Source of the DNA: Bacteroidota bacterium
GTDB taxonomy: Bacteria; Bacteroidota; Ignavibacteria; Kryptoniales; JAKASW01
Reading direction: 5' to 3'
Assembly: GCA_021789755.1 (NCBI GenBank)
Contig: JAJYJD010000003.1
Location: 1-34,455 of the forward strand
DNA: 34,455 nt
In this document: positions 1-34,455 of the stretch, piece after piece
Position numbering within the stretch: position 1 is the stretch's first letter
How the letters are laid out: the number at the start of each line of letters is the position of its first letter
Made by a program: the position numbers and the translations under genes
Notes under the pieces: generated by a model
Database searches by the model: none
What the model saw: the letters and a program-made list of their open reading frames with translations, nothing else
What the model was told of the DNA's origin: nothing

Positions 1-69
1 CAGATTTGCATCATATTTCGCGGCGGCCTCATCCAAGCCGACGGGCAGTACGCCTTGTTCTTGAGACAT
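1..69 (-). CDS. Start of next ABC-cluster gene, probably ABC-2 permease (partial)
   Basis: Only the first 23 codons lie in the window, beginning MSQEQGVLPVGLDEAAAKYD. The ATG is preceded by a strong ribosome binding site (CAGGAGAG, about 10 nt upstream), which supports a real start although it lies inside the upstream ATPase gene. The two genes overlap by 41 bases in different frames. The visible residues are hydrophilic and not diagnostic. An ABC-2 membrane permease is inferred purely from position after a DrrA-type ATPase, where the permease normally follows. Confidence 0.5.
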   Translation of the reverse strand, partial: MSQEQGVLPVGLDEAAAKYDANL

Positions 70-844
70 CTTTAAATCTCTCTCCTGTTTCTTCTGTTTC
101 CAGTGTCTTCCCGACATAGAACTCGAACACTTCGTTGAGGCTCGCAACACCGCCGTTCCGGGGAATGGATGCCTTGAGTTCGGCGGGCGAACCGATTGCC
201 GCAACTTTCCCTTTGTTCATGATTGCAACTCTGTCGCACATCTCATCGGCCTCTTCCATGTAATGCGTCGTCATAATAATGGTGGTTCCGTCCTTCGCCA
301 GCGCGCCGACATATTTCCATACCGTTTCCCTCGCGACAGGATCGAGCCCGACTGTCGGCTCGTCGAGATACAGGATGCGGGGTCTGTGAAGGACCGCCTG
401 GGCAATCTCGAGCCGCCTGATCATCCCTCCCGAATAACTTCTCACCAGCTTGTCGGCCGATTCCGACAAACCCATGAAGTGCAGAGAGTTGTCTATCATT
501 TTCCCCCTCTCCTTCGCCGGTATGTCATAAAGCTTGGCAAATATCAGGAGGTTCTCGTATCCGCTCAGGCTTCCGTCGGCTGAAAGCAGTTGAGGAACAT
601 ACCCTATCGCACGCCGCACCCGCGGTGCCTGATGAACGACATCGAAGCCCGCAACTGTAGCGACACCCGACGTCGGTGGAAGAAGAGTCGTCAACATTTT
701 TATGGTCGTCGTCTTTCCGGCGCCGTTTGGTCCGACGACTCCAAAGACTTCGCCGGATTCCACGGAGAAAGAAATTGAATCCACCGCCGTAAATGCGCCG
801 AACCTCTTTGTCAGGTTTTTCACTTCGAGAATAGTCTTACTCAT
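29..844 (-). CDS. DrrA-type ABC transporter ATP-binding protein
   Basis: This is the nucleotide-binding subunit of an ABC exporter of the daunorubicin-resistance (DrrA/CcmA) class, which powers efflux of drugs or lipids with an ABC-2 permease. All motifs are present in order: Walker A GPNGAGKTT near residue 39, Q-loop (GYVPQ), signature SYSGGMIRRLEIA near 137, Walker B ILYLDEPTVGLDP near 157 and the H-loop (TTHYMEEAD). The C-terminal segment SLNEVFEFYVGKT is typical of the DrrA group. The 271-aa length is slightly short for a family that often exceeds 300. The gene follows the methyltransferase by 90 bp and overlaps the next start by 41 nt, implying translational coupling. It is probably the distal part of the efflux operon; the exported substrate is unknown. 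Confidence 0.9.
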   Translation of the reverse strand: MSKTILEVKNLTKRFGAFTAVDSISFSVESGEVFGVVGPNGAGKTTTIKMLTTLLPPTSGVATVAGFDVVHQAPRVRRAIGYVPQLLSADGSLSGYENLLIFAKLYDIPAKERGKMIDNSLHFMGLSESADKLVRSYSGGMIRRLEIAQAVLHRPRILYLDEPTVGLDPVARETVWKYVGALAKDGTTIIMTTHYMEEADEMCDRVAIMNKGKVAAIGSPAELKASIPRNGGVASLNEVFEFYVGKTLETEETGERFKDVSRTRRTARRLG

Positions 845-934
845 TGAGAATGATCCCCTTGTCTTTCACGGTTCCCTTGCAGACGACTTCCTGCAAATAA
901 TGAAAATCATGCGCGATCCGGGAAGTTTTTCATC

Positions 935-1873
935 TCAGGATTTCGCCCTCATCATAAACAGAAAATCCAGCCCGAACTTATGCAGGCCGGGAATCATCTG
1001 AAAATTTCCTTGCACATATCGGTATCTTTGATAGAAGTCCGAGTGACGCCTGGGCTTGTCGCGAATTTCCACTTCCGAACCTGTCGGCTTCTCGGGCGAC
1101 TCTCTTGGGAAGTAATCCTTCTTCCAGTCTTTCTTCCGGGGCAGGTAGCCCATACTCCTGAATCCGCGTTTTACGCTGTAAGTCTTCATTTTATCGATGA
1201 CGAATCCCGCCTGGTCCAGAATCGTCAAGAGCGTTCGGGCAGGGAAGAAGAAAATATGTCCGTTCTTACTGCGGGCGGGTTTGCCCTCGATCTTGTAGAA
1301 ATCGATCAGGTCCAGCGAGTCGTTAAAACCGTTTGGGACCGAAAGAAAGAAGATACCGTCGGGTTTGATTACACGCCTGCACTCCTTCAGCAAAGAAATC
1401 GGATCCAGAACATGCTCAAGAACATTGTTCACATGAACATAATCGAAAAAGCTTTGGGGAAATCCGGCCTCTGAAAGATCTCCGTGCCTCACATCCAGAC
1501 TGAGCTTTTCGCGGGCGAATCGGACAGCGCTCTCACCGAAGTCAGTCCCGTAGACGTCCCAATTGGAATGTTTCTTTATACCGTTTATGAAAAAACCTGT
1601 TGCGCAGCCGACGTCAAGGAATCTTCCGGTTTGCTTCAGACGGTGCAGGCGCTTTGCGTACGCCATGCCTTTCCCTTCCTCTCTTTCCCGGTCGAAGTCG
1701 TAATACGATGCCGAGTAGAAGATGTCCAGCTGCGCGGGGGTAGGCAGAGGGTCGAAAAAAATCACACCGCACTGCGCGCATTCAACGAGATCGAAGTCGG
1801 TTTGATAGACGAGGTTGACCCTGCTGAGGAAACGTTTATCTTGGGCATTGCCGCAGATCGGACACTCTTTCAT
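935..1873 (-). CDS. Zinc-ribbon class I SAM-dependent methyltransferase
   Basis: A soluble methyltransferase of about 312 aa. The N-terminus carries two CxxC pairs (CPICG and, about 27 residues later, CAQCG), a zinc ribbon common in methyltransferases of sugar and polyketide tailoring clusters. The Rossmann SAM-binding motif I is FLDVGCATGFF, followed by the acidic loop of YGTDFGESA and motif IV/post I around VHVNNVLEHVLDP, as in the Methyltransf_11/23 families. The ORF track starts at 1909, but the ATG at 1873 (MKECPICG) has a clear AGGAG ribosome binding site five bases upstream, so that start is used. It lies between a GT4 glycosyltransferase and an ABC ATPase, suggesting modification of a small molecule or glycan. 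The substrate cannot be told from sequence. Confidence 0.85.
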   Translation of the reverse strand: MKECPICGNAQDKRFLSRVNLVYQTDFDLVECAQCGVIFFDPLPTPAQLDIFYSASYYDFDREREEGKGMAYAKRLHRLKQTGRFLDVGCATGFFINGIKKHSNWDVYGTDFGESAVRFAREKLSLDVRHGDLSEAGFPQSFFDYVHVNNVLEHVLDPISLLKECRRVIKPDGIFFLSVPNGFNDSLDLIDFYKIEGKPARSKNGHIFFFPARTLLTILDQAGFVIDKMKTYSVKRGFRSMGYLPRKKDWKKDYFPRESPEKPTGSEVEIRDKPRRHSDFYQRYRYVQGNFQMIPGLHKFGLDFLFMMRAKS

Positions 1874-1952
1874 GATGACTCCTGTTGCAAGTCCGGATGT
1901 GTCTGACAATTGATCTCAGATAAGAATATCTCAACGGCCATAAAATAGAAAC

Positions 1953-3074
1953 TCAGTCCTCTACCTCTTTTCCCGTGTAGTATCGTTCAAGGCTGTCGAC
2001 GCCCGAACTCAAACTGAAAAGCTGTTCGACCCTTTTTCTCCCGGCTTCGCCATGCGACCGTCGAACGTTCGGATCACGGACGAGTCTCAGAATGCCGTCC
2101 GCAAGCGATTTGTAATCCTTTGGCGGAACAAGGAGACCTGTTTCGTTATCGACAACGATGTCGAGCACACCGGCGCTTTTACTCGCGACAACAGGAAGCT
2201 TCATCGCCATCGCCTCGGCGAGTCCCAGCCCGAAGGATTCCTCGTGCGACGGAAATGCCAGGATGTCAAACGCCGTCAATAGACGGGGCACATCCTTTCT
2301 GAATCCGGTGAAGGTGACGACGTCTTTCAAACCGAGGTCTCCGGCGAGATTTCTTATTTTCGACTCATAAGGCCCTTCACCAAAACTCGCACCGCCGACA
2401 ACGAGGAATTGCAGGTTCATACCCGACGAATCCGTCAAACTCTTTGCGGCCATCAGGAATTCTTCATGCCCTTTTCCAGGCGACATTCTGCCGACCATAC
2501 CGATAAGAAGCGTGTTTTCAGGAATGCCAAGCTCGGCCCGCACCTCGGACTTTCTGTAAAGCGAAGGATCGAACGTCTCGAGCGGTATCCCCGGGGGAAG
2601 GACATGGACTTTCGATTCGGGCACCGGACAGGTATTCAGAACGCTCCCCTTTATGTAATTGGAGATCGCAAATGTTCCCTGAAGCCTTCCGTACAGAAAC
2701 CGGTGAAGCGGGTCGGTTTTCTTCACGCCGCTTGCCATATGTTTCGTCAGAAAAAATTTTGCGTCTGAAGACGCAAGCTTAAGAGCAGGAACCAGCCACC
2801 ATAGATCGTGAGAAAGGTGAGTATGCACTACATCGAAGTCGTAGTCCCTCAGCAATCTGCTCAATTCTCTGATGGTACGGAACGCCTGTTTATCGTCACC
2901 CAGTAGGCCCACAGCCGGTATGCCGGCGGCGTAAGCCTCCTTGAGAATCGTCGACCTTGGCGTGCAGAGGAGGCTGACGTCATGGCCTCGTCTCCGCAAT
3001 TCGCGGGATATCAGGACTGCCTGCATCTCGAGTCCGCCCCATGAACGTGAGCCGCATGACTGGAGAATCTTCAA
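1953..3074 (-). CDS. GT4-family glycosyltransferase
   Basis: A cytoplasmic or membrane-associated retaining glycosyltransferase of the GT-B fold, family GT4 (373 aa, usual length). The N-terminal domain has the acceptor-side glycine-rich loop WGGLEMQAVLISREL and VVHTHLSHD. The C-terminal domain has the donor-binding VGRMSPGKGHEEFL and the EX7E-type motif HEESFGLGLAEAMAMKLP, followed by GLLVPPKD. The start codon is TTG at 3074, which reads MKILQSCGSRSWGG and fits the usual GT4 N-terminus. No better ATG exists upstream. An AAGG ribosome binding site lies inside the 3' arm of a small hairpin just before the start. Sugar donor and acceptor are unknown. The neighbouring methyltransferase suggests decoration of a metabolite or surface glycan. 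Confidence 0.88.
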   Translation of the reverse strand: MKILQSCGSRSWGGLEMQAVLISRELRRRGHDVSLLCTPRSTILKEAYAAGIPAVGLLGDDKQAFRTIRELSRLLRDYDFDVVHTHLSHDLWWLVPALKLASSDAKFFLTKHMASGVKKTDPLHRFLYGRLQGTFAISNYIKGSVLNTCPVPESKVHVLPPGIPLETFDPSLYRKSEVRAELGIPENTLLIGMVGRMSPGKGHEEFLMAAKSLTDSSGMNLQFLVVGGASFGEGPYESKIRNLAGDLGLKDVVTFTGFRKDVPRLLTAFDILAFPSHEESFGLGLAEAMAMKLPVVASKSAGVLDIVVDNETGLLVPPKDYKSLADGILRLVRDPNVRRSHGEAGRKRVEQLFSLSSGVDSLERYYTGKEVED

Positions 3075-3079
3075 GCTAT

Positions 3080-3096
3080 AAACCTTGCGAAGGTTT
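3080..3096. repeat. Inverted repeat AAACCTT-N3-AAGGTTT before the GT4 gene
   Basis: Seven-base arms with a three-base loop, read directly. In the minus-strand transcript it forms a hairpin immediately upstream of the TTG start at 3074, and its 3' arm contains the AAGG that would serve as ribosome binding site. A closely similar palindrome lies 50 bp away at the end of the tolC-like gene, so this may be a small repeated extragenic palindrome. Confidence 0.6.
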
Positions 3097-3132
3097 GAAA
3101 CCGGAAGACTTCATCGAACCCCGTCAAGGTCT

Positions 3133-3151
3133 GTAACCTTCGGAAGGTTAC
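3133..3151. repeat. 19-bp palindrome overlapping the tolC-like stop codon
   Basis: GTAACCTTCGGAAGGTTAC is perfectly self-complementary except for the central base. The TAA stop of the TolC-type gene lies inside it. There is no T-run, so it is not a standard intrinsic terminator. It shares the AACCTT...AAGGTT core with the repeat at 3080-3096. Together they could stabilise or process the mRNA between the efflux genes and the glycosyltransferase. Confidence 0.6.
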
Positions 3152-4476
3152 CATGCTTTTTCTCCGATTGCCTGCTGGAGTTCGTACCTCCCGATCACGT
3201 ATTTGTACAGTGCCTGCAAGCGCATCAGCCTTGCCTGGGAGAGGGCTGTCTCCGCGTCGAGGAGATCGAGGTTCGTCACCGTCCCCGCCTCGTAGCGAAT
3301 CCTGGCGAGGCTCAGCGCACTCTCCGCCTGCTGTACCGTTATGTCGCTCGTCTGCAGCTTGTCCAGGCTGGAACGAAGGTCGACAATTCCTCTCTGCACG
3401 TCGGCCTTCACTTCCTGAACGACGTTAGACTTGTACGATTCGGCCGCTTTCACACCCGCGCTGGCCTCCTCCTCCATGCTCTGTCTGCGGTAACCGCCGA
3501 AGAACGGAACGAATCCAGAAATCGGTATCTGAAGCTGAGCCGCCGCGGCAAAGTTTCCTCTCCACGCGTCAAGGTTCGGCTCGTAACCGTTCTTGAAACC
3601 CCAGGCAAAGGCCACATTGAGCGAAGGGTTGTCTACGGCAGATGCAACGTTGTAACGAGCCTGCGCCGTCGCAATCTCGTCGTTTGCCGATTTCAACTCC
3701 ACTCGATTCTCCATAGCAATTCCGGTCAGGGAGTCCGGATTAAGCGACAGCGGCATCTCATTGAATTCGCCTGCGAGCCTGAGCGGTGAATCCTGGGAAA
3801 TACCGAGCAACCGCCTGAGAACTATTTCGGTATTCGACAACGAATTTTCAAGGTTGATCATCTCGTCCTGGGCCGCTGCGACGCGAACCTGCGTCGTCAG
3901 AACGTCGAAGTCCGTCGCCGTTCCTGCCTCAACTTTCCTCTTCGTCATCAAAATATGTTCATTCAGCGTGTTTATTGCGTCGTCTTGAACGCGGATACTT
4001 CTCTGAAGAAACAGTACGGCATAAAAAGTCTGTATGGTCCTGTACGCCAGATCCTGGCGGACCAGCTCGTACCTGTCCTTTGCACTCTTCACCTGCGTCT
4101 TGGCGAGATCGATGTTTTTCTGTCGCCTGTTAAAGTCGTAAACCGTCCCGCTGAAGCCGACGTGTTCGTCGTAGTTGTTTGCCGGAGCCAGGACAATGTT
4201 TCCGAACCCGGGAAAACTAAAAGCCGGGATGGGACCTATGCGGGTGTAGTTGAGAGAGACGCCTCCTTCCGGATAGAGAGGACTCTTGCTTACCTTGACG
4301 CCAGCCTGCGAATCATTGACCTCTTCCGCCGCCTGTTGAATCGTGGGATTGGTCGCAAGGACCATCCGAACGGCTTGGTTCACCGTCAGAGAGTCCGCGG
4401 GACCTGTTTGAGAGAAAGCCTGCGCCGACAGCGAAAGGAAGATCACCGTCAGCAATAGTATAATACGAGATTTCAT
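3148..4476 (-). CDS. TolC-family outer membrane efflux protein
   Basis: An outer-membrane channel of the TolC/OEP family (about 442 aa, usual length) that would complete a tripartite pump with the HlyD and MFS genes upstream. The preferred start, ATG at 4476, gives a clean signal peptide (MKSRIILLLTVIFLSLSAQA, then FSQ). The ORF track start at 4515 would add an unlikely hydrophilic extension. Two OEP repeats are visible, each with long alpha-helical stretches: first NQAVRMVLATNPTIQQAAEEV and QRSIRVQDDAINTLNEH, later SLARIRYEAGTVTNLDLLDAE, a hallmark of the family. It follows the last MFS gene by about 60 bp. Functional partnership is inferred from gene order. Confidence 0.92.
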   Translation of the reverse strand: MKSRIILLLTVIFLSLSAQAFSQTGPADSLTVNQAVRMVLATNPTIQQAAEEVNDSQAGVKVSKSPLYPEGGVSLNYTRIGPIPAFSFPGFGNIVLAPANNYDEHVGFSGTVYDFNRRQKNIDLAKTQVKSAKDRYELVRQDLAYRTIQTFYAVLFLQRSIRVQDDAINTLNEHILMTKRKVEAGTATDFDVLTTQVRVAAAQDEMINLENSLSNTEIVLRRLLGISQDSPLRLAGEFNEMPLSLNPDSLTGIAMENRVELKSANDEIATAQARYNVASAVDNPSLNVAFAWGFKNGYEPNLDAWRGNFAAAAQLQIPISGFVPFFGGYRRQSMEEEASAGVKAAESYKSNVVQEVKADVQRGIVDLRSSLDKLQTSDITVQQAESALSLARIRYEAGTVTNLDLLDAETALSQARLMRLQALYKYVIGRYELQQAIGEKAW

Positions 4477-4538
4477 TATTTCCACCATTGTTTGAGATAC
4501 GTGTTTAAAAATCACTTTTAAAAACTCCAGTCTATTGT

Positions 4539-6179
4539 CTATTCCATCGCGACAATTTTCTCGCCGTGCTCTTTCTTCTTCCTGCTTCTCAGGAAGAGTA
4601 CGGGAACAACGCAGAGGAAGGTTATCGCGGCAGCAATGAAGAAATCGTCATCCACTGCCGATACGAATGCCTGCTGACTGACGTTGTAAACAAGAAGGGC
4701 CTGTGCCCGCGCCGACGAGATGGCGGCGTTACCTCCGACCGCCTGCTGGGCAAATGACTTGAGCATTGTCAGAGCATTCCTCACCGCCGGTGAATATTTG
4801 TTCACCGCCTGTCCGTAAATGGTTTCGTGAAAAGCTGTGCGGTCGGTCAGCAAAGTCCCCATTATCGCGACTCCGAAACTGCCGCCTACCTGCCTCAGCA
4901 CGTTGTAGAGACCTGACGCTCTTGCCATCTTCTCTTTCGGTACATCGGAAAGCGATAGCGAGCTCAACGGAGTGAATATGAAACCCATCCCAAGTCCGCG
5001 CAGGTAAATCGATATCATAACCGAGTGGGTTTCGGAAAACAGCGACAGGAAATGGTTGCTGAAGAGGCTCAAAGCCAAAACAATAACACCATAAAGGGCC
5101 AAATACTTCGGATTAAGTCTGTCGGACAAGTATCCCGCGAGCGGACCCATCGTTCCCTGGAGGAAACCCAGCGGCAGGAAAAGCGACCCCGCCTGGAACG
5201 CGGTATATCCCAATCCGTTCTGCAGATACAACGGCAGAAGGAAAGTGCTGCCGAACATTCCCATTCCGAAAATGAAAAGGACGAGGTTAGCCATGGCAAA
5301 GTTGAAGTTCTTCATCAGGCTCAGATCGACGAGCGGTTCACGCGTGTTCAATTCCACAGCGATGAAAGCCACCAGTCCTATAAGCGATAACGCGAAGCAG
5401 GATAGAATGAACGGCGATGTCCACCCGCCGGTGTTCCAATCCGCATCCCCATCCGACAGCGCGAGGAGCAGACTCGTGAGAAACAGCGCCATCGAGATGA
5501 AGCCGGCTGCGTCGAACGAGCGGGATTTCTGCGACTGGTATTCGCGTTGTATAACCAGCGTGGCGAAGATGGCTACGATTCCGATGGGTACGTTTATGTC
5601 ATATATCGAATGCCAGGCAAAATTATCGATAAGATAGCCGCCGAGCGTGGGACCGAGAGAGACCGATGCGGCGGAAGCGACCGACCAGAACCCGATGGCC
5701 GTCCCGCGCTTTTCGGGAGGAAACTCTCTCATGACAATGGCCATGCCGACCGGCATCAGGAGTCCTCCACCGATGCCCTGGATCACACGAAACGCGATAA
5801 GTGCCGTAATGCTCCATGATAATGAACATAACAGTGATCCGGCGGTAAATAGAGTGAGTGCCGTAGCGTAAGTTTTTTTGTAGCCGAACCTGTCGGCGAT
5901 CCATCCTGAGGTCGGCAACATTGTCGCCAGAGCCAGCAGGTATCCTGTCGCTACCCATTTAGCGGTATCCACACCGACTCCGAAAGTTGCCATTATGGTC
6001 GGCATCGAGACATCCACGATGCTCGAATCGAGGACGACCATGAATGTCCCGAACATGACATTAACCAGCACCCACCATTTATACGACGGGTGCTGATGAT
6101 TGGGAATTCCTATTGTATCAGAAAGGGACTTTTCGCTCCCGTTTGTATTAAGATGTGAATCGTGATTATTGTTATTCAT
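4539..6179 (-). CDS. DHA2 (EmrB/QacA-type) MFS drug transporter, copy 1
   Basis: A 14-helix major facilitator exporter of the DHA2 family (about 546 aa). Diagnostic motifs are the D1 region GTFMVVLDSSIVDVSMPTIM in helix 1, motif A GWIADRFGYKKTY, and motif C around RVIQGIGGGLLMPVGMAIV. The loop REFPPEKRGTAIGFW is also conserved. The N-terminus NHQHPSYKWWVLVNVM is nearly shared with copy 2. The start is ambiguous: TTG at 6194 or ATG at 6179; neither has a strong ribosome binding site, and the ATG is chosen. This is the third transporter in transcription order and immediately precedes the tolC-like gene. The family uses the proton gradient to expel lipophilic drugs, usually with an EmrA-like adaptor. 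The substrate is unknown. Confidence 0.93.
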   Translation of the reverse strand: MNNNNHDSHLNTNGSEKSLSDTIGIPNHQHPSYKWWVLVNVMFGTFMVVLDSSIVDVSMPTIMATFGVGVDTAKWVATGYLLALATMLPTSGWIADRFGYKKTYATALTLFTAGSLLCSLSWSITALIAFRVIQGIGGGLLMPVGMAIVMREFPPEKRGTAIGFWSVASAASVSLGPTLGGYLIDNFAWHSIYDINVPIGIVAIFATLVIQREYQSQKSRSFDAAGFISMALFLTSLLLALSDGDADWNTGGWTSPFILSCFALSLIGLVAFIAVELNTREPLVDLSLMKNFNFAMANLVLFIFGMGMFGSTFLLPLYLQNGLGYTAFQAGSLFLPLGFLQGTMGPLAGYLSDRLNPKYLALYGVIVLALSLFSNHFLSLFSETHSVMISIYLRGLGMGFIFTPLSSLSLSDVPKEKMARASGLYNVLRQVGGSFGVAIMGTLLTDRTAFHETIYGQAVNKYSPAVRNALTMLKSFAQQAVGGNAAISSARAQALLVYNVSQQAFVSAVDDDFFIAAAITFLCVVPVLFLRSRKKKEHGEKIVAME

Positions 6180-6312
6180 TTCCAAGTGTATCAAAGAAAT
6201 ATTTCAACATGCTGAGATCCTGGAAGAAGAACCGGGCAGTAATCGAAGTTCCATCGTTCCATTGACCGGCTATCGTAATCTTCCGACATTCCAAAACTCC
6301 CTCTCCCTCCCG

Positions 6313-7944
6313 CTATTCCATCGCAACGACTTTCACCTTCTCGCCTTTCCGTTTCTTGTACCGCAGGAATAATATCGGGACAAGGCAAAGAACAGTTATT
6401 GCGGCCGCTACCAGGAAGTCGTCGTCGACCGCGGATACGAAGGCCTGCTGGCTGATCTGGTATCCCAGAAGCGCCTCCGCTCTCATAGCGGACATCGACA
6501 AGGTTCCGCCCACCGCGTGCTGAGAAAAATTCTTAAGCCCGAGCAGGACGTTCTGCACCACGGGAGAAGCCGGGCTGACGGATTGCCCATACATCGTGTC
6601 ATGGAAAATTGTCCGGTCAGTCAGAAGCGTTCCCATTATTGCCACGCCGAAGCTGCCGCCGACCTGTCTGATGACATTGAAGAGCCCCGACGCCTGGGCC
6701 ATACGCTCCCGGGGAATATCTGAAAGCGAAAGTGTGTTCAGCGGCGTAAATATGAGTGCCATCCCGAAGCCGCGCAGGTAAAGTGAAACCATAATGTCCG
6801 ACGTCATCGAGAAGAGAGAAAGAAAATGATTAACAAAGAGGCTCATCGCCAGAAGAATGATTCCAACCCCGGCAATGATTTTGGGATTCAGCTTATCCGA
6901 AAGCGCGCCGGATATCGGACCCATCACAGCCATTATCAATCCGAGAGGCAGGAAGAGCGAGCCCGCCTGAAACGCGGTGTATCCGAGTCCGTTCTGCAGG
7001 TAAAGCGGAAGGAGGAAAGTACTTCCGAACATTCCCATACCGAAAATGAACAGAACAAGATTTGACATGCCGAAGTTGAAATTCTTCAGCAGCCTGAGTT
7101 CGATCAGAGGATGTTTAATGTTAAACTCGACGGAAAGAAAGACGACGAGCCCGATCAGCGACAGGGCGAAGCACCCTAATATGAACGGCGATGTCCAGCC
7201 TCCGGTGTTCCACGACGCATTGCCGTCGGAGAGAGCAATAAGCAGAGGCGCGAGAAAAGTCACAATGGAAAGGAACCCTATGATATCGAAAGAGCGGCCG
7301 CTTTGAATCTTGTATTCACGCTGTATCACGAGGGTCGCGAAAACGCCCACGATCCCGACCGGTACATTAATGTCAAATATCGAATGCCATGCGAAGTTGT
7401 CGATGAGATATCCGCCCAGAGTGGGGCCGAGAGAAACCGACGCGGCGGCGGCGATCGCCCAGAAGCCGAGAGCGGTGCCTCGTTTCTCGGGAGGGAACTC
7501 ACGCACGACTATAGCCATACCGACGGGCATTAACAGGCCACCGCCCGCGCCCTGGATCGCCCGGAACATGATTAACGCGGTCATGTTCCATGAAATCGAA
7601 CAGAGCAACGATCCCGCCGTGAACAGTGCCAGCCCGAGGCTGTAAGTCTTCCTGAAACCGAAATGATCGGCAATCCAGCCGGATGTCGGAAGAAGAATGG
7701 CAAAAGCCAGGAGGTAGGCCGTAGCAATCCATTTTACCGTATCGATCCCGACGCCGAACGTCGCCATGACCTTCGCAAGCGACACATCAACGATCGTCGA
7801 ATCGAGAACCACCATGAAGGTTCCCATCATCACATTCGCAAGAACCCACCACTTGTACGAAGGATGTTCATGATGCGGGACTCCGATGCTGCCGGAGAGC
7901 CCGGAACCGTTCGATCTATTTGGGAAATTTCCATTTGTTTTCAT
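6313..7944 (-). CDS. DHA2 (EmrB/QacA-type) MFS drug transporter, copy 2
   Basis: A 14-helix DHA2 exporter of about 543 aa, the closest relative of copy 1 by eye. They share long near-identical blocks such as GMGMFGSTFLLPLYLQNGLG and VIQREY. Motifs: VVLDSTIVDVSLAKVMATFG in helix 1, SGWIADHFGFRKTY (motif A) and AIQGAGGGLLMPVGMAIV (motif C). The C-terminal tail is rich in Lys/Arg (RYKKRKGEKVKVVAME) and ends in the same VVAME-type tail as its neighbours. The ORF track begins at a TTG directly before an ATG; the ATG at 7944, with GAGAG upstream, is used. It lies 118 bp before copy 1. Tandem duplication is the simplest origin. Confidence 0.93.
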   Translation of the reverse strand: MKTNGNFPNRSNGSGLSGSIGVPHHEHPSYKWWVLANVMMGTFMVVLDSTIVDVSLAKVMATFGVGIDTVKWIATAYLLAFAILLPTSGWIADHFGFRKTYSLGLALFTAGSLLCSISWNMTALIMFRAIQGAGGGLLMPVGMAIVVREFPPEKRGTALGFWAIAAAASVSLGPTLGGYLIDNFAWHSIFDINVPVGIVGVFATLVIQREYKIQSGRSFDIIGFLSIVTFLAPLLIALSDGNASWNTGGWTSPFILGCFALSLIGLVVFLSVEFNIKHPLIELRLLKNFNFGMSNLVLFIFGMGMFGSTFLLPLYLQNGLGYTAFQAGSLFLPLGLIMAVMGPISGALSDKLNPKIIAGVGIILLAMSLFVNHFLSLFSMTSDIMVSLYLRGFGMALIFTPLNTLSLSDIPRERMAQASGLFNVIRQVGGSFGVAIMGTLLTDRTIFHDTMYGQSVSPASPVVQNVLLGLKNFSQHAVGGTLSMSAMRAEALLGYQISQQAFVSAVDDDFLVAAAITVLCLVPILFLRYKKRKGEKVKVVAME

Positions 7945-8014
7945 CAAGTTTCTCTCTATATAAAATTGGGTTGATAAGAATGTTTTCGTTCGTTCCTATT
8001 CCACCGGAAACGTC

Positions 8015-9625
8015 TCACTCCATCGCCGGGGCTCTCACTCCGACGCCGGATCTTTTCCGACGCAGGAAGAAGATCGGCACAAGACACACTATCGTTATCA
8101 CGCCGGCGACGAGGAAGGCATCGTTAACTGCGGAAACAAAAGCCTGCTTCATCAGGTGGCCGATAATCAGCGCTCTCCCCCGAAGTATGGATTGCGGTAT
8201 CGAACCGCCAATCGCATGCTGGGAAAACAGTTCCAACCCGCGGATCACTTTCTGAAAAGAGGCGGAATGATCGTTGACGGCCATGCCATAAGACGCTGTG
8301 TGGAAGATGAGCCTGCGTGTCAGCAGTGTTCCAAACATTGCCACACCGAAGCTCCCTCCAACCTGGCGGATCACGTTGAACAAACCCGATGCCTGCGCCA
8401 TTTTGTTTTTTTGAACATTCGTGAGTGCCAGCGTACTCAGCGGGGTAAACATCAGGCCCATTGCAAAACCTCTCAGGTACAGGGGAAGCATTATTTGAGA
8501 GTGCATCGAGAAGAGCGAAAGGAAATAATTCAGGTACATGCTTATTCCGAGGAGAATTATGCCGATCGCGGCAGGAATTCTAGCATCGACCCTGTCGGAC
8601 AGAAAACCGGCAACAGGCGCCATGATCCCCTGCAATATCCCGACCGGGAGGAACACGAGACCCGCCTGGAACGGAGTGTAATTCAATGAATTCTGCAGGT
8701 ATAAGGGCATTAAGAACGTGCTTCCGAACATCCCTAGCCCGAAGATAAAGAGGATGATGTTTGTAATCCCGAAGTTGAAATCTTTCAGCAGTCTCAGCTC
8801 TATCAGCGGATGTCTGACTTTGAATTCGGTTACCAGAAAAACAATCAGGCCGACCAAAGACAGTGCAAGGCAAGTCAGGATGAAAGTGGAAGTCCATCCA
8901 CCGGTGTTCCACGACGCATTGCCGTCCGTCAGCGCCAGGAGAAGGAAAGTCAGGAATACAGCTACGGAGGCGAATCCGAGTAAATCGAAGCTGCGCGTAT
9001 GCTCGGTCTTGTACTCACGCTGAATGACGATTGTCGCGAAGACACCGAGTATCCCGACAGGGACGTTCACATAAAAGATGGTGTGCCACGAGAAATTGTC
9101 TATCAGGTAGCCGCCGATGAGGGGTCCGAAAGAGACGGACGCCGCAGCCGCGATAGACCAGAACCCCAGCGCGATGCCGCGTCTTTCGGGAGGGAATTCA
9201 CGTGTGACAATCGCCATGCCGACCGGCATCAGGAAACCTGCACCCGCACCTTGAATAATTCGAAAAATGACCAATATGTTCTCATCCCAGGCCATCCCGC
9301 AGAGGAATGATCCGATCGTGAAGAGAGCCAGTGCCAGCGCGTAAGTCCGCTTGTAGCCGAAGTGATCCGCCACCCAGCCCGAGGTAGGGAGCATAACCGC
9401 AAGCACAAGGAGGTACGCGGTCATTACCCACTCTATTTTATCGATGGTCACGCCGAATGTCGCCATGATCTTCGGTAGCCCGACATTGACAATGGTGGAG
9501 TCGAGGACCGCCATGAATGTTCCGATCATGACGTTCGCCAGAACCAGCCATTTGTACATCCTGTGACTCTGGTGAAGCACAGATATTTGACCGCGGACCG
9601 ATCCGGCGTTCAGCGCGAGCGACAT
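8015..9625 (-). CDS. DHA2 (EmrB/QacA-type) MFS drug transporter, copy 3
   Basis: First of the three transporters in transcription order (536 aa), 10 bp after the HlyD-like gene, so the two are probably translated together. An AGGAA ribosome binding site precedes the ATG at 9625. Motifs: GTFMAVLDSTIVNVGLPKIM in helix 1, SGWVADHFGYKRTY (motif A), IIQGAGAGFLMPVGMAIV (motif C). It is the most diverged copy: AVLDSTIVNVGLPKI is closer to classical EmrB, whereas copies 1 and 2 share VVLDS(S/T)IVDVS. Its tight coupling with the adaptor suggests it is the ancestral EmrB partner. The protein also ends in AME like the other two, supporting common ancestry. Confidence 0.93.
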   Translation of the reverse strand: MSLALNAGSVRGQISVLHQSHRMYKWLVLANVMIGTFMAVLDSTIVNVGLPKIMATFGVTIDKIEWVMTAYLLVLAVMLPTSGWVADHFGYKRTYALALALFTIGSFLCGMAWDENILVIFRIIQGAGAGFLMPVGMAIVTREFPPERRGIALGFWSIAAAASVSFGPLIGGYLIDNFSWHTIFYVNVPVGILGVFATIVIQREYKTEHTRSFDLLGFASVAVFLTFLLLALTDGNASWNTGGWTSTFILTCLALSLVGLIVFLVTEFKVRHPLIELRLLKDFNFGITNIILFIFGLGMFGSTFLMPLYLQNSLNYTPFQAGLVFLPVGILQGIMAPVAGFLSDRVDARIPAAIGIILLGISMYLNYFLSLFSMHSQIMLPLYLRGFAMGLMFTPLSTLALTNVQKNKMAQASGLFNVIRQVGGSFGVAMFGTLLTRRLIFHTASYGMAVNDHSASFQKVIRGLELFSQHAIGGSIPQSILRGRALIIGHLMKQAFVSAVNDAFLVAGVITIVCLVPIFFLRRKRSGVGVRAPAME

Positions 9626-9635
9626 TTTCCCGTTC

Positions 9636-10646
9636 CTACTTTATTCTCACTGCCACTTCGACCGACATCCCGGGCCGCAAAAACGGCATCTGTCCACCCG
9701 GCGTGCTCGGATCGTCTATCGAAATCTTTATCGGTACGCGTTGAGTGACTTTGGTAAAGTTGCCAGAGGCGTTGTCGGGCGGAATGAGCGAAAACTCGGA
9801 TGCGGTGTAACTTCCGATCTCAAATACTCTGCCGGTGAAATTCACGCCCGGATATGTATCGACGTTTATCTGCACGGGGTCACCAAGATGAATATGGCCG
9901 AGCTTCGTCTCTTCAAGGTTCGCCGTGACCCAGACGTTCTTCAGGTCGTAGATGGTGAAGATAGGCTGACCGGGCTGAACTACATCGCCTGCAAGCACCC
10001 ATCTCTTCGCGACAACGCCCTCGATGGGGGAATTCACTACGGTGTTAAGCAATTGAGATTCAATAACGCCGAGCTGCGCGCGCGCGGCGGCAATCTTTGA
10101 AACGGCTATCGCCGCTTCGGCACGCGCGGCGTCGAGAGCCTGTTGCGCGTGAGTGTACTGCTCCTTCGTTATGATTCCGCCCTTGTACTGCACCTCGGCG
10201 CGATTAAAATCATCCTGCGCACGGTTTACGCCGACCTGCGCGAGCGGGACACTTTGCTGCGCGAGTTCAAGCCCCGCCCGGGCGGATGCTTCCTCCGCGC
10301 GGAGATCACGATCGTCAAGCCTGACAAGGACTTGTCCCGCCTGCACGGTGTCTCCCTCGTCGGTGCCCAGATAGACTATTCTTCCAAGCATCTTCGTGCT
10401 GATCGCGACGTTGTTCGCATCGACGTAGGCATCGTCCGTCGAAACGAAGTCCTGCATGTTCATGTACCAGTAATAGCCGCCGATTGCGATCGCCGTCAGA
10501 ACCACAAGTATCGGTATGATGACCCGCTTCTTGCGGAACAGCGGGACATCCTCTATGTCCTCGTCGGCTTCCCCGTTCTCTGCGGACTTAAGAGTCTTCA
10601 GGGCTGCCTGGTCCAGCTCTTTATTGGTTGTGTCTTTGGTCTCCAT
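9636..10646 (-). CDS. HlyD/EmrA-family membrane fusion protein
   Basis: Periplasmic adaptor (336 aa) that links the inner-membrane MFS pump to the TolC-type channel. The acidic cytoplasmic N-terminus is followed by one membrane anchor (VIIPILVVLTAIAIGGYYWY, about residues 39-58). Then come the lipoyl-like half-motif LGRIVYLGTDEGDTVQAGQVL, an alanine-rich alpha-hairpin (about residues 115-200), the second lipoyl half NSPIEGVVAKRWVLAGDVVQ, and a beta-barrel domain ending in RPGMSVEVAVRIK. The order matches EmrA/HlyD. The ATG at 10646 has an AGGAAG ribosome binding site and lies 15 bp after the TetR gene stop, so the two are co-transcribed. Confidence 0.93.
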   Translation of the reverse strand: METKDTTNKELDQAALKTLKSAENGEADEDIEDVPLFRKKRVIIPILVVLTAIAIGGYYWYMNMQDFVSTDDAYVDANNVAISTKMLGRIVYLGTDEGDTVQAGQVLVRLDDRDLRAEEASARAGLELAQQSVPLAQVGVNRAQDDFNRAEVQYKGGIITKEQYTHAQQALDAARAEAAIAVSKIAAARAQLGVIESQLLNTVVNSPIEGVVAKRWVLAGDVVQPGQPIFTIYDLKNVWVTANLEETKLGHIHLGDPVQINVDTYPGVNFTGRVFEIGSYTASEFSLIPPDNASGNFTKVTQRVPIKISIDDPSTPGGQMPFLRPGMSVEVAVRIK

Positions 10647-10661
10647 TGATGTTCTTCCTCT

Positions 10662-11273
10662 TTATTTTCTTTTTCTGATTCCGTTTAAAATTATTTCCAC
10701 GATCTCCTTTGCCGATTGCTCGAGAGCCTGGTAGGTTTCCTCGTCCAGAGTGTTTTCACGTTTGTGGAGGAGCCAGGCCCGCGGTCCATAGAGCATCTGA
10801 ATGACGATTTCAGCCGAGTGCTGCGTGTCTGGAATCGAAAACTCGCCGGCCTTCTGCCCGATCACGAGAATCTGCTGAAGCAGGTTAACCTCCTGCTGTT
10901 TGAAGTCGTTGTAGAGTTCGACAAACGTAAGCCTGGTTTCCGCCGGCTGCTGAAACTGGAGGGCTCTCAAGTTGGCAAGATTCTTGAAGTACTGGCTGCG
11001 TTTGCTCGCATACTTTCGCAGCATGTCACAGGCAGGGATTTTCTCGCCCAGCATGGATTGTATATCCCTCAGGAACTGGTCCGATTCCTGTTTAACCACT
11101 TCGTGGAAAAGGCTTTCCTTTGTCGGAAAATAGTAGTAGAGAGACGCCTTTCCCATCCCGATGTCGGCGGCGATTTCATCCATCGTCACCTTCGAAAAAC
11201 CGTAATAGGCGAACCGCTTTCGGGCCGCCTCAAGGATGACTGTTTGCTTCTCGCCAGACAATTGCTCTGTCAT
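10662..11273 (-). CDS. TetR-family transcriptional regulator of the efflux operon
   Basis: A TetR/AcrR repressor of about 203 aa. The N-terminal helix-turn-helix is clear: ILEAARKRFAYYGFSKVTMD, then IGMGKASLYYYFPTKESLF, the family signature. The C-terminal two-thirds is a helical ligand-binding domain with no recognisable ligand specificity. The ORF track starts at 11318, but ATG 11273 (MTEQLSGEKQ) has an AAAGGA ribosome binding site about 10 nt upstream and gives a normal length, so it is preferred. It is the first gene of the efflux operon and lies directly behind a promoter overlapped by an inverted repeat. Autoregulation of the whole operon is therefore likely but inferred. Confidence 0.9.
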   Translation of the reverse strand: MTEQLSGEKQTVILEAARKRFAYYGFSKVTMDEIAADIGMGKASLYYYFPTKESLFHEVVKQESDQFLRDIQSMLGEKIPACDMLRKYASKRSQYFKNLANLRALQFQQPAETRLTFVELYNDFKQQEVNLLQQILVIGQKAGEFSIPDTQHSAEIVIQMLYGPRAWLLHKRENTLDEETYQALEQSAKEIVEIILNGIRKRK

Positions 11274-11354
11274 CAGTTTTCGATCCTTTCCAATAGCCTG
11301 GCGGCAGGCCATGTACATTTGTTTCGTGCTGTCATATTTTCGACCTCATAACCA

Positions 11355-11381
11355 TTCGACTGTTTCAGTAATTGCGTCGAA
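11355..11381. promoter_or_regulatory. Inverted repeat TTCGAC-N15-GTCGAA, candidate TetR operator
   Basis: Two perfect six-base arms separated by 15 bases overlap the end of the predicted -10 box and extend downstream through the likely transcription start. This placement suits repression by the adjacent TetR protein. The binding partner is inferred from adjacency only. Confidence 0.4.
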
Positions 11382-11409
11382 ATATATAACACGCACACTG
11401 CATAGTCAA
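11381..11409 (-). promoter_or_regulatory. Promoter of the tetR-efflux operon
   Basis: On the minus strand TTGACT (-35, 11409-11404) is separated by exactly 17 bases from TATATT (-10, 11386-11381). That is a good housekeeping-sigma arrangement, about 100 nt upstream of the tetR start. No other promoter of similar quality was seen in the efflux operon downstream. Confidence 0.55.
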
Positions 11410-11881
11410 GTTCCCGCGGGCATGATGTCTGCCATGGAATTGCCGCCTGTGGCAATATTCCAGCGCTTGCTCCCGACCTGATAGATTTCGCAACAATGCA
11501 TGAAAGGCGTCGGCCTTGCTTTTTGTGACTAGAGTCGAAAAGCGGTTCATAAAGGTTGGATGGGTTCTTATGTGGAGTCCTCGCCTTATTGGCTTTGCGA
11601 CCACTCTTGCCACTGATTTAGGATAGAACTCTAGATGAATCTTTCACGCTAGCAAGCCGAGAAATGCCTAAAAATAGCCCGAATAGACAATTTTCTTGTG
11701 TCGGTGGAGCAAATGTCGAGGGCCACGACAATTCTCCACGATAGGCTGAATTAGGGGGCCACGTTGTCGTAATTCCCCTCTGAGCCTGAAGTGACAGGTT
11801 TCCCATGACAGGCCCCCATCCCCGATATCATAACAGCACTACAACCGTACAAACCCTACGGAATCTTCTCTCTTCATTCAC
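11410..11881. other. Intergenic region with no convincing gene
   Basis: About 470 bp between the efflux promoter and the kdgK terminator. The short ORFs here show no family motif, no ribosome binding site and no match to neighbours. The only structure seen is the repeat cluster at 11720-11817, listed separately. The region may be remnant DNA like the pseudogenes to its right. Confidence 0.5.
11720..11817. repeat. Cluster of direct and inverted GC-rich repeats, possible IS remnant
   Basis: GGGCCACG occurs twice in direct orientation (11720-11727 and 11756-11763), each next to a CGACA/TTGTCG motif. GGGGGCC (11754-11760) is matched by an inverted GGCCCCC at 11811-11817, and TGACAGG occurs twice just before it. 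Repeated GGGGGCCAC/TGTCG motifs resemble the multiple terminal repeats of IS21-like elements, but no transposase fragment is visible and the identification is weak. Confidence 0.25.
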
Positions 11882-11918
11882 AAAAAACCCGCCCCAGCAC
11901 AATGCTGCTGAGGCGGGT
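11882..11918 (-). terminator. Intrinsic terminator after the kdgK pseudogene
   Basis: Read on the minus strand, ACCCGCCTCAGCA pairs with TGCTGGGGCGGGT (13 bp, one G-U) around a six-base loop and is followed directly by TTTTTT. It lies about 160 bp after the ancestral stop of kdgK, so it marks the old end of that operon. It would also stop leftward read-through into the tetR operon. It closely resembles the terminator at 13823-13858. Confidence 0.85.
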
Positions 11919-12077
11919 CACCAGTTTGGAGGAACAAAAGAATACTGAATTTGTTCTCGAAAGGGATGAGTTTACGTCACGACATACTTATTGAACCGAA
12001 ATGGAATGCGTGTCAGGTAAACCGGCAAAGAATCGAGCACAATTTGGAGATCTTCCTAACCCGACACTTCGATCAAT

Positions 12078-13161
12078 TCACCGCTTGATGCACGCACTTC
12101 CGCCTTTCATTACGTGTGTGACTTCGTCCATTGTAACCATGCTTGTATCACCGCGTGTACTTTGTAACAATGCTACGCACGCAACTCCCAGCTCCACGCA
12201 TTCGAGCGGCGACATTCCGCTCAGGAAGCCCTATACGAGTCCGCGGCATAAACCGCCGCCGCCTCCAACACGATCTTAGATCTCGAGGTTCTCGTACCGG
12301 CGCGCCTCGAAAAACTGACCGTCGTGGTACATGCTGGCCGACCAGTTATTTATGAGACCGCTTACCACCTCACGGAGTGTCGTGCCAGCGATTTTGATGT
12401 TCGGAAATTTCTCCACAATACTTCGGACCATATTGTTGTACCGTTCCACAGGAAGATTCCTGAGTTATTCGTCGGTACCCTCAACCCGGAGACCTAGGAC
12501 CTTTTGAAAGATTTCCTCGTTGCCGATTCGAACATCTATATACAGCACGAGAGCCTTTGTCACCTCGACGGCACGCTCGCTTGTCCATAGGTTGCTTCTG
12601 AAATTGATATCATAACTTACGATCGCCCCCGATTCGTGTGCGGCCTTCAAAGCTTCCACTGCCACCTCGGCGCAAGCTGGGGTTAGTGCTGTAAATATCC
12701 AGCCGGTACGAAACCAGCGCGCCCCGCCTGTTTAGAATGCGCGGCTAATCGAACTCGCCCGGTTTGATGTGTGAAATAGCCGTGTCGCCCCGTTGGTATG
12801 TTGTAACGCTAGGTCTGACTCCAATGCCAACCTCTGTGAAGTTGAGACCTATACGGTGGTTTCTTCCGGAACCGTCATACAGTACCCATAAGATCTCGCT
12901 CACCTCCATTCCGCTTGCGCGTGCGTGATTCTTAATTAGCGCACCGAGGCGATTATTCACCAGCCGCGACACCCAACCTGTTCTCAATCCGTATCTCGAT
13001 AACGCGTACGCTACGTTATACTCGCCGCCCCCGACGTAAGCTTCGAAATACGGCGCCAGCTCGATCCTTTGGTGTCCCGCAGGGCTGAGACGAATCATGG
13101 CTTCGCCGAGGGACAGAAGGTCCAATTGACATTCCAACTGCGACTTGATTTTTAAAGACAT
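12078..13161 (-). pseudogene. kdgK: 2-keto-3-deoxygluconate kinase (KdgK, PfkB family), decayed
   Basis: An almost full-length sugar kinase reading frame of the ribokinase/PfkB family, which would phosphorylate 2-keto-3-deoxygluconate. The N-terminal part reads LLSLGEAMIRLSPAGHQRIE and YVGGGEYNVAYALSRYGLRT. The middle reads RWFRTGWIFTAL and SGAIVSYDINFRSNLW, and the C-terminus ends GDTSMVTMDEVTHVMKGGSA. It is broken by four in-frame stops: TAG at 12745-12747 where KdgK has Trp, TAA at 12465-12467, TAA at 12276-12278 and TAG at 12231-12233. There is also a one-base insertion in a G run near 12722-12725. The catalytic GxGD region is also degraded (DRVGGGGGLCRG). Without these lesions it would be about 345 aa, normal for the family. 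The ORF track shows only two fragments (12465-12665 and 12745-13161). Loss of function is clear. Confidence 0.88.
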
Positions 13162-13341
13162 TTAAAATTGCTCCATTCTTATTTTAACGAGGGCAATAGT
13201 TCAATAATGTTCACATAATTTGGAGAAATCGTGCTTCCCGTCATCGGGAAAGCGCGACAGATGAAAGTTTCAAACTTGCCTGCATGGGTTATCCCGATGC
13301 GACACACGAACCTTTCAACAGCCGAGACATTTGTCGAACTG

Positions 13342-13476
13342 CTACTCGTACAACGAAGGCACGGCGATGATTCCATCGTTTAGTCCTCCGAAATACGCGT
13401 TCGGTACATACTGAAGATCCATGGGTTTGTCGCCGTGCATTCCGACTATCCTCGCCAGCGATGAGTTTTTCAAACC
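13342..13476 (-). pseudogene. Unidentified reading-frame remnant between kduD and kdgK remnants
   Basis: Minus-strand frame reading SLARIVGMHGDKPMDLQYVP followed by NAYFGGLNDGIIAVPSLYE, then a TAG stop at 13342-13344. The residue composition looks like real protein rather than random translation, but no family was recognised. There is no ribosome binding site or start at a sensible place. Given the broken kdgK and kduD on either side, it is most likely a fragment of another gene from the same former operon. It could also be chance. Confidence 0.3.
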
Positions 13477-13494
13477 TGTTCTTTTTCCCTTTTT

Positions 13495-13745
13495 CTAACG
13501 AAGATAAATGTTCCGGAATGTGTTGAACGCGCCGGCGGGGTCGTCAGGAGTAGCCCGTCTGCGGGCAGGTATTCTGTCCTGGATCGCCTTTTTCCGTTCC
13601 GGGTCGTCCCTGAGCGCGGCAGTGTTGTCGGTCGCTGCGTAGCCCAGCGTTATAGCGTTCACAGTCACTCCCCTGGAAGCTCATTCGTTGGCAAAATCCA
13701 TAGTCAATTGCTTAACGCAGCATTTTGGCAGTCCGGCTAGGACTG
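13495..13745 (-). pseudogene. kduD: KduD-like SDR dehydrogenase fragment
   Basis: A remnant of a short-chain dehydrogenase resembling KduD (2-dehydro-3-deoxy-D-gluconate 5-dehydrogenase). The minus strand reads QLTMDFANE, then a TGA where the family has Trp (NEW-A), then ASRGVTVNAITLGYAATDNT, AALRDDPERKKAIQDRIPAR and ATPDDPAGAF. This matches the helix after the catalytic Tyr/Lys, the VNAIxPGY loop and the DPERxxxIxxRIP segment. The Rossmann N-terminus and catalytic Tyr-x3-Lys are missing, and so is the C-terminal VDGG segment; the frame ends in TAG at 13495-13497. About 80 of roughly 255 expected residues remain. It sits directly upstream of the kdgK pseudogene in transcription order, as in functional uronate operons. 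Confidence 0.7.
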
Positions 13746-13747
13746 CC
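13727..13747. repeat. 8-bp perfect hairpin GGCAGTCC-N5-GGACTGCC
   Basis: Perfect eight-base arms with a five-base loop at the truncated upstream edge of the KduD remnant. It has no adjoining T-run on either strand, so it is not an intrinsic terminator. Its position at the truncation suggests a deletion scar or remnant of an inserted element, but this is speculative. Confidence 0.45.
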
Positions 13748-13822
13748 CCTTGTCGGGTGTATAAAGGACTTCATTGCTCTCGCAGGTTCATCTCCAAGCA
13801 GATGACCCTGCCGACCGCACAT

Positions 13823-13858
13823 AAAAAACCCGTCTCAGTAAAGCGTTACGAGACGGGT
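13823..13858 (-). terminator. Intrinsic terminator after the polysaccharide-lyase operon
   Basis: On the minus strand ACCCGTCTC pairs perfectly with GAGACGGGT; the inner bases GTAA and TTAC extend the stem past a one-base bulge. The stem is followed directly by TTTTTT. It lies about 110 bp after the stop of the heparinase-family gene, so it ends the long glycan operon and separates it from the pseudogenes. Confidence 0.88.
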
Positions 13859-13968
13859 CAAAATCAGAAGGTCCTTCTCTATTCAGACAGAATTATGTTC
13901 GATCCTGCAGATAGTCTATTCTCCGTTTATTTGCGATGGCCCTCAATCCTTGATCGACCATCCTCACG

Positions 13969-16900
13969 TCAGAATTGTATCTCCAAGGAGTTTGATCCCT
14001 TGGAAAGAACAACTTGAATCGATTTTCCAACCTCTTTGACCCCTTGTTGCAGTCTGCCATTAAGTGTTATGGAAGTCGGTTCGGACTCAAGAAGGATCGA
14101 TGCTCTGCATTCTACGTTACTGTTAATTGTCCACTTCTCTCTTGTTGCGACACGCCTCACGTTGAAGGTCACGGGGGCATCAGCTGTGATCAGCTCATTG
14201 CCCTTATACCCGAAATAGGTGGCCTCGGAAGCGGCAAGATGCGATAGCCTTTGGTTTTGCAGTGAGACCTCCGCAATCTTGCCATCAGTGACAACCTTTT
14301 CAGCTGCCATGTTCGCGCTACCGGTTTTGAAAAGCAACGCATCGACGCCGTTATCCATTCTAACGCTAACCCCCACACAGCCGCTGCCGTTTATCTTTTT
14401 GATGTTCTTGGACATCACATTAACATCACCCTCACCCTTCACCGGATAAAGTACCGTAAGGAAATTCTCTTTTCGGCCTTTCTTTGAATTGCTGACTTGA
14501 ACGTACCCGGGCTCGCGTAACGGCGGACCAAACCGGGTCGGAGCTCCGCAGATTGTCAGGTTTGGATTTTCCGGATAAACCACCCGGGCAAATAGAGAAG
14601 CTTTGTCAGTTTTGAATGTAAACACGTTGCTTTGCTTCAAACTAACCTCCTTACGATTGCTGAAGTGAAACAACAGATCGTACTGGTGAGGCGCTCCGGA
14701 GGATTTCAGTTTGTCAAAGATCACAAAATACTTTCTATTCAAGAAGATGATGTTTCTCTGGAACTCCGCCAGTTTTCCGTAGTACAGGTCTGCCAGTTCG
14801 CCGGTAACAGACGAATAGTCGTCCGTTGATATGAAGTCGGTTATTCTCGCCATCCTATTGGCGGATTTTATGAAATGTGGATAGTCCCCGCTTTCCTGAG
14901 ATCCAGCGTCTTCATCCACAAGCACAGTATTATGTCCAGCCGGCTCGATATAGTACCCTTGGTACCACGGGTCAGCGTAATAATTTACGTCGCCAGCTTC
15001 AGGCACTAACGTTCTGCCAAACGCGTTCAATTGAAAGCTTCCCTGATCGTAATGTTCATGGTTGTACCAGGGACCACACCTGAAATTCATCACTACGTCA
15101 TCAGGCGACCAGCCTGACCTGAATACAACGGCGCCCAGCTCAGGGAATTCCTTTGACTTCGGAAGGGATGTCGGGGGAGTCTCAACACCGGAATCGCTGC
15201 CAAACATAAAATCCAGGACATTATTGCGGGGACTCTTCATATACAACCATTGGAATGACGGATCGTTTGAGTGAGTGGAAAGCCATGAAAACGATGACAA
15301 AGTGCTCAACTCCGGATGACTGTCACCGTTATCCAGTATTCGTGGATCAGAATAATTGTAAAGGAAGTACTTATAGGAATTGAGTAGTCCTTTACTCGCT
15401 AAATCGATTCCAAGTACATGTCGGATGGCCGAGATCGTCGGTAAATCATTTCCAAATGCGAAAGCCTGGTAGCTTATTCCTTCCCCCCACGCTCCTGTGG
15501 TGTCCAAAGTATTATCAAGATACATCTGGAATTTCTTTAACAACCCGGAGAGGTACGGCTCAAGATCACCCAACTTCGGATCGTCCCCATATATGGCGAG
15601 CGCGCAACAGATCGCACCACCCACTGTGTTTCCTATCCAGTTGGTCGTTGCGGAGGGTGTCCTATCGTGCAATACATATTCCTCATAGGCAGGTATGATG
15701 CAATCTTTCAGCAAACCTTCGCTGACTTCGTCTCTCTCTCTGGGGTTCATCAGCGGATAGACCATATCATAACAAAAAGCCGCCCGCATGCCGAGTTCAC
15801 CCATTGGGTAATACGTTTCCCTGTGACGAGCCCGAAACCATGGATGGTTCCAGGTCTTCCATTTTGCGATCCTAACTAATGCCTCCTTCGCATATTCACC
15901 AGCTGATGTATCGCCGGTGAGCGCGTAGACTAAAGCGTTGTCGCGCAAAATCTTTTCGGCGGATTCCATTATGCTGAAATAATGCGACAGCGTGGGTATT
16001 AAGTACACGGAATCTAAAACCGCAAAGTTGACATTCGACAAAGAATCTAGTCCGAGTTCCCTCGGCGGAACTTCTCTTAGGCTTGAACTTTCGGAGCCGA
16101 ATTTTATCGACCTTACTATAGATGTTTCTCTGGACTTTGCGGCTTCTTGGACAAGAGAATCCCACCAATTCTGCCAGTGTTGGGTCCCGATTTTCTCTTT
16201 ACAATTATCAATTTCTCTCTGTCGGAAGAAAAGCCTCGGATGCTGCAAATTCTCTTCTGCCAGCCACAGGTTGAACTCAGTCTCAACCCTTTTTCCGGTG
16301 CGATTTTCGCCATCGATCTTCACAGCCCACTGGCCGGGCGTATCGTGACGCGAGAAAGTGTATACGTTCTTCTTCGTCCAGGAATTATCGGTCGAGTTAA
16401 AAAAGAGGGCGGCATCCTTCTGGATTGTTTTGCCATCCGGACTGATAATGCTGACATTCACTTTAGATAGTTTCACCCCGCTTGGAAGCTTTGCAGATAG
16501 ATCGACGTGTTCCCCCGGAGTGTAGTGGTGCAATGGAACTATTAACTGAAGATTCTTCAGATAATATGACGCAGGCTCTCGTATCTCGAACTGCACAGCT
16601 TCACGGGCAGTAAGGTGAAAATCGCTTAAGAACAATCTGTAGGTAACATCAGGGTTGGTCTTGGGGATGTCAGTCGTTATCGAAAAGCCATCGATACCGG
16701 TGCCTGGCATCATGCCGACTCGCAAGAAGTTGAAATCGGAGAGGCCTACAGTGATTTTGTGCCACTCCCTGTCGTCGCTTATGGAGGTATGGTAAGAATA
16801 CTGTTTCCCGTCAGAGCCGTATAATATAAGAGTCATACCTTTGAAGTCGCCATATCCATTCGCCTTATAATAAAAGGAGGCTCTTGTGGTAGCATCGGCA

Positions 16901-17232
16901 ATGAGCGATAGTTTACTTACAAAGCCCATCTTATGTTCCGTAACTAAGGTGGGTCGGTATTCTACCATTAGTGAATACTCGCTGTTGGTCGGCCCGCTGA
17001 TCGCTTCACAGTGAAAGTACGGATCAAAACCTGTGTCTTGAAATGGAGGATAAGATTCCCAGCCGCTTACATTTCCTTCCTTGAAATCTACTTTGTAGAT
17101 TACCTTTTTAGTTATCATCGAATAGTCTCTCTGGTTAAGCTTGCTCATAGGCCCTTGAGCCGCTACCGGGCTATAAACCGGCTGAAAAAGGAAAAGCAAG
17201 AATAATGTAGCAAGCCTCATTTTATTACGCAT
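13969..17232 (-). CDS. Heparinase II/III-family polysaccharide lyase with N-terminal beta domain
   Basis: A large exported protein (about 1087 aa) expected to cleave uronic-acid glycans by beta-elimination. ATG 17232 is chosen because GGAG lies nine bases upstream and it gives a signal peptide (LATLFLLFLFQPVYSPVAA). About residues 35-220 form a beta-rich, CBM-like domain ending TYRLFLSDFHLTAREA. An alpha-toroid follows (HPRLFFRQREIDN, TNWIGNTVGGAICCALA, GEGISYQAFAFG), resembling the DUF4962/alginate-lyase fold with a candidate catalytic Tyr in ISYQ. The heparinase II/III beta-sandwich follows with NHEHYDQGSFQLNAFGRTL, matching the family HxHxDxGxF metal/catalytic segment, and GHNTVLVDEDAG. 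The usual Asn-His pair of PL15/17-type lyases is replaced by NWIGN. No T9SS tail is seen. It is the last gene of the operon; the substrate is unknown. Confidence 0.85.
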   Translation of the reverse strand: MRNKMRLATLFLLFLFQPVYSPVAAQGPMSKLNQRDYSMITKKVIYKVDFKEGNVSGWESYPPFQDTGFDPYFHCEAISGPTNSEYSLMVEYRPTLVTEHKMGFVSKLSLIADATTRASFYYKANGYGDFKGMTLILYGSDGKQYSYHTSISDDREWHKITVGLSDFNFLRVGMMPGTGIDGFSITTDIPKTNPDVTYRLFLSDFHLTAREAVQFEIREPASYYLKNLQLIVPLHHYTPGEHVDLSAKLPSGVKLSKVNVSIISPDGKTIQKDAALFFNSTDNSWTKKNVYTFSRHDTPGQWAVKIDGENRTGKRVETEFNLWLAEENLQHPRLFFRQREIDNCKEKIGTQHWQNWWDSLVQEAAKSRETSIVRSIKFGSESSSLREVPPRELGLDSLSNVNFAVLDSVYLIPTLSHYFSIMESAEKILRDNALVYALTGDTSAGEYAKEALVRIAKWKTWNHPWFRARHRETYYPMGELGMRAAFCYDMVYPLMNPRERDEVSEGLLKDCIIPAYEEYVLHDRTPSATTNWIGNTVGGAICCALAIYGDDPKLGDLEPYLSGLLKKFQMYLDNTLDTTGAWGEGISYQAFAFGNDLPTISAIRHVLGIDLASKGLLNSYKYFLYNYSDPRILDNGDSHPELSTLSSFSWLSTHSNDPSFQWLYMKSPRNNVLDFMFGSDSGVETPPTSLPKSKEFPELGAVVFRSGWSPDDVVMNFRCGPWYNHEHYDQGSFQLNAFGRTLVPEAGDVNYYADPWYQGYYIEPAGHNTVLVDEDAGSQESGDYPHFIKSANRMARITDFISTDDYSSVTGELADLYYGKLAEFQRNIIFLNRKYFVIFDKLKSSGAPHQYDLLFHFSNRKEVSLKQSNVFTFKTDKASLFARVVYPENPNLTICGAPTRFGPPLREPGYVQVSNSKKGRKENFLTVLYPVKGEGDVNVMSKNIKKINGSGCVGVSVRMDNGVDALLFKTGSANMAAEKVVTDGKIAEVSLQNQRLSHLAASEATYFGYKGNELITADAPVTFNVRRVATREKWTINSNVECRASILLESEPTSITLNGRLQQGVKEVGKSIQVVLSKGSNSLEIQF

Positions 17233-17304
17233 CGCTCTGTTCTCCGGAAGAATAGCCGAGATCTGCGGCTCACCACGGTGGTGAGTCGCAGTCTTCGGCA
17301 AAGG

Positions 17305-19146
17305 TCACTTAAGCAACATCATTTTTTTCGTCAGGACATTTGCTCCCTGCCGGAGTGTATAGAAATAGACTCCGCTAGCGTAGCTGTTCATGTTGACGTT
17401 GAACGTGTAGGTGCCGGCGGGCCTGTAACCGGAGTCGACAACTTTGACAAGTTGACCAAGAACATTGTAAACTTTCAGGCTCATGACACCTGCCCGGTTT
17501 ACACTGACTCTAATGTCGGTTGACGGATTGAAAGGATTCGGATAGTTCTGGCTTAGTTCGAACTTTGTCGGGACCTGGGATGCAGCTGATCTGACCGCGT
17601 TGACACCACCACCTTCCCATTCCTTCATTTGGCTCGGGAACCAATTAAGGTCTCCCAACGCATAGCTGTTCGTGCCAGCTGATTGGAGTGTCGCGTCCGA
17701 ATACGCTAGGTTCTCGGGTAATGGCTGAGTAGGCGGATACACAGATCCTGTCGGATCGTACCACCACAAGTATTTTCCCAGACCCTTAGTTTTGCTCAGG
17801 TATACATAGTGGTCCAGACTATCTACTTGACCCATTATGGACGAGGAGAAACCGGGATCGACGCTGATATTTCCTGTATCTTCGAAGTACGGATACCTCT
17901 TGGTGGTCGGGAAAGTGTTCACTATGCTGGTGGTATCAGAAATGATAGTTGTGTCCGTACTTACTGTAGTGTCGGCGGCAAGAGTGGTATCGGGCACAAA
18001 AGAAGTATCGGCCGCATAGAAAGTCGTGGTGTCCACGACTGTATCTGCTGACGAAGTAGTGGTGCCATTTATTATTATAGTGTCCTGCGTGATATGATGC
18101 GTCGAAATCGACATGAAGGTAGTATCATTGAACATTACCTGGGTGAAGGGGGTCATCCAGCCGGGAGGAGTTATTGAGTCGGCGACTGAGGTTGATGTGT
18201 CATTTATAGAATTCCAAAAGGCTTGCATCGCCTGTGGCCAGTAATAATCGTTGTTATCTAGCGTGATGTGTCTTTCTGCCTCCGTTATGCCGTATGTCGT
18301 TCCGATCGCGCCGAGACTACCCAGACCTATCACTGGAATGCTTCCCGAAGCATCGGTTCCATAAAAGATGTTGTTGGTAATCGTTGCCTGTGTGAGGTAC
18401 GTAATATACATGAGGTGTGCGCCGCTCAGGAAGATAGTATTGTGGTCGAAATCCAGAAAATTATTGTAGTAGACGTTTGCAAGTGCGTAGCCCTCATTAC
18501 AGAATATTGTGTTGTTTACGATATAAACGGTGTCCGTAGGAATCTTGCCTGGGGCAAACAAAACATCCCCGTAGTAGAACGAGGTGTAATCTTGTTGATT
18601 CCTGAACACGTTGTTGGTCAGCCAGTAGCTATTCCAATTTCCGTTCGACCAAAAAGCCGCTTCGGTCCAGCCATCAAATACGCAGCTGTCCGCCGTTATA
18701 TCCAAGCTGTCTCCCGTAACGAAGATTGCTTTACCCGGTCTGACTGGGGCCTGGTCCGGCGCAACGCCGAACAAGTACAGTTGTCTAAGGGTGAGACTTC
18801 CGCTTTCAAGGTTAATGAAAGTATTCGGACGGGAGTTATCTAAGAGGATGGCTGGCTCTATGACGGGCAGTGCTCCCTTGCCGGGGCCGGCCACTATAGT
18901 TAGCGGGAAGTTCACGTTCATCGTACCGGTGAAGAAATAGATCGAGTCTTTTGACAGTTCATACACTCGATTGGGATTCACTCTTGCACCGGTGGCCGTG
19001 GTATCACCCATAATGAATGTGTTGATGCTGCCCGGCGGCATGGCCGGAACCATGACAGTATCCGCTGCCTGGGAAAATGCGCTCGCCGGCCTTTCAACCA
19101 GGATCGCAATCGGCACGATCAGCAAGGTTATGAGTAATCGTTTCAT
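17305..19146 (-). CDS. T9SS-exported beta-helix-like surface protein
   Basis: A secreted protein of about 613 aa. ATG 19146, with AGGAAG upstream, gives the signal peptide LLITLLIVPIAILVERPASA; the ORF track start at 19185 is too early. The N-terminal half has repeating short strands with Asn-rich turns (DSLDITADSCVFDGW, YWLTNNVFRN, VYIVNNTIFCNE, LDFDHNTIFLSG, ATITNNIFYGT). These are typical of a right-handed parallel beta-helix as in pectate-lyase-like proteins. A low-complexity Asp/Thr-rich stretch (ADTTVSTDTTIISDTTS) follows. The C-terminus is a canonical type A sorting domain: FELSQNYPNPFNPSTDIRVS ... GVYFYTLRQGANVLTKKMM. It is therefore exported by the type IX system and likely anchored on or released from the surface. 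Catalytic residues cannot be assigned. A glycan-binding or lyase role is inferred from its place in the operon. Confidence 0.82.
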   Translation of the reverse strand: MKRLLITLLIVPIAILVERPASAFSQAADTVMVPAMPPGSINTFIMGDTTATGARVNPNRVYELSKDSIYFFTGTMNVNFPLTIVAGPGKGALPVIEPAILLDNSRPNTFINLESGSLTLRQLYLFGVAPDQAPVRPGKAIFVTGDSLDITADSCVFDGWTEAAFWSNGNWNSYWLTNNVFRNQQDYTSFYYGDVLFAPGKIPTDTVYIVNNTIFCNEGYALANVYYNNFLDFDHNTIFLSGAHLMYITYLTQATITNNIFYGTDASGSIPVIGLGSLGAIGTTYGITEAERHITLDNNDYYWPQAMQAFWNSINDTSTSVADSITPPGWMTPFTQVMFNDTTFMSISTHHITQDTIIINGTTTSSADTVVDTTTFYAADTSFVPDTTLAADTTVSTDTTIISDTTSIVNTFPTTKRYPYFEDTGNISVDPGFSSSIMGQVDSLDHYVYLSKTKGLGKYLWWYDPTGSVYPPTQPLPENLAYSDATLQSAGTNSYALGDLNWFPSQMKEWEGGGVNAVRSAASQVPTKFELSQNYPNPFNPSTDIRVSVNRAGVMSLKVYNVLGQLVKVVDSGYRPAGTYTFNVNMNSYASGVYFYTLRQGANVLTKKMMLLK

Positions 19147-19301
19147 GATGGTTCTCTTCCTTTCTGTTGTGGTTAAGAAACTCAAAGGTCACCCGCAAGA
19201 AAGCTTCTGACACAATGCTCACAGTTTAAAGGCGATGTTGCTCACTTATTCAAGCTTACCCCCGTTATCAGTTCGCGCTCGGGAATTTCAAAGCAAGTCG
19301 T

Positions 19302-20381
19302 TTATTTGCCGTGACTCAAAATGTGTCGGCTGCAAAACTTCTTCACCAATTCATAACGTCTCGTATCACGATATGGTGTACGGAACACAAGAACGGCGCC
19401 CGCTTGTCTGTAGGCTATTTTCATTGCTTCTTTCAAATAAGATGGAGTTGCCTCTCTGGACCATGACGAATGAGGAGTGAAATAGATGCAGGGTATGAGG
19501 ACTGCCTCCGGGAAAATCTTGGCGAATTCATTGATATTCCCGGGAAGGCTTGCAGAAGACATGCCATATTCTGGAGACAGACTGGCTTTGTGCTGGTATC
19601 CCCATTCCACAGCGTTAACGTATGGCATGTAAGGGCGAATCTCTTCCATGTTTTTCAGCTGGTTCTCATAAATGGTAACCCCCAGTAAGAGATTCCGGTT
19701 TTCCCTTTCTAGAATTGCGTAAATCTTTTTGACGTAGTCGGGAGTGAAATAATTCGTGTTGTAGAGAAAATCGTCGATCATCAACAGCGTGAGATTGTGA
19801 TGGGTCCTGGAAACCCGTCCGATTGCTTTCGCCCACTTTTGATAATTGAGCCTGTACGGCGGATACCGCATTCTCGAGCCATGCTCCAATCCTGGTTCTT
19901 CACTTGGCGGCACCAATACGACCCATACTTCCAAATGAATCTTCGATGCAAGGTGGCAGAATTCAGGGAGGGCATCGAGTTCCGCCGCCGAATGGCTGTC
20001 TATCAGGTAGCTGTAACAGTTGACTCCGAGATCTTTGAGCCTGTCGATCATCTCTTTGATTCTCGGTTTTCCCTGTACGTCGTACTTCATTCCTGCATAT
20101 GCTGCAACCCTTCGATGTCCGGACGGAAACAGTCTTCTCATACGCATGAGCGCGGCAACGTGCTCTTCGTTTTGTTTCGTTATTGTCTGTGAGCTGCGGT
20201 CGGGCGTTTGAAGCTTATCTATTGTCCCCCCGTTCGCATATCTCTCGATATTGACATGAATCGATTTCAGGTTTGCCGCTGAAGCTTTGATGGGACCACG
20301 GGCAAATGCGGTCATGGCATTCGAACTCGTCAGTAGACCGGTGATCATGAAGAGATATAGCAAGTAACTAATTGATTCCAT
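19302..20381 (-). CDS. Secreted TIM-barrel-like protein, putative glycoside hydrolase (short form A)
   Basis: A 359-aa protein with a hydrophobic N-terminus (YLLYLFMITGLLTSSNAMTAFA) suggesting export. No named family was recognised. The pattern of strands ending in acidic residues suggests a (beta/alpha)8 barrel: RVAAYAGMKYD, LGVNCYSYLIDSH, LEVWVVLVPP, LTLLMIDDFLYN, LLLGVTIYENQL, VNAVEWGYQHK, VLIPCIYFTPHS, AGAVLVFRTPY. The IDDF and YENQ elements on successive strands could hold acid/base residues. The same order of motifs occurs in the lipoprotein at 23381-24652 (IIIDDFFEN, VVVYEDQL, GVYFKN, GGALLFSAPW), so the two are probably distant paralogs. An AGGAA ribosome binding site precedes the ATG. 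It lies 60 bp after the TonB receptor. Function as a glycan hydrolase is inferred. Confidence 0.7.
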   Translation of the reverse strand: MESISYLLYLFMITGLLTSSNAMTAFARGPIKASAANLKSIHVNIERYANGGTIDKLQTPDRSSQTITKQNEEHVAALMRMRRLFPSGHRRVAAYAGMKYDVQGKPRIKEMIDRLKDLGVNCYSYLIDSHSAAELDALPEFCHLASKIHLEVWVVLVPPSEEPGLEHGSRMRYPPYRLNYQKWAKAIGRVSRTHHNLTLLMIDDFLYNTNYFTPDYVKKIYAILERENRNLLLGVTIYENQLKNMEEIRPYMPYVNAVEWGYQHKASLSPEYGMSSASLPGNINEFAKIFPEAVLIPCIYFTPHSSWSREATPSYLKEAMKIAYRQAGAVLVFRTPYRDTRRYELVKKFCSRHILSHGK

Positions 20382-20441
20382 GTGAGTTGGGTTCCTAAGT
20401 AAAGTGACGCCTGAGGATAGACGCAGCTGTCAATAGAGCTG

Positions 20442-23342
20442 TCAGAAGCTCGTCTCGAGTCCAATGTCGGCGGTCATGCCGTATGAATTCTCCGATTGCG
20501 GAAAACTGGATCCGCCGTTTAGATAGAGATCCTTTGCGCCGTTAATGTTGTTCATATCGAAGAAGAGCCGGAGATGATACCAGGGAAGCCCCTGTTTGGC
20601 GGCGAGGTCCCACCTGAGATAGTTTGCCCCGTACTCTCTTAACTCAGACCAGAATTCAGCTCCCTGAAAGACGTTCGACTGGAACAGCATTGAAACGCGA
20701 ATCGAGAATTCCTTGTAATCATACCCGATGGCCAGGTTGGCAATGTCATCAGGCTGGTAAATCAAACGATCTGTATAGAAGGTATCGTTTACGACCTGCT
20801 GGTATTTCGGCAGGTAAATGGTAGTCACTGTCGTGAGGGGATATTTGGCGCGCGAAAAGATATGAGTAAAATTCGCACTTAAGACTAAACCCGACAATGG
20901 ACCTGGGAGATACCAGAAGTGAGTTTCCCAATCAATTTCAGTCCCATACAGATTGACAACGTTCGGGTTGTTAATTGATGTTGATAATGGTTCCCCTTTT
21001 GTGTTGCTCGGTATCCCCGGATAATCTGCCGGATTCACTACGTAAGTGTTCACCGGAAATATCAGGTTGCGAATATGCTTGAGGAAACCGTCGACCGTCA
21101 GTAAACCGACTGTGTTGTTATAAATCGAAAGAATGGCGTCGTAGTTGGTCGAATGTGCTGGTTTAAGAGCGTAATTGTGCCAGACCACGCTCTGGTACCC
21201 GATGTTGATCCTTGGTGTGATAGCATCAAAGGACGGGTATGTAAGAGTATTCGTGTAAGCCAGGTGAATCTGCATCCATGAAAGTGGCTTGACAATCAAG
21301 TGTGCCATCGGAAGCCAAAAACCGTGCGTCTCTTCAATGGTGGTATCATGGTACTCATAAGAAAGTGGTGTCTGAGTTCCCCTTGGAGCTGTATACGAAG
21401 TTGAGAGCTGCTGGAACCTTACCCCTGGCAGGATAGTCAAGTCCTGACCGATGCTCAGCGTATACATGATGTAGGCAGCACTCTCTCGCTCAAAGCCATT
21501 ATAGTTGTTGGTGGCCGATAAGAAATCATTAGTCGCCACATCGGTCTCATAGTCGTATGATTGCGGAGGTGGTGACTGATTAATGACATTCATTACCTGG
21601 TGCATCAGGCCGATGTTCAAGGGCACCCCCATGCCATATTGACCATTCAGAAAGTTCCCATAGCTAAAGTTTGGATCCTCAAAGAGGGTAATCGGTAAGT
21701 ATATACTCCCTGAAGGAACGGAACTCTGCATCCACGGAAAGGCATTCAGGATTGCTTGAATGGTTGTATCGATTCCGTTTATTTGGAAGCGGTTAGCCTG
21801 ACTCAAGTAATTATAAGATTTTGTAGTGTATCTGTATGCCCCGCCGAATTTCAGAATGCTGGTAATATCTCTCGAAAAATTGATGTTTGACAGGAAATCG
21901 ACTTGTGCCGAAAGCTGACGGTTTCTGGACAAGCTGCTCGACTGCAGGGCGGATTGAAAATCGGTTTGTGATAGATCGTTCTTCGCAAGTGTCGGAATAA
22001 CCTGTGGACTCAAACGTTGATAGTTGGCATTGTTCAGGCCGACATCGGTTTGTTCAAAGCTGAAAGTCAAAAGGTTCGGTACTGAGGTCTGAGAATAGGA
22101 GTGAGCAAACTTTGCATCTACAGCGAACAGCGGGAATATTTCTTTGATGTCAAGGAGATTTGTGATGATGTCAAGAATACTGTTCTCGTCCGTCGCACTG
22201 TAGCTGTGAGTATTATTCACCAGATCGTAGTTCTCGTTTCTTATTTGTTCGTTTGTGTTGCCGGAACTCAGGAAGTTCATGAGCTCCACCTTAAGTGTGG
22301 GACGCTTGTAATCCATGACCACCTCAGCGCCGTAACGTTGCCTGTATCTAGGTATATCGGTCAGGCTTAAGTCCTGCATGTAGACCGGGTTTGGTTTCCC
22401 TAGTTGGGGTGCGTTCAAGTTGTAGGTTGCACCGAGTTCATTTGCGGTTAGATTGCGTCCCTCAATATTTGCCTCAGCAAATACTCCGAACCGATTGTTG
22501 AAGAAGCGGGACTCCGCGGTGCCTACCACCTTGTAGTTGGAATGCGTGCCGATCAAGGCATTGTACCCGCCCTGCGCCAGCAAGGAGGTCAGGATGCCTT
22601 TTTTTGATTCCCGAGCTTCCCTGAGTTCGAGATTGACAATTCCACCAACGGCTGCCGCGTCCATGTCTGGCGTAATCGCTTTGATCACCTCTATCCCCCC
22701 GAGCATGTTCGAGGAAATATCGCTCAAGTCGACTGCGCGACTCGATGAAACGTTTGGCGGAACCTCAATTCCATCGATCGTAATCTCGTTGTACTGCGGT
22801 GCCAGTCCTCGAATAACAACTTGCGCCCCTTCTCCGCCTTCCCTCACGAGAGAAATCCCTGGGAGCCGGCCAATCGATTCTGCCGCATTTGCATCGGGAA
22901 GTTCACGTATTCTTGCCGCTGAGACGACGTTCATTATCTGCTCGGATGAAAGCTGCTGGTTTATAGCAGAATTCTGACCGGCAGCCTGCGCTGTCACGAC
23001 CACTTCTTTCCCCTTCACTCCGACGGCATGCAACCCGAAGTCTCGCCTTGTTGTGTTATTTGAAGAGACTTCGATACTAAACTCCTGATTGCCATAACCC
23101 ACATAGGAGGCGCGCAATTTGTACATGCCAGCAGGCACATCGTTCACCACGAAGTGGCCATCATCGTTTGACACCGCACCCATGCTCGTTCCGACGAGAA
23201 GGACATTTGCACCTATGAGAGGTCTGCGTGTTTGAGCGTCCCTGACGTACCCTTCAACTATGCCGCTTGATGCAAAAGCCAAAGATGGAACTGAACTCAC
23301 CGCTAACACCGCCAGGATCAGGGGAAGAATTTTTCTATGCAT
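20442..23342 (-). CDS. TonB-dependent outer membrane receptor with regulatory-like N-domain
   Basis: A 966-aa outer-membrane receptor that would import a ligand, here probably oligosaccharide, with energy from TonB/ExbBD. After the signal peptide (ILPLILAVLAVSSVPSLAFA) comes a carboxypeptidase-regulatory-like beta-sandwich (GIVEGYVRDAQTRRPLIGAN ... YKLRASYVGY). A plug domain follows (INQQLSSEQIMNVVSAARIR, ESIGRLPGISLVREGGEGAQ, VVIRGLAPQYNEITIDGIEV). The remainder is a long barrel ending in an aromatic residue (GLETSF). The plug wording (IRELPDANAAESIGRLPGI) resembles the TonB-Xanth-Caul type rather than SusC, and no SusD-like gene is next to it. A GAGGG ribosome binding site precedes the ATG. 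It follows the lipoprotein gene by 38 bp within the operon. Confidence 0.93.
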   Translation of the reverse strand: MHRKILPLILAVLAVSSVPSLAFASSGIVEGYVRDAQTRRPLIGANVLLVGTSMGAVSNDDGHFVVNDVPAGMYKLRASYVGYGNQEFSIEVSSNNTTRRDFGLHAVGVKGKEVVVTAQAAGQNSAINQQLSSEQIMNVVSAARIRELPDANAAESIGRLPGISLVREGGEGAQVVIRGLAPQYNEITIDGIEVPPNVSSSRAVDLSDISSNMLGGIEVIKAITPDMDAAAVGGIVNLELREARESKKGILTSLLAQGGYNALIGTHSNYKVVGTAESRFFNNRFGVFAEANIEGRNLTANELGATYNLNAPQLGKPNPVYMQDLSLTDIPRYRQRYGAEVVMDYKRPTLKVELMNFLSSGNTNEQIRNENYDLVNNTHSYSATDENSILDIITNLLDIKEIFPLFAVDAKFAHSYSQTSVPNLLTFSFEQTDVGLNNANYQRLSPQVIPTLAKNDLSQTDFQSALQSSSLSRNRQLSAQVDFLSNINFSRDITSILKFGGAYRYTTKSYNYLSQANRFQINGIDTTIQAILNAFPWMQSSVPSGSIYLPITLFEDPNFSYGNFLNGQYGMGVPLNIGLMHQVMNVINQSPPPQSYDYETDVATNDFLSATNNYNGFERESAAYIMYTLSIGQDLTILPGVRFQQLSTSYTAPRGTQTPLSYEYHDTTIEETHGFWLPMAHLIVKPLSWMQIHLAYTNTLTYPSFDAITPRINIGYQSVVWHNYALKPAHSTNYDAILSIYNNTVGLLTVDGFLKHIRNLIFPVNTYVVNPADYPGIPSNTKGEPLSTSINNPNVVNLYGTEIDWETHFWYLPGPLSGLVLSANFTHIFSRAKYPLTTVTTIYLPKYQQVVNDTFYTDRLIYQPDDIANLAIGYDYKEFSIRVSMLFQSNVFQGAEFWSELREYGANYLRWDLAAKQGLPWYHLRLFFDMNNINGAKDLYLNGGSSFPQSENSYGMTADIGLETSF

Positions 23343-23380
23343 TATGCCCTCTTGAAATAGATAATGATTATCCGATCACG

Positions 23381-24652
23381 CTATGGCTTTAATTGTATGT
23401 TAGGCAATACGATTTGCATTCCTGGCTGCAATTCGATGTCAAATGTCTCCGGCTGGTATGGCGCCTTAGCAACCTCAACTTCATAAGACGAGCCATTACT
23501 TTCCCCCGCCCAGCCGCCGAAGCTGTATTCACCTTCGTTCGAAGTGAACTTTCTAGAAACGAGCTGTGTGTTCTTTGCTGTCAGTCTTTGTACGGAAACA
23601 AGCGCATTGGCGACCGGGTTGCCGGTACGAGCGTCGATTACCGTTCCCGTTGCCTCACCAAGATTCGGATAGTAGAGGCTGTCCAGAAATGGAGGAATTG
23701 CGAGTGAGTCCCAGCGCTGCTGAGTTATGTACTGTTGGGTCAGCCATGGCGCCGAGAAGAGAAGCGCTCCACCAATCTCTCCCTGATCATACTTGCTTAT
23801 GGAGTTCTGAATCATATACTTGATGCTGACCGGCGTCATCTGTTCGAGAGAGTTCTTGAAATACACTCCCACAATTATCCCCTTGCCTGGATAATTTTGC
23901 TTCACAGTACTTATGTACTGATCAAGATTAGTGTAGTTCTCGTTCTGATGGTGCATCCATAAATTGACTCCGTCGATCAAGTTAACGACCGACTGGCTGG
24001 AAATGCCGAGTTGATCCTCATACACGACCACATAGAGTCTCAGATTCGGAGTAGTGGCCTGAGATGTATCCTCGACATTCCCGTTTCCATCAAGGGTTTT
24101 TCCCTCGAGAGCCTCCCTGATCTCCTGCAACTGAGAAACAGTTATTTTGCCCCCTTGAAAATTCTCGAAGAAATCATCGATAATAATACCGGAAATCTGC
24201 GGATACTCCTTCGACAACTCCGAGAACCTATGAGCAGCCTGGATCATTCCGGGCGATTGCGCAAAAGGCTGAAGAAGAATAGTATCCCCGGGCTGGTTGA
24301 CGACCCCACCTTCCGTGGGCGGCCGCAATACTCCGTAGACTTTGTTTGTGTTCCAAATCGTGCAGTTGTCAACCAGATTTGTCTGAAATGTGTATCCATA
24401 GTATTGAGCTTGAGATATAACACCATTTAATCCGAAGTTGAATGCGGTTTGAATCAATTCTCCTGAAGGCCAGCCCCAGCCGCCGTAGATCGTGCCTGTC
24501 GAATTATGGTACAAACCGATGAACCCTGGAATTTTTTCCGTAACCGGAGTCGAACTTGTCGGACCGACTATCCCGTTTGAATAAGGCGATTTTGAACAGC
24601 CCTCGAGCATTACAAAAGAAAAAAAGGAAAGAACGGCTACCGATTTCAACAT
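23381..24652 (-). CDS. Lipoprotein with TIM-barrel-like domain and C-terminal beta domain (short form B)
   Basis: About 423 aa from ATG 24652, which gives a compact lipoprotein signal (MLKSVAVLSFFSFVMLEGC) with the lipidated Cys 19 residues in. An alternative ATG at 24712, with GGGAG upstream, would give a 39-residue leader; the track start at 24748 is less likely. The barrel part parallels the 359-aa protein: GFIGLYHNSTG, FGLNGVISQAQYYG, ISGIIIDDFFENF, LYVVVYEDQL, VNLWMHHQN, IIVGVYFKNSLEQMTP, GGALLFSAPW. The C-terminal about 90 residues (GTVIDARTGNPVANALVSVQ ... FTSNEGEYSFGGW) form a carboxypeptidase-regulatory-like/prealbumin beta-sandwich like the one at the front of the adjacent TonB receptor. 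It may act as a surface glycan-binding or cleaving partner of the receptor, in place of SusD. This is inferred. Confidence 0.72.
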   Translation of the reverse strand: MLKSVAVLSFFSFVMLEGCSKSPYSNGIVGPTSSTPVTEKIPGFIGLYHNSTGTIYGGWGWPSGELIQTAFNFGLNGVISQAQYYGYTFQTNLVDNCTIWNTNKVYGVLRPPTEGGVVNQPGDTILLQPFAQSPGMIQAAHRFSELSKEYPQISGIIIDDFFENFQGGKITVSQLQEIREALEGKTLDGNGNVEDTSQATTPNLRLYVVVYEDQLGISSQSVVNLIDGVNLWMHHQNENYTNLDQYISTVKQNYPGKGIIVGVYFKNSLEQMTPVSIKYMIQNSISKYDQGEIGGALLFSAPWLTQQYITQQRWDSLAIPPFLDSLYYPNLGEATGTVIDARTGNPVANALVSVQRLTAKNTQLVSRKFTSNEGEYSFGGWAGESNGSSYEVEVAKAPYQPETFDIELQPGMQIVLPNIQLKP

Positions 24653-24719
24653 TTTGGACACCACCGGATTGTCATCACAAAATGAAAAGGTTCTCCAAAG
24701 TCGCGCTATCATAGTGGCT

Positions 24720-26921
24720 TCATCTCCCTGTATGATCAGACATGTCAATCAACCTGTAGCTGCGAGGCATGACTTGTATTTTGAGTGCTGCGTTATTCTT
24801 CGACTTTGCTATTTCTTTTCCGGCAACAAGATCCTTCCAATTCTGAGTCTCACCTTTATAATAAGGCGTCAACGGCATAAGAGTGATTTCGAGCTTTGAA
24901 TTGTTGTGATTCACCACCGCTGTCACAAAACCCGATCTGGTTTTAGAAACCGCCACGTCGCAATTCTGATTTGTTCCCACGATATCAACATAGCGCTGTA
25001 CCCCGATGTAGTTAAAGACATCGCGCACCAGATATGGGAATTTGCGGGCGGCAGTCTGCGCATCGGTCAGAACAGAGACAACCTTCCCCTTACCATAAGT
25101 GTTCAAGGTTATTGCAGGAGACTCGTCTTCAAACGTCGCAATGACATTTGCGCCCTCAGTTCTCCACACTGGAAGCGTCACTCTCCCAAGCTCCCATTTC
25201 TTGCCAGTAACAGTTCTCTCTCGAAAATCAAATCGGTCGATAATGGCGATATGTGTCCGACTTTTCCCGGTTTTTTCAATCCCAAAGAGAATAGTGCGGT
25301 TGTAAGTCGTGCCCATAGGTATTCTGGGACCGAATGCGACAACTGTCCCTCCTCTCTCAAGAAAATGCTTCATCAACTCGCTGTCGGTTTCATTTAGACC
25401 CGATAGACTCGGGAACACCAACACTTCTTTTGCTTTTAACATCTGCGTCAAGGCACGTGAATTCGCGCGGACCGGGTAGTACGGTGGGTAAGATTCTTCA
25501 TGAAATGGCGCCCATGGAAGAATGTCCACCGGGATTCCCATTGTCCTAAATGCATCAAGGGCACTGTAATAATCGCGTTCCCATCTATATTCCTGGAAGT
25601 CTGTCCAGGGAATATAGACTGCCAGTTGGTTCCGGTGTGCGGAAGCATTACCGATCAAATCAAATGCCTTCATCCCGTCAAAAACTGCGTCGCGGCTCCG
25701 ATCAAACTCCTGTCGGTACTGGGGATATCGCCTGAGGGTATTGTAAATAACCCCGCTGTAATTGAACATTATAATGCCATCGTTATGCGGAACCGTCGCG
25801 GCGCTCATGAATTGCTGATAGATGTTGTTGTAACTTGCGATGTACAAATGCTTCAGGGCGTTCTCCAGGTAACCGAAAAGTTCAACATGAGTCAAGACGA
25901 TTTTGCTTTGAAGTTCAGATGCACCCGACGCAATTGAGCCGAAGTCTTTGACCCTCCTGAAAGGAAATTTGATGCGGTTATCAGGTCTGTAACTAGCCAT
26001 TACCATTCCCTGGTATATTATTATGTTGAGACTCCTGATAGCGCTGAGGTAACCGGCAAGCAATGGATTATCCGTATACGGAGCACAAGCAGTGAGCAAT
26101 CCGGGATTTACTTCCTTGACATAGTCGCAGAACTCTCTCACGTATGTTGCATAGTATATTCCACTCCCTTCCTGATACGAGTAGAACCCAACAAGAGAAG
26201 GATGGCTTCCATACAGGCTGTAGAGTTCTTTGATGATCTCGTGCGTGCTCTTCATTCGTTGAGGAGGCGGGATCACTCTGGTCATGTCCCAGCTGACCGA
26301 TAGCACGACCGAAATGCCGTTTTCATCTGCGCATTTCAATAGACTGCTTAGGTAACTCTGGTCGATTGGAGAGGAACTATCCATGTTGCAGATTTTCGAT
26401 CTGTAGTAAACCCTGCGGGGGGTGATTATCGTATGAGCTATAAGAAAGTTCGCCCCGAAGTTTTTTAACTCGCCGATGTATTTGTCCATATCGGATTTGA
26501 GACCCTTCGGATCGAAGACTCCGATCATACAGAAATCCCCGATGATCTTCTTGAACAGGAACACTGCTTTTCCTATAGCCGCCGGTCTGGCCCTATCGCC
26601 TACCCAGGCCTGAATTGCATAAAGTCCTTGTGGACCATTTCTTCTGATAATGAAGTGCGAATCATAAACGGAAGTTTTCACTTTTTTCAGGCAGAGTGGA
26701 ATTGCACCTTCGTCGGGGATAAGGATCACAGCGTTGAGCGGGTTCTCATCCGCAGATTCAACCACGATGTTCACAGTGTCTCCGATAGTCACTTCGGATG
26801 GGGTGACCGAGATCTTGATAACTTCGCCCGATGCTTTCATCGCCGGAAGAGCAGCGATTAGAATTGCAGAAATAGCGATGAGCCTGAAAAGGAAGCGGGT
26901 TGGCGTACTTTCAGATATCAT
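24720..26921 (-). CDS. Secreted DUF4434-like TIM-barrel / trimerisation-fold protein
   Basis: About 733 aa. ATG 26921 overlaps the stop of the epimerase gene as ATGA, a sign of translational coupling, and gives a signal peptide (RLIAISAILIAALPAMKA). A small beta domain comes first (IKISVTPSEVTIGDTVNIVV). A TIM barrel follows with GVFDPKGLKSDMDKYIGELK and FGANFLIAHTIITPRRVYY, as in DUF4434 proteins. It continues with GISVVLSVSWDMT, HPSLVGFYSYQEGSGI, NIIIYQGM and GIIMFNYSGVIY. The EGSG element could hold a catalytic Glu. Next is a Rossmann-like domain resembling the GH42 trimerisation/GATase fold (NQLAVYIPWTD, KEVLVFPSLSGLNETDSELM, GGTVVAFGPR), then a beta-sandwich tail. A glycoside hydrolase role is inferred. 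The second large protein of the operon has the same layout. Confidence 0.72.
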   Translation of the reverse strand: MISESTPTRFLFRLIAISAILIAALPAMKASGEVIKISVTPSEVTIGDTVNIVVESADENPLNAVILIPDEGAIPLCLKKVKTSVYDSHFIIRRNGPQGLYAIQAWVGDRARPAAIGKAVFLFKKIIGDFCMIGVFDPKGLKSDMDKYIGELKNFGANFLIAHTIITPRRVYYRSKICNMDSSSPIDQSYLSSLLKCADENGISVVLSVSWDMTRVIPPPQRMKSTHEIIKELYSLYGSHPSLVGFYSYQEGSGIYYATYVREFCDYVKEVNPGLLTACAPYTDNPLLAGYLSAIRSLNIIIYQGMVMASYRPDNRIKFPFRRVKDFGSIASGASELQSKIVLTHVELFGYLENALKHLYIASYNNIYQQFMSAATVPHNDGIIMFNYSGVIYNTLRRYPQYRQEFDRSRDAVFDGMKAFDLIGNASAHRNQLAVYIPWTDFQEYRWERDYYSALDAFRTMGIPVDILPWAPFHEESYPPYYPVRANSRALTQMLKAKEVLVFPSLSGLNETDSELMKHFLERGGTVVAFGPRIPMGTTYNRTILFGIEKTGKSRTHIAIIDRFDFRERTVTGKKWELGRVTLPVWRTEGANVIATFEDESPAITLNTYGKGKVVSVLTDAQTAARKFPYLVRDVFNYIGVQRYVDIVGTNQNCDVAVSKTRSGFVTAVVNHNNSKLEITLMPLTPYYKGETQNWKDLVAGKEIAKSKNNAALKIQVMPRSYRLIDMSDHTGR

Positions 26922-28297
26922 TTCTGATTCACTGCTTCCGCTGCTCCTGGCCACGCTGGTCGCCCGCCATTGTTTTCCAATTTCTCTAATGCCAGGTATG
27001 TCAGCATGAGGTGGCGGGGCAAATGATAGTTCTCTATGCGATCGTAATGTGGCGTGAAAGTGACCTTCCTATCCGCTGCAGTGATCCATAAATGGTATCC
27101 GAATGGCTTGAGCCAATATTTGGCAACCATATACTCATACGTTTTCGCAAACCATTCTTTTGCCCACTCGTCCCCGGACTGCTCAATGAGAACCATCATG
27201 CCGTTCAATGCCTCCTCCTGCGCCCAGAGGACCTTTGGAGTCCTTTTGATTTCCCACAGGTCCAGATCCACGTTATTCAAGCTCCTGAGAACTCCCGAGT
27301 AAACCTGGTCCCATGCAACTTCCACATGGCGTTTGAATCTCTCCGCCGCGGTCCGGAACAATTTCAAATCCTTGGATCCGACCGCCTCTTCCATAATCGG
27401 TCGAAAGGTCTCGATAGAATGGCCTGTGTAGACAAACTCGGACAGATAATTGTCGGGACGCGAATAGTCGTGGTTGAGAAGCTCATTGTTTAGTCTGAAC
27501 TCGGGGTTGAAGTGTTTGCTTAGGACGGCATCAATGCACTTCGATCTTATCTCCTCCAGGTCTGGATCACTCCGGTGCTCAAGCATCCCATTGATAGTGG
27601 TGAGCATTACCATTGCAACACCCTGGATTCTGGCTCCTGGAAACGGGATCACTTTGGGGCCGGAATAGTCCGCCACAATTCGTGGATAATAGTCGGGGCG
27701 ATTATAGATCTTCCAGCATTTTAGGATGATCTCTTTCGCGGTGTTCCAGTATTTTTGTTCGCCTGTAGCGAAAGAATACTCGCTCAAACCCTCCGCAACG
27801 AAAACACTTCCATAAATTCTCTTTGAAGGTGGCGTAAGTGGTTTGCCTTCGCGAGTGATAACGGAAGGCCAGAGACTGTCCCCGGTGGGCTCGGTCTTCA
27901 TTATCAGCTTCAACGAGTTGGTCGCGACATCGAGGTATTTCTCGTCGTTTCCGAAATGCCTGTAGAGGAACGAGTAGACCCAGATGCCCCTTCCTTCGAA
28001 CCAGGTGCGCTTCTTTGTGTTGAGCCTCGTTCCGTCCCTGTCGTCGTTACACATGAAACCGCCGTACTTATGGTCGATCACGTACTTATCCATGAAGGGA
28101 AGAAAGTCTTCAAAAAGGTAGTAGTGATAATCATCACGGAGTTTCTTTAGAGACAGATCGCCGATTTTTAGCTTTGTGGTTCCGGAATCCATTCTCCGCC
28201 GGTCTACGGTGACTCTCTTCAACAAACTTTCGCTGCCAGAGTATTTGGCGGCCAGAATACTTCCGATTGAAGCAGCAACAAACTTGCGCCTGTCCAT
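26918..28297 (-). CDS. AGE-family sugar epimerase/isomerase, probably exported
   Basis: A 459-aa alpha6/alpha6-barrel protein of the N-acylglucosamine 2-epimerase (AGE) group, which includes cellobiose 2-epimerase and mannose isomerases. Visible family elements are GGFMCNDDRDG, RTWFEGRGIWVYSFLYRHFG, SVFVAEGLSEYSFATGEQKY, FVYTGHSIETFRPI (the GHxxE active-site segment), LWAQEEALNGMMVL and FGYHLWITAADR. The C-terminal HYDRIENYHLPRHLM matches the catalytic-His helix. The N-terminus MDRRKFVAASIGSILAAKYS resembles a weak Tat-type leader (RRKF), so it may act in the periplasm. GGAG precedes the ATG. The stop overlaps the next gene's start by four bases. Epimerisation of released sugars is the likely role; the exact substrate is unknown. 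Confidence 0.82.
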   Translation of the reverse strand: MDRRKFVAASIGSILAAKYSGSESLLKRVTVDRRRMDSGTTKLKIGDLSLKKLRDDYHYYLFEDFLPFMDKYVIDHKYGGFMCNDDRDGTRLNTKKRTWFEGRGIWVYSFLYRHFGNDEKYLDVATNSLKLIMKTEPTGDSLWPSVITREGKPLTPPSKRIYGSVFVAEGLSEYSFATGEQKYWNTAKEIILKCWKIYNRPDYYPRIVADYSGPKVIPFPGARIQGVAMVMLTTINGMLEHRSDPDLEEIRSKCIDAVLSKHFNPEFRLNNELLNHDYSRPDNYLSEFVYTGHSIETFRPIMEEAVGSKDLKLFRTAAERFKRHVEVAWDQVYSGVLRSLNNVDLDLWEIKRTPKVLWAQEEALNGMMVLIEQSGDEWAKEWFAKTYEYMVAKYWLKPFGYHLWITAADRKVTFTPHYDRIENYHLPRHLMLTYLALEKLENNGGRPAWPGAAEAVNQK

Positions 28298-28332
28298 CTT
28301 TTATCGCTCCATTTCAAAAGCGTGTGTTGAGA

Positions 28333-28363
28333 GGAACACCGCACGGCTTGCTGCCGGTGTTCC
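28333..28363. repeat. Intergenic hairpin GGAACACCG-N13-CGGTGTTCC
   Basis: Perfect nine-base arms around 13 bases, in the 101-bp gap between the 958-aa protein gene and the epimerase gene. There is no T-run after it in the minus-strand transcript, so it is not an intrinsic terminator. It may be an mRNA processing or stabilising element that lets the two halves of the operon be expressed at different levels, or a protein-binding site. Confidence 0.55.
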
Positions 28364-28398
28364 AACCCGGCATAACCTAAGACGATTAGAGTGCAGCT

Positions 28399-31263
28399 TT
28401 ACTTTGTGCTTCGCAGCGAGTCCGTCGGCGAAAAGGCGCGAGAGGGCACCTCTCTGACATCAATCTTCGCTAAAGAGATTTGCGGAATACAGAATTCCGC
28501 AAGCGCATCTACATTACCTGTGCCGTCAGCGTTGACAAATTCGCCACCGTGCAAGACACAATCGAGCGTGTCGCAGGATTGAGATACCGGTATTTCGGAA
28601 ATCGATTTGAAGTACGATCCGTTCCAGACTTGTATTTTGCCGTGGTAGTCTGATTTGTAAACCATTCTTATTTCATAATTAGCATGAGTGTTCACACCGT
28701 TTATCCAGAAGCGGGGTCCGCCTGCGAGAGTTGAATATTTTCCTGTTCGAAATGTTATCCCGTTATCCGACTGCGGAGCGGACCACTGACCATTGTAGTA
28801 GAATGAAACACCCGGATCGTGGTCGTACTGATTATTATCGATATAGGCAATTCCGCTATATCGAAGTTTGCCTGTTTCTCCGGCAGCCACCCCAATCCAT
28901 TGATATCCGATTTTTCCTCTAGAAGGCATCGGGGTCGGAGCGACTTGGCCTTGCATGATGATCCTTGGCTTCCCGTTGACGGGAATGAACATTTCGCGTT
29001 GCGTCAGGCCTAAAGTCGTGAAGTGAATAAAGTAAGTATCGTGTTCGACGTTTTTCGGCACAGTCAGATAAAACCAGAACGTGTGCTTTTCGCCCGGTAA
29101 CAGTTTATAAGGTTCTCGCACGGAGGTTGTCATGTGACTCCATTGCTCAGGCAACGTCATAGTCAGAGTGTCGCTAATTGTGGCATCCAAAGCATTGAAC
29201 AATGTGACTGAAACTCTTTGTCTGCTACCAACTAGTACATTTCGCGATGATTCGTCGGGGTGAAGAAGCGGAAAAGTGTTGTTGGACATTACCAAGGCAC
29301 CGTAATTCTTGATCCGTGGCAGACGAAGAATGATGTTACCACCTCTAACTACGGGCTTTATGGCACAGAGTCTGTTGTTGTCAAAATAGACTGCAAACCT
29401 CCTCTTCATACTCGAGGGAAGTTCCAACTCCACGTGTCGCGCACTACTGCCCTTCTTGCTTCCAAGGATTAAGAACAAAGAGTGCGAATATCGTCCTTTC
29501 GTCTGATACTGTTCGAATGTATAGCTGTGCGGTAAATTCCGGATCTTCACAAGCATGTCCATGTGTTCTCTAGCAAGAAGAGGTAAGATCTCTGCAAGGA
29601 ATTGAAGATCACCGGGAATGATGTAGAGAATTCCCTTTCCCAAGTGGCGCAGCAATACGGCTGGTTTTCCATCCGACCATCTCGCCAGTACTAAATCTCT
29701 CGGTTCAGCATTCAATTCGAACCCGTTGGCTAATATCTCCTTCTCTCTTGTAAAGGCTGACATCCGAGACAAAAAATGTAATGTATCCTCGACGTAGTGA
29801 GTGTAATCGCATCGCAACAATTTCTGATAATCAGGCGGGATTTGATCTTCCTCGTTTCCAACAGTGTACTTTGACAGCTTGAAATCGAAATCATCATTCG
29901 GATTAGGAATGATGTTCGTCTTCGGGTCAAGCACAGAAATCAGCGTACCACCATCTTTAAGGAACCTGGTAATCGAAGATATTTGTTTTTCTGACAGTCC
30001 GACCGGCGAAGGTACTATCCAGATCCTACTGTGGACGTTTCCAAGATTAGCCGCAAATGCTTGTGGAACGTGGGCTATTGCGAGAGGTGTCCAAGCCATG
30101 TTGACAAAAGCTGTCCCGCCCAATCCCGTTTCCCTGGGAATGACTGTAGTTACCGCAGCTACCAACTTCGAACCTGCATAATACGGGACATACCTCTGGA
30201 CACTCAGCACACCTTTGCACCATGCAGCCCAACGCCAAAATGCATTTCTGTGTGTCAGAATATCATAGCCATTGAAGAGATCAAAGTAATTGAAAAAGTG
30301 AATTCCACAAGTTGTTGCCGTCAGCAGGACCCCCTGTGACACTCGATAGACTTGATCTTTCGGTATGGCACGCTCTCCGTATCCATTCATGTAATGGGTA
30401 TGGACTATTGTTTTTACGCGGTCCGACAGACCCTGAACGAAATCGGTTAGCCCGCGAAAACCCTGCATTTCCCGATAATTGGACAAAAAGTAGCTGAACT
30501 CGGAAAAATTCCCGATATAGAACTGTACGTTTTCGATATTTACTCTACCGGAGTGAATATGATTCAGGATCGTTCTGACCACTTCAGCAAACGGTCCGTT
30601 TGGAAAATCCATTACTGTCATATCGGGGTTAATCCTTAATGCAGTCTGGGCTAACTCCGAAAACTCATCGGCATTGAGATTCGGCGATCTGGATTCCACC
30701 GGTGGTACAAAGCCTCTGAATGCTGGATATTTCTTAAACCGTTCTACCATGTCGGTAGTGATGTCGTTTAGATAATCGAAGTATCTCCTATTGGACAATC
30801 CGTCTGGGACCAAAGCTAATCCGAGATATCCAGACATATGATGGGTTTCACATTCATCGAGAAAGTCCTTTACTGGATTGCGTCCGAGCCAAGGCTTCAC
30901 CTGAGGTTTTAGTTTCGGGTTGTCGTTCGGGTAGACCGATCCATTGTTCCTGTATACGTATGCGTAGGTGAGCATATTGATGCCGACTTGTTCTAATCTC
31001 GTAAACAGTCTGTCCCTCATCGCACTGGTTGAAATATCCCAAGCCGGGCGAGAACGGGGCCCATCCTTGGGTGCAGATCCCCAGTAAAACGACCCGATAT
31101 AATAAGGTGGAACGGGTAACGGTGAATTAACAAGCATCTTGTCAATATGATTATCACCGGATGAAGGAGGAGTTGATGACGCCGCCGGTGAAGATTGGCG
31201 AGCAGAACATTTGGGAGCAGCAAAGAGGGATAACCCCACAATTAATGAAGCGAGCGCCTTCAT
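28399..31263 (-). CDS. Large secreted TIM-barrel protein with GATase-like and beta domains
   Basis: About 954 aa. Two starts are possible: TTG at 31275, which would overlap the RraA stop by four bases, and ATG at 31263 (MKALASLIVGLSLFAAPKCS); both give a signal peptide. The barrel part includes PPYYIGSFYWGSAPKDGPR, VGINMLTYAYVYRNNGS, SGYLGLALVPDG, FRGFVPPVESRSPN (candidate catalytic Glu), MTVMDFPNGP, VKTIVHTHYMNG and TCGIHFFNYFDLFNGY. A GATase/trimerisation-like domain follows (SRIWIVPSPVGLSEKQISSI, DGGTLISVLDP, GKGILYIIPGDLQFL), and then Ig-like beta domains (VSVTLFNALDATISDTLTMT). Near the C-terminus is a beta-sandwich resembling a sugar-binding module (GGPRFWINGVNTHANYEIRM). The layout parallels the 733-aa DUF4434-like protein. 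Glycan hydrolysis is inferred from fold and context. Confidence 0.7.
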   Translation of the reverse strand: MKALASLIVGLSLFAAPKCSARQSSPAASSTPPSSGDNHIDKMLVNSPLPVPPYYIGSFYWGSAPKDGPRSRPAWDISTSAMRDRLFTRLEQVGINMLTYAYVYRNNGSVYPNDNPKLKPQVKPWLGRNPVKDFLDECETHHMSGYLGLALVPDGLSNRRYFDYLNDITTDMVERFKKYPAFRGFVPPVESRSPNLNADEFSELAQTALRINPDMTVMDFPNGPFAEVVRTILNHIHSGRVNIENVQFYIGNFSEFSYFLSNYREMQGFRGLTDFVQGLSDRVKTIVHTHYMNGYGERAIPKDQVYRVSQGVLLTATTCGIHFFNYFDLFNGYDILTHRNAFWRWAAWCKGVLSVQRYVPYYAGSKLVAAVTTVIPRETGLGGTAFVNMAWTPLAIAHVPQAFAANLGNVHSRIWIVPSPVGLSEKQISSITRFLKDGGTLISVLDPKTNIIPNPNDDFDFKLSKYTVGNEEDQIPPDYQKLLRCDYTHYVEDTLHFLSRMSAFTREKEILANGFELNAEPRDLVLARWSDGKPAVLLRHLGKGILYIIPGDLQFLAEILPLLAREHMDMLVKIRNLPHSYTFEQYQTKGRYSHSLFLILGSKKGSSARHVELELPSSMKRRFAVYFDNNRLCAIKPVVRGGNIILRLPRIKNYGALVMSNNTFPLLHPDESSRNVLVGSRQRVSVTLFNALDATISDTLTMTLPEQWSHMTTSVREPYKLLPGEKHTFWFYLTVPKNVEHDTYFIHFTTLGLTQREMFIPVNGKPRIIMQGQVAPTPMPSRGKIGYQWIGVAAGETGKLRYSGIAYIDNNQYDHDPGVSFYYNGQWSAPQSDNGITFRTGKYSTLAGGPRFWINGVNTHANYEIRMVYKSDYHGKIQVWNGSYFKSISEIPVSQSCDTLDCVLHGGEFVNADGTGNVDALAEFCIPQISLAKIDVREVPSRAFSPTDSLRSTK

Positions 31264-31271
31264 CTTAAATT

Positions 31272-31940
31272 TCAAAGGACCTCGTATTTTCTCCAGACTT
31301 CAGCCATGGTTCGACCCGCTGCCAATTCCTTTCTTACAATATTCTCAGTATTGATTCTCTCGACCACTTTTTCCACCACGTCTTTCTCAAGCTCCCTGGG
31401 AATGACCACTGTTCCGTCGAGATCCGCAAAGATCAGATCACCCGGAGAAATACGAACGCCACCGATAATGATTGGAATATTGTAATTGGTGACTCTTGCT
31501 CTCCCGGTGGTGTCTATCGGTGAAGGTCCCCACGCGAAAGTAGGAAACTTCATTCCTATTAATTTCCTGACATCCCGACTATAACCGTTGACGATCGCGC
31601 CACGACATTTCCGAGCAAGGAGAGCGGTAGCTGTCAGTTCACCCATGATCCCGACATCAAGATTGTCGCTTCCAGTCGTTACTAAGAGTGAGCCCGATCC
31701 GAGGGAATCTATACATTTGATGACGGTATCATAAGGTTCTTTCTCATTATCATCCTTCTCATTCAGCAAAGTCACAGCTCTTCCGGCGGCAACAAATGTG
31801 TTGTCGAGCGGACGAATCCCGGAATGAGGTGAAACGACCCGAAAGCGTTGCCCTATTTCGTCAAGGATATCGGAAAACACACCCGCATAGGCGTTCGCTT
31901 CGAGATAAGAAAAGAGTTCAGAGTCAGATTCAAAGTCCAT
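31272..31940 (-). CDS. RraA-family protein (HMG/CHA-type aldolase or sugar-acid enzyme)
   Basis: A 222-aa cytosolic protein of the RraA/LigK fold, a family holding the RNase E inhibitor RraA and metal-dependent 4-hydroxy-4-methyl-2-oxoglutarate-type aldolases. Family motifs are FSDILDEIGQR, GELTATALLARKCRGAIVNG with SRDVRKL directly after, FPTFAWGPSPIDTTGRARVT, GGVRISPGDLIFADLDGTVV and IP. The conserved Arg-Asp pair of the aldolases is present (YSRDV). An AAGGTGA ribosome binding site precedes the ATG. As first gene of a glycan operon it is more likely to cleave or process a sugar acid than regulate RNase E. This is inference. It is transcribed from a promoter about 300 bp upstream. Confidence 0.85.
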   Translation of the reverse strand: MDFESDSELFSYLEANAYAGVFSDILDEIGQRFRVVSPHSGIRPLDNTFVAAGRAVTLLNEKDDNEKEPYDTVIKCIDSLGSGSLLVTTGSDNLDVGIMGELTATALLARKCRGAIVNGYSRDVRKLIGMKFPTFAWGPSPIDTTGRARVTNYNIPIIIGGVRISPGDLIFADLDGTVVIPRELEKDVVEKVVERINTENIVRKELAAGRTMAEVWRKYEVL

Positions 31941-32217
31941 TAGTCACCTTTCTTATACATATTTTTTTCTCTCGAAGTCATAAGTCATCTTTCGAAGCAG
32001 ATCAAGTATTGCCGCAAAGGAGGGCCTCGTTTCTTCCCTCAAAGGAGCTCCACATTGGTCATTACGCTGACAGTTTAGCGAAAGCCGCCATTTGAGCTCG
32101 ACGGGAAAGCGAGAGGTCAACTGGAGTAGAGCAAGAAATGAAGTCTTGGTGACAAAAGCGGGGACAACTCCAAACGGCTAATAACACAAACACCCTAACA
32201 CAGCTTCGCCAACCGAG

Positions 32218-32254
32218 TCACATCGTTTCACATTGTGAACCGCCATCTCACATT
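32218..32254. promoter_or_regulatory. TGTGA-box cluster at the promoter start site
   Basis: Three related boxes lie in 37 bp: TCACAT (32218-32223), the palindrome TTCACA-T-TGTGAA (32227-32239), and ATCTCACATT (32245-32254). They cover the region from the edge of the -10 box to about +30 of the predicted start, a position typical of repressor operators. The same core recurs in the inverted repeat at 32365-32393. Confidence 0.5.
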
Positions 32255-32255
32255 C

Positions 32256-32284
32256 AAGATACAATACAATCCAGGTGTTGTCAA
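32256..32284 (-). promoter_or_regulatory. Promoter of the glycan-utilisation operon
   Basis: Minus strand: consensus TTGACA (-35, 32284-32279), exactly 17 bases, then TATCTT (-10, 32261-32256). TATCTTG also partly resembles the TAnnTTTG -7 element of Bacteroidota promoters. Transcription would start near 32249 and run leftward into the RraA gene after a leader of about 300 nt. Confidence 0.6.
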
Positions 32285-32364
32285 GAAGCAAAGAAGAAAA
32301 CCACGAATTTTACTCGCGGGCCGCTCGGCTTCTTGAGTAGTCTACGGAGCGCCGTGAAATGCCG

Positions 32365-32393
32365 TCTCACAATCGAACCATCCTGTTGTGAGA
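32365..32393. promoter_or_regulatory. Inverted repeat TCTCACAA-N13-TTGTGAGA upstream of the promoter
   Basis: Perfect eight-base arms separated by 13 bases, about 80-110 bp upstream of the -35 box. TTGTGAG/CTCACAA half-sites resemble LacI/GalR-type operators, and the core matches the boxes at 32218-32254. With the promoter-proximal cluster it could allow a looping repressor or an activator. No regulator gene is visible nearby, so the factor would be encoded elsewhere. Confidence 0.5.
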
Positions 32394-32640
32394 ATTTACA
32401 CAGATGTTTGTATCCACTATATTTGCCAACTTAAAGCGCGATGGAGAAAGAATCTCGCACAGGACCCGCATCTCGACGATACCGCGCGAAGCTAAGCATA
32501 TCTGGTGCGGGTTTCAAAATCACTTTTCAATCGCCGACCCCTTATGGGTAACGCGCCAACGCCGTGCGGCTTTGGACACCACCACCGGTCTGTGGACGAC
32601 AGCCACTTTTGACAGGTCTGACAGATAATTTCGCTTTATG

Positions 32641-33027
32641 TCAGAAATGCGCTTCTCCAAACCTTTGAACCAAATGGATTAGGTTACCTTCCGGATCTTT
32701 AAAGAATGCCAACTTCATCTCTCCGTTTCTCACAATCATCTCTGGGATCAGAAAAGCACCATGGCCCAGCATATATTCATAGTCGCTCTCAAAATCATCC
32801 ACACGAATTGCGAGATGCCGCAATCCGGAATGAAGATTCCCTACAGGTACTGTTTGATCTATCGCTGGATACACTTCTAACATCCCGCCGCCCGGGAAGC
32901 GTAAGAAGTATGTCGAACGTTCCTCTATCCTGTGAACAACCTGACATCTTAGCACAGTAGTGTACCAATCCACCAACCGTTCCGGATTCTGCGCACAAAG
33001 GCCGACATGCTCCAATCCATTAATCAT
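32641..33027 (-). CDS. VOC-superfamily (glyoxalase-fold) protein
   Basis: A 128-aa vicinal-oxygen-chelate protein, the usual length for a single-unit glyoxalase/dioxygenase. The paired beta-alpha-beta-beta-beta modules are seen in LEHVGLCAQNPERLVDWYTT and LRHLAIRVDDFESDYEYM. Metal ligands by family position are His7, Glu51 (MLEVYP) and His71 (LRHLAI). The fourth position, usually Glu in GNxxEL, is His118 (DPEGNLIHL). It could be a lyase, isomerase or epimerase on a small acid or sugar. It follows the Gfo/Idh/MocA gene by 43 bp and ends its operon before the 700-bp gap. The ribosome binding site is weak. Confidence 0.8.
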   Translation of the reverse strand: MINGLEHVGLCAQNPERLVDWYTTVLRCQVVHRIEERSTYFLRFPGGGMLEVYPAIDQTVPVGNLHSGLRHLAIRVDDFESDYEYMLGHGAFLIPEMIVRNGEMKLAFFKDPEGNLIHLVQRFGEAHF

Positions 33028-33070
33028 AATACTAACCCATCATTCCATTGAACGTCTCACGCGATTACTG

Positions 33071-34087
33071 CTAAGGCACCCTCTCCGGTTTACCAGAGGC
33101 CAACGAGCGATGAATCGCATCAAGTATTGCGGTGACACGCCTTCCGTCCTTTGCTGTCACAAACGTTTCTCGGTCGTCGGTTATTGCATCAATAAAACTG
33201 TACATGCAGGAAGGAAGGGCACCTTGCCATTTGTCGAATATCTTGTAATTCAACAGCGTCCTGGGATATGTGTACGCGTCCTTATCCGCCATTTCAATCG
33301 CTTCCGCTTTCCTGTCAGAGAAGATATGCCCCTCTGTCCCCACAATTTCCATATAAGAGTCAGGCATATATGGACTTTTGTTTGAGTAAATCCATGCAGA
33401 TTCAAAAGTTGCAAAGAATCCATTCTTGAACTTCACTTGTGCCTGAATCGCATCATAAGTGTCGACGCCCCGTTTCTTCAGAACTTCCCTCGCGCCGCTA
33501 GCATACACTTCGTCGCCCTCGCTATCTACCCACCAGCTAACAAGGTCGATGTCGTGCGAAGAAAGGAACCACGCAGAAGTACTGTGCGCGGCCCACGGTA
33601 GCCACTCAGTGGGGACTAATATTGGATCGCTCTTCTTAGCATATCCCATCAGACACTTGCCAATTCTCCCGGCCTTTATGTCGCTGTGGATCTTGTGGTA
33701 CACGGAGAGCCATCGGTGGTTGAACGAGACCTGGAACTTCTTTCCCGTTTCTGCCACCAACTTGACGATCTCATCTGCTTCTTGAATATCTGTGGTCATG
33801 GGTTTCTCCACGAGGACGTGCCTACCGGCTCTCAGAGAGTCCACCACCGGATCACGATGAGCCCAATCGGGCGTGTTTACATGTACAGCATCTAAGTCCC
33901 CGTGTTCAAGCATTTCTCTGTGGTCGTTATAGTATTTAGGAATTCCCAATTCCTTTGCAACCGCAGCCGCCCGCTCGGAATTTTTATCGCAAACCGCCGT
34001 GACTTCAACCCCGGGATAACGCTGCCACACCATGACTGCGCTTTTTCCCATTATGCCCGTTCCGACAACTCCTATCTTGATCGTCAT
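33071..34087 (-). CDS. Gfo/Idh/MocA-family NAD(P)-dependent oxidoreductase
   Basis: A 338-aa cytosolic sugar or inositol dehydrogenase, normal family length. The Rossmann motif is IGVVGTGIMGKSAVM. VHVNTPDWAHRD and the hallmark VEKPMTTDIQEADEIV (EKP with catalytic Lys) follow. The C-terminal substrate domain has QVSFNHRWLSVYHKIHSDIK and SSHDIDLVSWW, the region that supplies active-site Asp/His residues. The ATG at 34087 lies 40 bp after the alcohol dehydrogenase stop. With that gene and the VOC gene it forms an operon for redox conversion of sugars or polyols. The exact substrate cannot be read from sequence. Confidence 0.9.
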   Translation of the reverse strand: MTIKIGVVGTGIMGKSAVMVWQRYPGVEVTAVCDKNSERAAAVAKELGIPKYYNDHREMLEHGDLDAVHVNTPDWAHRDPVVDSLRAGRHVLVEKPMTTDIQEADEIVKLVAETGKKFQVSFNHRWLSVYHKIHSDIKAGRIGKCLMGYAKKSDPILVPTEWLPWAAHSTSAWFLSSHDIDLVSWWVDSEGDEVYASGAREVLKKRGVDTYDAIQAQVKFKNGFFATFESAWIYSNKSPYMPDSYMEIVGTEGHIFSDRKAEAIEMADKDAYTYPRTLLNYKIFDKWQGALPSCMYSFIDAITDDRETFVTAKDGRRVTAILDAIHRSLASGKPERVP

Positions 34088-34127
34088 TGCTTTCTCAATT
34101 ACCCTCGTGTTTAAGTTTCCGGATTCT

Positions 34128-34455
34128 TCAAAAAACGAAAATATCCTTCAGCGATTCCCGGCCGCGTGGATCCTCAAATACTTCTTCCCATTCATCGATC
34201 CTCCTTCTCCCGGTAATTATCTTCTCATAAGGAATAGACCCACTTTCAAGGAGTGCGAGCGATCTGTCCCATGATTCGTATTTTGTGGAGATATTGAAAA
34301 GGAACTTCACTCCTTTCATCATAAGCTGCCGATAGGGAAAATCAATTGTGTCATTATCAGAAAATCCTATTCCCGCGAAAGTGCCCAGCTTTCTTATCAT
34401 TTGTGCACCCGATGCCAGCGCCTCAGCTGACCCAGATGCGTCGATGAAGACATCC
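34128..34455 (-). CDS. Medium-chain (zinc-type) alcohol dehydrogenase, C-terminal part
   Basis: The last about 108 residues of a medium-chain dehydrogenase/reductase; the gene continues beyond the right edge. The frame stays open past the ORF-track start (34400) to the window end, reading DVFIDASGSAEALASGAQMI, then RKLGTFAGIGFSDND and GVKFLFNISTKYESWDRSL, and ending EWEEVFEDPRGRESLKDIFV. This is the second half of the NAD-binding domain and the C-terminal segment of sorbitol/threonine-dehydrogenase-like enzymes (GSAEAL, LMMKGVKF, EVFED). The zinc-binding catalytic domain is outside the window, so zinc dependence is inferred. It is first of the visible genes in the ADH-Gfo/Idh-VOC operon. Confidence 0.88.
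   Translation of the reverse strand, partial: DVFIDASGSAEALASGAQMIRKLGTFAGIGFSDNDTIDFPYRQLMMKGVKFLFNISTKYESWDRSLALLESGSIPYEKIITGRRRIDEWEEVFEDPRGRESLKDIFVF

Follow-up and report, generated by a model that had tools for sequence, protein, structure and literature searches.

A putative SusD-less polysaccharide utilisation locus in which a TonB-dependent receptor is paired with a T9SS-exported beta-helix protein

The leftward genes between positions 13969 and 31940 of the window (the whole 34,455-nucleotide stretch of DNA analysed here) raise the question of how a locus with a TonB-dependent receptor, carbohydrate-active enzymes and no SusD might capture and import a glycan. The DNA comes from a bacterium related to Ignavibacteria. 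Our best reading of the nine genes is a polysaccharide utilisation locus (PUL), and the comparisons below suggest that the receptor's partner is the beta-helix protein and not the lipoprotein.

The nine-gene set and its surroundings

A first-pass annotation, made from the letters alone, described nine consecutive leftward genes, and all nine open reading frames are present in the order claimed, overlapping or separated by no more than 116 bp. They are flanked by a promoter-like site and a palindrome (32284-32225) on one side and a terminator-like hairpin (13858-13823) on the other, and we infer from the sequence that the nine would be co-transcribed as one operon. Family assignments of the nine proteins are Pfam or NCBIfam scores judged against the curated cut-offs; the heparinase II/III-type lyase, AGE epimerase and RraA-like enzyme named in that annotation all score above theirs. 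The features are as follows:

13823..13858, minus strand: terminator-like hairpin ACCCGTCTC...GAGACGGGT and T run (direct reading of the sequence)
13969..17301, minus strand: heparinase II/III-type polysaccharide lyase, last gene of the putative operon (PF07940 C-terminal domain, 61 bits, cut-off 24)
17305..19185, minus strand: T9SS-exported beta-helix protein (TIGR04183, 42.6 bits, cut-off 23)
19302..20381, minus strand: secreted barrel protein homologous to the lipoprotein barrel (iterated profile search)
20442..23342, minus strand: TonB-dependent receptor, TIGR01782 type (331.6 bits, cut-off 310)
23381..24652, minus strand: surface lipoprotein, barrel plus C-terminal CarboxypepD_reg (PF13620, lipobox; ATG start at 24652, ORF to 24748)
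24720..26954, minus strand: GH42-like secreted barrel protein (PF08532, GH42 trimerisation-like, 31.2 bits, cut-off 25.8)
26918..28297, minus strand: AGE-type N-acylglucosamine 2-epimerase (PF07221, 67 bits, cut-off 23.4)
28399..31275, minus strand: secreted 958-aa protein without known family (no family match)
31272..31940, minus strand: RraA-like aldolase-family enzyme, gene 1 of the putative operon (PF03737, 106 bits, cut-off 24.5)
32225..32241, no strand: palindrome GTTTCACATTGTGAACC, candidate operator (sole site in the window, 0.03 expected)
32256..32284, minus strand: promoter-like element TTGACA-17-TATCTT upstream of gene 1 (10/12 consensus matches)
32641..33027, minus strand: glyoxalase-like protein, upstream block (PF00903)
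33071..34087, minus strand: Gfo/Idh/MocA oxidoreductase, upstream block (PF01408)
34128..34454, minus strand: Zn-dependent dehydrogenase, truncated by the contig end (PF00107)

Comparison of gene order with related genomes, which had been proposed as a check, found the identical set, order and upstream genes (glyoxalase-like protein and oxidoreductase included) in two genus-mates, G009 and G011, and most of the genes in a third, G002; the dehydrogenase gene is complete in G009. The palindrome is kept in G009 and G011, as is the promoter-like block, the promoter scan overall being not above chance. Locus L068, in a more distant genome, differs in gene order but retains a core made up of the receptor, the beta-helix protein, a homologue of the lipoprotein, a barrel, the lyase and the RraA-like enzyme. 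The claim of a coherent SusD-less glycan locus is thus upheld by these relatives.

The remaining secreted members are less easily classified. The lipoprotein has a lipobox (LEGC, by direct reading) and, at its C-terminus, a CarboxypepD_reg domain (PF13620, 37.7 bits, cut-off 32.3). AlphaFold2 predicts a barrel domain as well, with modest confidence, and homologues of the lipoprotein carry T9SS tails in place of the lipobox. It is homologous by iterated profile search to the protein at 19302, which matches no Pfam or NCBIfam family, and invariant E, DDF and YExQ residues are common to both. A possible homology of the lipoprotein barrel to the adjacent GH84-type protein of locus L066 was discarded when profile comparison returned a signal-peptide match only. 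The protein at 24720 has a DUF4434 barrel just below threshold; that at 28399, which has no match in Pfam, NCBIfam, PHROGs or PDB and is found only in four genomes of the genus, is weakly similar to it and may be a distant relative. Searches of 297-genome samples of the phylum with the 28399 protein and with the lipoprotein returned their own genome only, and PDB holds no credible sequence relatives of the barrels or of the 28399 protein. The earlier description of several unassigned TIM barrels was right but simplified: the four unassigned proteins fall into two barrel groups, in that the proteins at 19302 and 23381 form one family and that at 28399 may be distantly related to its neighbour at 24720.

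The receptor, its beta-helix partner and the absence of SusD

The receptor passes the TIGR01782 (TonB-Xanth-Caul) cut-off (331.6 bits against 310) and falls far below that of the SusC type, TIGR04056 (54.6 against 368), in agreement with its annotation as a non-SusC receptor; it also shares with the lipoprotein a carboxypeptidase-regulatory-like domain, as had been noticed. None of the nine proteins matches a SusD family in Pfam, and the two candidates that were modelled are a beta-helix and a barrel, so a SusD hidden in the locus was rejected and its description as SusD-less stands. The genome is not wholly SusD-free, because one SusD-like_2 gene adjoins another TonB receptor on contig C33; a search of the genome with PF07980 gave nothing.

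The T9SS-exported, beta-helix-like protein of the first-pass annotation is confirmed by the TIGR04183 tail and by a structure model that is a beta-helix; with a sprA match on contig C28 of the same genome, it has the features of T9SS type A cargo. Apart from the tail and a weak beta-helix match, Pfam and NCBIfam offer no family that describes it. The lipoprotein had been proposed as the receptor's partner, a role that genome comparison instead gives to the beta-helix protein: a homologue lies directly downstream in 107 of the 117 receptor relatives for which the sequence beyond the receptor was long enough to assess, the other ten being close receptors without such a neighbour. The two families occur in the identical 27 of 100 relatives' genomes, and distances between paralogues within genomes match for the two proteins (r = 0.97). 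The neighbour is likewise there for 60 of 63 receptors in named contigs and for 12 of 13 distant picks; the scan of named genomes used a narrow profile set. In Ignavibacteria-like and Rhodothermus-like genomes the pairs lead clusters of CAZyme genes; they are seen too in Latescibacterota, KSB1 and Marinimicrobia, occur in both gene orders and persist through many within-genome duplications and moves, while every other neighbour varies between loci. Within the phylum the beta-helix family is present in 33 of 171 sampled genera, and a GDLNWFP segment is invariant in it. Among open-access papers we found no description of SusD-less receptor pairs or of pairs with a T9SS beta-helix protein.

These observations suggest that the beta-helix protein may take SusD's role; its anchoring at the surface, glycan binding and physical docking are what we infer of it, and docking could plausibly involve the GDLNWFP segment. 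Whether the TIGR01782 receptor and this protein make up a second, SusD-independent glycan-capture pair in all of the above groups (Ignavibacteria-like, Rhodothermus-like, Latescibacterota, KSB1 and Marinimicrobia), docking through GDLNWFP, is in our opinion about evenly balanced. It is doubtful that the protein instead degrades polysaccharide at the surface, as a lyase or hydrolase supplying the receptor. Among solved structures its fold does come nearest to lyases with a beta-helix, PL6 alginate lyases included, but with low TM-scores; Lys or Arg is the base in many beta-helix lyases, and most family members retain Arg at two positions, but the helix has no widely kept Lys (conservation of both residues having been read within the family, the match to PL6 being one of fold). 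Moreover, the family stands beside receptors in loci for differing sugars, which an adaptable binder suits better than a single enzyme. We think it very unlikely that the adjacency is inherited gene order alone, with no functional link. Linked genes share a history, so matching distances are no proof of interaction, and these and the adjacency may both stem from linkage; the ten receptors that stand apart agree with this, but the retention of the link across several phyla, in both orders and through duplications and moves while other neighbours change, argues against it.

The lyase, the epimerase and the likely substrate

The lyase has the PF07940 domain and the Asn/Tyr/His triad (N554, Y611, H748) of the heparinase II/III type, and the triad is intact in five loci, which fits a uronate polymer. 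It stays far below the NCBIfam HepB/HepC equivalog cut-offs (54 bits against 600, and lower). The closest solved relative of the AGE epimerase is N-acetylglucosamine 2-epimerase (E 6e-30); the protein stays below the NCBIfam equivalog cut-off (136.7 against 600), and its N-terminus reads RRKF, which is twin-arginine-like. Acetamido sugars are suggested by the genes for this epimerase, a deacylase and an aminotransferase in the cluster, and by the GH84-type gene of L066. CAZymes cluster with the transporter here (lyase and GH42-like protein) and in related loci, where a GH125 alpha-mannosidase is added in one ortholog locus and a GH3 in L068. The cargo is thus likely to be an acidic polymer that contains N-acetyl sugars. 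That the target is neutral or mixed, with the lyase-like protein as a side activity, seems unlikely to us; the GH125 and GH3 genes and the low similarity of the lyase to characterised members would agree with it, but the intact triad and the acetamido-sugar genes speak against it.

On balance we favour the view that the nine genes form one operon and supply the surface and periplasmic half of a PUL whose target is an acidic polysaccharide, probably one with N-acetyl sugars, the beta-helix protein replacing SusD. The beta-helix protein, exported by the T9SS, would capture glycan with the receptor at the cell surface, the lyase would cut uronate links by beta-elimination, and the surface barrel lipoprotein and secreted barrels would trim the chains. 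Oligosaccharides would enter through the TIGR01782-type receptor, and the released sugars would pass to the AGE epimerase, the RraA-like enzyme and the upstream dehydrogenase/deacylase/aminotransferase block.

Comparison with known systems

The lyase shares its fold family and its triad with the PL35 and PL21 glycosaminoglycan lyases (GAGase II and heparinase II) but is only distantly similar to them (E 5e-13 at best). CUT loci of Proteobacteria have TonB-Xanth-Caul receptors without SusD and CAZymes alongside; the present locus is like them in all three respects and differs in the N-terminal carboxypeptidase-regulatory-like domain of its receptor and in the T9SS-exported partner. Like the SusC/SusD-type PULs of Bacteroidota, it clusters a TonB receptor, a surface glycan protein, a lipoprotein and CAZymes (with a regulator too in relatives), but its receptor is of the TIGR01782 type, SusD is missing and the protein linked to the receptor is a beta-helix protein exported by the T9SS. 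SusCD genes are reported to be scarce in carbohydrate clusters of Ignavibacteriales and absent in Kapabacteria (PMC10576277). A conserved alternative pair is a testable answer to how polymer degraders with scarce SusCD take up oligosaccharides and, if true, could allow annotators to spot PULs missed by SusCD-based searches.

A receptor/beta-helix pair also lies in the xylan locus of a genome that appears to be Rhodothermus marinus, an apparent member that offers a cultivable test system for the pair. The R. marinus xylan locus Rmar_1067-1081 contains GH10, GH43 and a SusCD pair, with Rmar_1071 listed only as "hypothetical" (PMC6987092). There the receptor Rmar_1070 is followed by Rmar_1071, which appears to belong to the same beta-helix family; unlike the locus described here, that one targets xylan and holds the SusCD pair as well.

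The nine-gene locus and its surroundings

The nine leftward ORFs proposed in the first-pass annotation (window 13969-31940) are all present, several of them overlapping and with a largest gap of 116 bp, and its observation of a nine-gene glycan locus that lacks SusD was right. The window is the entire contig C93 of a 3.48 Mb genome (372 contigs, 93.8% complete), and the named records related to this genome are MAGs labelled Bacteroidetes, Ignavibacteriae or Kryptoniota. The following features lie at the ends of the operon:

32284-32256, minus strand: promoter-like element TTGACA-17-TATCTT, 5' of the first operon gene
32225-32241: palindrome, 5' of the first operon gene; the sole such site in the window versus 0.03 expected
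13858-13823, minus strand: GC-rich hairpin with a T run, 3' of the last operon gene

Taken as scans, the promoter and terminator scans of the window gave matches not above chance, so weight for the operon limits is placed on conservation and position. The block with the promoter-like element and palindrome is kept in two relatives, G009 and G011, and we infer that the nine genes are co-transcribed. Both relatives share the full set of nine genes and their order (G009 contig C41, receptor identity 90%; G011 contig C83, 89%), likewise with glyoxalase, Gfo/Idh and dehydrogenase genes upstream. In G009 that block goes on with a Zn-dehydrogenase, an M20 deacylase, a 2-hydroxyacid dehydrogenase and a class III aminotransferase, and divergent to it are an IclR-family regulator, a second Gfo/Idh and a sodium:solute symporter; G011 matches this in ORF layout (known from the layout alone, without a Pfam scan). 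A third relative (G002 contig C45, 72-73%) has seven locus genes complete, an inserted GH125 gene, and a contig end that cuts the gene at 28399, which is present in 4 of the 13 genus genomes. Locus L068 keeps a core set (RraA, receptor, beta-helix protein, barrel-lipoprotein homologue, barrel, lyase) whose order differs from the window's, and also has GH3 and Nramp-family transporter genes. The lipoprotein has four homologues in L066, where a GH84-type protein and the same Nramp-type gene also occur. These transporter genes (L066:14941-16209, L068:11612-12883) adjoin barrel proteins and are odd company for a glycan locus.

GC content drops near window position 14000: it is 51-54% left of this point and 47-50% within the operon. 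Just past the operon end is a decayed PfkB-type sugar kinase gene with stops and frameshifts (12000-13190, minus strand; intact stretch 12745-13161), for which neither G009 nor G011 has a match next to the locus. Farther left is an efflux-type block (3148-11318, minus strand) of a TetR regulator, an HlyD-type adaptor, three tandem MFS transporters and an outer-membrane efflux protein.

The receptor and its beta-helix partner

More important than the locus itself is the pair formed by its TonB receptor and the beta-helix protein. The interpretation first given to the locus holds in outline, except that it paired the receptor with the lipoprotein; genome comparison points to the beta-helix protein as partner. 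One hundred relatives were searched separately with the receptor and with a beta-helix protein profile, and both matched in exactly the same 27 (13 of 51 genera). For 93 of 125 receptor matches, a beta-helix match follows on the same strand at no more than 3 kb (median gap 157 bp). Fetching the remaining loci added 13 more partners, and a truncated case counts as one further. With eight matches too close to a contig end left out, 107 of 117 assessable receptors have the partner and ten truly lack it, in a sample that favours the nearest receptors because at most eight candidates per genome were scored. These ten (L157-L164, L166, L167) are close receptor relatives whose downstream genes have nothing obvious in common. 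Starting from the beta-helix genes, 60 of 63 in another set of named contigs, which shares some genomes with the first, have a receptor adjoining, as do 12 of 13 distant picks across the phylum. Four of the five Latescibacterota loci have the reverse order, and the fifth stops at a contig edge; in L083, L084, L087 and L101 the beta-helix gene comes first and overlaps the receptor gene. Balneola locus L123 (same contig as L156) has a family member, no receptor, and a Lyase_1 family enzyme upstream. The family occurs in 49 of 396 phylum genomes.

Receptor-receptor and partner-partner distances agree (r = 0.946, 64 pairs), also among same-genome paralogues (r = 0.971; none of 2000 within-genome permutations as high). 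Linkage alone could produce matched distances, so what these values show is that the members of a pair are duplicated and moved together. None of the other neighbouring genes is constant; those downstream are mixed CAZymes (GH18, GH2, GH94, GH53, GH26, GH92), AGE epimerases and sorting-tail proteins.

AlphaFold2 models the beta-helix protein as a right-handed beta-helix plus sorting domain, with a mean pLDDT of 79.9 and values >90 over most of the helix. Its closest matches among solved structures, at low TM-scores, are PL6 alginate lyases. The GDLNWFPxQ segment that separates helix from tail hardly varies among 64 members, and the helix has just two basic positions kept in >85%, so the helix may be a binding surface adaptable to different substrates and the segment a fixed docking site.

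Enzymes and probable substrate

The lyase keeps residues N554, Y611 and H748, which align with N192, Y246 and H401 of the PL35 enzyme GAGase II (substrates hyaluronan, chondroitin sulfate and heparan sulfate); the triad is identical in four other loci, and the lyase is far from both the HepB and HepC equivalogs. It implies that the substrate contains uronic acid, and the AGE epimerase, M20 deacylase, aminotransferase and GH84-type neighbour suggest acetamido sugars. The best fit, which we rate a little below an even chance, is a glycosaminoglycan-like or bacterial-capsule-like polymer.

Barrel proteins 19302 and 23381 (the lipoprotein) are a single family with invariant E114 and D159-D160, modelled with modest confidence as a barrel plus C-terminal transthyretin-like domain; the barrel matches many barrel structures, glycosidases among them. 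Lipoprotein homologues in L068 and L066 have a T9SS tail in place of the lipobox, which makes surface display the apparent conserved feature. A distant relationship between the 28399 protein and the GH42-like protein at 24720 is possible (hhalign E 7e-4, yet probability 27%).

SusD and described counterparts

A PF07980 search of the window's own genome found no match, and genus-mates gave few, mostly weak ones. This genome has six beta-helix matches versus one SusD-like_2 gene, on contig C33 adjoining a different TonB receptor. A published survey found susCD genes to be few in Ignavibacteriales clusters and absent from Kapabacteria (PMC10576277), and one SusCDE operon is described in Melioribacter roseus (PMC3534657). 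Judged from sequence, the receptor/beta-helix pair is a new form of outer-membrane unit for polysaccharide utilisation loci, with putative binding, docking and transport roles. A cultivated example appears to be Rhodothermus marinus (G106), where GH43-CBM6, CBM4-GH10, receptor and a beta-helix family protein with sorting tail follow in that order around 1.23 Mb; this region appears to correspond to Rmar_1068-1071, of which Rmar_1071 is described as a hypothetical protein with a sorting domain (PMC6987092).

What the first reader, a model, noticed from the sequence alone, without database searches (positions are those of the whole stretch)
24720..31263. Two large secreted proteins share a barrel + GATase-like + beta-sandwich layout
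Both the 733-aa and 954-aa proteins have a DUF4434-like TIM barrel, a Rossmann/trimerisation-type domain with a KEVLVFPS or RIWIVPSP strand and a GGT(V/L) turn, then beta domains. This is the layout of GH42-like enzymes, but the active-site context differs (EGSG and PPVESRS). They flank the epimerase gene. They may be paired exo-acting hydrolases of an unassigned family.
Basis: partly seen in the sequence, partly recalled or inferred. Interest (0 to 1): 0.58.

Follow-up and report, generated by a model that had tools for sequence, protein, structure and literature searches.

The report
GH42-layout putative glycosidase pair, sugar locus
Two neighbouring secreted proteins of an uncultured Bacteroidota lineage look like distant cousins of beta-galactosidase-type sugar-cleaving enzymes; one keeps the usual pair of catalytic glutamates while the other seems to have lost one, so this is a lineage-specific variation on a known enzyme design rather than a new kind of system.

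Summary
The 733-aa protein (24720-26921, minus) is a GH42-layout protein: Ig-like N-terminal domain, DUF4434-type barrel, GH42M trimerisation domain and C-terminal beta-sandwich. Its model's best PDB matches are GH42 and GH164. Two glutamates sit directly after barrel strands 4 and 7 (E262 in QEGSG, E358 in THVELF), and both are shared with canonical DUF4434 proteins. This is the clan GH-A signature, so a retaining exo-glycosidase is the best reading (about 0.7). The substrate is unknown.

The 954-aa protein (28399-31263, minus) shares the trimerisation domain beyond doubt. Its barrel is only weakly supported: barrel-only profile comparison is not above shuffles, and its structure model failed. 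It keeps the strand-4 Glu (E194) but has no Glu at the strand-7 position (THYMNG). 'Paired hydrolases' is therefore supported for one partner only.

Both lie in a conserved polysaccharide-utilisation-like cluster: TonB receptor, heparinase-like lyase, T9SS protein, RraA-type aldolase, epimerase, dehydrogenases. The 733 family was found in 7 of 13 genomes of the genus plus one other genus of the class; the 954 family in four genomes, always beside a 733 gene, but seven 733 loci lack it.

The parts
24720..26921 (-). 733-aa secreted protein: Ig-like N-terminal domain, DUF4434-type barrel, GH42M trimerisation domain, C-terminal beta-sandwich; putative retaining clan GH-A glycosidase
   Evidence: Pfam, 11-member alignment, AF2 model pLDDT 69.7, fold search, DUF4434 comparison
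26169..26171 (-). codon of E262 (QEGSG), directly after barrel strand 4; inferred acid/base
25881..25883 (-). codon of E358 (THVELF), directly after barrel strand 7; inferred nucleophile
28399..31263 (-). 954-aa secreted protein: probable barrel, GH42M-like trimerisation domain, several C-terminal beta domains; catalytic status uncertain
30694..30696 (-). codon of E194 (PPVESRS), aligned with E262 of the 733-aa protein
30388..30390 (-). codon of M296 (THYMNG), at or next to the position of E358 in the 733-aa protein: no Glu
26918..28297 (-). N-acylglucosamine 2-epimerase-like gene between the two, with a Tat-like RRKF N-terminus; its stop overlaps the ATG of the 733-aa gene
23381..24652 (-). 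423-aa lipoprotein with C-terminal CarboxypepD_reg domain, co-conserved
20442..23342 (-). TonB-dependent receptor
19302..20381 (-). 359-aa protein without known family, co-conserved
17305..19185 (-). beta-helix protein with T9SS sorting tail
13969..17301 (-). heparinase II/III-like polysaccharide lyase
31272..31940 (-). RraA-like aldolase
33071..34087 (-). Gfo/Idh/MocA oxidoreductase

Best explanation
The 733-aa protein is a secreted, probably trimeric, retaining exo-glycosidase of clan GH-A type, built like GH42 and GH164 enzymes but with a DUF4434-type barrel: E262 acts as acid/base and E358 as nucleophile. The 954-aa protein descends from a similar architecture, keeps the strand-4 glutamate and the trimerisation domain, has lost the canonical strand-7 nucleophile, and is either a glycosidase with a changed mechanism or a non-catalytic glycan-binding partner. 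Both work with a heparinase-like lyase, a TonB receptor and a sugar-acid or deoxy-sugar catabolic gene set in the breakdown of a heteropolysaccharide. Shown by computation: domain layout of the 733-aa protein, positions of its two glutamates in the predicted barrel, trimerisation domain in both, gene-cluster conservation. Inferred: catalysis, exo-mode, retention, trimer formation, and everything about the substrate.
For: Glyco_hydro_42M above cut-off and DUF4434 at its cut-off in the 733-aa protein; DUF4434 profile match E = 1.3e-10; the two glutamates are among the columns identical between 7 canonical DUF4434 proteins and 11 members of the 733 family; in the model they follow strands 4 (242-247) and 7 (340-345); the fold's best PDB matches are GH42 enzymes (E down to 2e-22) and GH164; in GH164 the corresponding layout has the acid/base on strand 4 and the nucleophile on strand 7, clan GH-A (PMC7105311). 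Joint profile hits GH42 and GH164 structures in the trimerisation domain. Conserved cluster in relatives with lyase, TonB receptor, RraA aldolase and others; other 733-type genes lie next to GH92, GH31, GHL10, GH3, SASA and NAGPA genes, and one cluster copy also carries GH125.
Against: TM-scores of the fold matches are only about 0.45 over the whole protein. E262 and E358 are two of many invariant columns within the 733 family itself. The canonical Asn-Glu of clan GH-A is Gln-Glu here. The 954-aa barrel is not significant on its own, and its model failed (pLDDT 39.4).
Confidence: 0.7

Rival explanations
1. Both proteins are active glycosidases acting as a pair on the same glycan; the 954-aa protein uses another acidic residue (for example E301, E259 or D223) as second catalytic residue.
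For: Colinear barrel alignment with a retained strand-4 Glu; E301, E259 and D223 lie near the ends of the aligned strands; the 954-aa gene is always beside a 733-aa gene.
Against: No Glu at the strand-7 position; only three sequences cover the barrel, so conservation cannot pick out a substitute; seven 733-type loci lack the 954-type gene.
Confidence: 0.3
2. The 954-aa protein is a non-catalytic relative that binds or presents the glycan, perhaps through its extra C-terminal beta domains.
For: Loss of the strand-7 Glu; about 270 additional residues rich in predicted strands (low-confidence model).
Against: The strand-4 Glu is kept; strong conservation of the whole protein among the four copies (67-89 % identity).
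Confidence: 0.4
3. Neither is an enzyme; the barrels are scaffolds or binding proteins.
For: DUF4434 has no characterised member in the paper library searched.
Against: The Glu pair of the 733-aa protein is kept across the distant DUF4434 family at the catalytic strand ends; both lie in a carbohydrate-degradation cluster.
Confidence: 0.12
4. The 733-aa protein is simply a divergent member of an existing CAZy family such as GH42 or GH164.
For: Same layout and best fold matches; trimerisation-domain sequence match to GH42.
Against: No barrel sequence match to GH42, GH164 or any other solved GH at a significant E-value; the barrel matches DUF4434 instead.
Confidence: 0.15

Closest known systems
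GH42 beta-galactosidases (e.g. PDB 5e9a, 4oif, 3tts)
   Same: Barrel, trimerisation domain, C-terminal beta domain; Glu after strands 4 and 7 in the 733-aa protein; sequence match in the trimerisation domain.
   Different: Barrel sequence is DUF4434-type, QE instead of NE, additional N-terminal Ig-like domain; the 954-aa protein lacks the strand-7 Glu.
GH164 beta-mannosidase Bs164 (PDB 6t5o; PMC7105311)
   Same: Same three-domain layout and strand-4/strand-7 catalytic scheme.
   Different: No barrel sequence similarity detected; match limited to the trimerisation domain.
DUF4434 (PF14488) proteins, about 470 aa in the same genus
   Same: Barrel with both glutamates conserved: SEExDG / DMEVF against QEGSG / HVELF; E = 1.3e-10.
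   Different: Canonical members are shorter (462-530 aa open frames), so they cannot hold the full 733-aa layout; the 954-aa protein matches DUF4434 only at E = 0.18.

Membership tests
DUF4434 (PF14488), 733-aa protein | Profile match at the curated cut-off of 30 bits | tested here: met
   Borderline: 29.0 bits in hmmscan (just below), 31.6 bits in the six-frame search (over); its close homologues score 32-43 bits
DUF4434 (PF14488), 954-aa protein | Profile match at the curated cut-off of 30 bits | tested here: not met
   11.8 bits, E = 0.18; hhalign against canonical members E = 0.04
GH42M trimerisation domain (PF08532), 733-aa protein | Profile match at the curated cut-off of 25.8 bits | tested here: met
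   31.2 bits, residues 504-632
GH42M trimerisation domain (PF08532), 954-aa protein | Profile match at the curated cut-off | tested here: not met
   No Pfam hit; homology shown indirectly by hhalign with the 733-aa domain and weakly with GH42-like proteins (E = 0.011)
GH42 | GH42 catalytic barrel sequence | tested here: not met
   No Glyco_hydro_42 hit in Pfam; PDB profile hits to GH42 restricted to the trimerisation domain
GH164 | GH164 catalytic barrel sequence | tested here: not met
   PDB 6t5o matched only in the trimerisation domain, E = 0.012; fold similarity only
Clan GH-A, 733-aa protein | Catalytic Glu at the ends of strands 4 and 7 | tested here: met
   E262 and E358 directly follow strands 4 and 7 in the model; loop confidence is low and geometry was not measured
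Clan GH-A, 954-aa protein | Catalytic Glu at the ends of strands 4 and 7 | tested here: not met
   Strand-4 Glu present by alignment, strand-7 Glu absent; model too poor to place them independently
Clan GH-A | Retaining hydrolysis through a covalent intermediate | not testable with these tools
   Needs biochemistry
Any CAZy family | dbCAN/CAZy profile match | not testable with these tools
   No CAZy library available; Pfam, NCBIfam and PDB give no characterised family for the barrels

The most novel reading that the evidence does not exclude
The 954-aa protein is a clan GH-A-derived enzyme that has moved its second catalytic residue or works without the strand-7 nucleophile, forming a two-enzyme system with the 733-aa glycosidase on a glycan that no known family degrades.
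Probability: 0.15. Interest if true: 0.55.

Novelty: new member of a known kind. Interest (0 to 1): 0.33.

Why it matters
It gives DUF4434, a barrel family for which no paper was found in the library searched, a testable catalytic hypothesis with two named residues, and links that barrel to the GH42/GH164 trimerisation layout. The neighbouring 954-aa protein offers a natural comparison in which the same layout appears to have lost the nucleophile.

Tried and rejected
Structure prediction of the 954-aa protein with a joint alignment failed (pLDDT 39.4) and was not used for fold search. The idea that the 423-aa lipoprotein downstream is a third relative was tested and dropped (hhalign E 0.3-0.6). 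The barrel-only comparison of the two proteins was not above shuffled controls, so their relatedness rests on the trimerisation domain plus colinearity. A single PDB sequence search with each protein gave nothing relevant. NCBIfam gave no family for either protein. No paper mentions DUF4434 or PF14488 in the library searched. In the loci L040 and L043 I first picked the wrong reading frame (a GH3-like neighbour); corrected. Five further weak DUF4434 matches in other genera were read: four look like ordinary GH42-type proteins and one frame picked is unrelated.

Full report
What is there. The window is a contig (C93) of an uncultured Bacteroidota genome whose relatives in named collections are Bacteroidetes and Candidatus Kryptoniota MAGs. 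On the minus strand lies a run of genes: Gfo/Idh/MocA oxidoreductase, glyoxalase-like protein, RraA-like aldolase, the 954-aa protein, an N-acylglucosamine 2-epimerase-like gene, the 733-aa protein, a lipoprotein with a CarboxypepD_reg domain, a TonB-dependent receptor, a 359-aa protein, a beta-helix protein with a T9SS tail, and a heparinase II/III-like lyase. The stop of the epimerase gene overlaps the ATG of the 733-aa gene (coordinates, start context).

The cluster is real and conserved. L030 and L036 keep the cluster through to the lyase in the same order; L031 has it from the 954-aa gene (cut near the contig end) onward, with a GH125 gene inserted before the lyase; L039 keeps epimerase and 733-type gene side by side with GH3 and SASA esterase genes nearby. 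Relatives add, upstream, an IclR regulator, a second Gfo/Idh/MocA gene, a sodium:solute symporter, an amidohydrolase, a class-III aminotransferase, a 2-hydroxyacid dehydrogenase, an M20 peptidase and a zinc alcohol dehydrogenase. Other 733-type genes sit in loci with GH92, GH31, GHL10, NAGPA and DUF5009 genes. This is a polysaccharide-degradation setting (inference from gene content).

The 733-aa protein. Pfam gives Glyco_hydro_42M (31.2 bits, above cut-off) and DUF4434 (29.0 bits, cut-off 30; 31.6 in the six-frame search). Profile comparison with seven canonical DUF4434 proteins of the genus gives E = 1.3e-10. An AlphaFold2 model from 11 window and named-locus sequences has mean pLDDT 69.7, pTM 0.65, with a well-predicted N-terminal beta domain, an alternating barrel, a Rossmann-like domain and a C-terminal beta-sandwich. 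Foldseek against the PDB ranks GH42 enzymes first, then GH164 beta-mannosidase and a beta-1,2-glucosyltransferase of Ignavibacterium album. In the model, E262 (model residue 250) follows strand 4 and E358 (model residue 346) follows strand 7; both columns are identical between DUF4434 proteins and the 733 family in a multiple alignment (the local profile alignment covers the strand-4 Glu but stops short of strand 7). Strand 4 acid/base and strand 7 nucleophile is the clan GH-A scheme, stated for GH164 in PMC7105311. The weak point is that both loops have pLDDT below 50 and the coordinates could not be inspected.

The 954-aa protein. Pfam gives only a sub-threshold DUF4434 match (E = 0.18). Profile comparison of whole proteins, 733 against 954, scores 41.0; 200 column-shuffled controls reach at most 29.0 and the reversed profile 24.8. 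Split by domain, the trimerisation domain scores 40.0 (control maximum 23.6) but the barrel alone 20.0 (control maximum 25.4). So common descent of the trimerisation domain is well supported, that of the barrel only by colinearity, the weak DUF4434 hit, and helix-strand alternation in the better part of an otherwise failed model (pLDDT 39.4). In the aligned barrel E194 matches E262, while the place of E358 holds THYMNG without a Glu. Three sequences cover this region, too few to name a substitute.

Distribution. Full-length 733-type genes were found in 7 of the 13 genomes of the genus examined, counting the window's own and one (G009) with a second copy, and in one genome of another genus of the class; 954-type genes only in four genomes of the genus. 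A pattern scan of 84,980 species genomes gave ten loci, all Bacteroidetes/Kryptoniota MAGs; that scan reaches only relatives sharing two short conserved peptides. The 954-type gene was always beside a 733-type gene, but seven 733-type loci have none in the sequence held.

Reading. The best-supported account is one probable retaining exo-glycosidase plus one degenerate or altered relative in a heteropolysaccharide locus. The substrate is not determined; the neighbouring lyase and remnants of a KDG pathway point to a uronic-acid-containing glycan, as a guess.

Noticed in passing
window 12081-13161 (-): A KDG kinase / KDPG-aldolase-fusion-like gene is broken into at least four pieces in different frames with stops between them; either a decayed gene or assembly errors.
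   Followed up: partly
window 13498-13680 (-): Remnant matching KduD (2-dehydro-3-deoxy-D-gluconate 5-dehydrogenase), next to the broken kinase.
   Followed up: partly
window 26918-28297 (-): The N-acylglucosamine 2-epimerase-like protein starts with a Tat-like RRKF motif, so it may be exported, which would be unusual for this family.
   Followed up: no
window 23381-24652 (-): The 423-aa lipoprotein (LEGC lipobox) has a conserved IIIDDF motif and no Pfam domain besides the C-terminal CarboxypepD_reg; two copies in L039.
   Followed up: partly
window 19302-20381 (-): 359-aa protein between TonB receptor and T9SS protein without any Pfam or NCBIfam family, conserved in three relatives.
   Followed up: no
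L031 13655-15100 (+): GH125 alpha-mannosidase gene inserted between the T9SS protein and the lyase in this copy of the cluster.
   Followed up: no
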